This document shows positions 1 through 64,000 of a stretch of 64,000 nt of DNA, piece after piece. Source of the DNA: Salipiger pentaromativorans (lineage in GTDB: Bacteria; Pseudomonadota; Alphaproteobacteria; Rhodobacterales; Rhodobacteraceae). The notes beneath the pieces are model-generated. The model searched no databases. It saw only the letters and a list, made by a program, of their open reading frames with translations, and was not told where the DNA came from. The DNA is taken from assembly GCF_024721115.1 (NCBI RefSeq), contig NZ_JAMDHK010000001.1:556762-620761 (forward strand). Direction: 5' to 3'. A program made the translations under genes and the position numbers. How positions within the stretch are numbered: the first letter of the stretch is position 1; every line of letters starts with the position of its first letter.

Positions 1-162
1 GCCGGCGCCGGACAAAGAGAAAGAAGAACAAGCGCGGTGCTGCCGCGCAATATGCTGCGTGTCATGAGATCAGCCTTCGTCAGCGAGTGGTTTATCGGGT
101 CGCTGGCACGGGGCTGGCTTCGGCGGATCCGCGCAAATTTCGATCACGGATCCGTTTGTTCC

Positions 163-191
163 TTGCAGCGGCTAACGTATCCAACTAAAAC
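163..191 (+). promoter_or_regulatory. candidate promoter of the heme-uptake operon
   Basis: A -35-like TTGCAG and a -10-like TAAAAC are separated by 17 bp upstream of hmuS. The -10 overlaps the first of two direct CAACTAA repeats (182-188 and 195-201), which could be part of an iron- or heme-responsive operator. The first 201 bases of the window are open in frame 1, but the translation resembles nothing I recognise, so they may be noncoding or the end of an upstream gene. The promoter is a by-eye match only. Confidence 0.3.
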
Positions 192-285
192 AGTCAACTA
201 AGAACCCGCCAGCCTCGACCCCGCTTTTCCGCGTCGTGCCAGCCCATGTGAGCTTTTGACACGCAACGACCGGACAGGACCCCCG

Positions 286-1353
286 ATGGCCGATACCCAG
301 ACCGCTGCCCCGCAGCCCCTCTCCGCGGAGGCGATTCGCGCCGCGCTCGACTACAATCCCAAGATGCGCGCCCGCGATCTCGCCAGTCAGCTCGGCCTCC
401 CGGAAGCGGCGCTTCTGGCCGCGCGGACCGGCCAGGGCGTCACCCGCATCAACGCCCATCCCGACGCGGTAATGCCGGCGGTCGAGACGCTGGGCGAGGT
501 CATGGCGCTGACCCGCGTCGAGGCGGCGGTGCATGAGAAAGTCGGGATCTATGCCAATTACCACCCCGGCCCGCATGCCGCGATGGTGCTGGCCGACGAG
601 ATCGACCTGCGCATCTTCCCGAGCCACTGGCAACACGGCTTCCTCGTCGAGCAGGAGAGCGACGGCGGCGTGAAACGCAGCCTGCAGATCTTCGACGCGG
701 CGGGCGACGCCATCCACAAGGTGCATCTGCGCGAAGGCTCGGACCTGAGCGGCTGGGCCGCTCTGAAACAGGCGCTCGCCACCGGCGAGACGGGCGACAC
801 GCTGGAGCTGGCCCCGCGCCAGACCACCGAGGCGGCAAAGTCCGATCCCGCCAAGCGCGACATTCTGCGCAAGGAATGGGCGCGGCTCACCGACACGCAT
901 CAGTTCCTGCGGCTCTGCTCCAAGCTCAAGATGAACCGGCTCGGCGCCTATCGCATCGCTGGCGCCCCCTTCGTGCGCCCGCTCGATCCCGCCGCCATAG
1001 ATCCGATGCTGGAGGCGGTGCGCGACCGCGAGACCCAGATCATGCTCTTCGTGGGCAATCGCGGCTGCATCCAGATCCACTCCGGCCCGGTGCGCAATCT
1101 GCACCCGATGGGGCCGTGGCAGAACATCATGGACCCCGGCTTCAACCTGCATCTGCGCCGCGACAAGGTGGCCGAGCTCTGGGCCGTGGAGAAACCCACC
1201 CAGCGCGGCCCGGCGCTCTCGGTCGAGGCTTTCGACGCCGAGGGCGGGCTGATCTTCCAGTGCTTCGGCGTCGGCAAGCAGGGCAACGACCACCGCCCGG
1301 CCTGGAAAGACATCGTCGGGGGGCTCGCCAGCCGCGAGGAGGTGAGCGCATGA
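286..1353 (+). CDS. hmuS: HmuS/ChuS-family hemin-degrading factor
   Basis: Cytoplasmic heme-binding and heme-degrading protein (HmuS/HemS/ChuS family) of 355 residues, the usual length. It receives imported heme and is thought to store it or release its iron. Two similar halves are visible, each with an alpha-helical start and a beta-rich heme domain; phrases such as PHAAMVLADEIDLRIFP in the first half and QIMLFVGNRGCIQIH in the second are typical. I chose the ATG after GGACAGGAC over the in-frame TTG ten codons upstream. It is the first gene of a hmuSTUV operon and overlaps hmuT by 4 bp. No TonB-dependent heme receptor is in the window; it may lie upstream. Confidence 0.93.
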   Translation: MADTQTAAPQPLSAEAIRAALDYNPKMRARDLASQLGLPEAALLAARTGQGVTRINAHPDAVMPAVETLGEVMALTRVEAAVHEKVGIYANYHPGPHAAMVLADEIDLRIFPSHWQHGFLVEQESDGGVKRSLQIFDAAGDAIHKVHLREGSDLSGWAALKQALATGETGDTLELAPRQTTEAAKSDPAKRDILRKEWARLTDTHQFLRLCSKLKMNRLGAYRIAGAPFVRPLDPAAIDPMLEAVRDRETQIMLFVGNRGCIQIHSGPVRNLHPMGPWQNIMDPGFNLHLRRDKVAELWAVEKPTQRGPALSVEAFDAEGGLIFQCFGVGKQGNDHRPAWKDIVGGLASREEVSA

Positions 1354-2228
1354 GACGCCGCGCCTTCCACACGCTTGCGCTGTCCACCGCCGCCACTCTC
1401 GTGCTTGGCGGGCTCGGCGCCGCTGTCCTGCCCGCCGAGGCGGCGCGGGGCGAGGCCGACACGCTGTCGATCGGCGGATCGGTCACCGAGATCGTCTATG
1501 CGCTGGGGCAGGAGCACCGTCTTCTGGCCCGCGACACCACCTCGACCTACCCGCCCGAGGCCGAGGCGCTGCCCGATGTGGGCTATATGCGCGCGCTCTC
1601 GCCCGAGGGCGTGCTGTCGGTCGGACCCGACCTGATCCTCTCCGAAGAGGGCGCGGGCCCGCCCGAGACGCTGGAGGTGCTGGAAGAGGCGCAGATCCCC
1701 TTCATCACCGTGCCGGGCGGGCTGGATGCCGAAGGCGTCGCCGCCAAGATCCGCGCGGTGGGCGCGGCCCTCGGTGTGCCGGAGAAGGCCGAGGCGCTGG
1801 CCGCCGAGGTCACCGCCGAGATCGCCGCCGCCAGCGCCCGTGCGCAAGGCGCCGCAGGCGCGCCCAAGCGCGTGCTCTTCGTTCTCTCCGCGCAGGGCGG
1901 ACGGCTGATGGGCGCGGGCGAGAACACCGGCGCGGCGGCGATCATCGCGCTTGCCGGCGGGGTGAACGCGCTGGAGGGCGTCGAGGGCTACAAGCCGCTC
2001 TCGGACGAGGCCGCCACCGCCGCCGCGCCCGATGTCATCCTGATGATGGACCGCGAGGGCGATCATGCGGCCAGCGCGGAAGAGCTGTTTTCCCTGCCCG
2101 CCCTGGCCGTCACCCCCGCTGCCGAAACCGGCGCGCTGATCAAGATGGACGGGCTGAAGCTGCTGGGCTTCGGGCCGCGCACCGGCGCGGCGGTGGCCGA
2201 GCTGTCGGCCATGCTCTACGGAGACTGA
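1350..2228 (+). CDS. hmuT: heme ABC transporter periplasmic binding protein HmuT
   Basis: Periplasmic hemin-binding protein of a class III (FecCD-type) ABC importer, 292 residues. An N-terminal signal peptide (RRR followed by a hydrophobic core, cleavage probably near residue 29 at AEA-ARG) precedes a periplasmic-binding fold starting with LSIGGSVTEIVYALG, typical of heme and B12/siderophore binding proteins. The Tyr in this first loop (EIVYALG) is the position of the heme-ligating tyrosine in the family. The ATG overlaps the hmuS stop (ATGA), which implies translational coupling. It should deliver heme to HmuU, encoded 3 bp downstream. Confidence 0.92.
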   Translation: MRRRAFHTLALSTAATLVLGGLGAAVLPAEAARGEADTLSIGGSVTEIVYALGQEHRLLARDTTSTYPPEAEALPDVGYMRALSPEGVLSVGPDLILSEEGAGPPETLEVLEEAQIPFITVPGGLDAEGVAAKIRAVGAALGVPEKAEALAAEVTAEIAAASARAQGAAGAPKRVLFVLSAQGGRLMGAGENTGAAAIIALAGGVNALEGVEGYKPLSDEAATAAAPDVILMMDREGDHAASAEELFSLPALAVTPAAETGALIKMDGLKLLGFGPRTGAAVAELSAMLYGD

Positions 2229-2231
2229 TCC

Positions 2232-3317
2232 GTGGTCGCGCTCACCGATCCCGCCCCCGGCGCGCGGCGGGCGGCGGCCCCGCCAAGCCGCCTCGCCCGC
2301 GCCCGGCGCCTGCATCTCTGGCTGGCGCTGCTGATGATCGCGGTGGCGCTGACCAGCCTCACCGTCGGGGCAACGGGGGTCCAGCTCTGGGACGTGGCGA
2401 GGAGCCTCGCAAGAGGCGAGGAGCTGTCCCGCATGGAACGTGTCGTCCTCTTCGACATCCGCCTGCCCCGCCTGGTGCTGGGGCTGGCGGTGGGCGCGGC
2501 GCTGGCCGTCTCCGGGGCGGTGATGCAGGGGCTCTTCCGCAACCCGTTGGCCGATCCCGGCATCGTCGGGGTCAGCGCCGGGGCGGGCCTCGGCGCGATC
2601 CTCGCCATCGTGCTGGGCGGGCTGCTGCCGCCCGCGCTGCTGGGCCTCGCGGGCGGGCACCTTGTGCCGCTCGCCGCCTTCCTGGGCGGCTGGGCCAGCA
2701 CGCTGCTGCTCTACCGCGTCGCCACGCGGCGCGGCCACACCTCGGTCGCCACCATGCTGCTGGCGGGCATCGCGCTCGCGGCGCTTGCCGGCGCCGTCTC
2801 GGGCGTGCTGGTCTACATGGCCGATGACAACCAGCTCCGCGACCTGACCTTCTGGGGGCTGGGCTCTCTGGCGGGCGCGAGCTGGGGCAAGCTCGCCGCC
2901 GCCCTGCCGATCATGCTGATCGCCATCGCCGGCGCCGGCCTGATCGGCCGCGGGCTCAACGCGCTGGCACTCGGCGAGGCCACCGCCGCCCATATCGGCA
3001 TCCCCGTGCAGCGCATGAAACGCCTCGCCATCCTCTGCGTCGCGGGCGCCACCGGCGCCGCCGTCGCGGTTTCGGGCGGCATCGGCTTCGTCGGCATCGT
3101 GGTGCCGCATCTGCTGCGCCTCGGCTCCGGCCCCGATCACCGGGCGCTGCTCATCAACTCCGCGCTGCTGGGCGCCGCGCTGCTGGTGGTGGCCGACATG
3201 ATCAGCCGCGTGGTCGTCGCCCCCGCAGAACTCCCCATCGGCATCGTCACCGCCGTGCTGGGCGCGCCGGTGTTCCTGTGGATCCTGCTGCGGCAGCGCG
3301 GCGTGGTGGATCTCTGA
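2232..3317 (+). CDS. hmuU: heme ABC transporter permease HmuU
   Basis: FecCD-family inner-membrane permease, 361 residues, predominantly hydrophobic with about ten membrane segments. Family landmarks include DIRLPRLVLGLAVGAALAVSG near residue 75, the GLFRNPLADPGIVGVSAGAG stretch, and GFVGIVVPHLLR with the GPDHR that follows near the C-terminus. It uses a GTG start 3 bp after hmuT. The arginine-rich, alanine-rich first 30 residues are cytosolic. It forms the heme channel with the ATPase HmuV, whose ATG overlaps its TGA by one base. Confidence 0.93.
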   Translation: MVALTDPAPGARRAAAPPSRLARARRLHLWLALLMIAVALTSLTVGATGVQLWDVARSLARGEELSRMERVVLFDIRLPRLVLGLAVGAALAVSGAVMQGLFRNPLADPGIVGVSAGAGLGAILAIVLGGLLPPALLGLAGGHLVPLAAFLGGWASTLLLYRVATRRGHTSVATMLLAGIALAALAGAVSGVLVYMADDNQLRDLTFWGLGSLAGASWGKLAAALPIMLIAIAGAGLIGRGLNALALGEATAAHIGIPVQRMKRLAILCVAGATGAAVAVSGGIGFVGIVVPHLLRLGSGPDHRALLINSALLGAALLVVADMISRVVVAPAELPIGIVTAVLGAPVFLWILLRQRGVVDL

Positions 3318-4105
3318 TGCTACAGGCCCGGAACATCACCGTGACCCTCGGCCGCGCCGAGGTGCTGCACGACATCGCCTTCGACGCCGCCCCCGGCCAG
3401 CTCACCGCCATCTGCGGCCCCAACGGCTCGGGCAAGACCACGCTGCTGCGCGCCATGACCGGCGACCTCCCGCATGACGGGCGGATCACCCTGAACGGCG
3501 CCGGGCTCGAGACCCGCGCCCCCTGGGAGCTGGCGGCGATCCGGGGCGTGCTGCCGCAGGCCAGCGCCCTCGCCTTTCCCTTCACCGTGCTCGAAGTCGT
3601 CGAGATCGGGCTGAGCCGGGGCCGGTCCGGCGGCGATCCCGAGGCCGCCATGCAGGCCCTGGCCCGGGTCGATCTGGATCACTACGCCACCCGCCCCTAT
3701 CAGGCTTTGTCCGGCGGCGAGCAGCAGCGGGCCCAGCTTGCCCGGGTGCTGGCGCAGGTCGCCGCCCCCGTCGCCGAGGACGGACCGCGCTGGCTGTTCC
3801 TCGACGAGCCGGTTTCGGCGCTGGACATCGCCCATCAACTCGACGTGATGCAGATCGCCCGCGACTTCGCCGATGCCGGCGGCGGCGTGGTCGCGGTGAT
3901 GCACGACCTGAACCTCACCGCCATGTTCGCCGACCGCGTCGCGCTGCTGGCCGGAGGCCATGTTCTGGCGGCGGGCCCGGCGGCCGAGGTGATGACTTCG
4001 GAAACATTGTCGCGGGCCTATGGCTGCCGGCTGCGCGTGGGCGCGGCACCGCCGCCGGGCACCCCCTTCCTTCTTCCCCAGGCCGCGGCACGCGCGGCAG
4101 ACTGA
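3317..4105 (+). CDS. hmuV: heme ABC transporter ATP-binding protein HmuV
   Basis: ATPase that powers heme import through HmuU, 262 residues. Walker A GPNGSGKT lies at residues 34-41, the ABC signature LSGGEQQR near 133, Walker B WLFLDEP near 158 and the switch His in VVAVMHDLN about 35 residues later. The start ATG overlaps the HmuU stop (TGATG). The last residues are a poorly conserved Ala/Pro-rich tail. The operon order S-T-U-V is the classic alphaproteobacterial and Yersinia arrangement. Confidence 0.94.
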   Translation: MLQARNITVTLGRAEVLHDIAFDAAPGQLTAICGPNGSGKTTLLRAMTGDLPHDGRITLNGAGLETRAPWELAAIRGVLPQASALAFPFTVLEVVEIGLSRGRSGGDPEAAMQALARVDLDHYATRPYQALSGGEQQRAQLARVLAQVAAPVAEDGPRWLFLDEPVSALDIAHQLDVMQIARDFADAGGGVVAVMHDLNLTAMFADRVALLAGGHVLAAGPAAEVMTSETLSRAYGCRLRVGAAPPPGTPFLLPQAAARAAD

Positions 4106-4122
4106 CCCCGAAAGGACATTCC

Positions 4123-4443
4123 ATGTATCTTGCGATGAACCGCTTCACCGTCCCGCTCGAGAATGCCGCGGAATTCGAGGAGATGTGGCTGTCGCGCGAC
4201 AGTGCCTTGCAGGAAATGCCGGGCTTCCTGGCCTTCCACATGCTGAAGGGCGACGAGACCGATGGCACGATCCTCTATGCCTCGCACACCGCCTGGGAGA
4301 CCGAGGAGGATTTCCGCAACTGGACCCGAAGCGAGGCGTTCCGCACCGCCCATGCCCGCGCCGGCACCCGCCGCAAGCTGCATGCGGGCGCGCCGCGCTT
4401 CGAAGGGTTCCGGGCCATCCAGCACATTCCGCAGCCGGCATAA
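4123..4443 (+). CDS. IsdG/HmuQ-type heme-degrading monooxygenase
   Basis: Small cytosolic ABM-fold (antibiotic biosynthesis monooxygenase) protein of 106 residues, the size of IsdG-type heme oxygenases. The Asn-Trp-His triad of staphylococcal IsdG (N7, W67, H77) has exact counterparts here: N6 in MNRF, W67 in RNWT and H77 in TAHA. This supports a real heme oxygenase that opens the porphyrin to free iron. It lies 17 bp after hmuV with an RBS-like AAAGGA, so it is probably the last operon gene. Co-occurrence with HmuS suggests two successive or alternative heme-processing proteins. HmuQ of Bradyrhizobium is the nearest named relative I would expect. Confidence 0.85.
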   Translation: MYLAMNRFTVPLENAAEFEEMWLSRDSALQEMPGFLAFHMLKGDETDGTILYASHTAWETEEDFRNWTRSEAFRTAHARAGTRRKLHAGAPRFEGFRAIQHIPQPA

Positions 4444-4496
4444 TCTGCCGGAGCCCCGGGCCCGCCACAGAACGGCCCCCGTGGCGCAGCAACCGC

Positions 4497-4519
4497 CCCG
4501 GCGCGCGACACGCGCCGGG
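4497..4519. terminator. hairpin between convergent heme and MacB operons
   Basis: A perfect 9-bp inverted repeat (CCCGGCGCG and CGCGCCGGG, 5-nt loop) fills the gap between the convergent heme operon and the macB-like permease and ends at the permease stop codon. No T-tract follows on either strand, so termination efficiency is uncertain. Confidence 0.45.
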
Positions 4520-5725
4520 TCACTGATGCCGCAGCGCCTCGATCGGATCGAGCCGCGCCGCGCGGCGGGCAGGGAAATAGCCGAAGACAACCCCCACCAG
4601 CCCCGAGAACAGGAAGGCCAGCAGCACGACCTCGACGCTGGGCGAGAACGGAATCGCCATGAGCTGCGCCGCCACGAAGGCGATGCCGAAGCCGGTCAGG
4701 ATGCCGATCACACCGCCCAGCACCGACAGCACGATGGCCTCGACCAGAAACTGCGTCAGCACCTGGCGCGCGGTGGCGCCGATGGCCAGCCGGATGCCGA
4801 TCTCGCGGGTGCGCTCGGTGACCGAGACCAGCATGATGTTCATGATCCCGATGCCGCCCACCAGCAGGCTCACCGCCGCCACCGCCGACAAAAGCCCCGT
4901 CAGCACCGCGTTCACCGAGGTCAGCATCGAGGCGATCTGCGCCATGTCCATGACCCGGAAATCGTCGGCCTCGTCCACGCTGATGCGGCGGCGTTCCCGC
5001 ATCAGCGCCTCGATCTCGCGGGTGCCGCGATCCGCCGAGACGCCCGGCGTCAGCGCAAGCTGAAAGCTCGCCACATCCGCCGAGCCCACCAGCCGCCGCT
5101 GCACCGCGCGGATCGGCATCAGGATCAGGTCGTCCTGATCCTGCCCCATCATCCCGGCCCCCTTGGCCTCGAGATACCCGATCACCAGGCAGGACACCGT
5201 GTCGATGCGGATCGTCTCGCCCGTCGGGTCGGCATTGCCGAACAGCTCCTGCCGCAGACTTTCCCCCAGGATGCAGACCGCGGCGCCCGCGCTTTCCTCG
5301 GCCTCGGTAAAGCCGCGCCCGCGCAGCACCGTCCAGTTCCCGACATCGAGGTAATCCGAGGTGGTGCCCGTGACCGTGGTCGAGGCGTTGGCATTGCCAT
5401 AGACCACGGTTTCCATGCTGCTGACCACCGGCGCCACCGCCGAGAGCACGCTCAGCCCGCCCAGCGCCTCGGCGTCGCGCAGGGTGAAATTCGCCGCCTC
5501 CTCCGAGGCACCCGGCCCGCCGAAACCGCCCCCCGGACGCAGCATCAGCACATCACTGCCAAGGCTTTCCACATCCGAGGTCACCTGCTCGGAAGAGCCC
5601 TGTCCGATGGTCACCATGGCAATGACGGCGGCCACCCCGATCACCACCCCCAGCACGGTCAAGAAGGAGCGCAGCGCGTTGCGGGTGATCGCCAGAAGCG
5701 CAAGCCGGACGGTTTCCCAAAGCAT
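4520..5725 (-). CDS. MacB-type ABC transporter permease
   Basis: Inner-membrane subunit of a tripartite MacAB-TolC-like exporter, 401 residues. One N-terminal membrane helix (LRSFLTVLGVVIGVAAVIAM) precedes a large periplasmic MacB_PCD domain (about residues 50-270), followed by a three-helix FtsX domain with the typical GIGIMNIMLVSVTERTREIG and IRLAIGA motifs. Unlike E. coli MacB, the ATPase is a separate gene just upstream. The substrate is unknown; macrolides, peptides or lipids are all precedented. No TolC-like outer-membrane channel is nearby. Confidence 0.92.
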   Translation of the reverse strand: MLWETVRLALLAITRNALRSFLTVLGVVIGVAAVIAMVTIGQGSSEQVTSDVESLGSDVLMLRPGGGFGGPGASEEAANFTLRDAEALGGLSVLSAVAPVVSSMETVVYGNANASTTVTGTTSDYLDVGNWTVLRGRGFTEAEESAGAAVCILGESLRQELFGNADPTGETIRIDTVSCLVIGYLEAKGAGMMGQDQDDLILMPIRAVQRRLVGSADVASFQLALTPGVSADRGTREIEALMRERRRISVDEADDFRVMDMAQIASMLTSVNAVLTGLLSAVAAVSLLVGGIGIMNIMLVSVTERTREIGIRLAIGATARQVLTQFLVEAIVLSVLGGVIGILTGFGIAFVAAQLMAIPFSPSVEVVLLAFLFSGLVGVVFGYFPARRAARLDPIEALRHQ

Positions 5726-5728
5726 CTC

Positions 5729-6448
5729 TCAGCCCTCCCGCGCGGCCGGTTGGAAATCGGCGCTCTGCACGCGCCCGTCGACAAACAGAACGATGCGGTG
5801 CGCGTACTCCGCCATCTCCTCTTCATGGGTCACCATGATGATGGTGATCCCGTCATCGCGGTTCAGCGCCGAAAGCAGCTCCATGATCTCGCGCGAGCGG
5901 TGGGTGTCGAGGTTGCCCGTGGGCTCGTCAGCAAGCAGCACCATGGGGTTGTCGACGATGGCCCGCGCGATGGCGACGCGCTGCTGCTGGCCCCCCGAGA
6001 GCTGCGAGGGCTGGTGATGCTCGCGCCCCGCCAGCCCGACCTTTTCCAGCGCCGAGCGCGCCCGCGCGGCGCGTTCGGCGGGCGGCACGCCTTTATAGAT
6101 GAGCGGCAGCTCGACATTCTCCAGCGCCGTCGAGCGCGGCAGCAGGTTGAAGCCCTGGAAAACGAACCCCAGATATTCGCGCCGCAGGATCGCGCGCTGG
6201 TCGCGGTCGAGCCCGCCCACCTCCACATCGTGAAACAGGTAGCTGCCGCCGGTGGGCCGGTCGAGACAGCCGATGATGTTCATCGCGGTGGATTTGCCCG
6301 AGCCCGACGGCCCCATGATGGCGATGAACTCGCCTTCGCCGATGGTCAGATCGACGCCGTCGAGCGCCCGCACCTCGGCCTCGCCCTCGCCATAGACGCG
6401 GCTGACATCGCGGAGCGCGATCAGCGGGCTGGTGTCGTCCTCGCCCAT
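5729..6448 (-). CDS. MacB/LolD-type ABC transporter ATP-binding protein
   Basis: Cytosolic ATPase partner of the adjacent permease, 239 residues. It shows Walker A GPSGSGKST, the MacB/LolD/FtsE hallmark FVFQGFNLLPR around the Q-loop, signature LSGGQQQRVAIARA, Walker B VLLADEPTGNLD and a switch histidine in MVTHEEEMA. It starts 1 bp after the adaptor stop and ends 3 bp before the permease start, giving one co-transcribed adaptor-ATPase-permease unit. Confidence 0.94.
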   Translation of the reverse strand: MGEDDTSPLIALRDVSRVYGEGEAEVRALDGVDLTIGEGEFIAIMGPSGSGKSTAMNIIGCLDRPTGGSYLFHDVEVGGLDRDQRAILRREYLGFVFQGFNLLPRSTALENVELPLIYKGVPPAERAARARSALEKVGLAGREHHQPSQLSGGQQQRVAIARAIVDNPMVLLADEPTGNLDTHRSREIMELLSALNRDDGITIIMVTHEEEMAEYAHRIVLFVDGRVQSADFQPAAREG

Positions 6449-6449
6449 G

Positions 6450-7700
6450 TCATCGCGCCTCGGTCTGGTCGATGATCACCGTGTCGCCCTCGGCCAGATC
6501 GCCCGCAAGGATCTCGGTGCTGCGCCCGTCGGTCTCGCCGGTCTGCACGGCGATTTCGGTGGCGACACCGTCGCGCAGCACCCAGACCGTGGAGGCATCG
6601 GCGCGGGCCCCCGCGCCGTCGAAGGGCCGCGAGGGCAGGACCAGCCCCACCAGACCGCCGCCCCCGCCGCTGTCGCCCTCGCCCGCCACAGTCTGCGGCG
6701 GCACGTAGCGCAGGGCCGAATTGGAGACCAGCAGAGCCTCCTCGACCTGGGCCACGGCGATGGTGGCGGTGGCGGTCATGCCGGGGCGCAGCAGCAGCGC
6801 GTCGTTATCGACCGTCAGCACGCCCTTGTAGGTCACCACCCCGTCGGTCTCTTCCGGCGCATAGCGCAGCTGCGCCAGCTCGGCATCGAAGTGGCGGCCG
6901 GAATAGGCATCGACGGTGAAGGTGGCGGGGTTGCCCTCGGCCACGCGGCCAATGTCGGCCTCGTCGATGTCCACCTGCACCTCCATCCGGCGCAGGTCTT
7001 CGGCAAGGGTGAAAAGCTCGGGCGCCGAAAGGCTGGCGGCAACGGTCTGGCCGACCTCGGCGTCGCGGTCGAGCACGATCCCGTCGATGGGCGAGACGAT
7101 GGCCGCATCCGCCAGATCCGCCTCGGCCAGCGCCAGATTGGCGGTGGCGAGCTTGAGGTCGGCCTGTGCCGCATCGACCGCCGCCATGGCACGCTCGTTC
7201 GCCGCCTCATAGGCGATGAGATCGGTGTGAGTGCTGACCCCGCGCTCGTCCAGCCGCCGCTGCGTGTCGAAATTGGACTGCGCCTCGCGGGCGCTGGCCT
7301 CGGCCTGCGCAAGCTGCGCTCTGGCCGCCGCCTGCGAGGCCTCGGCTGTGGTCACCTGCGCCTTGAGCTTGGTATCGTCGAGCCGCGCCAGCACCTGACC
7401 GACGCTCACCCGGTCGTTGTAATCGGCCTCGACGCTGGCAATCGTGCCGGAAAGCTCCGAGGACACCGTGACCTCGGTGGTGGGCTGCACGGTGCCGGTC
7501 GCGGTCACCTCGACCTGAAAGCTGCCCCGCCCCACCGTTTCGGTGACATAGGCCACGCTGCGCTGCGACTGCGCGTTGGTCAGCCAGACCCAGCCGCCCG
7601 CCGCGACAAGCAACAGCAGCGCAATCCCCCACCAGACCGGCTTGCGCCGCTGTTTGGCCTTTTGAAGCGTTGCGGAAATTTCGGCGCTGCTGCGTGCCAT
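6450..7700 (-). CDS. MacA-like periplasmic adaptor (HlyD/RND MFP family)
   Basis: Membrane fusion protein of 416 residues linking the MacB-like pump to an outer-membrane channel. An N-terminal membrane anchor (about residues 22-42, WWGIALLLLVAAGGWVWL) is followed by a split lipoyl/barrel-sandwich domain, an alpha-helical hairpin rich in Ala, Gln and Glu (about 105-185), and beta-barrel domains. A Gly/Ser-rich insert (GEGDSGGGGG) near residue 340 looks like a linker. I chose the ATG preceded by GGGCAGGACC; longer in-frame starts exist but would add an unrelated Pro/Ala-rich leader. It is first in its operon. Confidence 0.9.
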   Translation of the reverse strand: MARSSAEISATLQKAKQRRKPVWWGIALLLLVAAGGWVWLTNAQSQRSVAYVTETVGRGSFQVEVTATGTVQPTTEVTVSSELSGTIASVEADYNDRVSVGQVLARLDDTKLKAQVTTAEASQAAARAQLAQAEASAREAQSNFDTQRRLDERGVSTHTDLIAYEAANERAMAAVDAAQADLKLATANLALAEADLADAAIVSPIDGIVLDRDAEVGQTVAASLSAPELFTLAEDLRRMEVQVDIDEADIGRVAEGNPATFTVDAYSGRHFDAELAQLRYAPEETDGVVTYKGVLTVDNDALLLRPGMTATATIAVAQVEEALLVSNSALRYVPPQTVAGEGDSGGGGGLVGLVLPSRPFDGAGARADASTVWVLRDGVATEIAVQTGETDGRSTEILAGDLAEGDTVIIDQTEAR

Positions 7701-8016
7701 GGTCCTGCCCTCTGTTCCGGCCGGAGCCGCCTTCCACGTGGAAAGCGCCGGTCCTCTGCACATTGTCATACGCAGGAGCAAGAGGGATCCGCCGCCGGCG
7801 TGGCGGGATGCCGCAGGGCCATGTCCCGCGCCGCCAGATCCCCTGCCTGCATTTTGAGCATCCCGCGCCGCCCGGGCGGCACCCCCGGTACACCGGCTTG
7901 CCCCTGCCGCGCGGCTTGACGCAGAAACGCCTGACTGGAACTGTTTTTTCCACCGGGCAACCGGATTGGCAAGGCTGGCGCGAGACGCGCCGCAACTGGA
8001 ACGGAGCAAGGATCTC
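7701..8016. other. divergent intergenic region with two short palindromes
   Basis: This 316-bp gap separates the leftward exporter operon from the rightward glutamine synthetase-like gene and should carry both promoters. I see no gene. It contains two perfect palindromes, TCCGGCCGGA (7716-7725) and TTCCACGTGGAA (7732-7743), 15-45 bp before the adaptor start, as expected for a dimeric repressor site. A -35-like TTGACG lies at 7916-7921, but no convincing -10 follows at the right distance. Confidence 0.4.
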
Positions 8017-9378
8017 ATGGCCGTACTCACGCTCGACGCGCTCACCGCGCAGGCAAATTCCGGCGAGACCGACACCGTTCTGGTCTGCGCCGTGGACATG
8101 CAGGGCCGCCTGATGGGCAAGCGCTATCACGTCGCGCATTTTCTCGAACATGCGCAGGACGAGGCGCATTGCTGCAACTACCTGCTGGCCACCGATCTGG
8201 AGATGGGCACCCCCGAGGGCTATGCCACCACAAGCTGGCAGCTGGGCTATGGCGATTACCTCATGAAGCCCGATCTCGGCACCCTGCGCCCGGTGCCCTG
8301 GCTCGATGGCACGGTGCTGGTGCTCTGCGATCTGCTCGACCCGAAGACCCATGCGCCTGTGCCGCAGTCGCCGCGGCAGATCCTCAAGACGCAGATCGAG
8401 CGGGCGGGTGCGCTGGGGTTCACCCCGATGATGGCGACGGAGCTGGAGTTCTTCCTCTTCGCCCGCGATTACAACAGCATCCGCGCCAGCGGCTTCCGCG
8501 ATCTCGAAACGCTGATCAAGGTCAATCAGGATTACTCGATCCAGATGACGGGGCGGGAGGAATATATCATGCGCCCGGTGCGCAACACGCTCTATGCCAT
8601 GGGCATCCCGGTCGAGAACACCAAGGGCGAGGCCGAGACCGGGCAGGAAGAGCTGAACATCCGCTATGCCGGGGCGCTTGGCGCCGCCGATCACCACACG
8701 CTGGCCAAGCAGGCGGTCAAGGAGATCGCCGAGCAGAAGGGCCATGCCGCCACCTTCATGGCGAAATGGCGCGCCGACCGGCTGGGCAGCGCCGCGCATC
8801 TGCATCAGTCGCTGTTCGCGGACGGGGAAAACGCCTTTCACGACCCCGAGGGCGCGCATGGCATGTCAAAGACCATGGGCCATTACGTGGCCGGGCTGCT
8901 GAAATACGCGCCCGAGACCATGCTGCTGCTCGCGCCCTATATCAACAGCTACAAACGCTTTATCCCCGGCACCTTTGCACCGACCAAGATCGCCTGGTCG
9001 GTCGACAACCGCACCGCCGGGTTCCGGCTGGTGGGCGAGGGCGGCAAGGGCGTGCGCATCGAATGCCGCATCCCCGGCGCCGACATGAACCCCTATCTCG
9101 CCTGCGCCGCGCAGCTGGCCGCCGGGCTGGCCGGGATCGAGGAGGAACTGCCCCTGCCCGCCCCCGCGCGCGGCGATCTCTACGCGATGGAGGAGATCCC
9201 CGAGGTGCCCGCCACCCTGCGCGCCGCGACCGAGACCTTCCGCGCCTCGAAGATGCTGCGCAAGACTCTGGGCGACGCGGTGGTCGATCACTACACCCGC
9301 GCCGCCGAGGTGGAGCAGGAAGATTTCGACCGCGCGGTCACCGATTACGAGCTTCGGCGCGGGTTTGAGCGCGTCTGA
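8017..9378 (+). CDS. glutamine synthetase-like gamma-glutamyl ligase (PuuA/GlnT type)
   Basis: ATP-dependent ligase of the glutamine synthetase superfamily, 453 residues. Catalytic-domain landmarks are present: the metal-binding ATELEFFLF, the AAHLHQSLF histidine motif, RFIPGTFAPTKIAWSVDNRTAG and RIECRIPGADMNPYLACAA. The short N-terminal beta-grasp domain and overall size match gamma-glutamylpolyamine/gamma-glutamylamide synthetases rather than housekeeping GlnA; the GlnA adenylylation-loop tyrosine context is not obvious. The ATG was chosen for the AAGGA just upstream. Its neighbours, a flavin amine/amino-acid oxidoreductase and a TRAP transporter, suggest that it glutamylates an imported amine. 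The exact substrate cannot be read from sequence. Confidence 0.85.
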   Translation: MAVLTLDALTAQANSGETDTVLVCAVDMQGRLMGKRYHVAHFLEHAQDEAHCCNYLLATDLEMGTPEGYATTSWQLGYGDYLMKPDLGTLRPVPWLDGTVLVLCDLLDPKTHAPVPQSPRQILKTQIERAGALGFTPMMATELEFFLFARDYNSIRASGFRDLETLIKVNQDYSIQMTGREEYIMRPVRNTLYAMGIPVENTKGEAETGQEELNIRYAGALGAADHHTLAKQAVKEIAEQKGHAATFMAKWRADRLGSAAHLHQSLFADGENAFHDPEGAHGMSKTMGHYVAGLLKYAPETMLLLAPYINSYKRFIPGTFAPTKIAWSVDNRTAGFRLVGEGGKGVRIECRIPGADMNPYLACAAQLAAGLAGIEEELPLPAPARGDLYAMEEIPEVPATLRAATETFRASKMLRKTLGDAVVDHYTRAAEVEQEDFDRAVTDYELRRGFERV

Positions 9379-9419
9379 GGCGCCACGCCGGACCCGCCCG
9401 GGCCAGAGGCCCCGCCGAG

Positions 9420-9448
9420 TTGACACCCCCTTGAAATGCGCGCTTGAT
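9420..9448 (+). promoter_or_regulatory. candidate sigma-70 promoter before the DadA-like gene
   Basis: A perfect -35 hexamer TTGACA is followed after 17 bp by a weak -10 (CTTGAT), 33 bp before the next start codon. The -35 match is notable in such GC-rich sequence; the -10 is poor. It could give the dadA-TRAP part its own transcript. Confidence 0.35.
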
Positions 9449-9480
9449 CCGCAGCGGTGAGGACAGGCCAAGGGGGCGAC

Positions 9481-10722
9481 ATGACAAAGACAGTGGCAGT
9501 GATCGGCGCGGGGATCGTGGGCGTTTCGACGGCGATCTGGTTGCAGCGCGACGGGCACAAGGTGATCCTGATCGACAAGGCCGGGCCCGGCGAGGGCACC
9601 AGCCACGGCAACGGCGGCGTTCTGGCCTCCTGCTCGGTGGTGCCGGTGCCGGGACCGGGGCTCTGGCTGAAGGCGCCGAAGATGCTGCTCGATCCGAACC
9701 AGCCGCTCTTCATGAAATGGTCCTACCTGCCCAAGATCGCGCCCTGGCTGATGAAATTCATGTCCCACGCCAACGCGGCGGCGGTGCACAAGCGTGCAGC
9801 CGCCTCTACGCAGATCATCGGCGACAGCTATAACGACCACGTCGCGCTGGCCTCGGGCACCGGTGCCGAGAAATGGTTGCACCCGGACGATTACGTTTTC
9901 CTCTACAACAGCCGCGCCGATTACGAGGCCGACGCCTTCGGATTCTCGGTGCGAAAGGAGAACGGCTTTGAATGGGAGCTGCTGGAGGACCAGGCCTTCC
10001 GCGATTACGACCCCATCTTCAGCCCCGAGATCACCTGCGCCGCCCGCTTCCCCGGCCATGGGCGCATTTCGGATCCCGGTCGCTATGTGAAGGACCTTGC
10101 CGCCTTTGCCGAGGCGCAGGGCGCGCGGCTGATCATGGGCGAGGTGACCGACATCGCCCGCGAACAGGGCGCCGTCACCGGCGTGCGGGTCGGCGGCGAG
10201 ACCATCGCCTGCGATGCCGCGGTGCTGACCACTGGCGTCTGGTCCGGCCCGCTGGCGGAAAAGCTGGGGGTGAAACCGCCGCTGGAATCCGAGCGCGGCT
10301 ATCATCTGGAACTTTACGAGCCCTCGGTCATGCCGCGCGCACCGGTGATGATCGCCAGCGGAAAATTCGTCGCCACGCCGATGGACGGGCGGCTGCGCCT
10401 TGCCGGGATCGTCGAGCTGGGCGGGCTCGATCTGCCGCCCTCGCGCGCGCCCTTCGCGCTGCTCGAACGTCAGATCCGTGCCGCGATCCCCGGCCTGAGC
10501 TGGAAAAAGACCGTGGAATGGATGGGACACCGCCCCTCGATGGCCGATTCCCTGCCCATCATCGGCGAATCCACCGTGGTGAGGGGCGCCTTCATGGGGT
10601 TCGGCCACGATCATGTCGGTTTGACAGGCGGTCCGAAGACCGGGCTGCTGCTCTCGCAGCTGATCTCGGGCCGAACGCCGAACATCAACCTTGCGCCCTA
10701 CGCCCCGGATCGGTTTCACTGA
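9481..10722 (+). CDS. FAD-dependent D-amino-acid dehydrogenase-like oxidoreductase (DAO family)
   Basis: Flavoprotein of 413 residues in the DadA/DAO family. The N-terminal Rossmann motif VIGAGIVGVSTA (about residues 7-18) binds the FAD ADP moiety. GTSHGNGGVLASCSVVP resembles the substrate-side loop of DadA, and the C-terminal FGHDHVGLTGGPKTG closes the FAD site. DadA deaminates D-amino acids; relatives oxidise opines, hydroxyproline or gamma-glutamyl amines (PuuB). Its position between a gamma-glutamyl ligase-like gene and a TRAP system fits the breakdown of an imported amino compound. The dctP gene starts 44 bp downstream. Confidence 0.87.
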   Translation: MTKTVAVIGAGIVGVSTAIWLQRDGHKVILIDKAGPGEGTSHGNGGVLASCSVVPVPGPGLWLKAPKMLLDPNQPLFMKWSYLPKIAPWLMKFMSHANAAAVHKRAAASTQIIGDSYNDHVALASGTGAEKWLHPDDYVFLYNSRADYEADAFGFSVRKENGFEWELLEDQAFRDYDPIFSPEITCAARFPGHGRISDPGRYVKDLAAFAEAQGARLIMGEVTDIAREQGAVTGVRVGGETIACDAAVLTTGVWSGPLAEKLGVKPPLESERGYHLELYEPSVMPRAPVMIASGKFVATPMDGRLRLAGIVELGGLDLPPSRAPFALLERQIRAAIPGLSWKKTVEWMGHRPSMADSLPIIGESTVVRGAFMGFGHDHVGLTGGPKTGLLLSQLISGRTPNINLAPYAPDRFH

Positions 10723-10766
10723 GCCCACGTAAAAACATTAGAACACAAACAACAGGGAGACCGATC

Positions 10767-11738
10767 ATGAAAACGATCAAGACGCTGCTGGCCGCCACGG
10801 CGCTCGCGGGCACGGGTGTGGCCGCGCAAGCCGAGAAATGGGATATGCCGATGGCCTATTCCGCGACCAACTTCCATTCCGAGATCGGCGCCGAATTCGC
10901 CAAATGCGTGACCGACGGCACCTCTGGCGCGCTGGAAATCGTCACCCACCCCTCGGGCTCGCTGTTCGGCGGGGCCGAGATCAAGCGCGCGGTGATGACC
11001 GGCCAGGCCAATATCGGCGAGCGTCTGATGTCGGCGCATCAGAACGAGAACCCGCTTTACGGCGTGGATTCGATCCCCTTCCTGGTCTCCTCCTTCGACG
11101 AGCATGAAAAGCTCTGGGCGATCGCCGAACCCTATGTGGAAAAGGCGCTGGACGAGGACAATCTGCATTACCTCTATTCGGTGCCGTGGCCGCCGCAGGG
11201 CCTGTATATGAACAAGCCGATCTCGGATATTTCCGACCTCAAGGGCGTCAAGTTCCGCTCCTACTCCACCGCCACCGCCAAGATGGCCGAGCTGACCGGC
11301 GCGCTGCCGGTGCAGGTCGAGGCGGCGGAACTGAGCCAGGCGCTGGCCACCGGCGTGGCCGAGAGCTTTATCTCCTCGGGCGCGACGGGCTATGACCGCA
11401 AGGTCTGGGAACACCTGTCGAATTTCTACGAGGTCGATGCCTGGCTGCCGCGCAACGCGGTCTTCGTGAACAAGGACGCCTGGGCAGACCTGCCGGACGA
11501 GACCAAGGCAGTGATGAACGACTGCGCCACCAAGGCGGCGGCGGACGGTCTGGCACGCTCCAAGGACTATACCCAGTTCACCCTGGACGGGCTGAAAGAG
11601 AACGGCATGACCGTCGAGCGCGTCAACGACACGCTCATGGGCCAGCTCAAGGCCATGGGCGAGGTCATGACCGCCGAGTGGCTGGAACAGGCGGGCGACG
11701 ACGGCAAGGCCATCGTCGACGCCTACAAGGGCGAATAA
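10767..11738 (+). CDS. dctP: TRAP transporter solute-binding protein DctP
   Basis: Periplasmic binding protein of a tripartite ATP-independent transporter, 323 residues. A Sec signal peptide (MKTIKTLLAATALAGTGVAAQA, cut after residue 22, is visible as a run of Ala/Thr/Leu) precedes the DctP fold. The central SDLKGVKFRSYS and LPVQVEAAELSQALATGVAES match the family's ligand-binding core, including the arginine that usually pairs with a carboxylate. A strong AGGGAG RBS precedes the ATG. The substrate is likely an organic or amino acid. A terminator lies between this gene and dctQ. Confidence 0.93.
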   Translation: MKTIKTLLAATALAGTGVAAQAEKWDMPMAYSATNFHSEIGAEFAKCVTDGTSGALEIVTHPSGSLFGGAEIKRAVMTGQANIGERLMSAHQNENPLYGVDSIPFLVSSFDEHEKLWAIAEPYVEKALDEDNLHYLYSVPWPPQGLYMNKPISDISDLKGVKFRSYSTATAKMAELTGALPVQVEAAELSQALATGVAESFISSGATGYDRKVWEHLSNFYEVDAWLPRNAVFVNKDAWADLPDETKAVMNDCATKAAADGLARSKDYTQFTLDGLKENGMTVERVNDTLMGQLKAMGEVMTAEWLEQAGDDGKAIVDAYKGE

Positions 11739-11805
11739 GCCGCGTCTCTTCCGAGCGACCGGACATCGGGCCGGGCCTGCCTTCGGGCGGGTCCGGCACC
11801 CAACG

Positions 11806-11832
11806 AGCGCCACAAACGGATGGCGCTTTTTT
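11806..11832 (+). terminator. intrinsic terminator/attenuator between dctP and dctQ
   Basis: AGCGCCA pairs with TGGCGCT across an 8-nt loop and is followed directly by six T residues, a textbook rho-independent terminator. It lies 68 bp after dctP and 137 bp before dctQ, so partial read-through would give more binding protein than membrane subunit. Confidence 0.75.
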
Positions 11833-11968
11833 ATCCTGCGTGGGGCGCCGAACGGCGACCGGGCCCAAGTTTCGGCGGCCCCGGCCAGGCGCCTGACAGA
11901 CAGGCGCCCGCCCGATGATCAAAGACAGGCCGGACGCGCCCGCGCAGCAGCACAGAGAGGGACAGCCC

Positions 11969-12499
11969 ATGGCCGCGGCAAAGGCGCTGAGGCGCTTACT
12001 CGACACGCTCTATCTGATCGGAGGCATCATCGCCTCGTTCTTCCTCATCGCCATTCTGACGATCATCGTGCTGCAGATGCTGGCGCGCTGGACCGGCCAT
12101 GTGTTTCCCGGCGCCACCGACTACGCGGGCTATTGCATGGCTGCCGCCTCGTTCTTCGCCTTCGCCTATGCGCTGAACCACGGGGCGCATATCCGCGTGT
12201 CGCTGTTCCTCTCGGCGCTGGGGAAATACCGCCGCTGGGGCGAGATCTGGTGCTTCGGCATCGGCACGGCGATCTCCACCTGGTTCGCCTGGTACGCGAT
12301 CAAGGGCAACCATATCTCCTGGCGCTGGAACGAGCTGAGCCAGGGGCTCGACGCGACGCCCATCTGGATCCCGCAGCTCTCCATGTCCATCGGCACGGTG
12401 CTGCTGGCCGTGGCGTTCTGGGATCATCTCGTGCGGCTGATCGTGACCGGATCGCACGGCATCACCACCGATCTTGTCGATCAGAGCCAGGGAGAATGA
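11969..12499 (+). CDS. dctQ: TRAP transporter small membrane subunit DctQ
   Basis: Small TRAP permease subunit, 176 residues with four membrane helices. The family region near residues 45-60 is present (FPGATDYAGYCMAAASFFAF), as is the ALNHGAHIRVSLF motif, which is strongly conserved in DctQ proteins. The start follows GAGAGGGA. It forms the membrane complex with DctM, encoded 1 bp downstream. Confidence 0.92.
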   Translation: MAAAKALRRLLDTLYLIGGIIASFFLIAILTIIVLQMLARWTGHVFPGATDYAGYCMAAASFFAFAYALNHGAHIRVSLFLSALGKYRRWGEIWCFGIGTAISTWFAWYAIKGNHISWRWNELSQGLDATPIWIPQLSMSIGTVLLAVAFWDHLVRLIVTGSHGITTDLVDQSQGE

Positions 12500-12500
12500 C

Positions 12501-13814
12501 ATGGAACAACTGATCCCGATCGGCATCTTCCTCTTCGTGCTGTTCCTGCTGCTGGGGTCCGGCGTCTGGGTGGGCCTTGCGCTCATGGGCGTGGCCTATG
12601 TGGGCATGGAGCTTTTCACCTCGCGCCCGGCGGGCGACGCGATGATCACCAAGGTCTGGTCCTCCTCGTCGAGCTGGACGCTGACCGCCCTGCCCCTCTT
12701 CATCTGGATGGGCGAGATCCTCTACCGAACGCGTCTGTCCGAGGACATGTTCAAGGGGCTTTCGCCCTGGATGGCACGTCTGCCCGGCGGGCTGGTGCAC
12801 ACCAATATCGTCGGCTGCACGGTGTTTGCCGCCGTCTCCGGATCGTCGGCGGCGACGCTCACCACCGTGGGCAAGATGTCCATCCCCGAGCTGCGCAAGC
12901 GGCACTACCCGGAAAAGATGGTCATCGGCACGCTGGCGGGCGCGGCGACGCTGGGGCTGATGATTCCGCCCTCGCTGACGCTCATCGTCTATGGCGTGAC
13001 GATCAACGAGAGCGTGACCAAGCTCTTTATGGCGGGCGTCTTCCCCGGTCTTGTGCTGGCGCTGATGTTCATGGGCTATGTGGCGCTCACCTCGAAACTC
13101 TCGAAGCAATTCGATCCCGATCCCGAACCGCCGATGAGCCTGATGGAGAAGCTCAAGAACTCGCGCTTCCTGATCCCGGTGATCTGCCTGATCCTCGTGG
13201 TGATCGGCTCCATGTATATGGGCATCGCCACGGCGACCGAGGCGGCGGCCTTCGGCGTCATCGGCTCCATGGTGCTGGCGGCGACGCAGGGCTCGCTTAC
13301 CTGGGGCACCTTCAGCGAAAGCCTCATGGGGGCGGTACGCACAAGCGCCATGATCGCGCTGATCCTCGCGGGCGCGTCCTTCCTGTCGCTGAGCATGGGG
13401 TTCACCGGCATTCCGCGCGGGCTGGCCGATCTCATCGCCTCGATGGAGCTGTCGCGGTTCCAGCTTCTGATGGCGCTTCTGGTCTTCTACATCATTCTGG
13501 GGATGTTCCTCGACGGGATCTCTTCGGTGGTGCTGACCATGGCGGTGGTGGAACCGATGATCCGCGCCCAGGGGATCGACATCATCTGGTTCGGCATCTT
13601 CATCGTGGTGGTGGTCGAGATGGCGCAGATCACGCCGCCCATCGGCTTCAACCTTTTCGTGCTGCAAGGCATGACCGGGCATGAGATGAATTTCATCGCC
13701 CGCGCCGCGATCCCGATGTTCCTGATCATGGTGGTGATGGTCTTTGTCCTCATCGCCTTCCCGGAACTCGCCACCTGGCTGCCCGACAATATCCGCAAGG
13801 GTCCGGGCGGCTGA
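12501..13814 (+). CDS. dctM: TRAP transporter large membrane subunit DctM
   Basis: Large TRAP permease, 437 residues, with about twelve helices that form the sodium-coupled translocation path. Typical family phrases include AAVSGSSAATLTTVGKMSIPE, GLMIPPSLTLIVYG and EMAQITPPIGFNLFVLQ. It starts 1 bp after dctQ. Two further transporter genes follow with almost no spacing, so the operon probably continues. Confidence 0.94.
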   Translation: MEQLIPIGIFLFVLFLLLGSGVWVGLALMGVAYVGMELFTSRPAGDAMITKVWSSSSSWTLTALPLFIWMGEILYRTRLSEDMFKGLSPWMARLPGGLVHTNIVGCTVFAAVSGSSAATLTTVGKMSIPELRKRHYPEKMVIGTLAGAATLGLMIPPSLTLIVYGVTINESVTKLFMAGVFPGLVLALMFMGYVALTSKLSKQFDPDPEPPMSLMEKLKNSRFLIPVICLILVVIGSMYMGIATATEAAAFGVIGSMVLAATQGSLTWGTFSESLMGAVRTSAMIALILAGASFLSLSMGFTGIPRGLADLIASMELSRFQLLMALLVFYIILGMFLDGISSVVLTMAVVEPMIRAQGIDIIWFGIFIVVVVEMAQITPPIGFNLFVLQGMTGHEMNFIARAAIPMFLIMVVMVFVLIAFPELATWLPDNIRKGPGG

Positions 13815-13818
13815 GCCG

Positions 13819-14562
13819 GTGCAGGAGGCGCTGAGCCATTTCGCGGCGGCCCCCTGGGTCGCCGCAATCGCGCTGGCGGTGGTCTTTGCCGGTGCCGTGG
13901 TCCAGTTCTCGCTCGGCATGGGGTTCGGCCTGACCGTGGCGCCGGTTCTGGCGCTGCTCGACCCGGCGCTGGTGCCGGTGCCCGCCCTGATCATGAGCTT
14001 TGCGGTGGCGCTTGGCGGTGCGCTGCGCGAAGCCCGCGCGATCCGCTGGCCCGCCGTCGCGCTGGCCGCCGGCGGGCGCGGCGCCGGAGCGCTGGCGGCG
14101 GCGGTCGTGCTGGGCGGCATCGCCTCGGACAAGGGGTTCAGCCTGATCTTCGGGCTGCTGATCACCGGCGCCGTGGCGCTGTCGCTCGCCGGGCTGCGGC
14201 TGGCCTTCACCCGGCGCAACATCCTGGCGATGGGCGCGGTCTCGGGGGTGATGGCGACGATCACCTCGGTGGGCGCCCCGCCGCTGGCGATGGTGTTCCA
14301 GTCGCGGCCTGCCAACGAGGCGCGCCCCACGCTCTCGGCGATCTTCACCTTCGGCACGCTGTTTTCGCTGGCCGGGCTCTGGCTGAGCGGCTGGGCCGGG
14401 ATGAGCGATCTGTGGCTGGCGCTGCTGCTCTCTCCCGCCGCCCTCGCCGGGTTCCTCGCGGCGCGGGCGCTGGGGCCGCGACTCGATGCGCGCTACCGGA
14501 CGGCGCTGCTGGGCATCAGCGGGCTGGCCGGCGTCGCGCTGATCCTGCGGGGGCTGCTGTGA
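13819..14562 (+). CDS. TauE/SafE-family membrane permease
   Basis: Integral membrane protein of 247 residues with about eight hydrophobic segments in the two-repeat arrangement of TauE/SafE (DUF81) proteins; VVQFSLGMGFGLTVAPVLALLDP and SGVMATITSVGAPPLAMVFQ are the paired half-repeats. Members export or import small sulfonates and organic acids, usually without a known substrate. I chose a GTG start 4 bp after dctM; extending upstream would overlap dctM in another frame. The last base pairs overlap the next gene (GTGA). Co-transcription with a TRAP importer suggests handling of the same compound or its product. Confidence 0.82.
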   Translation: MQEALSHFAAAPWVAAIALAVVFAGAVVQFSLGMGFGLTVAPVLALLDPALVPVPALIMSFAVALGGALREARAIRWPAVALAAGGRGAGALAAAVVLGGIASDKGFSLIFGLLITGAVALSLAGLRLAFTRRNILAMGAVSGVMATITSVGAPPLAMVFQSRPANEARPTLSAIFTFGTLFSLAGLWLSGWAGMSDLWLALLLSPAALAGFLAARALGPRLDARYRTALLGISGLAGVALILRGLL

Positions 14563-15482
14563 GCCCGCTGCGCGCCTGCGCCCGCCATGCGCGCTGGCTG
14601 CTGGTGGCGGGACTTGTGGCGGGCGTTGCCCTGCCCGGCGCCGCCGGCACGGTGCGGGCCTGGCTGCCCGAGCTGGTGGCGCTGATGCTGTTTCTCGCCG
14701 CGCTGCGCATCGGGCCGCGCCGGGCGCTCGGCGCGCTGCACGAGCTGCGAAGCACGGCGCTGACCGCGCTGCTCTGGCAAGTGGCGCTGCCGCTGATTGC
14801 GCTGGCGCTGGCCGCCGCGCTGGGGCTTCTGACGCATCCCGCCGCGCTGGCACTCGTGCTGATGCTCGCAGCCTCGCCGCTGGCGGGCAGCCCCAATCTC
14901 ACCATGCTGGTGGGGGCCGATCCCGCCCCGGCGCTGCGGCTTCTGATCCTCGGCACGGCGCTTTTGCCGCTGACCGTCATCCCGGTGTTCTGGGCGCTGC
15001 CCGCGCTCGGCAGCGCCGGTGCCGTGACCGGATCGGTGCTGAAACTGCTCGCCACCATCGCGCTGGCCGCCGGCGCCGCCTTTGCCCTCCGGCTCACGCT
15101 GATGACGCAGCCCTCCGAGCCCGCGCTTCAGCGCATCGACGGGCTCTCCGCGCTGACCATGACGGTGATGGTGCTCGGGCTGATGTCGGCGGTGGGCCCC
15201 GCGCTGACCGAACGCCCGGCGGCGCTCGCCGCCTGGCTGGCGCTCGCCTGCGCCGCCAATCTCGGGCCCCAGTTCGCAACCGTGCTGGCGCTGCGGCAGC
15301 GGATCGCGGGCACGCAGATTCCGGCGCTGGCGATCACCTGCGGCAACCGCAACATCGCGCTATTCCTGGTTGCCCTGCCCGCCGAGACCACCGATGCGCT
15401 GCTGCTGTTCATCGGCTGTTATCAGGTGCCGATGTATCTGACGCCGCTGCTGATGACGCCGGTCTACAAACGCCTGCGCTGA
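14559..15482 (+). CDS. BASS (bile acid:sodium symporter)-family transporter
   Basis: Membrane protein of 307 residues with about nine to ten helices, resembling the SBF/BASS family: an early ELVALMLFLAALRIG, a central AASPLAGSPNLTMLVGAD and a late LAITCGNRNIALFLVALP, which corresponds to the family's second crossover region. BASS members carry bile acids, pyruvate, pantothenate and other organic anions with Na+. Its GTG overlaps the preceding stop by four bases. A palindromic element follows 3 bp after its stop. Confidence 0.75.
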   Translation: MSPLRACARHARWLLVAGLVAGVALPGAAGTVRAWLPELVALMLFLAALRIGPRRALGALHELRSTALTALLWQVALPLIALALAAALGLLTHPAALALVLMLAASPLAGSPNLTMLVGADPAPALRLLILGTALLPLTVIPVFWALPALGSAGAVTGSVLKLLATIALAAGAAFALRLTLMTQPSEPALQRIDGLSALTMTVMVLGLMSAVGPALTERPAALAAWLALACAANLGPQFATVLALRQRIAGTQIPALAITCGNRNIALFLVALPAETTDALLLFIGCYQVPMYLTPLLMTPVYKRLR

Positions 15483-15485
15483 CCG

Positions 15486-15519
15486 GGCCCAAGATTTTTC
15501 GTCCGAAAAATCTTGGGCC
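15486..15519. repeat. palindromic 3'-end element, long type (single copy)
   Basis: A perfect 15-bp stem with a GTCC loop fills the space between the convergent BASS gene and cbbR, ending on the base before the cbbR stop codon. Its central 32 bases differ at only one position from an element at 37842-37873, so it belongs to a dispersed family. The A/T-rich inner stem (AAGATTTTTC / GAAAAATCTT) stands out from the surroundings. It is likely to act as a bidirectional terminator. Confidence 0.8.
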
Positions 15520-16452
15520 TCACGCCGGAGGCCAATGCGGCAGAAAGTCGTCCTTCTCCGCCGCGATGAACTCCCAGACGGTGCGCGCGGCGCCGCTCAG
15601 CGGCGCATCCGCCGGATGCAGCAGGAACCAGTGCCGCACGATCGGCAGCCCCGGCAGATCGAGGGTCACCAACCGCCCGGTGCGCAGCTCCTCCACCACC
15701 GTGTGATAAGAGATCAGCGCCAGACCCAGCCCCGCGATCACCGCCTGCTTGATCGTCTCGTTGGTGCCCATCTCGGCGCGCTCATAGGTCTTGCCCTCGC
15801 CGATCCGGTCGAGGAACCGCGTCGCCAGAATCCGCGTGCCCGAACCCTGCTCGCGCATCAGGATCGTCTCCTTCAGCACCTCCTCGGGGGTGATCTGCGC
15901 CGCATGCGCCAGCGGGTGATCGGGCGGCGCGATCAGCACATGCGGGTGATCGCCCAGCGAGATCGCCTCGAGCGGCGGGTCGCGCGGCGGCCGCCCCATG
16001 ATCGCCAGATCCAGTGCCCCGTCCTGCAACGCCGAAATGATCGTGTCGCGGTTGCCGATCTGAAGCAGCACCTCGATCTCGGGGCAGCTCCTGCGCAACC
16101 GCGCCACAATCCCCGGCGCGAAATATTTCCCGGTCGAGACCACCCCCAGAACCACCGTCCCGGCGAGCCCCTTTTGCAGCGCATCGATTCGGCGCACCGC
16201 CAGGCGCAATCCCGCATCGGCCTTCTCATAGGCCTGCAAAAGCACCCTGCCCTCGGGGGTTGCGACAAAAGGCCCTGCCCCCTCCCGCGACAGCATGGCA
16301 CAGCCAAAAGTCTCGTCCAGCGTCTTGAGCTGGCTGTGCACCGCCGGTGCCGTCAGCCCCAGCTCTTCCGCAGCCCGGGAAATTGATCCTGTCCGATCAA
16401 CGGCTTCCAGCGCGCGAAGCTGTTTGAAGGTCAGAGAGGCCAATCTGCGCAT
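15520..16452 (-). CDS. cbbR: LysR-type regulator CbbR
   Basis: Transcriptional activator of the Calvin cycle operon, 310 residues. The winged HTH occupies about residues 1-65 (LTFKQLRALEAVDRTGSISRAA pattern), followed by a linker helix and a co-inducer domain beginning at GTVVLGVVSTGKYFAPGIV, which is characteristic of CbbR. It is divergent from cbbF with a 100-bp gap that contains two CbbR-box-like sites; the CbbR start codon directly abuts the first site, so autoregulation is expected. Family members sense RuBP, NADPH or other metabolites. Confidence 0.93.
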   Translation of the reverse strand: MRRLASLTFKQLRALEAVDRTGSISRAAEELGLTAPAVHSQLKTLDETFGCAMLSREGAGPFVATPEGRVLLQAYEKADAGLRLAVRRIDALQKGLAGTVVLGVVSTGKYFAPGIVARLRRSCPEIEVLLQIGNRDTIISALQDGALDLAIMGRPPRDPPLEAISLGDHPHVLIAPPDHPLAHAAQITPEEVLKETILMREQGSGTRILATRFLDRIGEGKTYERAEMGTNETIKQAVIAGLGLALISYHTVVEELRTGRLVTLDLPGLPIVRHWFLLHPADAPLSGAARTVWEFIAAEKDDFLPHWPPA

Positions 16453-16486
16453 TCATTTTTCCTGAAACGAGGGTCAGAATTTTTAA
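16453..16486. promoter_or_regulatory. candidate CbbR binding sites
   Basis: Two copies of the TNA-N7-TNA core described for CbbR boxes occur in the cbbR-cbbF gap: TCA-N7-TGA starting at 16453 and TCA-N7-TAA starting at 16474. The copies are exactly 21 bp apart, two helical turns, as expected for a LysR tetramer on one DNA face. The second sits in an A/T-rich island (to about 16497), which may also hold the cbbF promoter. Confidence 0.6.
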
Positions 16487-16552
16487 ATTTTCTTACAAGC
16501 CGCAATTCCCATGATCAAGCCTCAGTCACCCGTCGAGGAGGAGGAGGCCTTG

Positions 16553-17560
16553 ATGACCGGCATGAACCCCTATTCCGCAGATGCGCCGATTCCGGCCCGC
16601 CTGCGCCCCGCCATGGAGGCGCTTGGCCGCGTCGGACGCGATCTCGCCCGGCGCATCGCCCGCGGCCCGCTCGAAGGTCAGCTTGCCGCCGCCGTCGGCG
16701 ACAACGCCGGCGGCGATCAGCAAAAGGCGCTGGATGTGATGGCCGACGAGGCCTTTGCCCGCGAACTCAAGGGCAGCGGCGTGCGCTGGTATGCCTCCGA
16801 AGAGCAGGATGTCGTGGTCGAGATCGACGCTGGCGGCCCGCTGGCGCTGGCCATCGACCCGCTGGACGGCTCGTCGAACATCGAAACCAACGTCTCGATC
16901 GGCACGATCTTTTCGATCCGCGAGGCCCGCGAGGACGGCGAAGAGACCTTTCTGCGCCCGGGCCACGAACAGATCGCGGCGGGATATATCATCTACGGCC
17001 CGCAATGCATGATGCTCGTCACCTTCGGCACCGGCGTGCAGGATTACATCCTCGACCCCGACACCGGCCTCTTCACGCTGGTGAACAGCGCGCTGACCAT
17101 CTCGCAGGAAAGCGCCGAATTCGCCATCAACGCCTCGAACTACCGCCACTGGCCCAAGCCCGTGCGCGCCTATATCGACGATTGCCTCGCCGGTGCCGAG
17201 GGGCCGCGCGAGAAGAATTTCAACATGCGCTGGATCGCGTCGCTGGTGGCCGAAACCCACCGCATCCTGATCCGCGGCGGCCTGTTCCTCTATCCCGGCG
17301 ACGACCGCCCGGGCTATGCCATGGGCCGGCTGCGCATGGTCTATGAATGCGCACCGATCGCGATGCTGGTCGAACAGGCCCATGGCCGGGCCACCGACGG
17401 CACCACGCGCATTCTCGATAAGATCCCCGGCGCGCTGCACGCCCGCACGCCCTTTGTCTTCGGCTCGTCGGTCAAGGTCGACCGGGTCTGCGCCTATTTC
17501 GATCTTCCCGAGCAGGAAGTCTCCGCCCTTTTCGGCAATCGCGGCCTGTTCCGCGCCTGA
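16553..17560 (+). CDS. cbbF: fructose-1,6-bisphosphatase class I (Calvin cycle)
   Basis: Hydrolyses fructose 1,6-bisphosphate (and, in many autotrophs, sedoheptulose 1,7-bisphosphate) in RuBP regeneration. The 335-residue protein carries the metal/phosphate motif [14 protein letters not shown] near residue 100 and the catalytic-end region [22 protein letters not shown]. The ATG directly after a strong GGAGGAGGAGG was preferred to an in-frame ATG 14 codons upstream. It is the first gene of the cbb operon, 100 bp from cbbR. Confidence 0.95.
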
Positions 17561-17591
17561 CGCCGCCCCGGACAGAAAGACAACAGGTTCC

Positions 17592-18464
17592 ATGAGCAAG
17601 AAACACCCGATCATCTCCGTCACCGGCTCGTCCGGCGCGGGCACGACCACGGTCAAGGCGACCTTCGACCAGATCTTCCGCCGCGAGGGCATCTCGGCGG
17701 TGAGCATCGAGGGCGACGCCTTTCACCGCTACAACCGCGCCGACATGAAAGCCGAGCTGGAAAACCGCAAGGCCGCCGGCGACGAGACCTTCTCGCATTT
17801 CTCCTATGACGCCAACGAGCTGGGCGAGCTGGAGACGATCTTTCGCACCTATGGCGACACCGGCACCGGCCGCACCCGCCATTACATCCACGACGACAAG
17901 GAGGCCGAGCGCCACGGCACGCCGCCGGGCCATTTCACCGACTGGAAGCCCTTTGCCGACGACAGCGACCTGCTGTTCTACGAGGGGCTGCACGGCGCGG
18001 TGGTCAATGACGAGGTGAACCTCGCGGCGCATGCGGATCTCAAGATCGGCGTGGTGCCGGTGATCAATCTCGAATGGATTCAGAAGATCCACCGCGACAA
18101 GGCTTCACGCGGCTACACCACCGAGGCGGTGACCGATACGATCCTGCGCCGGATGCACGCCTATGTGCACTGCATCTGCCCGCAATTCGTTGAAACGGAT
18201 GTGAATTTCCAGCGCGTTCCGGTGGTCGACACCTCCGACCCGTTCATCGCGCGCTGGATCCCCACCGCCGATGAAAGCCTCGTGGTGATCCGCTTCAAGA
18301 ACCCCAGGGGCATCGACTTTCCCTATCTCACGTCGATGATCCAGAACTCCTGGATGAGCCGGGCGAATTCCATCGTGATCCCCGGCGGCAAGATGGACCT
18401 CGCCATGCAGCTCATCTTTACGCCGATGGTCCAGCGGCTCGTCAACGAATCCAAGCGCGCGTGA
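17592..18464 (+). CDS. cbbP: phosphoribulokinase
   Basis: Phosphorylates ribulose 5-phosphate to RuBP, the CO2 acceptor. The 290-residue size and the sequence match bacterial class I PRK, the octameric type activated by NADH. The P-loop GSSGAGTT is at residues 12-19, followed by the [16 protein letters not shown] substrate region and YEGLHGAV, the Walker B equivalent. It starts 31 bp after cbbF and lies 11 bp before cbbT. Confidence 0.97.
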
Positions 18465-18475
18465 AGGAGACCCGG

Positions 18476-20461
18476 ATGACCATTCAGCAAAAGATCTCGA
18501 CCACTGCCGAAGACCTCATGGCCAACGCGATCCGCGCGCTTGCCATGGATGCGGTGCAGGCGGCGAAATCGGGCCATCCCGGCGCGCCGATGGGCATGGC
18601 CGATGTGGCCACCGTGCTTTTCAACCGCTTCATGAACGTCGATCCGAAAGATCACAAATGGCCCGACCGCGACCGCTTTGTGATGAGCGCGGGCCATGGC
18701 TCGATGCTGGTCTACGCGATCAACCACCTGCTGGGCTATGACGACATGCCCATGGCGCAGCTGCGCAATTTCCGCCAGCTCGGCGCGCGCACCGCGGGGC
18801 ATCCGGAATACGGCCACGCCAAGGGGATCGAGACCACCACCGGCCCGCTGGGTCAGGGCATCTCCACCGCCGTCGGCATGGCGCTGGCCGAGCGCATGAT
18901 GAACGCGCGCTTCGGCACCGATCTGGTCGATCACTATACCTATGTGATCGCCGGCGACGGCTGTCTCATGGAGGGGATCAGCCACGAGGCCATCGACCTT
19001 GCCGGCCACCTCAAGCTGTCGCGCCTCATCGTGCTGTGGGACGACAACGGCATCACCATCGACGGCGGCACGGAGCTTTCGACCTCCACCGACCAGAAGG
19101 CGCGTTTCGCCGCCGCCGGCTGGGACGTGCGCGCGGTGGACGGGCACGACAAGGATGCGGTGGCCGCCGCCATCGAGGCGGCGCGCGCCAGCGACCGCCC
19201 CTCGATGATCGCCTGCAAGACGGTGATCGGTTTCGGCGCGCCCAACATGCAGGGCACCCATTCCGTGCATGGTGCGCCGCTCGGCGATGCGGAAATCGCC
19301 GCCACCCGCGAGGCGCTCGGCTGGAACCATCCGCCCTTCGAGATCCCGCAAGAGGTCTATGACGGCTGGCGCGCGATTGCCGCGCGCGGGTCCGAGGCGC
19401 GCGAATCCTGGTCCCGGCGGCTGTTCAACAGCCCCAATGCCGACAGCTTCCGCGCCGCCCACGCGCCGGTGGACACCCAGGCGCTGGACGCGGCGATCTG
19501 CGCCTACAAGCACCGTCTCTCCGAAGACCAGCCCAAGGTCGCGACCCGGAAAGCCTCGGAAATGGCGCTGGAAATCGTCAACGGCACCCTGCCCAACACG
19601 GTCGGCGGCTCGGCGGATCTGACCGGCTCGAACAACACCAAAACCAAGGGGCAGACCCCGATCAAACCCGGCGACTATGCCGGCAGCTACATCCATTACG
19701 GCATCCGCGAACACGGCATGGCCGCCGCGATGAACGGCCTTGCGCTGCATGGCGGGCTGAAGCCCTATGGCGGGACCTTCCTGGTGTTCGCCGATTACTG
19801 CCGCCCGGCGATGCGGCTGTCGTCGCTGATGGGCGTCCCGGTGGTTTATGTCATGACCCATGACAGCATCGGGCTGGGCGAGGACGGTCCGACCCACCAG
19901 CCCGTAGAAACCATCGCCTCCCTGCGCGCCATGCCGAACCATCTGGTCTTCCGCCCTGCCGACGCGGTGGAAACCGCCGAGGCCTGGCAGATCGCCATGG
20001 AACAGACGACCACCCCCAGCACGCTGGCGCTGTCGCGGCAGGGTCTGCCCACGCTGCGCACCCGCCACACCGACACCAACCTCTCCGCCCGCGGCGCCTA
20101 TCTGCTGCGCGACCCGTCGCGCCGCGACGTGACGCTCATCGCCACGGGTTCCGAGGTGGAACTCGCGCTCAGCGCCGCCGAGATGCTGGAAAAGGACGGG
20201 CTCCGGGCTGCCGTGGTCTCGGCCCCCTGTTTCGAACTCTTCGCGCAGCAGGACCAGAGCTATCGCGACGAGGTTCTGGGCGAGGCCCCCCGCATCGGGA
20301 TAGAGGCCGCGATCCGGCAGGGCTGGGATCTCATGCTGCGCCCCGAGGACGGGTTCATCGGCATGACCGGCTTTGGCGCCTCGGCCCCGGCGCCGGATCT
20401 CTACCGCCATTTCGGCATCACGGCAGAGGCGACGACCGACCTCGCCAAACAACTGATGTAA
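18476..20461 (+). CDS. cbbT: transketolase
   Basis: Thiamine diphosphate enzyme transferring two-carbon units in RuBP regeneration, 661 residues, standard length. The ThDP motif begins [13 protein letters not shown] and ends near LWDDN (residues about 160-190). The pyrimidine domain contains [15 protein letters not shown] and [20 protein letters not shown], which carries a conserved active-site His. It starts after GGAGACCCGG. Its position between cbbP and gap indicates a dedicated Calvin-cycle copy; another housekeeping copy may exist elsewhere. Confidence 0.96.
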
Positions 20462-20479
20462 AATACAAAAGGGACTGGA

Positions 20480-21481
20480 ATGACTGTCACGGTTGCTATC
20501 AACGGCTTTGGCCGTATCGGGCGAAATGTGCTCCGCGCCATCGCTGAATCGGGCCGCACCGACATCGAGGTGATCGCCATCAACGATCTGGGCCCGGTCG
20601 AGACCAACGCCCATCTGCTGCGCTTCGACTCCGTGCATGGCCGCTATCCCGGCGAGGTCACCGTCTCCGGCGACAGCATCGACGTGGGCCGCGGCCCCAT
20701 CAAGGTCACCGCCGAGCGCAACCCCGCGGATCTGCCCTGGGGCGATGTGGACATCGCGCTGGAATGTACCGGCATCTTCACCGACCGCGACAAGGCCGCG
20801 CTGCATCTGGAGAACGGATCGAAGCGCGTGCTGGTCTCCGCCCCCGCCTCGGGCGCGGACAAGACCATCGTCTTCGGGGTGAACCACGACACGCTGACCG
20901 CCGACGATCTGGTGGTGTCCAACGCCTCCTGTACCACCAATTGCCTCTCGCCGGTCGCCAAGGCGCTGAACGACGCCATCGGCATCCAGAAGGGGTTCAT
21001 GACGACGATCCACAGCTATACCGGCGACCAGCCGACGCTGGACACGATGCACAAGGATCTCTACCGCGCCCGCGCCGCCGCGCAGTCGATGATCCCCACC
21101 AGCACCGGCGCCGCCAAGGCCGTGGGCCTCGTCCTGCCCGAGTTGAACGGCAAGCTCGACGGCGTTGCGATCCGGGTGCCGACACCGAATGTCTCGGTGG
21201 TGGACCTGGTCTTCGAGGCCGCCAAGGACACCTCTGTCGAAGAGGTGAACGCCGCGATCCGCACGGCCGCCGACGGGCCGCTGAAAGGCATCCTCGGCTA
21301 TACCGACGCCCCCAACGTCTCCATCGACTTCAACCACAATCCGCACAGCTCGGTCTTTCACATGGACCAGACCAAGGTGATGGACGGCAAGATGGTCCGC
21401 ATCCTGTCGTGGTATGACAACGAATGGGGCTTCTCGAACCGCATGGCCGATACGGCGGTGGCGATGGGAGGGCTGCTCTGA
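20480..21481 (+). CDS. gap: glyceraldehyde-3-phosphate dehydrogenase
   Basis: Interconverts 1,3-bisphosphoglycerate and glyceraldehyde 3-phosphate, the reductive step of the cycle. The 333-residue protein has the NAD(P)-binding NGFGRIGRN (residues 8-16) and the catalytic SNASCTTNC with Cys151. Residue D36 after the beta2 strand (AINDLG) is the position that usually favours NAD over NADP, so cofactor use is not certain. The stop overlaps the pgk start (TGATG). It could be called cbbG. Confidence 0.96.
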
Positions 21482-22689
21482 TGCAGATCACCCCGATCAC
21501 CGAGGTGGATGTGGCGGGCAAGCGCCTTGTGGTGCGCGCCGATCTGAACGTGCCCGTCGAGGAGGGGCGCGTCACCGATGCCACACGCATCACCCGCTTC
21601 GCCGCCGGCATGAAGCCGCTTCTGGATCAGGGCGCGCGGCTGGTCATCCTCACGCATTTCGGCCGCCCGAAGCCCAACGAGCTGGACCCCGCCTTTTCGG
21701 TCGACAAGCTGCGCCCGGCGCTGGCCGAAGCGCTTGGCAGGCCGGTCGCCTTTTCGGACAATTGCGCCACCGACAGCGCCGTTCTGCTGTCGCAGCAACT
21801 GGGAGACGGCCAGGTCCTGCTCTGCGAGAACCTACGCTACAATCCCGGCGAGACCGCCAACGACCCCGCCTTCGCCGCCGCGCTGGCGCGGCTGGGCGAC
21901 CTCTACGTGAACGACGCGTTTTCCTGCGCGCACCGGGCGCATGCCTCGACCGCCGCCATCGCCGGGCTGATGCCCGCCTATGCCGGCCCGCTTCTGATCG
22001 AGGAAATGAACGCGCTCACCGCCGCGCTCGAGGCGCCCGAGCGGCCCTCGGTGGCGCTGGTGGGCGGGGCCAAGGTCTCGTCCAAGATCGCGGTGCTGAA
22101 GAATCTGGTGGGCAAGCTGGATGCGGTGATCATCGGCGGCGGCATGGCCAACACCTTCCTCTATGCGCGCGGCTGCCCGATGGGCAAATCGCTGCACGAG
22201 GTCGACCAGATCGCCACCGTGCGCGAGATCGAGACGCTGGCAGAGGCGTCGGGCTGCGAGCTTCTGCTGCCCGAGGACGTGGTGGTCGCCCGCGAGTTCA
22301 AGGCCGGCGCCGCCTGCGAAATCGTGCCCGCCGATGCCTGCCCCGCCGATGCGATGATCCTCGACGCGGGCCCGCAATCCGCCGAGGCCTTCATGGCACG
22401 GCTCAACCACGCCCATACGATCCTGTGGAACGGCCCGCTCGGCGCGTTTGAGATCCCGCCTTTCGACGCGGCCACCGTGGCCGTGGCGAAGCAGGCCGCA
22501 ACCCTCTCCCACGAGGGCCGCGCGGTCACCGTGGCGGGCGGCGGCGACACCGTGGCGGCGCTGAACGCGGCGGGGGTCACGCAGGACTTCACCTATGTCT
22601 CCACCGCCGGTGGGGCATTCCTGGAATGGCTGGAAGGCAAGACGCTGCCCGGCATCGCGGCGCTTTGCGCGCCCAAGCAAGCGGCCTGA
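21481..22689 (+). CDS. pgk: phosphoglycerate kinase
   Basis: Phosphorylates 3-phosphoglycerate, the RuBisCO product. The 402-residue protein shows the N-terminal substrate motif [20 protein letters not shown], the ILTHFGRPK loop, [10 protein letters not shown], and the C-terminal nucleotide site [11 protein letters not shown]. The ATG overlaps the gap stop by one base, so translation is probably coupled. Could be named cbbK in this context. Confidence 0.96.
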
Positions 22690-22702
22690 GGGAGGACCGA
22701 GA

Positions 22703-23782
22703 ATGGCACTGATAACGCTCAGACAATTGCTGGATCACGCCGCCGAGAACAGCTACGGCGTGCCGGCCTTCAACATCAACAACATGGAACAGGGCCTTGC
22801 CATCATGGAGGCGGCCAAGGCCACCGGCGCGCCGGTGATCCTGCAAGCCTCGCGCGGGGCGCGGAAATACGCCGGCGACGTCATGCTGCGCCACATGGTC
22901 GAGGCGCTCTGCGAGATGTATCCCGACAACCACGTCGTGATGCATCAGGACCACGGCAACAACGACGCCACCTGCCTCTCGGCGATCCGCCACGGCTTCA
23001 CCAGCGTGATGATGGACGGTTCGCTCGAGGAGGATATGAAGACCCCGGCCTCCTACGAGTACAATGTGCAGATCACCCGCCGCGTGACCGAGGCCGCCCA
23101 TGCGGTCGGCGCCTCGGTCGAGGGCGAGCTGGGGGTTCTGGGCTCGCTGGAGACCGGCGAGGCGGCGGCAGAGGACGGCTCGGGCGCCGAGGGCAAACTC
23201 AGCCACGACCAGCTTCTGACCGATCCCGATCAGGCGGTGGAGTTCGTCATGGCCACCAAATGCGATGCGCTGGCCATTGCCTGCGGCACCTCGCACGGCG
23301 CCTACAAGTTCACCCGCAAGCCCGATGGCGACATCCTGTCGATGAAGACCATCCAGGGCATCCACGAGAAGCTGCCGAACACGCATCTGGTGATGCACGG
23401 CTCCTCTTCGGTGCCGCAGTATCTTCAGGATCTCATCAACGCATTCGGCGGGCACATGCCGCAGACCTACGGCGTGCCGGTCGAGGAGATCGAAAAGGGC
23501 ATCCGCATGGGCGTGCGCAAGGTGAATATCGACACCGACTGCCGCATGGCGATGACCGGCCAGTTCCGCAAGGTCGCGCAGGAAAAGCCCGAGGAATTCG
23601 ATCCGCGCAAGTTCAACATCCCCGCGATGGAGGAACTGACCAAGCTCTGCACCGACCGGTTCGAACGCTTCGGCACCGCCGGCCAGGCCGCGAAGATCAA
23701 GCCGATCTCGCTCGACGACATGGCGAGCCGCTATGCCAGCGGCGCGCTCAACCCCCAGATCGCCGCGCAACGCGCCGCGTAA
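22703..23782 (+). CDS. cbbA: class II fructose-bisphosphate aldolase, Calvin-cycle type
   Basis: Zinc-dependent aldolase that joins triose phosphates to fructose 1,6-bisphosphate or, with erythrose 4-phosphate, sedoheptulose 1,7-bisphosphate. The 359-residue sequence has the metal-ligand region [14 protein letters not shown], the [14 protein letters not shown] motif, [10 protein letters not shown] and VMHGSSSVP. This belongs to the CbbA/Fba type of autotrophic proteobacteria. A GGAGGA RBS lies 9 bp before the ATG. It leads directly into cbbL with a 21-bp gap. Confidence 0.96.
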
Positions 23783-25270
<1,488 letters not shown>

Positions 25271-25280
25271 CGCCAAGGGG

Positions 25281-25347
25281 GCGGCCGGGACAAATCTCTT
25301 CGAAGAGATTTGCAAATTCCTTGGAAGGAATTTGCGCTCCCGGCCGC
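25281..25347 (+). repeat. predicted three-way junction: two abutting palindromes inside an outer stem
   Basis: Two 22-nt palindromes abut (25291-25312 with TCTTCGAAGA at its centre, perfectly self-complementary; 25313-25334 with CCTTGGAAGG at its centre, 10-bp stem with a GG middle). They are enclosed by a perfect 10-bp outer stem, GCGGCCGGGA (25281-25290) with TCCCGGCCGC (25338-25347). RNA from this region should fold into a three-way junction between cbbL and cbbS. There is no T-tract. It could protect the cbbL mRNA end, mark a processing site, or attenuate transcription. Confidence 0.8.
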
Positions 25348-25384
25348 ACCGGACGCGCCACAGACCAGCTCAAGGAGACAAGAT

Positions 25385-25774
25385 ATGCGTATCACTCAGG
25401 GGTGCTTTTCCTTCCTGCCCGACCTCGACGACACCCAGATCACCGCGCAGGTGGAATACATGCTCAGCCGCGACTGGGCGGTGAGCGTCGAATATGTCTA
25501 CGATCCCCACCCGCGGAACACCTATTGGGAAATGTGGGGCCACCCGATGTTCGACCTGCGCGATGCCAAGGGGGTGATGATGGAGCTCGACGAGTGCCGC
25601 AAGGCGCATCCCGACAGCTATATCCGCCTGCAGGCCTTCGACAGCACACGCGGTTTCGAAACGGTGATGATGTCCTTCATCGTCAACCGCCCGCCGGAAG
25701 AGCCCAAGCTGCACATGCAGCGGACCGATTTCGAGGGCCGGTCCCAGAAATACGCCTGGGACGCGCGCTATTGA
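25385..25774 (+). CDS. cbbS: RuBisCO small subunit, red-type
   Basis: Small subunit of the L8S8 RuBisCO, 129 residues. It begins MRITQGCFSFLPDLDD and includes QVEYMLSRDWAVSVEYVYDPHPRNTYWEMWGHP, with the WEMWG segment typical of small subunits. The C-terminal extension (IVNRPPEEPKLHMQRTDFEG) forms the extra hairpin of red-type enzymes. The ATG follows AAGGAGAC. The preceding 114-bp gap and the following terminator-like hairpin frame it as its own RNA segment. Confidence 0.97.
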   Translation: MRITQGCFSFLPDLDDTQITAQVEYMLSRDWAVSVEYVYDPHPRNTYWEMWGHPMFDLRDAKGVMMELDECRKAHPDSYIRLQAFDSTRGFETVMMSFIVNRPPEEPKLHMQRTDFEGRSQKYAWDARY

Positions 25775-25783
25775 CGGGCCTTG

Positions 25784-25813
25784 CCGCGAGGGGCGCTGCC
25801 CCTCGCGGATTTT
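25784..25813 (+). terminator. strong hairpin between cbbS and cbbX
   Basis: A perfect 11-bp stem (CCGCGAGGGGC with GCCCCTCGCGG, GCT loop) is followed by ATTTT just after the cbbS stop. This is terminator-like and probably reduces transcription into cbbX and later genes, so that RuBisCO is made in excess over its activase. It runs into a copy of an intergenic GCGTATTTT motif. Confidence 0.65.
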
Positions 25814-25846
25814 GGCGTATTTTCAGAAAGATGAAAGGCTGACCCG

Positions 25847-26779
25847 ATGAACGCCGAGACCGAGACGACGATTCCCAAAACCGTGGACCTCGCCGCCGAA
25901 TACGAGGCCTCGGGCGTGGCCGAGGTACTGCGCGAGCTCGACGAGGAGCTGATCGGGCTGAGACCGGTCAAGCAGCGGATCCGCGAGACGGCGGCGCTGC
26001 TGCTGGTGGACCGGGCGCGGCGCGACATGGGGCTGAGCCAGGCGGCGCCCTCGCTGCACATGAGCTTCACCGGCAATCCCGGCACCGGCAAGACCACCGT
26101 GGCGCTGAAGATGGCCGGGCTGCTCTACCGGCTGGGCTATTGCCGAAAGGGCCATCTGGTGACGGTGACCCGCGACGATCTGGTCGGCCAGTATATCGGC
26201 CACACCGCGCCCAAGACCAAGGAAGTGCTGAAGAAGGCCATGGGCGGCGTGCTCTTCATCGACGAGGCCTATTATCTCTACAAGCCCGACAACGAGCGTG
26301 ACTACGGTCAGGAGGCCATCGAGATTCTCCTCCAAGTGATGGAGAACAACCGCGACGACCTTGTGGTGATCATGGCCGGCTATGCCGACCGCATGGACAA
26401 GTTCTTTACCGCCAATCCCGGCTTCCGATCACGCATCGCGCATCACATCGAATTTCCCGACTACACCGATGCCGAGCTGGAACGGATCGCCGAAACCATG
26501 CTCGCAGAGCAGAATTACGTCTTTGACGCGGGTGGCAAGCGTGCGATGGAGGAGTATATCGGCAAGCGGCGCGCGCAGCCGCATTTCGCCAATGCGCGCT
26601 CCATCCGCAACGCACTCGACCGGGCGCGGCTGCGGCAGGCCAACCGGCTGTTCGAGACCTCGACCGGCCCGCTCGACGCAACCGCGCTGAGCACGATTAC
26701 AGAGGCGGATATCCGCCCCAGCCGGGTCTTTCAGGGCGGGCTGGACGTGGACCGCGCGCATGAGGAGACACGCGCATGA
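25847..26779 (+). CDS. cbbX: red-type RuBisCO activase CbbX
   Basis: AAA+ ATPase of 310 residues that releases inhibitory sugar phosphates from RuBisCO by pulling on the large-subunit C-terminus. Walker [10 protein letters not shown] is at residues 76-84, the pore loop YIGHT at 116-120 and Walker B VLFIDEA near 135-141. In Rhodobacter sphaeroides this protein forms an RuBP-activated hexamer. The stop overlaps the rpe start (ATGA). Its presence confirms the red-type RuBisCO assignment. Confidence 0.97.
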
Positions 26780-27474
26780 GCTTTGACCGTTCCATCAAGA
26801 TCGCCCCGTCGATCCTCTCGGCCGATTTCGCCAATTTCGGCGCCGAGATCCAGGCCATCGAGGCGCAGGGCGCCGACTGGGTGCATGTGGATGTGATGGA
26901 CGGGCATTTCGTCCCGAACCTCACCTTCGGCCCGCCCGCGGTGAAGGCGTTCCGCCCGCATGTAAAGACCTTCATGGACGTGCATCTGATGATCGCGCCG
27001 GTCGATCCCTATATCAAGGCCTATGCCGAGGCGGGCGCCGACATGATCACCGCCCATGTGGAGGCCGGCCCGCATATCCACCGCACGCTTCAGGCGATCC
27101 GCGCGCAGGGGGTGAAATCCGGCGTGGTGCTGAACCCCGGCACCCCTGCCGAGGCGGTGGCCGATGTGCTCGATCTCTGCGACATGGTGCTGATCATGAC
27201 GGTGAACCCCGGCTTCGGCGGGCAGAAATTCATCCATTCCGGTGTCGAGAAAACCCGCAAGATCCGCCAGATGATCGGCGACCGCCCGATCCACATCCAG
27301 ATCGACGGCGGCGTGACCCCCGAGACCGCGCCTCTGGTGGTCGCGGCAGGCGCCGATGTGCTGGTGGCGGGCTCGGCGGTGTTCAAGGGCGGCTCGGTCT
27401 CCAACCCCGAGGTCTACGGCGCCAATATCCGCGCCATTCGTGACGCCGCCGAAGGCGCCCGCAAGGCAGCCTGA
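26776..27474 (+). CDS. rpe: ribulose-phosphate 3-epimerase
   Basis: Interconverts xylulose 5-phosphate and ribulose 5-phosphate, feeding phosphoribulokinase. The 232-residue TIM barrel shows the metal/catalytic motifs [32 protein letters not shown], and the phosphate-binding region [11 protein letters not shown] and VAGSAVF. It overlaps cbbX by four bases. The name cbbE is used for this gene in cbb operons. Confidence 0.96.
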
Positions 27475-27478
27475 TCGC

Positions 27479-28033
27479 ATGGCCGTCATCCCGCCGATCT
27501 GCAATTTCGGCTGGCAGGCGCCGGGCTTTTTCCTGCCCGGCACCGACGGCCGCGCCTATGGCTACAAGGACATCGCCGGCCCCCGCGGCACGCTGGTCAT
27601 GTTCATCTGCAACCACTGCCCCTATGTCCTGGCCGTGCTCGACCGCATCCTGCGCGACGCGCGGGATCTGCAGCGGCTGGGCATCGGCGTGGCGGCGATC
27701 TCCTCAAACGATGCCGAAGCCTACCCGCAGGACAGTTTCGAGAACATGAAGGCCCTGGCGGTCGCGCGGGGCTTCCCCTTCCCCTATCTCTACGACGAGG
27801 CCCAGGGCGTGGCCCGCGCCTATGGCGCCGCCTGCACCCCCGATTTCTTCGGCTTCGATGCCGGGGGCGGGCTGCAATATCGCGGCAGACTCGACGCCTC
27901 GCGCAAAGAGGCCGGTCCTCCGGATCTCCGGCGCGAGCTTTACGAGGCGATGCGGCTCGTGGCCGAAACCGGTCACGGACCGCAAGAGCAGATCCCCTCC
28001 ATGGGCTGCTCGATCAAATGGAAGGCCGCCTGA
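27479..28033 (+). CDS. thioredoxin-fold protein with CNHC motif in the cbb operon
   Basis: AhpC/TSA-like thioredoxin-fold protein of 184 residues without a signal peptide, so cytosolic. The motif FICNHCPYV places a CxxC pair at Cys44 and Cys47. Later landmarks are AISSNDAEAYPQDS, FPYLYDEAQGVARAYGAACTPDFFGFD with an extra Cys, and a C-terminal PSMGCSIKWK. Such proteins are widespread but mostly uncharacterised thiol oxidoreductases or peroxiredoxins. It begins 4 bp after rpe, so it is co-transcribed with carbon fixation genes. A redox role for cycle enzymes is possible but is inference. The 110-bp gap to cbbZ holds a 23-nt repeat. Confidence 0.85.
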   Translation: MAVIPPICNFGWQAPGFFLPGTDGRAYGYKDIAGPRGTLVMFICNHCPYVLAVLDRILRDARDLQRLGIGVAAISSNDAEAYPQDSFENMKALAVARGFPFPYLYDEAQGVARAYGAACTPDFFGFDAGGGLQYRGRLDASRKEAGPPDLRRELYEAMRLVAETGHGPQEQIPSMGCSIKWKAA

Positions 28034-28051
28034 GACGCACCGTCCCCTGCG

Positions 28052-28074
28052 CTTCTTCTCTTTCCAAATACGCA
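28052..28074. repeat. 23-nt intergenic repeat, copy 1
   Basis: The 23 bases starting CTTCTTCTCTTTCC and ending AAATACGCA recur without mismatch at 59638-59660. This copy lies between the thioredoxin-like gene and cbbZ. Read on the minus strand it begins TGCGTATTTGG; a related form, GGCGTATTTTCAGAAAGATGAA, follows the cbbS hairpin at 25814 on the plus strand. Function unknown. Confidence 0.7.
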
Positions 28075-28143
28075 CCGGCCCCCCGATGCCAGCGACGTCC
28101 CCTCCGCCGCCCGGGCGCGGCCCCGTCCCGAAGGATCCCTGCC

Positions 28144-28809
28144 ATGAAAGCCATCGTCTTCGACCTCGACGGCACGCTGATCGACAGCGCCCCCGATCTG
28201 CATCTCGCCGCCAATCTGGTGCTGCGGGACGAAGGTCTGCCCGAGATCACCTTCGCGCAGGCGCGCAGCTTTATCGGCAAGGGCGCCGGGGTGCTGATCA
28301 GCCGCGTCATGGATACAGTCGGGCTGGGCGACGATCCCGCCGAACACGCCCGGCTGCTGGCCAAGTTCATGACCCATTACGAAGGCGAGCCCGCCCACAC
28401 CCTTGTCTATCCCGGCGTCATGGACGCGCTGGCCCGGCTCGAGGCGATGTCCTGTTCCATGGGGCTCTGCACCAACAAGCCGGAGGAACCGACCCGGATC
28501 GCCCTGCGCCATTTCGGGTTCGACCGGTTTCTGAGCAAGGTCGCCAGCGCCGACACCCTGCCCCAGCGCAAACCCGACCCCGCGCCGCTGCTGCATGTGA
28601 TGCGCGACCTTGGCGCGGACAGCGCGCTTTACGTCGGCGACAGCGAAGTGGACGCGGAGACCGCCGAACGCGCGGGTGTGCCCTTCGCGCTTTACACCGA
28701 AGGCTATCGCAAGACCCCCGTCTCGGAGATGTATCACAGCTACGCCTTCGATCATTTCGACGCGCTGCCGGATCTGGTGGCACGCCATTTCTCCGAGATC
28801 CGCGCATGA
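28144..28809 (+). CDS. cbbZ: phosphoglycolate phosphatase (CbbZ/Gph)
   Basis: HAD-superfamily phosphatase of 221 residues that removes 2-phosphoglycolate made by RuBisCO oxygenation. Motif I FDLDGTLID has nucleophile Asp7 and acid/base Asp9; motif II is the CTNK threonine; motif III is KPDP; and motif IV is YVGDSEVDAE. The Gph-like phrase FIGKGAGVLI supports phosphoglycolate over other substrates. The ATG was chosen because the region upstream, although open, is repeat-containing spacer. It overlaps cbbY by four bases. Confidence 0.93.
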   Translation: MKAIVFDLDGTLIDSAPDLHLAANLVLRDEGLPEITFAQARSFIGKGAGVLISRVMDTVGLGDDPAEHARLLAKFMTHYEGEPAHTLVYPGVMDALARLEAMSCSMGLCTNKPEEPTRIALRHFGFDRFLSKVASADTLPQRKPDPAPLLHVMRDLGADSALYVGDSEVDAETAERAGVPFALYTEGYRKTPVSEMYHSYAFDHFDALPDLVARHFSEIRA

Positions 28810-29501
28810 CGCTGCGGGCGCTCATCTTCGATGTGGACGGCACGCTGGCCGAGACCGAAGAGGCGCATCGCTTGGCCTTCAACGAGACGTTCTCCGCCCG
28901 GGGGCTCGGCTGGCACTGGACGCGGGACGATTACCGGCGCCTGCTGAAGACCACCGGCGGCAAGGAGCGCATCCGCGCCTATCTCGCGGAACGCGGCGCA
29001 TCGGAGGACGGGCTCGATATTGCCGCTCTGCACGCCGCCAAGACCACGCGCTATGTGGAGATCCTCGAGAGCGGCGGGCTGGCGCTGCGCCCCGGCGTGG
29101 GCGATCTGGTCGCGGCGGCGCGGAATACGGGGCTGCGGCTGGCGGTGGCCACCACCACGAGCCGCCCGAATGTCGAGGCGCTGTGCCGCTGCTGCTGGGG
29201 CCGGCCCGGCGAAGCGGTCTTCGATGTGATCGCCGCGGGCGACGAGGTGGCCGCGAAGAAACCCGCGCCGGATGTCTACGACCTTGCGCTGAAGCGGCTG
29301 GGCCTGCCCGCCGCGCTGGCCCTGGCGCTGGAGGACAGCCGCAACGGTGTGCTCTCGGCGCAGGCGGCGGGGCTGCGGGTGATCGTCACGCCCTCGGTCT
29401 ATACCGAGGACGAGGATTTCGGCGCGGCGGAGGTTCTGGCCTCGCTCGCACCGGCAGAGCTGCCCGTCGATCTGCGCGCAGCCCTCGCCCCGCGCGCCTG
29501 A
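28806..29501 (+). CDS. cbbY: HAD phosphatase CbbY (xylulose-1,5-bisphosphatase family)
   Basis: HAD protein of 231 residues, overlapping cbbZ (ATGA). Motif I is FDVDGTLAETEEAHR with Asp9 and Asp11, motif II ATTTSRPN, motif III KKPAPDVY and motif IV LEDSRNG. The cap residues in TTGGKERIRAYL are characteristic of CbbY rather than Gph. The Rhodobacter homologue dephosphorylates xylulose 1,5-bisphosphate, a misfire inhibitor of red-type RuBisCO, so it works with CbbX to keep the enzyme active. Last recognisable cbb gene, followed by a tandem palindrome. Confidence 0.93.
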   Translation: MTLRALIFDVDGTLAETEEAHRLAFNETFSARGLGWHWTRDDYRRLLKTTGGKERIRAYLAERGASEDGLDIAALHAAKTTRYVEILESGGLALRPGVGDLVAAARNTGLRLAVATTTSRPNVEALCRCCWGRPGEAVFDVIAAGDEVAAKKPAPDVYDLALKRLGLPAALALALEDSRNGVLSAQAAGLRVIVTPSVYTEDEDFGAAEVLASLAPAELPVDLRAALAPRA

Positions 29502-29502
29502 C

Positions 29503-29546
29503 CAAATTCCTTCAAAGGAATTTGCAAGACTCTTCGAAGGGTCTTG
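29503..29546. repeat. tandem palindromes at the end of the cbb operon (22-nt type)
   Basis: Two abutting 22-nt palindromes follow the cbbY stop by one base. The first (29503-29524) is identical in its 10-base arms to the second one in the cbbL-cbbS gap (CAAATTCCTT / AAGGAATTTG). The second (29525-29546) has arms CAAGACTCTT / AAGGGTCTTG with one G-T pair. They lie between convergent cbbY and the methyltransferase and may terminate both. Confidence 0.8.
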
Positions 29547-29563
29547 CCGCCCGAATCCGCGCG

Positions 29564-30169
29564 TCAGGGCAAAGGCTTCACCGCCACGAGGTCGATCAGC
29601 GCCGAGCGGCCCACATGGCCGCCGCCCTCGTCGAGATCCGCCTCATAGGCCTCCAGCTCGCGGATCTCCAGATCGCCGAAGGCCGCGCGCAACAGCTCGG
29701 GCGTATAGAGGTTTTCCACGGCGCGCGGCCCGCCGGTGCCATATTCGAGCTGCTTCGGCGTGTAGCCGTGCAGCATCAGCACCCCGCCGGGCCTCAATGC
29801 CCGCTTCATCCGCTCGAACAGCCGTGCCCGTGCCTCGGGGCCGACGAACTGGATGAAGACGCCCAGCACCAGATCGAACTTTGCCTCGGGCCAGGCCCAG
29901 TCCTCGATATCGGCCACCTCATAGGCCACCGCGACCCCGCGCTCATGCGCCAGCGCCCGCGCCTTGGCGACCGCCGAGGGCGCGCCGTCCCAGGCGGTGA
30001 CCCGCAGGCCCTTTTCTGCCAGAAACACCGAATTGCGCCCCTCGCCATCGGCCACCGACAGCGCCAGCTTCAGCCCGTCGCGCGGCAGCCGGTCCTCGTG
30101 TCGCAGCAGGAACGCCGCCGGCTCGCGTCCGAACACGTAATCCTCGGTATTGTAGCGGTCTTCCCACAT
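29564..30169 (-). CDS. class I SAM-dependent methyltransferase
   Basis: Cytosolic methyltransferase of 201 residues. It begins MWEDRYNTEDYVFGREPAAFL, a start common in TehB/thiopurine-methyltransferase-like proteins. The SAM-binding strand is ALSVADGEGRNSVFLAEKG (usual consensus D/E-x-G-x-G), followed by the acidic AWDGAPSAV and motif KFDLVLGVF. The ATG was chosen over a longer open extension that lacks similarity. The substrate is unknown. It is transcribed toward the cbb operon and shares its bidirectional terminator region. Confidence 0.85.
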   Translation of the reverse strand: MWEDRYNTEDYVFGREPAAFLLRHEDRLPRDGLKLALSVADGEGRNSVFLAEKGLRVTAWDGAPSAVAKARALAHERGVAVAYEVADIEDWAWPEAKFDLVLGVFIQFVGPEARARLFERMKRALRPGGVLMLHGYTPKQLEYGTGGPRAVENLYTPELLRAAFGDLEIRELEAYEADLDEGGGHVGRSALIDLVAVKPLP

Positions 30170-30317
30170 GGCGGCCTCCCTGCCTCTGATCCGTCCAGAG
30201 CTAGGGCCCCGCAGCGCGAATCTCAAGCGCGGCAGCCCTCCGCACGCGCCGATCCTCCCGCCCCGCAAAGGCCGCGCGGCATGTCGGGGCTTGAAACCTT
30301 CCCCACCGGAATGTCAT

Positions 30318-30347
30318 TTGACCGGACGCGCACGCGCTTGCCATAAG
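30318..30347 (+). promoter_or_regulatory. candidate promoter of the YnjBCD-type operon
   Basis: TTGACC and CATAAG are separated by 18 bp, 45 bp before the binding-protein start. The remaining 222-bp divergent gap to the methyltransferase shows no other clear signal. Confidence 0.35.
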
Positions 30348-30391
30348 CGCCCGGATTGCCGGCAAAAGGCCGGATCAGGGGAGGTCTCAAG

Positions 30392-31594
30392 ATGAAATCC
30401 GCACTCGCCGCCGCCGGTCTTTCGCTTGCCCTCGCAATGCCCGCCGGGGCCGAGCCCGATCCCGCCGACTGGGCCGCCGTCACCGAGGAGGCCCGGGGCC
30501 AGACCGTCTACTGGAACGCCTGGGGCGGGTCTGATGTGGTGAACGGGTTCATCGCCTGGATCGGCGACCGGGCAGAGGACCAAGGCGTCACGCTGGAACA
30601 TGTGAAGCTGACCGACACCGCCGAGGCGGTGAGCCGCGTTCTGGCCGAGAAGACCGCCGGGCAGGACGCGGGCGGCGGCATCGACCTCATCTGGATCAAT
30701 GGCGAGAACTTCGCCGCGATGAAGGCGCAGGGCCTGCTCTTCGGTCCCTGGGCCGAGGCCCTGCCCAACCGGGCCCTGACCGACCCGCAAAACAGCGCCC
30801 TTGGCGCCGATTTCACCGTGTCCACCGACGGCATGGAAAGCCCCTGGGGCATGGCGCAGCTCGTGTTCTTCCACGACAGCGCCCGCCTGCCCGAGCCGCC
30901 GCGCAGCATGACCGCCCTGCTCGACTGGGCCGGCGAGAATCCCGGCCGCATCGCCTTTCCGCAGCCGCCGGATTTCCTGGGTTCCAGCTTTCTCAAACAG
31001 GCGCTGATCGAGCTGACGCCGGACCGCGACGCGCTGTCGCTGCCGGTGGATCAGGCCGATTACGCGGCTGTCACCGCGCCGCTCTGGGCCTTCATGGACG
31101 CGCTGACGCCGCTGCTCTGGCGTCAGGGCCGGGCCTATCCGCAGAACGGCGCGCGGCTGATCCAGCTCATGGCGGATAACGAGATCGACATCGGGTTCGA
31201 GTTCAACCCCAACGCCGCCTCCAACGCCATCGCCAACGGCCAGCTTCCCGACACGGTGCGCAGCCATCTGCACACGGGTGGCACGCTCGGCAATGCGAGC
31301 TTTGTCGCCATCCCCTACAATGCCAGCGCCAAGGCCGGCGCGATGGTGGTGGCGAATATCCTGCTCTCGCCGGAAGCGCAGGCGCGCATGGCCGATCCCG
31401 AGATCTGGGGGCTTGGCACGGTGCTCGACCTGACGCGGCTCGGCGCCGAGGACCGGGCCCGGTTCGAGCGCCTCACCTTCGGCCCCGCCACGCTGCCGCC
31501 CGACGCGCTGGGGGCGCCGCGGCCCGAGCCGCACCCCTCCTGGATGGTCCGGCTCGAAGAGGATTGGGCCGCGCGCTACGGCGTGGCGGAGTAA
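30392..31594 (+). CDS. ABC transporter substrate-binding protein, YnjB-like
   Basis: Periplasmic binding protein of 400 residues. The signal peptide (MKSALAAAGLSLALAMPAGA, cut near residue 20) is followed by a family 1 binding fold. TVYWNAWGGSDVVNGFIAWIG and DLIWINGENFAAMKAQGLLFGPW are typical of the YnjB group of thiamine/spermidine-like binding proteins, whose ligand is unknown. An AGGGGAGG RBS precedes the ATG. It is followed after 1 bp by the permease gene. Confidence 0.9.
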   Translation: MKSALAAAGLSLALAMPAGAEPDPADWAAVTEEARGQTVYWNAWGGSDVVNGFIAWIGDRAEDQGVTLEHVKLTDTAEAVSRVLAEKTAGQDAGGGIDLIWINGENFAAMKAQGLLFGPWAEALPNRALTDPQNSALGADFTVSTDGMESPWGMAQLVFFHDSARLPEPPRSMTALLDWAGENPGRIAFPQPPDFLGSSFLKQALIELTPDRDALSLPVDQADYAAVTAPLWAFMDALTPLLWRQGRAYPQNGARLIQLMADNEIDIGFEFNPNAASNAIANGQLPDTVRSHLHTGGTLGNASFVAIPYNASAKAGAMVVANILLSPEAQARMADPEIWGLGTVLDLTRLGAEDRARFERLTFGPATLPPDALGAPRPEPHPSWMVRLEEDWAARYGVAE

Positions 31595-31595
31595 C

Positions 31596-33278
31596 GTGCC
31601 GGCGCTGCGCCTCGCCCCGGCGCTGACCCTGCTGGTGATGCTCGGCCCGGTGGCGGCGGGGCTCGCGGGGACGCTTCTGCCGGCCTTCGGCGTGATGCCG
31701 GCCCTGGGCCGGGTCGAGCCCGGGTTCATGCCGTTTCACGAGCTTGTGGCCTGGCCCGGCCTGCCGCGCGCGATGGCGCTGAGCCTCGGCACCGGGTTTG
31801 CCGCCACGGCGCTGGCGCTGGCGATCGCGCTGCTGATCTGCGCCGGCTGGCAGGGCACCCGCGCCTTTCGCTGGCTCGAACGGGCGCTCTCGCCCTTGCT
31901 TTCGGTGCCGCATGCCGCGGCGGCCTTCGGCTTCGCCTTCCTCATCGCACCTTCGGGCTGGATCGCGCGGGCCCTGGCACCCGCCACCGGATGGGAGCGC
32001 CCGCCCGACCTGCTGATCCTGCAAGATCCCCTGGGCCTGTCGCTGATCGCCGGTCTGGTGATCAAGGAAGTGCCGTTCCTGCTGCTGATGACGCTTGCCG
32101 CGCTGCCCGCGCTGCGGCCCGCGCAAAGCCTCGCCACCGCGCGCAGCCTGGGCTACGGGCGCAGCACCGGCTGGCTGAAAACCGTGTTCCCGCGGCTCTA
32201 CCCGCAGATCCGGCTGCCGGTCTATGCCGTACTGGCCTTTTCCATGAGCGTGGTGGATGTGGCGATGATCCTCGGCCCCAGCACTCCGCCGACGCTGTCG
32301 GTGCAGATCCTGCGCTGGATGAACGACCCCGATCTGGCGCTGCGGCTGCGGGCGGCGGCGGGCGCGGTGCTGCAACTGGCGCTGACCGTTGCGGCGCTGG
32401 GGCTCTGGCGGCTTGGCGAATATGCCGTGGCGCGGCTCGGGCGGCGCTGGATCGCGGCGGGCGGGCGCGGCACGCGCGACGGGCTGCTGCGCGGCGCGGC
32501 GCTGGCATTGGGCGCGGTGTCCGCAGCGGCGGTGTTTCTCGGACTTGCCGCGCTGGCGGTTTGGTCGGTGGCGGGCTTCTGGGGCTTTCCCGCACTGCTG
32601 CCCGACACGCTGACGCTGAAAAGCTGGATGCGGCAGGGTCCGATGCTGCTGGCCCCCGCCGCCGACACGGCGCTGATCGCGCTGGTAGCGGTGGGCGTGG
32701 CGCTGGCGCTGGTGCTCGCCTGTCTCGAGGCCGAGGACCGCTTTGGCCTGCGCCCGACGACGCGGGCGCTGTGGCTGCTCTACCTGCCGCTCATCGTGCC
32801 GCAGATCGCCTTTCTGCCGGGGCTGCAACTGCTGGCGCTGGTCACCGGGATCGACGGCAGCCGGGGCGCGGTGATCGCCGGGCATGTGATCTTTGTGCTG
32901 CCCTATGTCTTTCTGTCGCTCTCCGATCCCTATCGCGGATGGGATGCGCGACACGGTGCCGTCGCCCGGGCGCTTGGCGCGGGGCCGGCGCGGGTGTTCT
33001 GGCAGGTGCGGCTGCCGATGCTGCTGCGCCCGGTGCTGACGGCGGCGGCGGTCGGGGCCGCCGTCTCGGTCGGGCAATTCCTGCCGACGCTGCTGCTGGG
33101 CGCCGGCCGGGTGCCGACGCTGACCACCGAGGCGGTGGCGCTGGCCTCGGGCGGCGCGCGGCGGGTGATCGGGGTCACCGCGCTGGCGCAGACCGCCGCC
33201 GCCTTCGTGCCCTTCGCCCTGGCGCTGCTGATCCCGGCGCTGGTCTGGCGCAACCGGCGGGGGCTGCGCCATGGCTGA
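31596..33278 (+). CDS. ABC transporter permease, YnjC-like (two fused permease domains)
   Basis: Inner-membrane protein of 560 residues with about twelve helices in two halves, each carrying a binding-protein-dependent transport domain. The first EAA-like loop lies around ATARSLGYGRSTGWLKTVFPRLYPQ, and the second around ARALGAGPARVFWQVRLPMLL. This two-domain layout matches FbpB/ThiP/YnjC permeases. GTG start. The gene overlaps the ATPase gene by 8 bp. Confidence 0.92.
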   Translation: MPALRLAPALTLLVMLGPVAAGLAGTLLPAFGVMPALGRVEPGFMPFHELVAWPGLPRAMALSLGTGFAATALALAIALLICAGWQGTRAFRWLERALSPLLSVPHAAAAFGFAFLIAPSGWIARALAPATGWERPPDLLILQDPLGLSLIAGLVIKEVPFLLLMTLAALPALRPAQSLATARSLGYGRSTGWLKTVFPRLYPQIRLPVYAVLAFSMSVVDVAMILGPSTPPTLSVQILRWMNDPDLALRLRAAAGAVLQLALTVAALGLWRLGEYAVARLGRRWIAAGGRGTRDGLLRGAALALGAVSAAAVFLGLAALAVWSVAGFWGFPALLPDTLTLKSWMRQGPMLLAPAADTALIALVAVGVALALVLACLEAEDRFGLRPTTRALWLLYLPLIVPQIAFLPGLQLLALVTGIDGSRGAVIAGHVIFVLPYVFLSLSDPYRGWDARHGAVARALGAGPARVFWQVRLPMLLRPVLTAAAVGAAVSVGQFLPTLLLGAGRVPTLTTEAVALASGGARRVIGVTALAQTAAAFVPFALALLIPALVWRNRRGLRHG

Positions 33279-33930
33279 GGGGCTGGTGCTGGAGGATCTG
33301 CGCATCGCGCTCGGCGGGCGCGTCATGGTCGCGCTCGACGCGGCGGTGGCGCCCGGCAGCGTGCTGACGGTGATGGGCCCCTCCGGATCGGGGAAATCCA
33401 CGCTGCTCGCCGCGATCACCGGCACGCTGGCCCCGCAATTCACCCTGATGGGCCGCATCCTGCTGGACGGGCGCGACATCACCGCCCTGCCCCCCGAACA
33501 GCGCCGCACGGGCATTCTGTTTCAGGACGAGCTGCTGTTCCCGCATCTCTCGGTGGGCGGCAATCTGGCCTTCGGCCTGCCGCCCTCGGTCCGGGGCCGC
33601 GCCGCGCGCCGGGCCCGGATCGCGGAGGCTCTGGACGAGATCGGTCTGGCGGGCTTTGCCCCGCGCGACCCGGCGACCCTGTCGGGCGGACAGAAGGCGC
33701 GGGTGGCGCTCATGCGCACGCTGCTGGCGGCGCCGCGCGCGCTGCTGCTCGACGAGCCCTTCTCGCGGCTCGATGCCGAGCTGCGCGGTCAGATCCGCGC
33801 GCTGGTCTTCGAGCGCGCCCGGACACAGGGTCTGCCGGTGCTGCTGGTCACCCACGACCGCGCCGATGCGGAGGCCGCCGGCGGCAGGGTGATCCGCCTG
33901 GGCGAGCCCCCCGACGCCCCGGCGCCCTGA
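33271..33930 (+). CDS. ABC transporter ATP-binding protein, YnjD-like
   Basis: ATPase of 219 residues completing the transporter. Walker A GPSGSGKST near residue 35, Q-loop FQDELLFPHLSVGGNL, signature LSGGQKARVALMRT, Walker B ALLLDEPFSRLD and switch LVTHDRADAE are all present. It lacks the regulatory C-terminal domain of larger importers, as in YnjD. A GC-rich imperfect hairpin follows its stop. Confidence 0.93.
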   Translation: MAEGLVLEDLRIALGGRVMVALDAAVAPGSVLTVMGPSGSGKSTLLAAITGTLAPQFTLMGRILLDGRDITALPPEQRRTGILFQDELLFPHLSVGGNLAFGLPPSVRGRAARRARIAEALDEIGLAGFAPRDPATLSGGQKARVALMRTLLAAPRALLLDEPFSRLDAELRGQIRALVFERARTQGLPVLLVTHDRADAEAAGGRVIRLGEPPDAPAP

Positions 33931-33960
33931 TCCGGGCGCGGCGCGGTGCCGCCGCCCGCG

Positions 33961-34431
33961 TCAGCCCTCGCGTTTCAGCCGGTCTTCCAGATCCTTGGCA
34001 TATTCCGCCATCTTCACCCGAAAGCGCTTTTCCATATTGCCCTTGGCGAGTTTCATCGACTGCACCGCCAACCGCGCCGACAGCGTCTTGGGCAAAAGCT
34101 CGATCCGCATCCCCACCCGCGTCCGCGCGCGCGACAGCGCCACGAAGTCGATCCGCGTCATCGCCTCGATTCCGCCCGACACCGTGTGATAGCAGATCGT
34201 GTTCGGCGCGTCGTATTCCGACAGCGCGATCTCGGCCTTGCGCCCCTTGCCGCGAAACCGGAACCCCGCGCTCCAGCTCAAGCCCTCGGAAGGTGTCGCG
34301 GGATCGCCCGAGACACGGCGCACGTCGATGCCCCGCCGCATCACCTGCCGCTCGAGATGTTCGAAATCCGTGACCTCGGCGAACACCCTGTCAAGCGGCG
34401 CCTCGATATCTTCCTTGGTCGAAAACTCCAT
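33961..34431 (-). CDS. SRPBCC-family protein
   Basis: Small cytosolic protein of 156 residues with the START/Bet v1-like fold start MEFSTKEDIEAPLDRVFAEVTDFEHLE, typical of SRPBCC (polyketide cyclase-like) proteins that bind hydrophobic ligands. The C-terminal helix is rich in Lys and Arg. No partner gene suggests a ligand. It lies downstream of nudC, 50 bp away in the same direction, and may share its transcript. Confidence 0.8.
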   Translation of the reverse strand: MEFSTKEDIEAPLDRVFAEVTDFEHLERQVMRRGIDVRRVSGDPATPSEGLSWSAGFRFRGKGRKAEIALSEYDAPNTICYHTVSGGIEAMTRIDFVALSRARTRVGMRIELLPKTLSARLAVQSMKLAKGNMEKRFRVKMAEYAKDLEDRLKREG

Positions 34432-34481
34432 CTGCCCGCGGCTCCATCATTCTAGATGTTGTGGTTGCGCGCAGTGTCGCT

Positions 34482-35435
34482 TCAATCCAGCCGGTCCGCA
34501 AGCCAGTTGCGCAGCAGAAAATGCGCGATCGACCCTTTTCGCGCCGGCATCAGCCCGGGATTGCCGCCGCCGAAGGCATCGGCCAGCTCTTCCCGCGACA
34601 CCCAGCGCGCCGCCTCGATTTCGACCGGGTCGATCTCGATCTCGGCGCTTTCGGCGATCCCCTGGCAGCCGATCATCAGCGAGGCGGGAAACGGCCAGGG
34701 CTGGCTTGCCAGATAGCGAACCGCCCCGATCTTCACGCCGGCTTCCTCCTGCACCTCACGGCGCACCGCCGCCTCCAGCGTCTCGCCGGGTTCGACAAAC
34801 CCGGCAAGGCAGGAATACATCCCCTCGGGCCAGCCATGCGACCGGCCCAGAAGGCAGGCATTGCCACGGGTCACCAGCATGATCACCACCGGATCGGTGC
34901 GCGGGAAGTGATGCGCCCCGCAGGCCGGGCAGACCCGCTGCCAGCCCGCCAGAAAGACATCGCTGGCCGCGCCGCAGCGGGCGCAGAACCCGTGCGTGGC
35001 GTGCCAGTTGAACAGCGCCCGCGCGGTGGCGGCCAGCTCGGCATCGCGCGGCGACAGCCGGTTCAGCAGCGTGCGCAGCTCGACAAAGCGCTGCTCCGGG
35101 GCGCAGGCCGGGTGCTGCTGCTCGCTGCCATCGAGGAACCCGCCCTCGATCGACGCGGCCCCCTCGGGCTCCCAGCCGGAGAGATCGTGGGCGAAAACCG
35201 CCCCGCCCTCTTCGCGGCCCAGAAACAGCGGCGCGCCACGCGCATCGGTCAACACCGGGTGATCGAGCGGCAGGCGGCAGAGCCCTTCCTCGACCAGCAC
35301 CTTGCCCCGCCACAGCACAACCGTGCGGCTGCTTTCCTGCTGCATGAGCGCCGCCAGCGCCGGAATATCGCCGCGCAGCTCCGCCGCGCGGTCCAGCCCC
35401 GATCCGCCAAAGGTCACCTCTTCCGCATGTCGCAT
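34482..35435 (-). CDS. nudC: NAD(+)/NADH pyrophosphatase NudC
   Basis: Nudix hydrolase of 317 residues that cleaves NADH (and removes NAD caps from RNA in E. coli). A zinc ribbon is formed by Cys151, Cys154, Cys169 and Cys172, directly followed by the Nudix domain. The Nudix box GFVEPGETLEAAVRREVQEE with its catalytic glutamates lies around residues 212-231, and the NudC-specific QPWPFP motif follows. I chose the ATG 8 bp after GAGGGAG rather than an upstream GTG. Confidence 0.94.
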   Translation of the reverse strand: MRHAEEVTFGGSGLDRAAELRGDIPALAALMQQESSRTVVLWRGKVLVEEGLCRLPLDHPVLTDARGAPLFLGREEGGAVFAHDLSGWEPEGAASIEGGFLDGSEQQHPACAPEQRFVELRTLLNRLSPRDAELAATARALFNWHATHGFCARCGAASDVFLAGWQRVCPACGAHHFPRTDPVVIMLVTRGNACLLGRSHGWPEGMYSCLAGFVEPGETLEAAVRREVQEEAGVKIGAVRYLASQPWPFPASLMIGCQGIAESAEIEIDPVEIEAARWVSREELADAFGGGNPGLMPARKGSIAHFLLRNWLADRLD

Positions 35436-35567
35436 CGCACGCACTCCCTCAGACCTGCCCCTCCTGCCATGCCACGCCCCCGGCAGCGTGGCAATTCGGT
35501 TTCAGATCAAACCTTCCCGCAACGGAAACTCTCCCCAAGGTTGAATTGACGCAAATAATCCTCCCAT

Positions 35568-35585
35568 CTGTCGCCTGACTGTTGG
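35568..35585 (+). promoter_or_regulatory. candidate Pho box upstream of cpdB
   Basis: CTGTCGC and CTGTTGG recur with an 11-bp period, like the two CTGTCAT half-repeats of a PhoB site, 45 bp before the cpdB start codon. The first four to five bases of each half-site match the consensus; the others do not. Phosphate control would suit a nucleotide-scavenging enzyme. Confidence 0.35.
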
Positions 35586-35630
35586 GAAACTGGCGTATCC
35601 GCGAATCAAGATCCAGCGAAGGAATGCCCC

Positions 35631-37607
35631 ATGACCCGATCCCGACCGTCCGAACTCACCCGCCGTTCGTTCCTGGCGGGCACAGCAGCAGGCTCTGCCG
35701 TGATCGCTCTGCACCCCTATTCGGCCCATGCCGCCTCCAACCAGGCCCATCTGCGGATCATGGAGACGACGGACCTGCATGTGCATGTCTATCCCTACGA
35801 TTACTATTCCGACAAACCCGTGGACACCGTGGGCCTGTCGCGTACCGCCTCGATCATCAAGGGCATCCGCGCCGAGGCGACGAATTCGATGCTGCTCGAC
35901 AACGGCGATTTCCTGCAGGGCAATCCGATGGGCGATTACATCGCCTACGAGCGCGGCATGAAGGACGGCGACACCCACCCGGTCATCGACGCGATGAATA
36001 CCGTGGGATTCGATGCCGGCACCATCGGCAACCATGAATTCAACTACGGGCTGGAATTCCTGCGGAAATCCACCGCGGGCGCGGCCTTCCCCATCGTGCT
36101 GGCCAATATCGCCACCGAGGCGGGCGGCGATCCGCGCGCCGACAAGACGCTGTTCAAACCCTATGTGATCCTCGACCGCACGCTGACCGACGGCGCCGGC
36201 AACAGCCATCCGATCCGCATCGGCGTGATCGGCTTCACCCCGCCGCAGGTGATGAACTGGGACCGCAAGCATCTCGAAGGCAACGTTCAGGCGCGCGACA
36301 TCGTCGAGACCGCCCGCGCCTGGGTGCCGCAGATCGTCGAGGACGGCGCCGACATCGTCATCGCGCTCAGCCACTCGGGCATCGGCTCGGCGGATCACTC
36401 CGACGGGATGGAAAACGCCAGCGTGCCGCTCGCCGGGATCGAGGGCATTGACGCGGTGATGACCGGGCACAGCCATCTGGTCTTCCCCTCGCCCACCTAC
36501 GCCGATTATGCGGGCGTCGATGTCGGCGCCGGCACGATCCACGGCAAACCCGCGGTGATGGGCGGGTTCTGGGGCTCGCATATGGGGCTCATCGACCTGT
36601 TGCTGGAACGCGACGGCAACGGCTGGCGCGTGGTCTCGACCACCTCGGAGGCGCGCCCGATCTCGAAGCGCAACGAGGACCGCTCGGTCACCGCGCTGGT
36701 GGAAGACGACGCCGCCGTGCTTGCAGCTGTGAAGCAGCAGCATGAAGAGACTCTGGCCTATGTGCGCCGTGCCGTGGGCAAGACCTCGGCACCGCTCTAT
36801 TCCTATTTCGCGCTGGTGGCGGACGACCCCTCGGTGCAGATCGTCTCGCAGGCGCAGGAATGGTATATCGGCCAGATGATGATGGGCACCGCATACGAGG
36901 GGCTGCCGATCCTCTCGGCGGCGGCGCCCTTCAAGGCCGGCGGCCGCGGCGGACCCGAGTATTACACCGACGTGCCCGCCGGCGATGTGGCGATCAAGAA
37001 CGTGGCCGATCTCTATCTTTATCCCAACACCGTGCGCGCGGTGAAGGTGACCGGCGCGCAGCTCCGCGACTGGCTGGAGCGCTCGGCGGGCATGTTCAAC
37101 CAGATCGCGCCGGGCGCACAGGACGCGGTGCTGCTGAACCCCGATTTCCCGAGCTACAATTTCGACGTGATCGACGGGGTGACCTATCGGATCGACCTGT
37201 CGGAACCGTCGAAATTCACCTCAAAGGGCGAGCTGGCGGCACCGGAGGCGCAGCGGATCAAGGATCTGAGCTACAATGGCGCTCCGGTGACGGACGACAT
37301 GGCGTTCATCGTCGCGACGAACAATTACCGCGCCTCGGGCGGCGGCAATTTCCCGGGTACCGGCGACACGATCGTCTTCGAGGGGCCGGACACCAACCGC
37401 GACGTGATCGTGCGCTATATCGTCGAACAGGGCACGATCAATCCCAGCGCCGACGGCAACTGGACCTTTGCCCCGATGCCCGGCACCACCGTCCTGTTCG
37501 AGACGGGGCCCGCCGCGCGCGGCTATCTCGACGCGCTGACCGGGCTTGCGATCGAGGACGCGGGCGACACCGCCGAGGGCTTTGCGCTGTTCCGGATCGC
37601 GCTCTGA
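35631..37607 (+). CDS. cpdB: 2',3'-cyclic-nucleotide 2'-phosphodiesterase/3'-nucleotidase CpdB
   Basis: Periplasmic enzyme of 658 residues that hydrolyses 2',3'-cyclic nucleotides and 3'-nucleotides for phosphate and nucleoside scavenging. A Tat-like signal (TRRSFLAG at residues 10-17) precedes a metallophosphoesterase domain with METTDLHVHVYPYDYYSD, LLDNGDFLQGNP, TIGNHEFNYGL and MTGHSHLVFP, the dimetal ligands. The C-terminal 5'-nucleotidase domain carries ADLYLYPNTVRAVKVTG and NYNFDVIDG-like sequence (YNFDVIDGV). A Tat rather than Sec signal is a small difference from E. coli CpdB. Confidence 0.95.
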   Translation: MTRSRPSELTRRSFLAGTAAGSAVIALHPYSAHAASNQAHLRIMETTDLHVHVYPYDYYSDKPVDTVGLSRTASIIKGIRAEATNSMLLDNGDFLQGNPMGDYIAYERGMKDGDTHPVIDAMNTVGFDAGTIGNHEFNYGLEFLRKSTAGAAFPIVLANIATEAGGDPRADKTLFKPYVILDRTLTDGAGNSHPIRIGVIGFTPPQVMNWDRKHLEGNVQARDIVETARAWVPQIVEDGADIVIALSHSGIGSADHSDGMENASVPLAGIEGIDAVMTGHSHLVFPSPTYADYAGVDVGAGTIHGKPAVMGGFWGSHMGLIDLLLERDGNGWRVVSTTSEARPISKRNEDRSVTALVEDDAAVLAAVKQQHEETLAYVRRAVGKTSAPLYSYFALVADDPSVQIVSQAQEWYIGQMMMGTAYEGLPILSAAAPFKAGGRGGPEYYTDVPAGDVAIKNVADLYLYPNTVRAVKVTGAQLRDWLERSAGMFNQIAPGAQDAVLLNPDFPSYNFDVIDGVTYRIDLSEPSKFTSKGELAAPEAQRIKDLSYNGAPVTDDMAFIVATNNYRASGGGNFPGTGDTIVFEGPDTNRDVIVRYIVEQGTINPSADGNWTFAPMPGTTVLFETGPAARGYLDALTGLAIEDAGDTAEGFALFRIAL

Positions 37608-37617
37608 TACGGCATGC

Positions 37618-37647
37618 GGGCACCGGGGTTGCGAATCCCCGGTGCCC
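37618..37647 (+). terminator. hairpin after cpdB
   Basis: GGGCACCGGGG pairs perfectly with CCCCGGTGCCC across an 8-nt loop, 10 bp after the cpdB stop. Only a short T-containing tail (GTCTTA) follows. It separates cpdB from the SRP RNA. Confidence 0.6.
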
Positions 37648-37661
37648 GTCTTACATGAGCG

Positions 37662-37761
37662 GTCGAGAGGTTGGCGCGGGCAGGCGCCTCGCCAACCCGG
37701 TCAGGTCCGGAAGGAAGCAGCCGTAACGAGCCCCGCTTGGGTCGTTGTCCAGCCTCTCACT
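37662..37761 (+). ncRNA. ffs: signal recognition particle 4.5S RNA
   Basis: The universally conserved SRP core is visible: GGTCAGGTCCGGAAGGAAGC followed by AGCC. The outer helix pairs GAGAGGTTGG at the 5' side with CCAGCCTCTC at the 3' side, and a lateral stem GTTGGCG/CGCCAAC lies near the 5' end. Length is about 100 nt, as for bacterial 4.5S RNA, which binds Ffh and directs membrane protein targeting. End positions are approximate. A GCGGCC/GGCCGC hairpin at 37770-37784 may terminate it. Confidence 0.93.
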
Positions 37762-37841
37762 GACCGCCCGCGGCCCAAGGCCGCACGGCCCCCCGGCTTC
37801 CCCTCTTTCCGTCACATGAGCTGCAAAACGGGCCGCCTCGC

Positions 37842-37903
37842 GCCCAAGATTTTTCATCCGAAAAATCTTGGGCCCTAAAAAATTCGAACGAATTTTTTAG
37901 GGC
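37842..37903. repeat. tandem palindromes after the SRP RNA (32-nt type)
   Basis: Two perfect 14-bp stems with 4-nt loops (37842-37873, loop ATCC; 37872-37903, loop GAAC) share two bases. The first is 31/32 identical to the element beside cbbR. The pair lies between the SRP RNA region and the convergent phosphatase gene, 3 bp from the latter's stop codon, and may terminate from both sides. Confidence 0.8.
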
Positions 37904-37906
37904 GCC

Positions 37907-38416
37907 TCACTCCTCGTGCCGCAGGAAAACCGCGGCCTCGCGCCGGGCCGCCATCGCCCAGGCCATCTGTCCCTGGGTTTCCACCGCGCAGGGGCGCACC
38001 GACCGCAGCCGCGCCAGCGCCTCGTCCGGCGCCTCGCCGGATTCGATCATCAGCCTTAGCGCGATCATGCCAGACCGACCGCAGCCGCCCCGGCAATGCA
38101 CCAGCACCCGCCCGCCCCCGAGCAGCGCCCGCCGCGCAAAACCGCTGACCTCCGGCCAGCGGCCCTGCACCTCCGCCCCCGGTGCGCCGAAATCGAGGAT
38201 CGGCAGATGCTCCCAGCGGCCGCCATGCTCGAGCACATGCCGACCGATCCCGCCGGCCCCCGCGCCCGCCAGCTCGACATCGGTCACCAGCGAGATCACC
38301 AGCGCCGGGCGCCATTCGGTGATATGCGCCATATCCGCCGCAAAATCGCCCTCGCGCCCCGGCAGCGGCGCAAGGGCGAGAATGCCGCCCGCGACGGGAA
38401 GGGCATGGATGATCAT
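37907..38416 (-). CDS. tyrosine/dual-specificity phosphatase-like protein
   Basis: Cytosolic protein of 169 residues with the cysteine phosphatase signature HCRGGCGRSG, placing the nucleophile at Cys108 and the phosphate-binding arginine at Arg114 (CX5R). The upstream aspartate in LPILDFGAPG may be the general acid. It resembles compact CDKN3-like bacterial phosphatases. The target is unknown. The ypfJ-like stop lies 2 bp upstream, so the two probably share a transcript. Confidence 0.85.
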   Translation of the reverse strand: MIIHALPVAGGILALAPLPGREGDFAADMAHITEWRPALVISLVTDVELAGAGAGGIGRHVLEHGGRWEHLPILDFGAPGAEVQGRWPEVSGFARRALLGGGRVLVHCRGGCGRSGMIALRLMIESGEAPDEALARLRSVRPCAVETQGQMAWAMAARREAAVFLRHEE

Positions 38417-38418
38417 GA

Positions 38419-39255
38419 TCAGAGCTGCCGCGCCGAGAACGTGTCGCAGACCCCGACCTCGCCGCTCTCGTAACCGCGCGCGAACCAGCTCTCGCGCTGT
38501 TCCGAGGTGCCATGCCTGAAAGTGTGAGGCTGCGGCACCCGGCCGGCCCGGCGCTGCAGATGATCGTCCCCGATCATCCGCGCCGCAGTCAGCGCCTCGT
38601 CGAGATCGCCCGGCTCCAGAAGCCCGTCCACATGGGTCGCCCAGACCCCGGCCAGACAGTCGGCCTGCAGCTCGAGCCGCACCGTCAGCGCATTGCCCTG
38701 CGCCTCGCCGGCAGCCTGACGCGCCTCGTTCACCTGCCCCAGAATGCCCAGCTCGTTCTGCACGTGATGGGCCACCTCATGCGCGATCACATAGGCGGCG
38801 GCAAAATCCCCCTTGGCCCCGAGCTGCTGCGACAAGGTCGCAAAGAATTCGGTGTCCAGATAGGCCTTGCGGTCGGCCGGGCAGTAGAACGGCCCGGTGG
38901 CGCCGCTGGCGCCGCCGCAGGGCGACTCGGTCTGCCCCGAGAACAGCACCAGCACCGGCGCGGCATAGCTCCGGCCGAGCTGCTCGGGGAAAAGCTGCCC
39001 CCAGACCTCCTCGGTGGTCGCCAGCACCTGGGCCGAGAACTCCGCCGCACGCTGCTCTTCCGCCGACAGCGCGCGCGGATCGCCCTGCTGCTGCGCCGGC
39101 ATGCTTTCGAGCAGCGGGGTCACATCGACCCCGGCGAAATAGCCGATGGCCAGCACGATCAGCAGCCCCACACCGCCAAGCGACGCCTTGCCGCCACCGC
39201 CGGAGCGGCGGCGGTCTTCGATATTGCTGCTGCGGCGGATGCCCTTGAGGCGCAT
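38419..39255 (-). CDS. YpfJ-family neutral zinc metallopeptidase
   Basis: Membrane-anchored protein of 278 residues. An Arg-rich cytosolic start and one hydrophobic helix (about residues 26-45) precede a periplasmic domain. The zinc site HEVAHH is at 159-164, with a downstream LQADCLAGVWA that supplies the third ligand, matching YpfJ/zinc_metallopeptidase_SpoU-unrelated DUF2342-type neutral proteases. The function of the family is not established. A GRG-type extension is absent and the length is normal. Confidence 0.9.
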   Translation of the reverse strand: MRLKGIRRSSNIEDRRRSGGGGKASLGGVGLLIVLAIGYFAGVDVTPLLESMPAQQQGDPRALSAEEQRAAEFSAQVLATTEEVWGQLFPEQLGRSYAAPVLVLFSGQTESPCGGASGATGPFYCPADRKAYLDTEFFATLSQQLGAKGDFAAAYVIAHEVAHHVQNELGILGQVNEARQAAGEAQGNALTVRLELQADCLAGVWATHVDGLLEPGDLDEALTAARMIGDDHLQRRAGRVPQPHTFRHGTSEQRESWFARGYESGEVGVCDTFSARQL

Positions 39256-39343
39256 GACTCGTAATCCCCTGCTACTGGCTTGCGGCGATGATAGTCACAT
39301 CGCCGTGAGCCGTGAAGGGGAATGACCCCGCCGCAGCGCCGCG

Positions 39344-40876
39344 TCAGACCACCTGCGCCGGATGCGCCTCGGCCCAGTCCTCGAGAAACGCCGCCACATC
39401 CTCGCGCCCGGCGCTGCGGATCGCCCGACGCGGCAGCGCAACGCCCGCCCGCAGCGCCAGTTCCAGGCAGGCGACATGGTCACGCCGGGCGCGGTCGGGC
39501 GCGTTTTCCGACCCGTGCAGGATGGTCGATAACAGCGTCCCGCCATAGGCGTTGATATGGCCGAGATCCGGGCCCAGGCTCAGGAAATAGCCCATCACCT
39601 CGGGCACCCCGTTCCATCCGGCCACCTGCACCGGAGACGCGCCGTCCTGCGACCCCGGCGCGTCGAAGGGCATCCCCAGCGCCACCAGCGCCCGCATATG
39701 CGGCAGGCGTTCGGGCCGGTGGGCGATCTCGTGCAGCAGGCCCCGGCAGGCGGGCGGCACCGCTCCCGGATCGAGCGCATCGCCCGGTTGCAGCGCCCCG
39801 TCGGCGGCCCGGGCCAGCAGCGCCTCCTCCGGCGTCAACGCGACGGCGCAGCCGCGCGCCGCCAGCGCCTCGGCCAGCGCGACACTGCCGCAGGCGCGGG
39901 CATAGGCGTAGGGGGCCATGCCCTGCCAGGGGCGCCGCGGATCGGCCCCCGCATCCAGCAGCAGCTCGGCCATGCGCCGGTCGCAGCCGCGCCGCGCCGC
40001 CTGGAACAGCGCCGGGATCACCCAGGGCGCCTCGCCGCCGACCTCATCGGGATCGAAATCGTCGGCCCGCGCGCCATGCGCCACGAGCATCTCCACCGCC
40101 GCGTGATCGTTGAAATCCAGCGCCCGCAGCAGCGCGTTGGTGCCCGCCGGGTTCGCGCCATGCTCGAGCAGCATCCGCAGCCCCTCATGATGGCTCAGTT
40201 CAGTGGCATGATACAGCGATTCCCCGTCATCCGGATCGGCCCCCTGCGCCAGCAACCAGCGCGCCAGAACCATGTTGTCGGCATGTCCGATGGCGCCGTA
40301 AAGCGCCGAAAGCAGATGCGGATCGCCCTCCCGATAGGGATAGCCGTCATTCACATCGGCCCCATGCGCCAGCAGCAGCTCGGCCACCGCCAGCATATCG
40401 GCCTCGAGCTCGGGGCGGACATGGATCCAGCGCGAAAAGGCCAGATGCAGGATCGGGCTGCGCGGGCCGAAGCGGGTCACCGCCAGCGCGGGCTCTTCGG
40501 CCAGCGCCGCCGCCACCGCCTCGCGCCGGTAAAGCGCACATTGCAGGCCGAAGAGCCCGTCGGCAAGGTCGGGCGTCTCGTCCAGAAGCCGCTCGGCCAC
40601 GCGCATCTGGCCATGGAACAGCGCCACTTTCAGCCGCTGCACCCGCGCGGCCCGGTCGAGCCCCTGGGTCTCGGCGGCCAGCTTGAGGCGCGGCCAGCTT
40701 TCAAAACCGTTCTCGCGCGCCACAACTTGCAGGAAATCGGCGCGTTTCAGGCCGGAAAGCACCGCGCGCGGCGGGTGCGCGCGCAGGCGCTCCAACGCCC
40801 AGGGCGCGCCGGATTCGAAGCCGCGTTGCAGGCGTTTTGCGTCGAAACGCAGGGACTCGAGGGAAAATTCGGACAT
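39344..40876 (-). CDS. ankyrin-repeat protein
   Basis: Protein of 510 residues without a signal peptide. Several ankyrin-type repeats are visible, with phrases such as LLLAHGADVNDGYPYREGDPHLL, WLLAQGADPDDGESLYHATELSHHEG and MLLEHGANPAGTNALLRALDFNDHAA, spread from about residue 160 to 460. The first 100 residues look different (SLESLRFDAKRLQRGFESG). Such proteins mediate protein contacts; no partner can be named. It is divergent from dnaX across a 243-bp gap containing one weak palindrome near 40930. Confidence 0.85.
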   Translation of the reverse strand: MSEFSLESLRFDAKRLQRGFESGAPWALERLRAHPPRAVLSGLKRADFLQVVARENGFESWPRLKLAAETQGLDRAARVQRLKVALFHGQMRVAERLLDETPDLADGLFGLQCALYRREAVAAALAEEPALAVTRFGPRSPILHLAFSRWIHVRPELEADMLAVAELLLAHGADVNDGYPYREGDPHLLSALYGAIGHADNMVLARWLLAQGADPDDGESLYHATELSHHEGLRMLLEHGANPAGTNALLRALDFNDHAAVEMLVAHGARADDFDPDEVGGEAPWVIPALFQAARRGCDRRMAELLLDAGADPRRPWQGMAPYAYARACGSVALAEALAARGCAVALTPEEALLARAADGALQPGDALDPGAVPPACRGLLHEIAHRPERLPHMRALVALGMPFDAPGSQDGASPVQVAGWNGVPEVMGYFLSLGPDLGHINAYGGTLLSTILHGSENAPDRARRDHVACLELALRAGVALPRRAIRSAGREDVAAFLEDWAEAHPAQVV

Positions 40877-41119
40877 GGTCGGTTACCTCCGTGACCGCCC
40901 GATGGTCCGCTAAGCCGGGCGAAGGAAACCGAATTTTCGTCGAAAATCCGAACGGCAGGTGCGGGCGCTTTCCGCGGACCGGGCGGCCCCCTGCCGGCGG
41001 GCCTGGGTGCAGGATAGGTTAAAGCGCGCCCGGCGCAAACCGCTTTTCCGCGCCAGCCGGTTTACCTTGGCCCGCGCCGCGCATACCTTGGCCGCAACCC
41101 CGCAGCGCAAAAGGCCACC

Positions 41120-42880
41120 ATGTCCGACCAGAGCCCGAAATATCAGGTCCTCGCCCGCAAGTACCGCCCCGAGACCTTTGCCGATCTCGTCGGTCAGGAC
41201 GCCATGGTGCGCACGCTGAAAAACGCCTTCAAGGCCGGGCGCATCGCGCAGGCCTTTATCATGACCGGCATTCGCGGCACCGGGAAGACCACCACCGCGC
41301 GGATCATCGCCAAGGGCATGAACTGCATCGGCCCCGACGGCAATGGCGGCCCCACCACCGAGCCCTGCGGCCAGTGCGAGCATTGCACCGCGATCATGGA
41401 AGGCCGCCATGTCGATGTGATGGAGATGGACGCGGCCTCGAACACCGGGGTCAACGACATCCGCGAGATCATCGACTCGGTGCATTACCGGGCGGCCTCG
41501 GCGCGCTACAAGATCTACATCATCGACGAGGTGCACATGCTCTCGACCAGCGCGTTCAACGCGCTGCTCAAGACGCTGGAAGAGCCGCCCGCACATGTGA
41601 AATTCATCTTCGCCACGACCGAGATCCGCAAGGTGCCGGTGACCGTGCTGAGCCGCTGCCAGCGCTTCGACCTGCGCCGGATCGAGCCCGAGGTGATGAT
41701 CGCGCTTCTGCGCAAGATCGCCACCTCCGAAGAGGCCGAGATCAGCGACGACGCGCTGGCGCTCATCACCCGCGCCGCCGAAGGCTCGGCCCGCGACGCG
41801 ACCTCGCTGCTGGATCAGGCAATCTCGCATGGCGCCGGTGAGACCACCGCCGAGCAGGTGCGCGCCATGCTGGGGCTCGCGGACCGGGGCCGGGTGATGG
41901 ATCTTTTCGAGAAGATCATGCATGGCGACGCGCCCGGCGCGCTGACCGAGCTTTCGGAGCAATATGCCGACGGTGCCGACCCGCTGGCGGTGCTGCGCGA
42001 TCTGGCAGAGCTGACGCACTGGACCTCGGTGGTCAAGATCACGCCGGAAGCGGCCGAAGACCCGACCATTTCGCCCGACGAGCGCGCGCGCGGCCAGGCG
42101 CTGGCGGCCAATCTCGGCATGCGGGCGCTGACCCGCATGTGGCAGATGCTGCTCAAGGCGCTGGACGAGGTGGCGCAGGCGCCCAACGCGATGATGGCCG
42201 CCGAGATGGCGGTGATCCGCCTCACCCATGTGGCCGAGCTGCCCTCGCCCGAGGAGCTGCTGCGCAAGTTGCAGGACACCCCGCCTCCGCCCAACCCGGG
42301 CCCGGGCGGAGGCGGCGGCTATGCCCGTGGGCCCTCGGGCGGCGCCCATGCGATGGGCGGCCCGGCGCCGACCCACGCGGCGCCCTCCGGCCCGGTCGCG
42401 CATCAGGGCAATGCCGTCCGCGCGCTGGCCCCCGAGGCGGCGCTGGCGCGCTATCCCAGCTTCGACCATGTGATCGAGCTGATCCGCGCCAATCGCGACG
42501 GGCTGTTGCTGGCGCAGGTGGAACGCCATGTCCGGCTGGCGGCCTATCAGCCCGGCCGCATCGAATTCACCCCGGCCGAAAACGCGCCGGCGGATCTGGC
42601 GCAGAAGCTCGGCTCTGCGCTGCAACGCTGGACCGGCAACCGCTGGGCGGTCATCCTGGTCAACGACTGCGACGCGCCGACGGTCTATGAAAAGGAACAT
42701 GCCGCCGAGCTGGCGCTGAAGGCCGAGGCGCGCGAACACCCGCTGGTGCAGGCCGCGCTGGCCGTCTTTCCCGATGCCGAGATCCTCCAGGTGCACACCC
42801 CCGAAGAGGCCGCGCAGGAAGCGACCGCCGAGGCGCTGCCCGAGGTCGAGGACGAATGGGACCCGTTCGAGGAAGACTGA
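41120..42880 (+). CDS. dnaX: DNA polymerase III subunit gamma/tau
   Basis: Clamp-loader ATPase of 586 residues. Walker A GIRGTGKT is at 50-57, zinc-binding cysteines at 69, 83, 86 and 89, and Walker B YIIDEVHMLS follows, with the arginine-finger motif LSRCQRFDLR. After about residue 385 comes a Pro/Gly-rich linker and a tau-type C-terminus ending in acidic EVEDEWDPFEED. I see no A-rich slippery heptamer, so a shorter gamma form by frameshifting is unlikely. The next gene is convergent, so the common dnaX-ybaB-recR order is absent here. Confidence 0.96.
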   Translation: MSDQSPKYQVLARKYRPETFADLVGQDAMVRTLKNAFKAGRIAQAFIMTGIRGTGKTTTARIIAKGMNCIGPDGNGGPTTEPCGQCEHCTAIMEGRHVDVMEMDAASNTGVNDIREIIDSVHYRAASARYKIYIIDEVHMLSTSAFNALLKTLEEPPAHVKFIFATTEIRKVPVTVLSRCQRFDLRRIEPEVMIALLRKIATSEEAEISDDALALITRAAEGSARDATSLLDQAISHGAGETTAEQVRAMLGLADRGRVMDLFEKIMHGDAPGALTELSEQYADGADPLAVLRDLAELTHWTSVVKITPEAAEDPTISPDERARGQALAANLGMRALTRMWQMLLKALDEVAQAPNAMMAAEMAVIRLTHVAELPSPEELLRKLQDTPPPPNPGPGGGGGYARGPSGGAHAMGGPAPTHAAPSGPVAHQGNAVRALAPEAALARYPSFDHVIELIRANRDGLLLAQVERHVRLAAYQPGRIEFTPAENAPADLAQKLGSALQRWTGNRWAVILVNDCDAPTVYEKEHAAELALKAEAREHPLVQAALAVFPDAEILQVHTPEEAAQEATAEALPEVEDEWDPFEED

Positions 42881-42883
42881 GCC

Positions 42884-43801
42884 TCAGCCCAGCGCCGCCA
42901 CGGTGCGGCGCAGCCCCTCGTCGATCCCCACGGTCGGCGCCCAGCCCAGCAGCGCCTTTGCGCGGTCGATCCCCAGCACGCTCGATTTGACCTCGCTCGC
43001 CAGCGGTTCGCGTTGCAACGTCAGGGGACGGCCCGTCACCTCCTGCACCAGCGCCACAAGCCGCGCCAGCGAGGTGCCCTGCCCCGTACCGATGTTCAGC
43101 GTGGTGATCCGGTCGGGCAGCGGCAGCGTGCAGACCCGCTCCACCGCGCGGCAGAAATCGGAGACATGGATATAGTCGCGCAGGCTCTCGCCGGTGCCGA
43201 AGAGCTTGAAGGGTGCGCCCGTCTCCAGCGCGTCCAGAAGGATGTTGACCACCCCATAGCGCGGCCCGGCCAGCGGCGAGCCATAGGCATTGGCCAGCCG
43301 CAGGATCGTCAGCCGGAACCCGTGCCGGTTGGCGAGCCACACAAGCCCCTGCTCGACCGCCATCTTTTGCAGCGCGTAGAAGGATTTCGGCTGCATCGGC
43401 GCCGCTTCCGGGATCGGCAGATCGTCGCTGTCGCCATAGACCCCGGCGGAGGAGACATAGACCAGATGGCCCGCCCAGCCGCGCGCCGCAAGCGCCTCGG
43501 CAAAGGCGATCTGCGGTTCGATCTCGCGGCGGCTGAGGTCGGCGAAATCGTCGAAGGGCACGCGCGGGCTGGCGAGCCCCGCGCAATGCACGATGGTGGC
43601 CGTCCGGTCGCCCGCCTTCAGCCAGTCTGGGCACAGCACCTCCGGCGTCACGATCTGCGCCAGCGCCTGCCGCCCCCCCGGCAGCCCCCGCCGCGCAACG
43701 CCGGTGACGATCCTCTTGCCACCGGCAATTGCGGTCAGATGGTCCAGAATCTCGCAGCCGAGAACCCCCGAGCTGCCGGTGACGTAAATTTCCGCGCTCA
43801 T
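42884..43801 (-). CDS. NAD-dependent epimerase/dehydratase (extended SDR)
   Basis: Extended short-chain dehydrogenase of 305 residues. The NAD-binding motif TGSSGVLG begins at residue 8; a catalytic YALQK (Tyr and Lys) is present, as is a Ser/Thr-rich VYVSSAGVYGD strand before it. Family members epimerise or dehydrate nucleotide sugars; which sugar is not evident. It is tail-to-tail with dnaX, 3 bp apart. A longer open frame upstream of the ATG has no recognisable sequence. Confidence 0.87.
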   Translation of the reverse strand: MSAEIYVTGSSGVLGCEILDHLTAIAGGKRIVTGVARRGLPGGRQALAQIVTPEVLCPDWLKAGDRTATIVHCAGLASPRVPFDDFADLSRREIEPQIAFAEALAARGWAGHLVYVSSAGVYGDSDDLPIPEAAPMQPKSFYALQKMAVEQGLVWLANRHGFRLTILRLANAYGSPLAGPRYGVVNILLDALETGAPFKLFGTGESLRDYIHVSDFCRAVERVCTLPLPDRITTLNIGTGQGTSLARLVALVQEVTGRPLTLQREPLASEVKSSVLGIDRAKALLGWAPTVGIDEGLRRTVAALG

Positions 43802-44075
43802 CCTGCCCGTTCCCCCGTCCGGTTTTCCGGGCCCGCCGCGCGCGCCGCGATTCTGCCCGGCCCGTGCAAAGCCATCGCTTCGGGATAAGACCCCGAGACG
43901 CCCCCGGCAAGCCACGGTGCCCAGACACCGCCCTCAGGGCCGACCTCCGCAAAACTCTGCCAAACTCCACAAGATGTGCTTTTGTTTTCTGGTGCCAGTG
44001 CTACCTCTGCCCTAGAGTGGTCTGGCGTGAGCCAGGCCGCGCGCTGTTGCCAACGCCCCAGAAAGGACCGCCTCC

Positions 44076-45878
44076 GTGACCCTTCGGCGCTTTTCGACCG
44101 TTTTCGGCCTTGCGCTGGGCCTCGCCGCTTCCCCTGTCGTCGCGTTCGAGGCGCTGAATTTCTCCACCCCCGGCATGGACGAGGATCTGCGCACGCAGCT
44201 CAAGAACAACTCGGCCCTGACCGCCGCTCAGGCCGAAGGCCGGGTCTCGGGGCAGGATGCGGTGGCCGCGGCCCTGTCGGATTACGGTGTGCTGCTCGAG
44301 ACGCTCTATGCCAACGGCTATTACGGCGGCACGGTCAGCATCCAGCTCGACGGGCACGAGGCCGCCGACATCCCGCTGCTCTCGACCCCCGAGACGGTGC
44401 GCTCGGTCACCGTGACGGTCACCAGCGGGCCGCGTTTCAAGTTCGGAACCGCCCGGCTTGCCCCGCTGGCGCCGGGCACGGTGCTGCCCGAGGGCTTTGC
44501 CCCCGGCGCCACCGCGCTTGCGCCGCTGGTGGGCGAGGCCGCCTCGACCGCCATCGACGGCTGGCGTCAGATCGGCCACGCCAAGGCGGATCTCTCTTAT
44601 CAGCAGGTCACAGCCAACCATGCCGCGCGCCGGCTGAACGTCGAGATGCGCATCGCGCCGGGGCCCGAGCTGCGGTTCGGCAAGCTCATCACCGTGAACG
44701 ACAGCGCCGTGCGCGCCGCCGCGCAGCGCCGCATCGCCGGGCTGCCCACCGGCGAACGCTTCGATCCCGACGAGCTGGACGAGGTGACCCGCCGGCTCAC
44801 CGCCACCGGCGCCTTTTCCAGCGTGACGCTGCGCGAAGCGGAAACGCCCAACCCCGACGGCACGCTCGACATCAAGCTGCGGGTCGCCGACGCCAAGCCC
44901 CGCCGCTTCGGGTTCGGCGCCGAGATTTCCTCGCTCGAGGGGCTGACGCTCAGCGCCTTCTGGCTGCACCGCAACTTCCGCGGCGGGGCCGAGCGCTTGC
45001 GCGTCGATGGCGAGATTTCCGACATCTCCGGCAACACCGGCGAAATCGACGCCAGCCTCACCGCGCGGCTGGAGATCCCCGCCGCGATCGCGCGGCTCGG
45101 CCCCGATACCGACGCCTTCTTCCAGGCCGCCCTGTCGAGCGAGAACGAACCGACCTACACCGCGAACAGCATCGAGCTGACCACCGGCCTCACCCGCCGG
45201 TTCAACGAGCAGCTCACCGGAGAGATCGGGATCGGCTATCGCTATTCCGAAACCGACGACGATCTCGGCTATCGCTCCTTCTCGCTTTTCACCCTGCCGC
45301 TGTCGCTGACCTGGGACACCCGCGACAAGGATCTCGATCCGCGCTCGGGCTGGTATGTGGGCACCGAACTGACTCCGTTCCTGAACATCTCTGGCCCCGG
45401 CGACGGCGCGCGGTTCTACACCGATCTGCGCGGCTATTACGGGCTGGGCGCCGACAAGCGCACGGTGCTGGCCGGGCGGCTGCAACTCGGCTCGGTGCTG
45501 GGATCGGAGCTGACCGACACGCAGCCGGAATATCTGTTCTATTCGGGGGGCGCCGGCACAGTCCGGGGCCAGCCCTATCAGTCGCTGAACGTCGATCTCG
45601 GCGGCGGCGACGAAACCGGCGGGCGCAGTTTCCTCGGCCTCTCCGCCGAGATCCGGCAGGACATCGGCGAGAACTGGGGCCTTGTGGCCTTTGCCGACGC
45701 CGGGTTCATCGGCGCCGACAGCACCCCCGGACAAAGCGGCGACTGGCATTCCGGCGCCGGGCTCGGGGTCCGCTATCAGACCGGGATCGGCCCGCTGCGG
45801 CTCGACATCGCGGCGCCCACGAGCGGCGGCACCGGCTCGGGCGTCCAGCTTTATCTTGGCATAGGTCAGGCGTTTTGA
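44076..45878 (+). CDS. tamA: outer-membrane translocation/assembly protein TamA
   Basis: Omp85-family protein of 600 residues that works with TamB in outer-membrane protein or lipid transport. A signal peptide (cut near VVA-FEA, residue 23) is followed by POTRA domains (about 25-260) and a C-terminal 16-strand barrel. The Omp85 landmarks are FYSGGAGTVRGQPYQ, the lid-lock VRGY-like motif, and PLRLDIA in the last strands; the protein ends GVQLYLGIGQAF with a terminal Phe. GTG start, no ATG being well placed. Four-base overlap with tamB. Confidence 0.92.
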   Translation: MTLRRFSTVFGLALGLAASPVVAFEALNFSTPGMDEDLRTQLKNNSALTAAQAEGRVSGQDAVAAALSDYGVLLETLYANGYYGGTVSIQLDGHEAADIPLLSTPETVRSVTVTVTSGPRFKFGTARLAPLAPGTVLPEGFAPGATALAPLVGEAASTAIDGWRQIGHAKADLSYQQVTANHAARRLNVEMRIAPGPELRFGKLITVNDSAVRAAAQRRIAGLPTGERFDPDELDEVTRRLTATGAFSSVTLREAETPNPDGTLDIKLRVADAKPRRFGFGAEISSLEGLTLSAFWLHRNFRGGAERLRVDGEISDISGNTGEIDASLTARLEIPAAIARLGPDTDAFFQAALSSENEPTYTANSIELTTGLTRRFNEQLTGEIGIGYRYSETDDDLGYRSFSLFTLPLSLTWDTRDKDLDPRSGWYVGTELTPFLNISGPGDGARFYTDLRGYYGLGADKRTVLAGRLQLGSVLGSELTDTQPEYLFYSGGAGTVRGQPYQSLNVDLGGGDETGGRSFLGLSAEIRQDIGENWGLVAFADAGFIGADSTPGQSGDWHSGAGLGVRYQTGIGPLRLDIAAPTSGGTGSGVQLYLGIGQAF

Positions 45879-48800
45879 AACGGTTCCTTCTTCTGCTCAC
45901 GCTGCTCTTCGGCCTCTCCCTGCCCGCCCATGCGCAGGACGACGATGGCGGCACACGGCTTGAACGGCTGATCGAGGACGCAATTTCCTCGGACGGGATG
46001 GATGTGCAGATCCGCGGCTTTCGCGGCGCGCTGAGCGCGCAGGCGACGCTCGACCGGCTCACCATCTCGGATGGCAACGGCATCTGGCTGACGCTGGAAG
46101 ACGCCGAGCTCGACTGGAGCCGGGCGGCGCTGCTGAGCGGCCGGGTCGAGGTGAACAAGCTCTCCGCCGCGCGTCTGGAGCTGACGCGGCTGCCCGGCGC
46201 GCAGACCGACACGCCCGCGCCCGAAGCCAGCGGCACCAGCTTTTCGCTGCCCGATCTGCCGGTCTCCATCGACATCGGGGAATTCGCCATCGCGCGGGTG
46301 GAGCTGGGCGCGGCGGTGATCGGCGAGGCGGTGGCGCTTGGCGTCGCCGGCGCGGCGCATCTTGCCGGCGGCGCGGGCACTGCCGAACTTTCGGTGCAGC
46401 GCGTCGATGGCCCCAACGATGCGCTGACCTTCACCGGCAGCTATGGCAACGAGACCCGCCGGCTGACGCTCGATCTGGCGCTGGACGAGGCGGCGGGCGG
46501 GCTGATCAGCACCAAGGCGGGGCTGCCCGGCACGCCCTCGCTGCGGCTCACGCTCAAGGGCGATGCGCCGGTGGACGATTTCACCGCAGATCTGACGCTG
46601 GCCACCGATGGCCAGGACCGGCTGGCCGGACAGATCACGCTGCAAGGCGCGGCCGAGGAAGGCCATCGCTTCGCCGCCGATCTGGCCGGCGATCTGCGGC
46701 CGCTGCTGCCGCCGGACCAGCGCGCCTTTCTCGGACCGCGCCAGTCGCTGCGCACGACCGGGATGCTGGAAGCCGGCGGCGCGCTGGCGCTCGACGCGCT
46801 GGACTTGCAGACCGCCGCCGTCTCGCTCAGCGGCGCGGCGCGGATCGGGGCCGACGGCTGGCCCGAACGGCTGGCGCTCGACGGGCGCATCGCCGCGCAG
46901 GACGGCGGCCCGGTGCGGATCGCCTTCACCCAGGACGTGACCCGGCTCGACGAGGCGACCCTGAGCCTCGCCTATGCCGCGGCCCAGGGCGACGGGTTCA
47001 CGCTGGAGATGCTGGCGCAGGGCATCGACCGCCCCGAGATGGCGCTGCGCGAGGCGCGGATCTCCGGTCGGGGGACCATCACGCGCAACAGCGGCACCAC
47101 CTTGCCCGGCCGCGTGCAGGGCGGGCTGACGCTGGACGTCGCCGGCCTGTCGCTGGCGGACCCTGCGCTGGCCCAGGCGGCGGGCGAGGCATTGCGCGGA
47201 ACGCTGCAGTTCGACTGGCAGGAAGACGCCCCGCTGACGCTTTCACAGATCGACCTCAGCGGCGCCGGGATCGACATCGCGGGCGCGGTGACCTTTTCCG
47301 GGCTCACCCCGGGCGAGGATCCGGCCATTGCGCCCGATCTCACCGTGCAGACCCGCGATCTGGCCCGGTTCTCGGGGCTCGCCGGGCGGCCGCTGGACGG
47401 CGCGGCGGATCTGGCCCTGCGCGGGCGCGCCGAGCCGCTGTCGGGCCGCTTCGACCTGGCGCTCAGCGGCAGCGCCACCGATCTCTCCGCCGATATTGCG
47501 CAGCTCGACGGGCTGCTGGCCGGGCGGCTGAGCCTTGCCGCGGCGATGCAGCGCAGCGAGGCGGGCACCTTCCTGCGGCGTCTCAATCTGGACGGGCCCG
47601 GCATCGGGCTGACCGCCCATGCCGAACTGCGGACCGGCGCCAGCACCGGCAGCTTCGCGCTGACCCTGCCGCAGCTTTCGCGCATCCAGCCCGGGCTGGG
47701 CGGCGCCGCAACGCTCCAGGGCGACCTTCAGGAAAGCGCCTCGGACTATGCGCTCGATTTCACCGCCACCGGCCCCGGCGGCACCGAGGCCAGCGGCACG
47801 CTGACCGCGTCGAAGACCGCCGATGGCGGCATCGGCACGCTGAGCTTTGCCGGCAAGGCCGCCGCCACCGCGCTCTCGGCCTATGCGCCGCTGGCCGGGC
47901 GGCCGCTGCGCGGCGGTGCCAGCTTTGACGGCGCTGCCTCCTATACGCTGGCCGACGGGGCGCTGAGCGCCCGGGGCGATCTGCGCACCTCCGATCTCGC
48001 GCTGGGAATTCCGACGGCGGATTCGCTGCTGGGCGGCACCGGCACCGCCACCGTGTCGATGACCCGCGACGGCAGCGGCAAGATCACCGTCGAGCGGCTC
48101 GATCTCAGCACCACCGAACTGACCGCGACGCTCAGCGGCAGCATGGGGCAGACCGGCGACAGCGCCATGCGCTACGACATCGCGCTGCGCGATCTCGGGC
48201 GGATCGTCGAGCAGCTTCCCGGTCGCGCCACCGCCACAGGCACGCTGAGCGCCACCGGTACCGGCCCCTGGCAGGTCAACACCAGCCTCACCGCCCCGGG
48301 CGGGACCGAGGCGCAGGTCTCGGGCAGTCTTGCCCGCGCCTTCGACAGCGCCAATCTTGCCATTTCCGGCGCCGCGCCGCTGGCGCTGGTCAACCGGTTC
48401 GCGGAACCCAACCTGCTGTCGGGCCTCGCGCGGATGGATCTGCGGCTCGACGGGCCGCTGGCGCCCGCGTCGCTGTCCGGCACAATCCGGGTGAGCGGCG
48501 CCGAGGCGGTGCTGCCCGGACCGGCGCTGACGCTGACCGGGATCGACATCGACACCACGCTCGGCGGCGGTCAGGCCCGCCTGACCGTCGAGGGCGACCT
48601 GTCCACCGGCGGACGGCTGCAAACCCAGGGCACCGTCGGGCTCAACGCCCCCTATGCCGCCGATCTGCGGGTGCGGCTGCGCGATCTGGTGCTTCAGGAC
48701 CGCCGGCTGTATCAGGCCCGCGCCGAGGGCAATATCACCGTGCAGGGGCCGCTGCTGACCGGCCCCCGCGTCGCTGGCTGGGTCGAGATCGCCGAGGCCG

Positions 48801-49639
48801 AGCTGCGCATTCCCGAAACCGGGCTGGGACCGGGCAGCCGCAGCTTCACCCTCACGCATATCGCCGAACCCGCCGCCGTGCACCAGACCCGCGCCCGCGC
48901 CGGGCTGCTCGACGCGGCGCAGAAAGCCGGCGGCCGGCCCTATACGCTGCCCCTTGATCTCGAGATCCGTGCCCCCTCGCGGCTCTTCGTGCGCGGCCGC
49001 GGGCTCGACGCCGAACTGGGCGGCACGCTGCGGCTGACCGGAACCTCGCAGAACGTGGTGCCGGTGGGCCGGTTCGATCTGATCCGCGGGCGGCTGGACA
49101 TTCTCGGCCAGCGCCTGACGCTGGAAAAGGCCATCCTGCGGCTGACCGGCGATTTCGATCCGACGCTGGAGGTGGAGGCCACCTCGGAACGCGATGGCAC
49201 GGTGATCAAGGTGGCGCTGGACGGTCAGGCCACCTCGCCCGAGGTGTCGTTTTCCTCCGACCCGGCGCGCCCCGAGGAAGAGGTCCTGGCGCTGCTGCTT
49301 TTCGGGCGCGACGTGACCGAACTTTCCGCGCTTCAGGCGCTGCGCATCGCGGCGGCGGTGAACACGCTGGCGGGCAAGGGTGGCGAGGGGATCGTCGGCA
49401 ATCTGCGCCGGGGCTTCGGCCTCGACGATTTCGACGTCACCACCGACGACCAGGGCAATGCCGGGCTGCGGCTGGGCAAGTATATCAGCGACAACATCTA
49501 TACCGATGTCGAGATCAACTCCGGCGGCGACACGGCGGTCAACCTGAACATCCAGATCAACCGCAACGTCAAGGCGCGCGGCCAGGTCTCGACCGACGGC
49601 AACACCGGTTTCGGGGTGTTCTTCGAAAAGGATTACTGA
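45875..49639 (+). CDS. tamB: translocation/assembly module protein TamB
   Basis: AsmA-like/DUF490 protein of 1254 residues, likely a beta-taco bridge across the periplasm. An N-terminal signal-anchor (KRFLLLLTLLFGLSLPAHA) is followed by long stretches of short hydrophobic beta repeats (e.g. LDLALDE, LRLTLKG). The C-terminal DUF490 region includes GRFDLIRGRLDILGQRLTLEKA and ends GFGVFFEKDY. The start appears to be TTG, overlapping the tamA stop as TTGA, because no ATG or GTG gives a complete signal peptide. TamB/YhdP proteins are implicated in phospholipid transport to the outer membrane. Confidence 0.93.
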   Translation: MKRFLLLLTLLFGLSLPAHAQDDDGGTRLERLIEDAISSDGMDVQIRGFRGALSAQATLDRLTISDGNGIWLTLEDAELDWSRAALLSGRVEVNKLSAARLELTRLPGAQTDTPAPEASGTSFSLPDLPVSIDIGEFAIARVELGAAVIGEAVALGVAGAAHLAGGAGTAELSVQRVDGPNDALTFTGSYGNETRRLTLDLALDEAAGGLISTKAGLPGTPSLRLTLKGDAPVDDFTADLTLATDGQDRLAGQITLQGAAEEGHRFAADLAGDLRPLLPPDQRAFLGPRQSLRTTGMLEAGGALALDALDLQTAAVSLSGAARIGADGWPERLALDGRIAAQDGGPVRIAFTQDVTRLDEATLSLAYAAAQGDGFTLEMLAQGIDRPEMALREARISGRGTITRNSGTTLPGRVQGGLTLDVAGLSLADPALAQAAGEALRGTLQFDWQEDAPLTLSQIDLSGAGIDIAGAVTFSGLTPGEDPAIAPDLTVQTRDLARFSGLAGRPLDGAADLALRGRAEPLSGRFDLALSGSATDLSADIAQLDGLLAGRLSLAAAMQRSEAGTFLRRLNLDGPGIGLTAHAELRTGASTGSFALTLPQLSRIQPGLGGAATLQGDLQESASDYALDFTATGPGGTEASGTLTASKTADGGIGTLSFAGKAAATALSAYAPLAGRPLRGGASFDGAASYTLADGALSARGDLRTSDLALGIPTADSLLGGTGTATVSMTRDGSGKITVERLDLSTTELTATLSGSMGQTGDSAMRYDIALRDLGRIVEQLPGRATATGTLSATGTGPWQVNTSLTAPGGTEAQVSGSLARAFDSANLAISGAAPLALVNRFAEPNLLSGLARMDLRLDGPLAPASLSGTIRVSGAEAVLPGPALTLTGIDIDTTLGGGQARLTVEGDLSTGGRLQTQGTVGLNAPYAADLRVRLRDLVLQDRRLYQARAEGNITVQGPLLTGPRVAGWVEIAEAELRIPETGLGPGSRSFTLTHIAEPAAVHQTRARAGLLDAAQKAGGRPYTLPLDLEIRAPSRLFVRGRGLDAELGGTLRLTGTSQNVVPVGRFDLIRGRLDILGQRLTLEKAILRLTGDFDPTLEVEATSERDGTVIKVALDGQATSPEVSFSSDPARPEEEVLALLLFGRDVTELSALQALRIAAAVNTLAGKGGEGIVGNLRRGFGLDDFDVTTDDQGNAGLRLGKYISDNIYTDVEINSGGDTAVNLNIQINRNVKARGQVSTDGNTGFGVFFEKDY

Positions 49640-49644
49640 CCGGA

Positions 49645-49671
49645 CGCCCGGCGCGACCGCCGGGCGCTTTG
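49645..49671 (+). terminator. tamAB terminator hairpin
   Basis: CGCCCGGCG and CGCCGGGCG pair perfectly around a CGAC loop, 5 bp after the tamB stop, followed by CTTTGCT. A second hairpin, GGGCGCG / CGCGCCC, lies at about 49748-49771 just before the sigma-gene promoter. Confidence 0.55.
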
Positions 49672-49771
49672 CTCCGCCCCAGACGGCAATGACGGCAAAG
49701 CCCCTCGCCATGGCCCAGAACGCCCCGGCGGGCAGTCGGCCCAGGGCGGGCGCGAAAATTTCCGCGCGCCC

Positions 49772-49798
49772 GGGAATAATCCTCCGTCCGGCCCCGTA
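49772..49798 (+). promoter_or_regulatory. candidate ECF promoter of the sigma-factor gene
   Basis: GGGAATAATC and, 23 bp from its first base, CGTA form a -35/-10 pair that recurs with identical spacing before the NTF2-like gene (51197-51223). This is the pattern expected for an autoregulated ECF sigma factor. It lies about 105 bp before the sigma start codon. Confidence 0.65.
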
Positions 49799-49903
49799 TG
49801 TCCCGGGTAGACGTCCCTGCGTGAACCTGTTTCCGTCGACCCGCAATCCGGAGGAGCGCCGCCGTGCCCCAGACAGATGCCCCCCTTGCCGCCGGAGCAT
49901 GCG

Positions 49904-50413
49904 ATGTTTCGTGACAGGTCGCTGCTGATCGCCGAGATCCCGCATCTGCGCCGCTATGCCCGCGCGCTCTGCCGCGATCCCGACACCGCCGACGATCTCG
50001 TGCAGCGCTGCCTCGAACGCGCGCTCAAGAAGTTCCACCTCTGGCAGACCGACCGCCGGCTGCGCCCCTGGCTCTTCACCATCATGTACAACCTGCATGT
50101 GGACATGATCCGCGAAACCCGGTTTTCGGGAAAAACGGTCGGTCTGGGCGAGGTTCCGGAACTGTCGCAACCGGCGCGGCAGGAGGACCATGTGAACCTC
50201 ACCCGCGTGCTGGCCGCCATCGACGCGCTGCCGCGCGAACAGCGCGACGTTCTCGTGCTCGTCGGGGTGCGGGAACTCAGCTACGCGGATGCCGCCAAGG
50301 TGCTGTCGATTCCGCTGGGGACGCTGATGTCGCGTCTCAATCGCGGACGCGAACGATTGCGTCAGACGCTTGGAATGGAGAAGAAGACTGCGGTTCTTCG
50401 AAAGGTGAAATGA
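49904..50413 (+). CDS. ECF-type RNA polymerase sigma factor
   Basis: Sigma-70 family protein of 169 residues with only regions 2 and 4. Region 2 shows RRYARALCRDPDTADDLVQRCLERAL and RPWLFTIMYNLHVDMIR; region 4 shows LPREQRDVLVLVGVRELSYADAAKVLSIPLGTLMSRLNRGRERLR, the helix-turn-helix that reads the -35 box. The inducing stress cannot be told. It overlaps its anti-sigma gene by four bases, and its own promoter shares a motif with the downstream target gene. A longer start nine codons upstream is possible. Confidence 0.9.
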   Translation: MFRDRSLLIAEIPHLRRYARALCRDPDTADDLVQRCLERALKKFHLWQTDRRLRPWLFTIMYNLHVDMIRETRFSGKTVGLGEVPELSQPARQEDHVNLTRVLAAIDALPREQRDVLVLVGVRELSYADAAKVLSIPLGTLMSRLNRGRERLRQTLGMEKKTAVLRKVK

Positions 50414-51189
50414 TGACGAACCCGCCCGAAAATGTGCCGACCGACGTGACCGTGGACGAGCTGCACGCCTATGCCGACGACCAGCTCCCGCCCGAGCGCG
50501 CCGCCGCCGTCGAAGCCTATCTGCGCGACAATCCCGCCGCCGCCGCGCGGGTGGCGGATTACCAGCTCATCAATGCCGCGCTGCTCAGCCGCAGCGAGGA
50601 CATCGACGACGAACCGATCCCGCAGGCGCTGCTGGACACTGCCGGGCGACCGCCGCGCTATCCGCTGATGCGCATCGCCGCCGCCGTGGTCTGGCTGGCG
50701 GTGGGCGGCGCGCTCGGATGGCAGGCCGCCGGCTTTGCGGCAGGCCCCGGCGCGGCGCCCGGCGGCTTCGCCGAACGGGCGGCGCTGGCCTATGCGGTCT
50801 ATGCGCCGGAGACGCTGCACCCGGTCGAGGTCGGGGCCGAGGAGTCCGAACATCTCACCAACTGGCTGTCGAACCGGCTGCGGATGAGCGTCTCTGTCCC
50901 CAGCCTCGCCGAGCAGGGGTTCCGCTTTCTGGGCGGGCGGCTGATGATGGGCGAGACCGCCCCCGCCGCGCTGCTGATGTATGAGTCGGACAGCGGGCGC
51001 CGGCTGACCCTCTATATCTCGAACGAACCCTCGCAGGGCTCCGGCGAGGCAATGGACTTCTGGCAGGACAACCGCGCGGGCGTGGTCACCTGGGCCAGCA
51101 GCGGTGCCGAGTTCGGGCTCGCCGGCGGGTTTTCGCAGCGCGAGCTGGCCTCTTTCGCAAATGTGATCCGCGATCGTTTCGACGCCTAG
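50410..51189 (+). CDS. membrane-anchored anti-sigma factor
   Basis: Protein of 259 residues. An N-terminal helical domain (about residues 12-60, VDELHAYADDQLPPERAAAVEAYL) is typical of RskA/FecR-like anti-sigma factors; this one lacks the zinc HXXXCXXC motif. One membrane helix at about 87-108 (MRIAAAVVWLAVGGALGW) connects to a periplasmic sensor domain. It should hold the sigma factor at the membrane until a signal releases it. Four-base overlap with the sigma gene. Confidence 0.85.
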   Translation: MMTNPPENVPTDVTVDELHAYADDQLPPERAAAVEAYLRDNPAAAARVADYQLINAALLSRSEDIDDEPIPQALLDTAGRPPRYPLMRIAAAVVWLAVGGALGWQAAGFAAGPGAAPGGFAERAALAYAVYAPETLHPVEVGAEESEHLTNWLSNRLRMSVSVPSLAEQGFRFLGGRLMMGETAPAALLMYESDSGRRLTLYISNEPSQGSGEAMDFWQDNRAGVVTWASSGAEFGLAGGFSQRELASFANVIRDRFDA

Positions 51190-51196
51190 AGACCAC

Positions 51197-51223
51197 GGGA
51201 ATAATCGCGGCGGCGGCACCGTA
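51197..51223 (+). promoter_or_regulatory. candidate ECF promoter of the NTF2-like gene
   Basis: GGGAATAATC followed by CGTA, with exactly the same 23-bp spacing as upstream of the sigma gene, lies 37-63 bp before the NTF2-like start. The shared GGGAATAAT...CGTA is the only long similarity between the two gaps. Confidence 0.65.
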
Positions 51224-51259
51224 GATAGGGCACTGCAACTCACAAAGGACCCGTGATCC

Positions 51260-51691
51260 ATGTATCGCAAACACACCGCCGCCGCCCTCCTCATCGCCGC
51301 CCTCGGCGCCGGGACCGGCGCAATCGCCGGGCCCGGCGCCGATCTGGCCATGGCACATTTCGATGCCGTCGCCACCGGCGCCGTCGCCGATGCCTCGGCG
51401 CATTATTCCGACAGCACCGTCTTCGAATGGGTCGGCGGCCCGCTCGACGGCACCTATACCGGCAAGGAGGCCATCCAATCGGTCTGGCAGAAGTTCAGCA
51501 CTGCCCAGGGCGCGCTGACCGCCGAGGTGAGCAACCTTCAGGAAAACGCCAACCCCGCCGGCGCGACCGTGACCGCCGATGTGACCTTTTCGGGCAAAGC
51601 TACGATCCCCGTGCGCTATGTGCTGACCTTCCGCGGCGAGACCATCGTCAGCGAGGTCTGGCAGATCGACCCCAAGCTCGGCAGCTACTGA
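51260..51691 (+). CDS. secreted NTF2-like (SnoaL-type) protein
   Basis: Protein of 143 residues with a signal peptide (KHTAAALLIAALGAGTGAIA, cut near residue 23). The mature part has the NTF2/SnoaL-like pattern of HFDAVATGAVADASAHYSDSTVFEWVGGPLDGTYTGKEAIQSVWQKF, a small cavity fold. No catalytic residues can be assigned. The matching promoter indicates that it belongs to the ECF regulon, so it may act in a periplasmic stress response. Confidence 0.8.
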   Translation: MYRKHTAAALLIAALGAGTGAIAGPGADLAMAHFDAVATGAVADASAHYSDSTVFEWVGGPLDGTYTGKEAIQSVWQKFSTAQGALTAEVSNLQENANPAGATVTADVTFSGKATIPVRYVLTFRGETIVSEVWQIDPKLGSY

Positions 51692-51714
51692 ACCGCTTGC
51701 CGCAAAGATCGGCA

Positions 51715-51737
51715 GCGGCCGGATCGCGTCCGGCCGC
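51715..51737. terminator. hairpin between NTF2-like gene and LysR gene
   Basis: GCGGCCGGA and TCCGGCCGC form a 9-bp perfect stem with a TCGCG loop between two convergent genes. No T-tract is visible. Confidence 0.45.
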
Positions 51738-51752
51738 GCCACCCGCCCGCTC

Positions 51753-52628
51753 TCACGATGCGGGCGCCACCAGATGGTCGATCAGGGCCCGCAGGCGCCG
51801 GGGCATCGCCCGCGCGGCGGGCCAGACCAGGAAGAACGCCCCGGCTTCGTGCAGTTCCGCCGCGAGAACCCGCACCAGCCGGCCCCGCGCCAGATCCTCC
51901 GTCACCACGAAATCCGGCAGCCAGCTTACCCCCAGCCCGGCAATCGCAGCGCTGCGTGCGCCCTCGATGGCGCTTACCACCATCCGGGGCGGAGACAGCG
52001 CCAGCGGCGCCCCGTCGCGCCGCAACCAGGGCTGAAGCCGCCCCGTCATGCTGTAGCGAAAGCCGATCCGGTCATGGCCGTCGAGACTGTCGAGCGACGG
52101 CATGCCGCGACGCTCGAGATACGCCGGCGCCGCATAGAGCCCGTGGTGATAGGGGCCGAAGCGGCGCAGCTTCAGCGAGCTGTCCCGCAACGGCCCGTTG
52201 CGGATTCCCAGGTCGATGCCCTCGGCGACCAGATCCGTCATCCTGTCGGAAAACCGGATCTCGACGGTCACCTCGGAATGGGCCCGCAGAAAGCTCTCGA
52301 GCCGGGCGTTCAGGAAATGATAACCGACCAGCGGCACCGTCAGCGTCAATGGCCCCGCCAGACGTTCGGTCCGGTCCCGCAGCTCCTCCAGCGCCTCGTC
52401 CAGCGCCTCGAGTGCGGGCGACACGCCGGACAGCAGCGTGCGCCCCTCTTCGGTCAGCTCCAGATGCCGGGTCGTGCGCCGGAAGAGCGTGACCCCCAGC
52501 TCCTCCTCGAGCCGCTGGATCGCCTTGCCGATGGCCGAGGGCGACACGCCAAGCCGGCGCGCGGCCCCGGCGAACGATCCGGCGCGGGCGGTCGCGGTAA
52601 AGCTCTCGAGAAGAGTCAGGCTCGGCAT
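51753..52628 (-). CDS. LysR-family transcriptional regulator
   Basis: Regulator of 291 residues with an N-terminal winged HTH (LTLLESFTATARAGSFAGAARRLGVSPSAIGKAIQRLEEELG) and a LysR substrate-binding domain starting near residue 90 (LTLTVPLVGYHFLNARL). It is divergent from an MFS efflux gene, its likely target. Its start codon overlaps one arm of a long inverted repeat. Confidence 0.9.
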   Translation of the reverse strand: MPSLTLLESFTATARAGSFAGAARRLGVSPSAIGKAIQRLEEELGVTLFRRTTRHLELTEEGRTLLSGVSPALEALDEALEELRDRTERLAGPLTLTVPLVGYHFLNARLESFLRAHSEVTVEIRFSDRMTDLVAEGIDLGIRNGPLRDSSLKLRRFGPYHHGLYAAPAYLERRGMPSLDSLDGHDRIGFRYSMTGRLQPWLRRDGAPLALSPPRMVVSAIEGARSAAIAGLGVSWLPDFVVTEDLARGRLVRVLAAELHEAGAFFLVWPAARAMPRRLRALIDHLVAPAS

Positions 52629-52676
52629 GATTCATTCACGATATTTGGTTGGTAATTAGCCGAGAGAATGGATCAT
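52627..52676. promoter_or_regulatory. inverted repeat in the lysR-MFS gap
   Basis: ATGATTCATTC (52627-52637) and GAATGGATCAT (52666-52676) are inverted repeats with 10 of 11 positions matching, 28 bp apart. This is a fair LysR-type operator arrangement covering the divergent promoters. Between them the sequence is A/T-rich, likely containing a promoter. Confidence 0.5.
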
Positions 52677-52729
52677 TCCGGATTTCAATGACAGGTATAT
52701 TTTCGAACCGGCCAGCACAGGAGCGCCGC

Positions 52730-54169
52730 ATGACCGGTTCCATGACCCTTTCCGCCACCCCCGCGCCGCAGCGGCGCATGGTGATCTCGATCTGCCTTGC
52801 CGCGATGGTTCTGCCGATGACCTTTGCCGGAGGCGCCATCGCCACCCCCGATCTCGGACGCGATTTCGACCAGAGCGGCGCCCTGCTGTTCTGGGTGGTG
52901 AATGGCTTCATGCTGGTGTTCGGCGCCCTGCCGCTGGTCGCCGGCGCCCTTGCCGACCGTCTTGGGCGGCGGCGGGTCTTCCGCTTCGGGCTGACGGGTT
53001 TCGTGATCAGCGGCCTGCTCCTGCCGCTGTCCCCGTCCCTTCTGATCGTCGATCTTCTGCGCGGGATCCAGGGGCTCTTTGCGGCGGCGACGCTGGCCGG
53101 CGGCACCGCCCTTCTGGCGCAGATCCCCGAGGAAGAGCGCCGCCGCAAGGCGTTCTCGATGATCGGGGCGACCTTCGGCTTCGGGCTGGCCTTCGGCCCG
53201 GTGATCGCGGGGCTTGCCCTCGAGGCGGGCGGCTGGCGGGCGGTGTTCGTTCTGGCCTCGGCGCTGGCCGCCGCCGCGCTCGCCACCGGCGCCGGCGCCC
53301 TTCCCGAAAGCCGCAGCCCCGCCGCCCTGCCCTTCGACATCGCCGGCGCCGCGCTGTTCGCAAGCCTGCTCGCAGCGCTGACGGCCTGGGCGGTGCTGCT
53401 GCCGGCGCGCGGCCCGGCCGACCCGCTGGAGATCGGCCTGCTCGCCCTGACCGGGCTCTGCCTGCTGGGATTCGTGCGGCAGGAAAAGCGCCATGCCGCG
53501 CCGATGTTCGACCTGTCCTTGCTGGACGACCCCGCCTTCCTCGGCGTGCAGACACTGCCGGTGGCGACCTGTTTCGGCTTTGTCTCGCTGCTGGTGATCG
53601 TGCCGCTGCAACTGATCGGCGCGGGATATTCCGAGCTGGAGGCGGGGCTGATCTCCATGGCCCTGGCGGCGCCGGTCTTTCTGATCCCCGCCCTGCTGAC
53701 GCGCTTTCCCGCGAGCGACCGCCGCCGTCTGGTGACGCTGGGGCTGGGTCTGGCGGCGCTCGGGCTGGTCTGTCTCGCCTTCACCCCTTTCGCCGGCCCC
53801 CTGCCCCCGCTTCTGCTGGCGCTCGCCATGATCGGCGGTGGCATCGGGCTGCCCTGGGGGCTGATGGACGGGCTCGCCGTCGAGATCGCCCCACGCGACA
53901 AGGCCGGTGTCGCGACGGGGATGTTCTCGACCGTGCGGGTCGCCTCGGAGGGCATCGTTCTGGCACTGGTCTCGGCGCTCTATGCCGGGCTGATCGCGGC
54001 CCTCGCCGGAGTTCCCGACGAGACGGCGACCGCAATCGTGTCGGGCGGCACGGTCGCCCCGGCGCTGCGGCCCGCGGTCGAGGCCGCTTGCCGGGTGCTG
54101 TTCCTCTGCCTCGCCGCGCTGACCCTGCTGTCGTCCGCCATCATCTCGCGGCGGTTGCGAGGCAAATAG
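52730..54169 (+). CDS. MFS transporter, DHA2 drug-efflux type
   Basis: Proton-driven transporter of 479 residues with about fourteen membrane helices. The conserved loop 2-3 motif is GALADRLGRRRVF, and RGIQGLFAAATLAGGTALLAQI is helix 4 motif B. Fourteen helices and motif pattern favour the QacA/EmrB (DHA2) group. The ATG follows AGGAG with 7 bp spacing. It is divergent from the LysR gene, suggesting substrate-induced efflux. Confidence 0.9.
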   Translation: MTGSMTLSATPAPQRRMVISICLAAMVLPMTFAGGAIATPDLGRDFDQSGALLFWVVNGFMLVFGALPLVAGALADRLGRRRVFRFGLTGFVISGLLLPLSPSLLIVDLLRGIQGLFAAATLAGGTALLAQIPEEERRRKAFSMIGATFGFGLAFGPVIAGLALEAGGWRAVFVLASALAAAALATGAGALPESRSPAALPFDIAGAALFASLLAALTAWAVLLPARGPADPLEIGLLALTGLCLLGFVRQEKRHAAPMFDLSLLDDPAFLGVQTLPVATCFGFVSLLVIVPLQLIGAGYSELEAGLISMALAAPVFLIPALLTRFPASDRRRLVTLGLGLAALGLVCLAFTPFAGPLPPLLLALAMIGGGIGLPWGLMDGLAVEIAPRDKAGVATGMFSTVRVASEGIVLALVSALYAGLIAALAGVPDETATAIVSGGTVAPALRPAVEAACRVLFLCLAALTLLSSAIISRRLRGK

Positions 54170-54202
54170 ACCGGCCATGCCCTCCCGCCGTCGCGAGGAC
54201 GT

Positions 54203-55084
54203 TCAAGCGGTCTTGGCCAAGGTCTTCTTCAGCCAGGTGATGACAGCTTGCGCCTGCGGGCGCACCGGGCCGGCGGGGGTCACCGCATAGTAGGTGACCG
54301 AAAACGGCGAGGGCAGAGGCACTCTGCAGAGCGCGCCCGACGCGAGATCGTCGCGAACCAGCACTTCCGGTGCAAACGACACCCCCAAGCCCTGGCGGGC
54401 CAGCGGCAGTTGCAGAAACGGAACGCCAATATCGACGTTCTTCAGCCGCTGCGTGTCGAGACCGAAAGCCTTCATCGTCTCTTCCTCGAACGGAACGCCT
54501 GCCGACCAGATCCAGGGCAATTGATCGGGCGGTCCCATGTGGTCGGTGACCAGAGACGGTGCCCCGACAGCGATGATCTCGCTTTCCAGAAGCGGTTCCG
54601 CCGCAAGGCCGGGCCAGTCCGGGGCGCCGGTCGCCGCCCGTATGGCGAAATCGAAGCCCAGCGAAACGATGTCCACCGTATCTTGCGACGGCAGGATCGA
54701 AACCTGAATGTCCGGGTGCAGCCGCCAGAACTCGTGCAGCCTGGGGATGATCACCGCCTGAGAGATATAGACCGTCGCGGCGATCTGAACCGGCGATCGG
54801 CCCTGATCTTCCCGCAATGCGCCGACCCCTGCCGCGATGGTCCCGAACCCGTCGGTCAGGTGCTGCGCCAGCCGCGCCCCCGCGTCGGTGAGAACGACGC
54901 TCCGGCCCGACCGTCTGACCAGCGCCACGCCAAGATCAGCCTCCAGGGACCGGACCCTCTGAGCGATTGCCGCATGCGTGACATTGAGCTCCCGCGCGGC
55001 CGAAGCGAAGCTGCCGCTGCGGGCGGTCAGTTCGAAGGCACGCAACGAGGCGAGGGAGGGCAACGTCTTCCAGTCTGGCTCCAA
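54203..55084 (-). CDS. LysR-family transcriptional regulator (GcvA-like)
   Basis: Regulator of 293 residues. Its HTH reads PSLASLRAFELTARSGSFASAARELNVTHAAIAQRVRSLEADLG, a form common in GcvA/AmpR-type LysR proteins, followed by an effector domain. A T-N-type inverted repeat lies directly upstream of its start. It is convergent with the MFS gene and divergent from the small ORF and VOC gene, which may be its targets. Confidence 0.9.
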   Translation of the reverse strand: MEPDWKTLPSLASLRAFELTARSGSFASAARELNVTHAAIAQRVRSLEADLGVALVRRSGRSVVLTDAGARLAQHLTDGFGTIAAGVGALREDQGRSPVQIAATVYISQAVIIPRLHEFWRLHPDIQVSILPSQDTVDIVSLGFDFAIRAATGAPDWPGLAAEPLLESEIIAVGAPSLVTDHMGPPDQLPWIWSAGVPFEEETMKAFGLDTQRLKNVDIGVPFLQLPLARQGLGVSFAPEVLVRDDLASGALCRVPLPSPFSVTYYAVTPAGPVRPQAQAVITWLKKTLAKTA

Positions 55085-55086
55085 TA

Positions 55087-55103
55087 TGATACCTCATGTA
55101 TCA
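55087..55103. promoter_or_regulatory. inverted repeat upstream of LysR (operator candidate)
   Basis: TGATAC-CTCAT-GTATCA is a perfect inverted repeat 3 bp before the LysR start codon, including an ATAC-N5-GTAT core like LysR boxes. A further half-site, GTATCA, lies at 55145-55150, nearer the rightward genes. This spacing suits dual control of lysR and the divergent transcript. Confidence 0.55.
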
Positions 55104-55182
55104 CTCCGATATTTTAGTTTCTTAGCATGAGTGAACAAAAAAGGGTATCAGCTGGATATGTGAAAAACAGGAGCGTCTCAAA

Positions 55183-55398
55183 ATGATGCTGAATCTATCT
55201 CCAGATCTGATCCGGGCCTTTGCTGAGTTCACCCCTGACGGACGCGCCACCGACCGGAACAGAGAGAGACTTGAAAGATACCGTCAATCCTTGAACGACC
55301 GCCCGGCGCCCGCTCGGGGACCGGGAAAGGCGCCCCTTGCCGCCGGGGTGCTGGCATCGCCCCGTGCCTGGCTGCGCCAGAAGACGGCACCGGCGTAA
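55183..55398 (+). CDS. small hypothetical protein
   Basis: Possible 71-residue protein, MMLNLSPDLIRAFAEFTP at the start and rich in Arg and Pro later. An AGGAG lies 9 bp before the ATG, and the position directly behind the LysR operator favours a real gene. I do not recognise the family. The C-terminal half is low complexity. It may also be just the 5' leader of the VOC transcript. Confidence 0.45.
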   Translation: MMLNLSPDLIRAFAEFTPDGRATDRNRERLERYRQSLNDRPAPARGPGKAPLAAGVLASPRAWLRQKTAPA

Positions 55399-55558
55399 GC
55401 GTGCCATACCGGGCCGGACTCGATTTGCTCGGAGGGCCGCTGCGACAACGGCCTTCATGGAGAAGACATCCCCCGGTCTGAGGGCCGCCCGACGCAGATT
55501 TCAGAAAGCCCGCCCAAGGAGGCCCACCGGGCCAGATGACAGAGACAGGAGACACGCC

Positions 55559-56041
55559 ATGATCCAAAGAGACTTCCAGGTCCGCGCGCTTGGGGAAATC
55601 GCCATCCGATGCGTCGATTTCGATGCGATGGTCGCCTTCTACCGTGATGTGATCGGGCTCGCACCGCTCAATGACACGGAGAGCGGCCCGATTGCCTTCT
55701 TCCGTCTCGGCGAAAGTTTCGGTGGGCACACTGCCGTTCTGGCGCTGTTTCATCATGACATCGCGGCGGCGGGCCGGACCCGCGGAAGCGCAACGCCGCC
55801 ACGGACCGGCGCCGGATCATCGCTGCACCACATTGCGTTCAGCCTGCCCTGGGATGAGCAGGACGCGGTGATCGCTTGGTATGAGCAGCTTGGCCGGGAC
55901 CATACTGTCGAATATTTCGACTGGGTCGGCTGGCGCGGCATCTTCACCTTCGATCCCGACGGCAACACCGTTGAACTCGTCGCGAAAGACCCGCACTGGA
56001 CCGGCCCGTCCGAGACACCGTCCGAACGGCCCGCCCGGTAA
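55559..56041 (+). CDS. VOC-family (glyoxalase/dioxygenase-like) protein
   Basis: Cytosolic protein of 160 residues with the paired beta-alpha-beta-beta-beta modules of the VOC superfamily. The first module is RALGEIAIRCVDFDAMVAFYRDVIGL; the second includes SSLHHIAFSLP and ends IFTFDPDGNTVELVAK. Likely metal ligands are His in LHHIAF and Glu in NTVELV. The reaction is unknown (lyase, isomerase or resistance). ATG with ACAGGAGA in front. A terminator follows. Confidence 0.82.
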   Translation: MIQRDFQVRALGEIAIRCVDFDAMVAFYRDVIGLAPLNDTESGPIAFFRLGESFGGHTAVLALFHHDIAAAGRTRGSATPPRTGAGSSLHHIAFSLPWDEQDAVIAWYEQLGRDHTVEYFDWVGWRGIFTFDPDGNTVELVAKDPHWTGPSETPSERPAR

Positions 56042-56130
56042 CCCAAACAATCGCCATTCGAGCAGTTCCCGGCACCGGAACGTCTGCTCAGGGCCACGCC
56101 ATAGCCATTGCGACCGGCGACGGGCAAACG

Positions 56131-56164
56131 AACGGCCTCGGAGGTTCCCCCGAGGCCGTTTCTT
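56131..56164 (+). terminator. terminator after the VOC gene
   Basis: AACGGCCTCGG and CCGAGGCCGTT form a perfect 11-bp stem with an 8-nt loop, followed by TCTT. It lies about 90 bp after the VOC stop, facing the convergent nrdJ. Confidence 0.65.
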
Positions 56165-56234
56165 CAGAGCAGCCGACGAAATGGCCGTCTAGCCCTGCCG
56201 CATGGCTCGCTACAAACTGACGGTCAGCCCACAC

Positions 56235-58520
56235 TCACCCGCATTTCGAATGACCGCAGCTCGCGCAGGTCATGCAGCCCTCGACCATGCGCATCTCGTA
56301 TTGCCCGCAGGACGGGCAGGCCTTACCGCGCGGCGTGTCGAGATTCACCACCTGCGCCTGCGGATCGGATTTCAACCCCATCCCCTCGCCCTCCAGGAAG
56401 CCGGTCGCCACGAGGTGACGCTCGATCACCCCGCCAATGGCCGCCAGGATCGAGGGGATATACTTGCCCTGCATCCAGGCACCGCCACGCGGGTCGAACA
56501 CCGCCTTCAGCTCCTCGACCACAAAGCTCACATCGCCGCCGCGCCGGAACACCGCCGAAATCATCCGGGTCAGCGCCACGGTCCAGGCGTAATGCTCCAT
56601 GTTCTTGGAATTGATGAAGATCTCGAAGGGCCGCCGGTGCCCGCCCACCACGATGTCGTTGATGGTCAGATAGATGGCGTGCTCGCTGTCGGGCCATTTC
56701 AGCTTATAGGTCTGCCCCTCCAGCGCCTGCGGCCGGTCCAGAGGTTCGGACATATAGACCACCTCGGCCCCCTGCCCCGCCTCGACAGCCAGGCGCGGCG
56801 TCTCGGCCGGGGTCTTCTCTTCCTTCTCGGACACCGAGAGAACCGAGCCGGTCACCTCGTTGGGCCGATAGGTGGTGCAGCCTTTGCAGCAGGTCTCGAA
56901 GGCTTCCATATAGACCGACTTGAACGCCTCGAAAGAGATGTCCTCGGGGCAGTTGATCGTCTTGGAGATCGAGCTGTCGATCCATTTCTGCGCCGCCGCC
57001 TGCATCCGCACGTGATCGAGCGGCGCCAGCGTCTGGGCGTTGACGAAATACTCCGGCAGCTCGGCATCGCCCTTCAGGTCGCGCCACATCTGCACCGCGT
57101 AATCCACCACCTCTTCCTCGGTCCGGGTGCCGTCCTTTTGCAGCACCTTGCGGGTATAGGCATAGGCAAAGACCGGCTCGATGCCTGACGACACATTGCC
57201 CGCGTAAAGCGAGATCGTGCCCGTGGGCGCGATTGAGGTCAGCAGCGCGTTCCGGATGCCGTGGCTGCGGATCGCGTCGCGCACATCCTCGTCCATCTGC
57301 ATCATGTTGCCAGAAGCCAGGTATTGCTCCGCATCGAAAAGCGGGAAGGCGCCTTTCTCCTTCGCCAGTTCGACGCTCGCCAGATAGGCGGCGCGCGCAA
57401 TGCGCTTCAGCCAGCGCTCGGTCTGCGCGGCGGCCTCTTCGGAGCCGTAGCGCAGCCCCTTCATCAGCAGCGCATCGGCAAGCCCGGTGACCCCCAGCCC
57501 GATGCGGCGCTTGTTGCGCGCCTCGGCAAACTGCGCCTCGAGCGGGAACCGCGAGGCATCGACCACATTGTCCATCATGCGCACGGCGGTGGCGACCAGC
57601 CTGTCGAGCTCGTCCTCCTCGATATGCGCCGCCTCATCGAAGGGCGCCTTCACCAGCCGCGCAAGGTTGATCGAGCCCAGAAGGCAGGCGCCATAGGGCG
57701 GCAGCGGCTGCTCGCCGCAGGGGTTCGTCGCGGCGATCTGTTCCACATAGTTGAGATTGTTGGCCGCGTTGATCCGGTCGATGAAGATCACCCCCGGCTC
57801 GGCGTAATCATAGGTCGCCCGCATGATGCGGTTCCACAGATCGCGCGCCTGCACCGTGTGATAGACCTTGCCGTCGAATTGCAGGTCCCAGGAGGCATCG
57901 GCCTTCACCGCCTCCATGAAGGCATCGGTGACCAGTACCGAGAGGTTGAACATGCGCAGCCGCGCGCTGTCGGCCTTGGCACCGATGAACTGCTCGATAT
58001 CCGGGTGATCGCAGCGCATGGTGGCCATCATTGCGCCCCGGCGCGAGCCCGCGCTCATGATGGTGCGGCACATGGCGTCCCAGACATCCATGAATGACAA
58101 TGGCCCCGAGGCATCCGCCGCCACCCCGTGCACCGTGGCGCCCTTGGGCCGGATGGTCGAGAAATCGTATCCGATGCCGCCGCCCTGCTGCATCGTCAGC
58201 GCGGCCTCCTTCAGCATCTCGAAGATGCCGCCCATATTGTCGGGGATTGTGCCCATCACAAAGCAGTTGAAGAGCGTCACCGAACGCGCCGTGCCCGCCC
58301 CTGCCGTGATCCGGCCCGCCGGCAGGTATTTGAAATCTTCCAGCGCCGCATAGAACCTGTCTTCCCAAAGCGCCGGCTCTTTCTCAACCGAAGCGAGCGA
58401 CCGCGCGATCCGCCGCCAGCTGTCCTCGACGGTCACGTCGATGGGCGTGCCATCCGCTTCCTTGAAGCGGTATTTCATATCCCAGATCTGTTCGGCGATG
58501 GGCGCGGCAAAGCGGGTCAT
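56235..58520 (-). CDS. nrdJ: adenosylcobalamin-dependent ribonucleoside-diphosphate reductase (class II)
   Basis: Makes deoxyribonucleotides with coenzyme B12, independent of oxygen. The 761-residue form matches the compact alphaproteobacterial NrdJ. Family landmarks: LFNCFVMGTIPDN, NPCGEQPLPPYGACLLGSINLARLV (active-site cysteine region), and a C-terminal zinc-finger-like CPSCGQYEMRMVEGCMTCASC ending CGHSKCG. I chose the second ATG (MTRFAAPIAEQIW) because AGGAG lies 11 bp before it, while the ATG seven codons upstream has no RBS. An intrinsic terminator sits in the leader. Confidence 0.94.
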   Translation of the reverse strand: MTRFAAPIAEQIWDMKYRFKEADGTPIDVTVEDSWRRIARSLASVEKEPALWEDRFYAALEDFKYLPAGRITAGAGTARSVTLFNCFVMGTIPDNMGGIFEMLKEAALTMQQGGGIGYDFSTIRPKGATVHGVAADASGPLSFMDVWDAMCRTIMSAGSRRGAMMATMRCDHPDIEQFIGAKADSARLRMFNLSVLVTDAFMEAVKADASWDLQFDGKVYHTVQARDLWNRIMRATYDYAEPGVIFIDRINAANNLNYVEQIAATNPCGEQPLPPYGACLLGSINLARLVKAPFDEAAHIEEDELDRLVATAVRMMDNVVDASRFPLEAQFAEARNKRRIGLGVTGLADALLMKGLRYGSEEAAAQTERWLKRIARAAYLASVELAKEKGAFPLFDAEQYLASGNMMQMDEDVRDAIRSHGIRNALLTSIAPTGTISLYAGNVSSGIEPVFAYAYTRKVLQKDGTRTEEEVVDYAVQMWRDLKGDAELPEYFVNAQTLAPLDHVRMQAAAQKWIDSSISKTINCPEDISFEAFKSVYMEAFETCCKGCTTYRPNEVTGSVLSVSEKEEKTPAETPRLAVEAGQGAEVVYMSEPLDRPQALEGQTYKLKWPDSEHAIYLTINDIVVGGHRRPFEIFINSKNMEHYAWTVALTRMISAVFRRGGDVSFVVEELKAVFDPRGGAWMQGKYIPSILAAIGGVIERHLVATGFLEGEGMGLKSDPQAQVVNLDTPRGKACPSCGQYEMRMVEGCMTCASCGHSKCG

Positions 58521-58544
58521 GGGGCGCTGTTCTCCTGACATGAC

Positions 58545-58571
58545 AAAAAAAGCCGGGCGATTCCCGGCTTT
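58545..58571 (-). terminator. intrinsic terminator/attenuator in the nrdJ leader
   Basis: On the minus strand AAAGCCGGG pairs with CCCGGCTTT across a 5-nt loop, followed by seven T residues, ending 25 bases before the nrdJ start. No minus-strand gene lies just upstream, so transcripts reaching nrdJ from the promoter candidate at 58583-58611 must pass it. This looks like a premature terminator controlling nrdJ; its partner signal is not visible. Confidence 0.75.
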
Positions 58572-58582
58572 GATGGAGAAAG

Positions 58583-58611
58583 AGTGTACGCCAGAGACCC
58601 GCGAACCACAA
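58583..58611 (-). promoter_or_regulatory. candidate nrdJ promoter
   Basis: On the minus strand TTGTGG and TACACT are separated by 17 bp. The expected start site falls a few bases before the attenuator hairpin. About 26 bp further upstream, a sequence containing ACAATATCT (near 58637-58650) partly matches the NrdR box left half; only one copy is seen. Confidence 0.4.
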
Positions 58612-58668
58612 CAGCTTGAAGCCCGCGCTCAGCCCCCTACAATATCTGAGCGCCCTGTGGAGGACTCA

Positions 58669-59100
58669 GTGGATAAGCTCACCCATCTCATCAAGCTCAG
58701 CGTCGGCACCGAGAGCGTCGAAAGCCTCGCCGCCTGGCAGGCCACCCGCGCGGCGCAGACCGGGGACGGGCTGCCCTGCCATGTGACGCGGATGTTTCCC
58801 CGCCGCGAGGCCGAGGTGCTGAACGGCGGCAGCATCTACTGGGTGTTCCAGGGGCTGGTGCAATGCCGCCAGCGCATTCTCCGGCTCGACCGGGTGACCG
58901 GCAGCGACGGCATCGACCGCTGTGCGATCGTGCTGGATCCCGCGCTGATCCGCGTCGCCCCCGCGCCGCGCCGCCCGTTCCAGGGCTGGCGCTACCTCGC
59001 CCCGCAGGACGCGCCGCCCGATCTCTCCGAGACCCGCCAGAGCGAGGATACCCTGCCGCCGGAGCTGGCGGGCGCGCTGGCCGAGATCGGCGTGCTCTGA
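58669..59100 (+). CDS. DUF1489-family protein
   Basis: Protein of 143 residues, an alphaproteobacterial family of unknown function. Characteristic phrases are HLIKLSVGTESVESL, VTRMFPRREAEVLNGGSIYWVFQGLVQCRQ and RPFQGWRYLAPQDAPPDL. A GTG start with GGAGG five bases earlier is the best choice; there is no nearby ATG. It is divergent from nrdJ and tail-to-tail with the YdcF-like gene. Confidence 0.85.
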   Translation: MDKLTHLIKLSVGTESVESLAAWQATRAAQTGDGLPCHVTRMFPRREAEVLNGGSIYWVFQGLVQCRQRILRLDRVTGSDGIDRCAIVLDPALIRVAPAPRRPFQGWRYLAPQDAPPDLSETRQSEDTLPPELAGALAEIGVL

Positions 59101-59119
59101 CGCTGGCCGTCCGGCGCCC

Positions 59120-59623
59120 CTACCGCCCCGCCCCGCGCAACAGATACCACAGATAGGCCGGCAGCTCGCGCAGCGCCGCCCTAAGTTGGCTACGCAACCG
59201 CGCGCCCCTCAGCGAAGGCGCCGTCCCGCACGCCACCAGCCCCGCACGCCGCGCCACCAGCAGCGCCCTTGGCAGATGGTAAAGATCCGTCACGACCACC
59301 ACCTCCCGCGCGCCCAGCTCCGCCAGCACCGGCAGGGCGAAGCGGATGTTCTCCTCCGTCGTGACCGAACGATCCTCAAGAAACACCGCCGTCTCCGGCA
59401 CCCCGGCACCCGTGCACAGCGCCGCAATCACCTCGGCCTCCGTCGGCGGATACCGCCCGAGCCCGCCACAGCCGACAACCGTCCGCACCGCCCCCTGCCG
59501 CCACAGCTCGGCCGCCTTCAGCGCCCGCCGCCGCAGCGTCGGCGAGGGCTCGCCCCCCGGCCAGACCGCCGCGCCCAGCACCAGTGCAACAGGCCGCCGC
59601 TCCTCCGAGACCTCCGGTTCCAC
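59120..59623 (-). CDS. YdcF/ElyC-family (DUF218) protein
   Basis: Protein of 167 residues. VALVLGAAVWPGGEPSPTLRRRALKAAEL at the start, VGCGGLGRYPPTEAEVI, TTEENIRFALPVLAELG, and VVVTDLYHLPRALLVARRAG are DUF218 hallmarks (SanA/ElyC/YdcF, often linked to envelope functions). I chose a GTG with AGGGG seven bases upstream. A longer start at 59653 would take in the intergenic 23-nt repeat as coding sequence, which is unlikely. No membrane helix is clear. It follows the BMP transporter genes. Confidence 0.78.
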   Translation of the reverse strand: MEPEVSEERRPVALVLGAAVWPGGEPSPTLRRRALKAAELWRQGAVRTVVGCGGLGRYPPTEAEVIAALCTGAGVPETAVFLEDRSVTTEENIRFALPVLAELGAREVVVVTDLYHLPRALLVARRAGLVACGTAPSLRGARLRSQLRAALRELPAYLWYLLRGAGR

Positions 59624-59637
59624 GCCCAAACCCCTGT

Positions 59638-59660
59638 CTTCTTCTCTTTCCAAATACGCA
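59638..59660. repeat. 23-nt intergenic repeat, copy 2
   Basis: Identical to the copy at 28052-28074. Read on the minus strand it begins TGCGTATTTGG directly after a run of seven T residues that may end the BMP transcript, and it lies just before the YdcF-like gene. Confidence 0.7.
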
Positions 59661-59739
59661 AAAAAACCGACCGCCCAAACGGCGACACCGCCCGCGCTTG
59701 CGCGCCGACGGTGCCACAGGTCTCACATGAAAACGAGGT

Positions 59740-60810
59740 TCAGTTCGGAATGTCGCCCGTCACGCCCTCGACGTAAAAGCTCATGCCCGCCAGCGTGCCG
59801 TCATCGGCCACCTCGCCCTCGGCCAGCCAGGCCGAGCCGTCCTGCTTGTTCAGCGGGCCGGTGAAAGGATGATAGGCGCCCGAGGCGATGTCTTCCTTCA
59901 TCTGGGTGACGGTGGCCACGACGTCATCGGGGATCGGTCCGGTGAACTCGCCGATGCCCACCATGCCGGCGCCGATGCCGTCCCAGGTGTTCACGCTCTC
60001 CCAGCTGCCGTCGATCACCGCCTGCACGCGCTCGATGTAATAGGGCGCCCAGTCGTCGATGATCGACGAGATGCGCGGCTCGGGCTTGTACTCCTCCATG
60101 TCGGCGGCCTGACCGAAGCCATAGGCACCGGCCTTTTCCAGCACCGCCAGAGGCGCGGTGGAGTCCGTATGCGCCAGCACCACATCCGCGCCCTGATCGA
60201 GCAGCGCCTGGGTGGCGTCGGCCTCTTTCGCCGGATCGAACCAGGTCGAGATCCAGACCACCGCGATCTCCACATCCGGGTTCGCCTTCTTGGCGTGGAT
60301 GTAGGACGAGTTGATGCCCCGGATCACTTCGGGGATCGGGAAGGAGGCGATATAGCCGATCTTGTTGGTCTTGGTCATCGCCCCGGCCAGATAGCCGGTG
60401 ATCGCGCGGCCCTCGTAGAAGCGCGCGGAATAGACCGAGACGTTCGGCGCCTGCTTGTAGCCGGTGGCGTGCTCGAATTTCACATCCGGGAACTTGGCCG
60501 CGACGTTGATCGTCGGGTCCATGTAGCCGAAGGAGGTGGTGAAGATCAGATCGGCGCCGGACAGCGCCATCTGGGTCAGCACGCGCTCGGCATCCGCACC
60601 CTCGGGCACCGATTCCTGTTCGATGAGCTCGATCGCGTCGCCGAAATGCTCTTTCATCTTCATCGCGGATTCATGGTGGTGCTGCGACCAGCCGCCATCG
60701 TTCACCGGGCCCACATAGACAAAGCCGATCTTCGGCACGTCCTGGGCAAAACCGGCGCCCGCCGCAAGGCTCAGCGCGGCGGCCGAAGCCAGAAGGGTTC
60801 TGCGTTTCAT
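59740..60810 (-). CDS. BMP-family ABC transporter substrate-binding protein
   Basis: Periplasmic basic-membrane-protein family binding protein of 356 residues. A signal peptide (cut near GFA-QDV, residue 22) precedes PKIGFVYVGPVNDGGWSQHHH, typical of BMP purine-nucleoside-like binding proteins, and DLIFTTSFGYMDP, where aromatic residues stack on the base. No lipobox is present. With two permeases and a double ATPase upstream, it forms a nucleoside- or purine-type importer. The exact ligand is not determined. Confidence 0.9.
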   Translation of the reverse strand: MKRRTLLASAAALSLAAGAGFAQDVPKIGFVYVGPVNDGGWSQHHHESAMKMKEHFGDAIELIEQESVPEGADAERVLTQMALSGADLIFTTSFGYMDPTINVAAKFPDVKFEHATGYKQAPNVSVYSARFYEGRAITGYLAGAMTKTNKIGYIASFPIPEVIRGINSSYIHAKKANPDVEIAVVWISTWFDPAKEADATQALLDQGADVVLAHTDSTAPLAVLEKAGAYGFGQAADMEEYKPEPRISSIIDDWAPYYIERVQAVIDGSWESVNTWDGIGAGMVGIGEFTGPIPDDVVATVTQMKEDIASGAYHPFTGPLNKQDGSAWLAEGEVADDGTLAGMSFYVEGVTGDIPN

Positions 60811-60864
60811 AGTACTCGGTCTCCCTGTCTTTCTGTACTGTTTATAGCTGTTTGAACGGCCCCG

Positions 60865-61773
60865 TCAGGACGCGGCGTGGAACGGGCGGCCCAAGGATCC
60901 AGGCGCACCATGCGCCCCTCGGGCCGAGATGATCACCAGCACGATGATCGTTATCAGGTATGGCGACATGGACAAGAGCTCCACCGGCACCGTGGTGCCC
61001 GCCGCCTGAAGGTTGAGCTGGATGACCGTGACGCCGCCGAAGAGATAGGCCCCGATCAGCACGCCCAGCGGCCGCCAGGAGGCAAAGACCACGATGGCCA
61101 GCGCGATCCAGCCGGCACCCGCGGTCATGCCCTCGGTCCATTGCGGCACCCGCACGAGGCTCACATAGGCGCCGCCCAGTCCGGCGCAAGCGCCGCCGAA
61201 GGCAATCGCCATCATCCGCACCCGCACCACCTTGTAGCCCAGCGCATGGGCGCTTTCGTGGTCCTCGCCCACCGCGCGCAGGATGAGGCCCGCGCGGGTG
61301 TATTTCAGAAAGGCCCAGACCGCCGCCACTAGCGCAAGACTCAGATAGACCACGAAGTCATGGGCAAAAAGCATCGGCCCGAGGGTCGGAATATCGCCCA
61401 GCCCCGGAATATCGAGCTTGGCAAGGCTCGGCGCCCGCTGACCCTCGTAATTCGAGCCGATCAGCGCCGAAAGCCCCAGGCCAACCAGCGTGAGCCCGAG
61501 CCCCGTCGCCACCTGGTTCGACAGCAGGTATTGAGTCAGCAGACCGAAGGCGAGCGAGAACACCGCCGAGGCGATGGCCGCGCCAAGAAACCCCAGCACC
61601 GGCGAGCCGCTCGAGACGGCGATGGCAAAGCCCATCACGGCGCCGACGATCATCATCCCCTCGACGCCGAGGTTCAGCACGCCGGATTTCTCGACGACCA
61701 TCTCGCCGATGGCGGCCAGCAGGATCGGCGTGGCCGAGACCATGATCGAGGCGACAAGCAGCACGGGATCCAT
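60865..61773 (-). CDS. BMP-type ABC transporter permease (second)
   Basis: Membrane protein of 302 residues with eight to ten helices (BPD_transp_2 family), e.g. LLAAIGEMVVEKSGVLNLGVEGMM near the start and LILRAVGEDHESAHALGYKVVRVRM, the cytoplasmic coupling loop. Its ATG overlaps the first permease's stop by one base. The binding-protein gene starts 54 bp after its stop. Confidence 0.92.
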   Translation of the reverse strand: MDPVLLVASIMVSATPILLAAIGEMVVEKSGVLNLGVEGMMIVGAVMGFAIAVSSGSPVLGFLGAAIASAVFSLAFGLLTQYLLSNQVATGLGLTLVGLGLSALIGSNYEGQRAPSLAKLDIPGLGDIPTLGPMLFAHDFVVYLSLALVAAVWAFLKYTRAGLILRAVGEDHESAHALGYKVVRVRMMAIAFGGACAGLGGAYVSLVRVPQWTEGMTAGAGWIALAIVVFASWRPLGVLIGAYLFGGVTVIQLNLQAAGTTVPVELLSMSPYLITIIVLVIISARGAHGAPGSLGRPFHAAS

Positions 61774-62858
61774 CAGGCCACCTCCCTTCCGGTCAGCCGG
61801 ACGCGGTAATTGGTAAAGACATCTGTCGCCAGCAGGAAGAACAGCAGCATCCCCTGGAATAGCTGGATCGACGCGCCGGGCAGGCCCAGCATGAGCTGCG
61901 CCAGCTCGCCGCCGATATAGGTCAGCGCCATGAGCAGCCCGGCGAGCAGAATGCCGAACGGGTTCAGCCGTCCGAGAAAGGCCACGATGATCGCGGTGAA
62001 GCCATAGCCCGAGTTGAAGTCGATGCTGATCTGGCCCGCGGGCCCGGTGACCTCGAAAAGCCCCGCCATGCCCGCCAGCGCCCCCGAGATGCCGAGGCAG
62101 AGAAAAATGATCCGCGCCGGGCTCACGCCCGAGAACCGCGCCGCGCGCGGCGCCTCGCCGGTCAGCCGGATGTTGAAGCCCTGGATGTGCCGCGCCATCA
62201 GCACATAGGCCGCGATCACCGCGATGAAGGCCGCGACCACGCCCCAGTGCATGCCGGTGTTGATCACCAGCTCGTCATTGTAGACCGAGGCCCATTGCTT
62301 GAAATTGCGCGATCCGGGAAAGCCCATGCCCTCGGGATTGCGCAGCCAGCCCGCCGAGGCGGAGGCGAGAATGTTCTCGGCCACATAGACCAGCATCAGC
62401 GAGACGAGAATCTCGTTGGTGCCGAAGCGGGTCTTGAGAAAGGCCGGGATCATCGCCCAGGCCCAGCCGCCCAGCGCGCCTGCGATGGCCATGAGCGGGA
62501 ACAAAAGCCAGGTGTCGGCGGGGTAGAAGGCCAGCCCCACGGCGGCCCCGCAGACCGCGCCCATGATGTACTGCCCCTCGGCACCGATGTTCCAGATGCC
62601 CGCGCGAAAGCCCACCGACAGGCCGATGGCGATCAGGATCAGCGGCCCGGCCTTGACCAGAAGCTGCGGCCGCGAATAGCCGGCGAATTGCGGGTGAAAC
62701 AGCGGATCCCAGAAAATCGTGCGGATCGCCTCCAGCGGCGGCTTGCCAAGCAGCGCGAACATGATGCCGCCCACCAACATGGTCAGAACCACCGCCAGAA
62801 CGGGTGTGAGCGCGGTCCAGAGCCGCGACGGGTTGGGGCGTTTTTCCAGCCGGATCAT
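61773..62858 (-). CDS. BMP-type ABC transporter permease (first)
   Basis: Membrane protein of 361 residues, BPD_transp_2 family, with ten or so helices. Typical phrases are GLSVGFRAGIWNIGAEGQYIMGA and the coupling-loop region RLTGEAPRAARFSGVSPARII. The N-terminus (IRLEKRPNPSRLW) is cytosolic. The pair of palindromes separates it from the ATPase gene upstream in the operon. Confidence 0.92.
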   Translation of the reverse strand: MIRLEKRPNPSRLWTALTPVLAVVLTMLVGGIMFALLGKPPLEAIRTIFWDPLFHPQFAGYSRPQLLVKAGPLILIAIGLSVGFRAGIWNIGAEGQYIMGAVCGAAVGLAFYPADTWLLFPLMAIAGALGGWAWAMIPAFLKTRFGTNEILVSLMLVYVAENILASASAGWLRNPEGMGFPGSRNFKQWASVYNDELVINTGMHWGVVAAFIAVIAAYVLMARHIQGFNIRLTGEAPRAARFSGVSPARIIFLCLGISGALAGMAGLFEVTGPAGQISIDFNSGYGFTAIIVAFLGRLNPFGILLAGLLMALTYIGGELAQLMLGLPGASIQLFQGMLLFFLLATDVFTNYRVRLTGREVA

Positions 62859-62877
62859 TGCAGATGCTCCGGGCCCA

Positions 62878-62934
62878 GAAGATTTTTCGTACGAAAAATC
62901 TTCGCCGCGAAGAAATTTCGTACGAAATTTCTTC
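62878..62934. repeat. tandem palindromes within the BMP operon (26-nt type)
   Basis: Two perfect 26-nt palindromes, both centred on TTTCGTACGAAA (62878-62903 and 62909-62934), with a GCCGC spacer. On the coding (minus) strand they begin 8 bp after the ATPase stop codon and end 19 bp before the permease start, so they interrupt an operon rather than close it. They may attenuate or stabilise the polycistronic mRNA. Confidence 0.8.
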
Positions 62935-62942
62935 TTTGCGCC

Positions 62943-64000
62943 TCAGCCGTCCACATGGGCCACCTCCATGTCATGCGCCCCGCCCATCATCAGGCCGATC
63001 TTTTCGATATCCAGCTCGGCCACGGCGCGCGTGGGCGAGAGCCGCCCCTCGTTCAGCGCGCCGAAGCGGTCGGAGATTTCCATCAGCTCGTCGAGATCCT
63101 GACTGATGCAGATGATCGCCGCGCCCTTGGCGGCAAGGTCCAGCAGCGCCTGCCGGATCGCCGCCGCCGCCGCCGCGTCCACGCCCCAGGTCGGCTGGTT
63201 CACCACGAAGACATCCGGCGCCTGAAGGATCTCGCGGCCCACCACGTATTTCTGCAGATTGCCGCCCGAGAGCGCCCGCGCCGCCACGCCGGGCCCCGGC
63301 GTGCGCACGTCGAACCGCGCGATCACCTCTTCGGCAAAGCCCTTGGCCTTACCCCAGTCGATGAACCCGTTCGAGACCAGCCCCTTGCGCCGGGCGCCGG
63401 TCAGGACGGCGTTTTCGGTCAGGCTCATGTTCGGCGCCGCCGCGTGGCCCAGCCGCTCTTCCGGCCCCGAGAGCAGCCCCGCGTCGCGGCGCTTCATCGG
63501 CCCGTCGCGGCTGATGTCGCCGCCCTTGAACCAGATCGCCCCCTTGGGCGCCAGACGCTCGCCCGAAAGCGCCATCAGCAGCTCGTCCTGGCCGTTGCCC
63601 GCGACCCCGCCGATGCCCAGCACCTCGCCGGCGCGCACCTCGAGCGAGATCTCCCGCAGGGGCGTGCCGAAGGCGCCCGGCGCGGGCATCGAGAGCTTGT
63701 CGCATTTCAGCAGCACGGCGCCCTTTTCGGTGGCCTTGGGCTCGGGCGTAAGGAAGCTCGAGCCCACCATCATCTCGGCCATCTGCCGCGCCGTGACCTC
63801 GCGCGGGGTGCAGGTGCCCACCTTCTTGCCCAGCCGCAGGATCGTCGCCTCATCGCAGAGCGTGCGGATCTCTTCGAGCTTGTGCGAGATATAGAGGATC
63901 GAGGTGCCCTCGGATTTCAGCTTGCGCAGGGTCTCGAAGAGGATGTCCACCTCCTGCGGGGTGAGCACCGAGGTCGGCTCGTCCATGATCAGCAGGCGGG
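62943..64000 (-). CDS. BMP-type ABC transporter ATPase with two ATP-binding domains (partial)
   Basis: C-terminal part (about 352 residues) of a duplicated ABC ATPase; the gene continues past the window end. The first domain is cut at its Walker B, RLLIMDEPTSVLTP. The second domain is nearly complete: GVAGNGQDEL (degenerate Walker A), ALSGGNLQKYVVGREI signature, and PTWGVDAAAAAAIRQ in place of canonical Walker B, as in the MglA/RbsA/YufO group, where one of the two sites is degenerate. It pairs with the two permeases downstream. Confidence 0.93.
   Translation of the reverse strand, partial: RLLIMDEPTSVLTPQEVDILFETLRKLKSEGTSILYISHKLEEIRTLCDEATILRLGKKVGTCTPREVTARQMAEMMVGSSFLTPEPKATEKGAVLLKCDKLSMPAPGAFGTPLREISLEVRAGEVLGIGGVAGNGQDELLMALSGERLAPKGAIWFKGGDISRDGPMKRRDAGLLSGPEERLGHAAAPNMSLTENAVLTGARRKGLVSNGFIDWGKAKGFAEEVIARFDVRTPGPGVAARALSGGNLQKYVVGREILQAPDVFVVNQPTWGVDAAAAAAIRQALLDLAAKGAAIICISQDLDELMEISDRFGALNEGRLSPTRAVAELDIEKIGLMMGGAHDMEVAHVDG

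Follow-up and report, generated by a model that had tools for sequence, protein, structure and literature searches.

AT-core palindromes behind stop codons in Salipiger pentaromativorans and related Rhodobacterales: candidate hairpins of message ends and cistron borders

Short, near-perfect palindromes at five places in one stretch of the Salipiger pentaromativorans genome raise the question whether they represent a single element, and whether this element acts in RNA or as a binding site on DNA. The stretch, in the following called the window, comprises 64,000 nt of contig NZ_JAMDHK010000001.1 (positions 556,762 to 620,761; assembly GCF_024721115.1).

Palindromes of the window and their enrichment

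All five palindrome loci listed by a first-pass annotation were found, four of them as pairs and one (15486-15519) as a single, perfect palindrome. Table 1 gives an overview of the loci and of selected neighbouring genes. The arms CAAATTCCTT and CCCAAGATTTTTC, which had been described as shared between loci, are both present, and the minus-strand TGAGGC context was confirmed at three stops (15520, 37907 and 62943). An imperfect extra copy at 40929-40951 was absent from the earlier list. Predicted RNA folds of the five loci gave z values of -2.8 to -6.3. The single palindrome folds at a predicted -26 kcal/mol (z -6.1), and in the predicted fold of the cbbL-cbbS pair both palindromes lie inside an outer GC-rich stem. 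Several loci are kept in other genomes, including the pair 29503-29546 (G005 and G012) and the palindrome 37843-37872 (G005, G012 and G017). The place orthologous to 62878-62934, where palindrome 62909-62934 is the first of its pair in transcription order, holds a pair in four other species, the version of G019 having different partner arms.

Table 1 AT-core palindromes of the window and neighbouring genes
Position	Strand	Feature	Remark
15486..15519	.	Single AT-core palindrome, GGCCC AAGATTTTTCG type	Takes up the gap between the stops of a convergent gene pair
23804..25270	+	RuBisCO large chain gene cbbL (Pfam)	Upstream of the 25291-25334 pair
25291..25312	.	cbbL-cbbS pair, palindrome 1, arm CAAATCTCTTCG	
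25313..25334	.	cbbL-cbbS pair, palindrome 2, arm CAAATTCCTT	
25385..25774	+	RuBisCO small chain gene cbbS (Pfam PF00101)	Downstream of the 25291-25334 pair
29503..29524	.	CAAATTCCTT-type palindrome	1 nt past the stop of 27822-29501
29525..29546	.	CAAGACTCTTCG-type palindrome	Abuts its partner 29503-29524
37665..37761	+	Bacterial small SRP RNA gene (Rfam RF00169)	Adjoins the 37843-37902 pair
37843..37872	.	CCCAAGATTTTTC-type palindrome	Behind the SRP RNA gene
37873..37902	.	CCCTAAAAAATTCG-type palindrome, partner of 37843-37872	4 nt from the stop of minus-strand gene 37907-38416
40929..40951	.	Imperfect extra copy	Last codons of predicted minus-strand ORF 40910-42796
62878..62903	.	GAAGATTTTTCG-type palindrome	Between two minus-strand ABC-transporter genes
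62909..62934	.	GAAGAAATTTCG-type palindrome, partner of 62878-62903	8 nt past the stop of 62943-63986

Dinucleotide shuffles were used to judge how far these palindromes exceed chance. The window holds 14 palindromes with a score of at least 10 compared to 1-5 in five shuffles (best shuffle score 13), and by palindrome length as such only the strongest exceed the shuffles. A clearer difference was obtained for palindromes with an AT-rich core: 19 are present in a set of 461 kb of genome, for which gene scoring recovers all ten window genes checked, compared to 1.0 on average for five shuffles. The core TTCGTNCGAA has six matches at four places in the window (0.36 expected), and the core TTTTCGNNCGAAAA occurs at 20 places in the 5.28-Mb genome versus one for the backward control. 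The earlier proposal of a repeat family beyond chance is thus supported, AT-core palindromes being well above shuffles also in related genomes, where a bias to gene 3′ ends was found as well. We conclude that the window carries members of an unnamed family of short, often paired AT-core palindromes just behind stop codons, which recurs throughout the genome and in related species.

The distribution of the family is patchy. Over the taxonomic family one core was found in 25 and the other in 20 of 294 genera, and within the genus half of the 20 species have only 0-1 copies of the TTTTCGNNCGAAAA core, according to which the role of the element would be dispensable or replaceable. Ten genomes are carriers (G000, G002, G005, G006, G007, G012, G016, G017, G018 and G019). 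A tree of one 169-aa protein, which is poorly resolved, groups the carriers and needs four changes. A search for Y1_Tnp (PF01797) gave no match in seven of the carriers (G000, G005, G006, G012, G017, G018 and G019); within the genus this gene was present only in G002, G007 and G016, all of them carriers, and in none of the non-carriers. Two of the pairs were also searched against plasmids and gave no match, at a sensitivity that is low for such short queries.

Position relative to stop codons and operon genes

In the window the palindromes lie close to stop codons, as had been noticed before. The locus at 15486 starts 3 nt after one stop and reaches to 0 nt from the convergent stop, the pair at 29503 follows at 1 nt, the palindromes ending at 37902 and 62934 are 4 and 8 nt off, and the pair at 25291 comes 20 nt after the cbbL stop. 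For a wider view we collected 137 gaps with palindromes, comprising every listed TTTTCGNNCGAAAA place in G000, G002, G005, G012, G018 and G019 and part of those in G017, with a second pattern included only where it lay within the fetched stretches; sites of related species cannot be counted as independent. This set contains 71 co-directional gaps, 63 convergent gaps, three gaps called divergent and no genic places. The median distance from the stop to the first palindrome is 10 nt in co-directional and 7 nt in convergent gaps, and in 66 of the 71 co-directional gaps the palindrome is closer to the stop than to the next start. Divergent gaps are also rare in another set (2 of 40). Of the three in the larger set, which remain in its count, two lack extended arms, and the third (L365), whose orthologs are co-directional, probably had its strand called wrongly. 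Two hairpins are present in 83 of 134 gaps. A first gene caller, which assigned the wrong strand to some genes and whose context labels were left out of the analysis, had labelled 4 of 25 loci as genic; it also placed within genes several matches of the bare 12-mer TTTCGNNCGAAA that lack longer arms.

Assignment to gene 3′ ends, the main claim on placement, holds insofar as the palindromes are near gene stops. Nevertheless, the loci at 25291 and 62878 lie between co-directional genes of apparent operons (cbbL-cbbS and two ABC-transporter genes), and thus not at the ends of transcription units. Further copies were found between rpoB and rpoC, nuoC and nuoD, tolB and pal, the genes for the large and small subunits of acetolactate synthase, and urtD and urtE. 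The genes flanking these intercistronic copies are classic operon partners and presumably co-transcribed. In the rpoB-rpoC gaps, considering the best 30 of 54 matching genomes (61 searched), a hairpin is present in 13 compared to 0.47 expected in shuffles. By script rule seven of these 30 gaps have an AT-core hairpin (0.19 expected); six are recognisable by eye and the seventh (L393) is probably a GTAG-type repeat. Both the rpoB-rpoC and the cbbL-cbbS gap contain different hairpins in other species; for cbbL-cbbS, G005 and G017 have GC-rich hairpins where the present genome has an AT pair.

Arms, loops and downstream sequence

Comparison of orthologous palindromes with a score of at least 7 in both genomes revealed 155 double (paired) and 20 single arm changes, whereas a control slid by one position gave 89 double and 368 single changes. 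Conserved symmetry with compensating stem changes, as suggested earlier, is supported by this comparison. Partner arms vary freely provided that symmetry is kept, and the arm type GATTTTTCG hardly varies; the constant hairpin is the second of its pair in 10 of 13 ortholog groups, which is not significant. Lone arms are rare, since 49 of 55 matches of five arm words in three genome samples lie within palindromes (22 of 23 for the word AGATTTTTCG). Mismatches in the sense strand are few in AT-core hairpins (G-U 3, A-C 2, other 5), and unbiased GC-core hairpins show G-U 16, A-C 2 and other 16.

The loops follow a strand-neutral rule, which is obeyed by 145 of 145 GNNC loops; the rule fails for ten of 155 loops, which belong to partner hairpins and deviate from GNNC. 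As the loop set was found with a query containing CGNNCG, only the two middle loop bases were free. A strand preference is absent (12 GNAC versus 14 GTNC by ortholog group). The species differ in their loop dialect, orthologous sites included: of the loops in G005 and G012, 33 of 37 are GTAC, compared to 2 of 21 for G000 together with G017 (p about 2e-9 in Fisher's test, for sites that are non-independent).

Stable hairpins at gene 3′ ends, as judged from position and predicted folds, would suit intrinsic terminators, and a U-tract behind them is rare in the AT-core type. In 25 ortholog groups, a T-rich tail was seen after one of the 25 first hairpins and after none of the 25 last ones; the counts are 0 of 16 for unbiased AT-core hairpins and 11 of 85 for GC-core hairpins. 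The T fraction in the 8 nt past the hairpin is 0.15 for first and 0.17 for last hairpins, 0.25 for unbiased AT-core (n=16) and 0.32 for GC-core hairpins, with a background of 0.17. A terminator scan of window positions 14000-53999 (two 20-kb stretches, four loci) returned none of the palindromes of the five loci as terminator stem and did call the imperfect copy at 40929-40951. We rejected the canonical terminator for the AT-core hairpins, which seldom have a T-rich tail.

Possible roles and comparison with known systems

There is, in our estimate, about an even chance that the AT-core palindromes are mRNA hairpins which act as 3′-end and intercistronic decay barriers, like the puf and REP hairpins. 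The stop-proximal position, the frequent pairing, the compensating arms, the predicted RNA folds, the rare T-rich tails, the locations between operon partners and the interchange with other hairpins in the rpoB-rpoC and cbbL-cbbS gaps all speak for this. Each palindrome would be transcribed together with the upstream gene and would form an RNA hairpin immediately downstream of the stop codon, frequently as one of two in tandem. At the ends of transcription units such hairpins would shield the 3′ end left by termination elsewhere (Rho or read-through) and trimming, and within operons they would separate neighbouring cistrons as a barrier to decay or as a border for processing, which could give the two message halves different lifetimes. 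Owing to the symmetry, one copy could serve both mRNAs of a convergent pair. The hairpins would have to form in vivo and stop 3′-to-5′ nucleases, and the RNA ends would be made by Rho or by processing. Some observations point the other way. In a genome with 68% GC, pure stability would be poorly served by AT-rich stems, the near-constant GATTTTTCG arm is unneeded for stability alone, the loop rule is without strand preference, and G-U is not clearly favoured over A-C in the sense strand. The T fraction past the 16 unbiased AT-core hairpins exceeds background, yet T-rich tails are missing there, and half of the species of the genus do with 0-1 copies of the TTTTCGNNCGAAAA core. If barriers are indeed what these hairpins provide, many Rhodobacterales would set message borders in important operons by one common element, and cistron-level mRNA stability would become testable from sequence in many species. 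It would likewise follow that terminator finders keyed to GC stems and T tails can miss one class of gene-end hairpins.

Termination, one of the RNA roles suggested earlier, lacks support as the main role, because T-rich tails are rare and several copies lie between operon partners that need read-through, which argues against full termination. A modified form, in which U-less tandem hairpins terminate in both directions, completely at convergent ends and partially within operons, is rather unlikely. It would fit the placement at 3′ ends with enrichment in convergent gaps, the short T run in which some first hairpins (GAAAAATCTTC...GAAGATTTTTC) finish, the T fraction of 0.25 and the compensatory evolution known for intrinsic terminators (excerpt of PMC5381666), but it is at odds with the scarcity of T-rich tails in all three AT-core counts, with the copies in rpoB-rpoC, nuoC-nuoD, tolB-pal and cbbL-cbbS, and with the coexistence, at times in the same gap, of GC-core hairpins of which some are T-tailed. 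As to the choice left by the first-pass annotation between RNA structure and a protein-bound DNA site, the location of the palindromes and their interchange with other hairpins speak for RNA, and the strand-neutral loop rule leaves room for DNA recognition. Dyad-symmetric sites at gene ends bound by a nucleoid, gyrase-like or other factor, as gyrase on REP, would account for this rule, for the species dialects even at orthologous sites and for the arm that hardly varies in one of the two paired palindromes, and REP elements are reported as gyrase and IHF sites in an excerpt of PMC1525189. We regard such sites as unlikely, as partner arms are free to change if symmetry is kept, placement tracks stop codons and the same gaps are taken by other hairpins in other species.

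Spread by a transposase as REP-like selfish repeats seems improbable. Short, extragenic, often paired palindromes in many copies, their patchiness over the family and the carrier status of all three Y1_Tnp genomes agree with it, but seven of the ten carriers had no Y1_Tnp match, orthologous sites are kept while arms diverge, and single arms are seldom alone. Replication template switching yields compensating double changes without selection. Neutral imperfect palindromes perfected in this way and tolerated outside genes only could hence show the changes seen here, but stop proximity, the recurrence of the same arm words, the loop rule and the rarity of divergent gaps would be left unexplained, and we consider this origin very improbable. 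A combined scheme, a two-part gene-end code of Rhodobacterales, is offered as a doubtful suggestion: a GATTTTTCGTNCGAAAAATC palindrome would be read by a trans factor with drifting preference, its partner would be a hairpin of free sequence, and in core operons, for instance rpoBC, nuo and tol-pal, the two would jointly flag where messages end and where one cistron borders on the next. Drift of the preference of this putative factor between species would give the loop dialects.

No description of these palindromes or of Rhodobacter gene-end hairpins was recognised among titles and abstract beginnings of the open-licence literature, and at gathering score only the SRP RNA of the window matched Rfam. 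DNA uptake sequences of Neisseria and Haemophilus form inverted repeats at terminators and are abundant as single copies too. They share the inverted repeats at gene ends with the palindromes described here, whose arms vary and rarely stand alone (49 of 55 matches in palindromes), so that a DNA uptake sequence was ruled out. REP/BIME elements are often paired and have a GTAG signature beside the stem. REP elements are palindromic extragenic repeats of 21-65 nt, frequently between convergent genes (excerpt of PMC1525189). The elements studied here are likewise short, extragenic and palindromic, with many copies and frequent pairing (83 of 134 gaps), but they are AT-rich, their arms vary between copies with compensation, and seven of the ten carriers, G000 among them, have no Y1_Tnp (RAYT) gene. 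By eye, GTAG was not seen beside the AT-core elements; it was seen beside a separate GC-rich repeat. With intrinsic terminators they have in common a hairpin behind the stop, its use by convergent genes and compensatory evolution (excerpt of PMC5381666). They differ by the rare T-rich tail, the AT-rich stem and the occurrence between operon partners. An intercistronic stem-loop is also found in the puf operon of Rhodobacter capsulatus. It is named an mRNA decay terminator in the title of the study by Chen (1988), as it appears in the reference list of PMC5927463, an excerpt of which gives the malE model. The family described here differs in being genome-wide, often paired and of AT-core type; the two were likened by description. 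Both place a hairpin between genes that are co-transcribed, presumably so in the present case, and both occur in the same bacterial order.

Abundance and architecture of the palindromes

All five loci of the first-pass annotation have exact coordinates. Four are pairs and one is a lone palindrome, which makes nine palindromes; their arms measure ten to sixteen bases around an AT-rich centre, in a genome whose GC content is 68%.

Positions of the palindromes and associated features in the window
Feature	Position
Palindrome locus	15486-15519
Palindrome locus	25291-25334
Palindrome locus	29503-29546
Palindrome locus	37842-37903
Palindrome locus	62878-62934
Imperfect further copy	40929-40951
Region of the cbbL-cbbS pair and its enclosing GC-rich inverted repeat	25268-25350
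Region of cross-paired fold	62865-62945
Gene for the small SRP RNA, immediately upstream of a pair	37665-37761

A symmetry-only scan over 461 kb of this genome (5.28 Mb, 39 contigs), requiring arms of 9 or more and a loop of no more than 4, gave 19 AT-rich-core palindromes versus a mean of 1.0 in five shuffles, which is more than chance would give. Extrapolation from 13 loci per 461 kb counted by eye leads to roughly 150 loci in the whole genome. The genome has 20 copies of the core TTTTCGNNCGAAAA and one of its backward control. Among 20 species of the genus (G000-G019) this core reaches 16-31 copies in eight, 6-7 in two and 0-1 in ten; the latter half of the genus consists of G001, G003, G004, G008-G011 and G013-G015. 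Carrier species do not appear to group in a single clean clade, and in G001 the elements were absent at three loci compared. The strict form of the other core, AAATTCCTTCGAAGGAATTT, is present in 7 of the 20 species, including three of the TTTTCGNNCGAAAA-poor ten with 1-2 copies each. Of 295 genomes of the family, 25 contain AAATTCCTTNNAAGGAATTT and 21 contain GATTTTTCNNNNGAAAAATC; among the matches listed, the backward controls of both were zero.

Two AT-core hairpins were found in 83 of 134 gaps and one in 51. Within pairs, one member is often near constant (GATTTTTCG or CAAATTCCTT arms) and the other variable. At 22 of 25 loci from 25 genomes, chosen by the CAAATTCC arm, whose constancy is therefore by construction, a partner with other arms was seen by eye, abutting or close. 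Our uncounted impression is that longer arms with a GC clamp are more typical of solitary copies. The surrounding GC-rich inverted repeat turns the predicted RNA of the cbbL-cbbS pair into a three-way junction. In the pair at 62865-62945, the two palindromes can alternatively pair with each other in one long interrupted stem, and this is the predicted minimum-energy fold.

Placement at gene ends and conservation of pairing

In samples of three carrier species (G000, G005, G017), 40 AT-core palindromes were distributed over convergent (23), co-directional (11), divergent (2) and genic (4) positions, compared to a gap background of 164 convergent, 571 co-directional and 169 divergent; by eye, the divergent and genic ones and one co-directional copy were unlike the family. 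Selection by the two core patterns across seven genomes gave a second set of 137 gaps (54 ortholog groups): 71 co-directional, 63 convergent, 3 called divergent and none genic. The claimed bias towards gene 3' ends was borne out, since palindromes lie closer to the stop than to the next start in 66 of 71 co-directional gaps (median 10 nt from the stop to the first palindrome, 68 nt from the last one to the next start) and at a median distance of 7 from the nearer stop in convergent gaps.

At orthologous sites arm sequences vary between species and pairing is maintained. Among the pair positions of 133 ortholog pairs, 1745 showed no change, 155 had changed on both sides and still paired, and 20 had changed on one side, versus 89 double and 368 single changes when the partner was slid by one position. 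The compensating symmetry proposed earlier is thus supported by covariation.

Different hairpins may occupy the same gene border. Many of 80 cbbL-cbbS gaps fetched were short, and four of the 80 species (L026, L028, L039, L046) carry AT-core palindromes there; G005 and G017 have GC-rich hairpins in this gap. The cbb neighbourhoods covered (575 kb) contain six AT-core palindromes flanked by two called genes, every one of them in the cbbL-cbbS gap; of five others, 3 are genic and 2 border the edge of a fragment. The closest named relative of the RuBisCO in the window, among the matches, is that of Pseudooceanicola atlanticus (97% identity), on which basis we assign the genome to the Rhodobacterales. 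The 30 rpoB-rpoC gaps taken from the best 30 of 54 genomes with a match (30 genera) contain a hairpin in 13 cases (0.47 in shuffles) and, by the script's rule, an AT-core hairpin in 7 (0.19 in shuffles). Such exchange suggests that it is the hairpin itself that carries the role. Another dispersed palindrome, distinct and GC-rich (GGTGGGCAA..TTGCCCACC, with variants; GTAG/CTAC flank) and resembling a REP family, also occurs in rpoB-rpoC gaps (L381, L389, L393, L399) and in the cbbL-cbbS gap of G017.

Possible function and known systems

Termination as the main role, considered in the first-pass annotation, is not supported. Behind GC-core hairpins from the co-directional gaps of these genomes, T makes up 0.32 of the following eight bases (background 0.17), and 11 of 85 carry a T-rich tail. 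For AT-core hairpins, taken once per ortholog group, the values were 0.15 (first) and 0.17 (last), with tails on 1/25 and 0/25; a small unbiased set gave 0.25 and 0/16. By this rarity of U-tracts they are not canonical intrinsic terminators. Furthermore, copies lie between operon-type partners, named by protein families: rpoB-rpoC, nuoC-nuoD, tolB-pal, the large and small subunits of acetolactate synthase, and urtD-urtE. Within the window one pair separates cbbL from cbbS and another two ABC-transporter genes. Judging from gene order and general knowledge, the flanking genes are probably co-transcribed; engB-argB, groEL-rnhB and trxB-sat, also separated by copies, need not be operons.

The reading that fits best, to which we give about an even chance, is that the palindromes act as RNA hairpins, frequently in twos, which would block 3'-to-5' decay or be left as a 3' end. 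Behind a cistron it would halt the decay, or it would persist as the end following termination further downstream. The loops are a misfit with this RNA-barrier reading. GNNC loops have T first or A second in 145/145 cases, a rule that admits 7 of the 16 dinucleotides. Both orientations with respect to transcription occur (12 versus 14 by ortholog group), and we see no reason for this rule in RNA hairpin stability. The favoured loop varies with the species: GTAC accounts for 33/37 in G005 and G012 together and for 2/21 in G000 and G017. The rule suggests a factor that recognises the symmetric site, either in its DNA form or through its structure. In a wobble count that might discriminate between these readings, the sense strand showed 3 G-U against 2 A-C mismatches.

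For a decay barrier there are precedents. A puf study, by its title, reportedly deals with the same model. A passage on malE describes it as well (PMC5927463), and part of a report on R. sphaeroides 3' ends discusses them in the same sense (PMC7866481). The absence of an established name agrees with our searches: no description of such palindromes was found in the open-licence literature searched, and SRP RNA was the only Rfam match in the 64-kb window. Membership in REP is not supported in 7 of the 10 carrier species, in which no Y1_Tnp match was found. In their mode of action, the palindromes would resemble a REP element or an intercistronic decay barrier.
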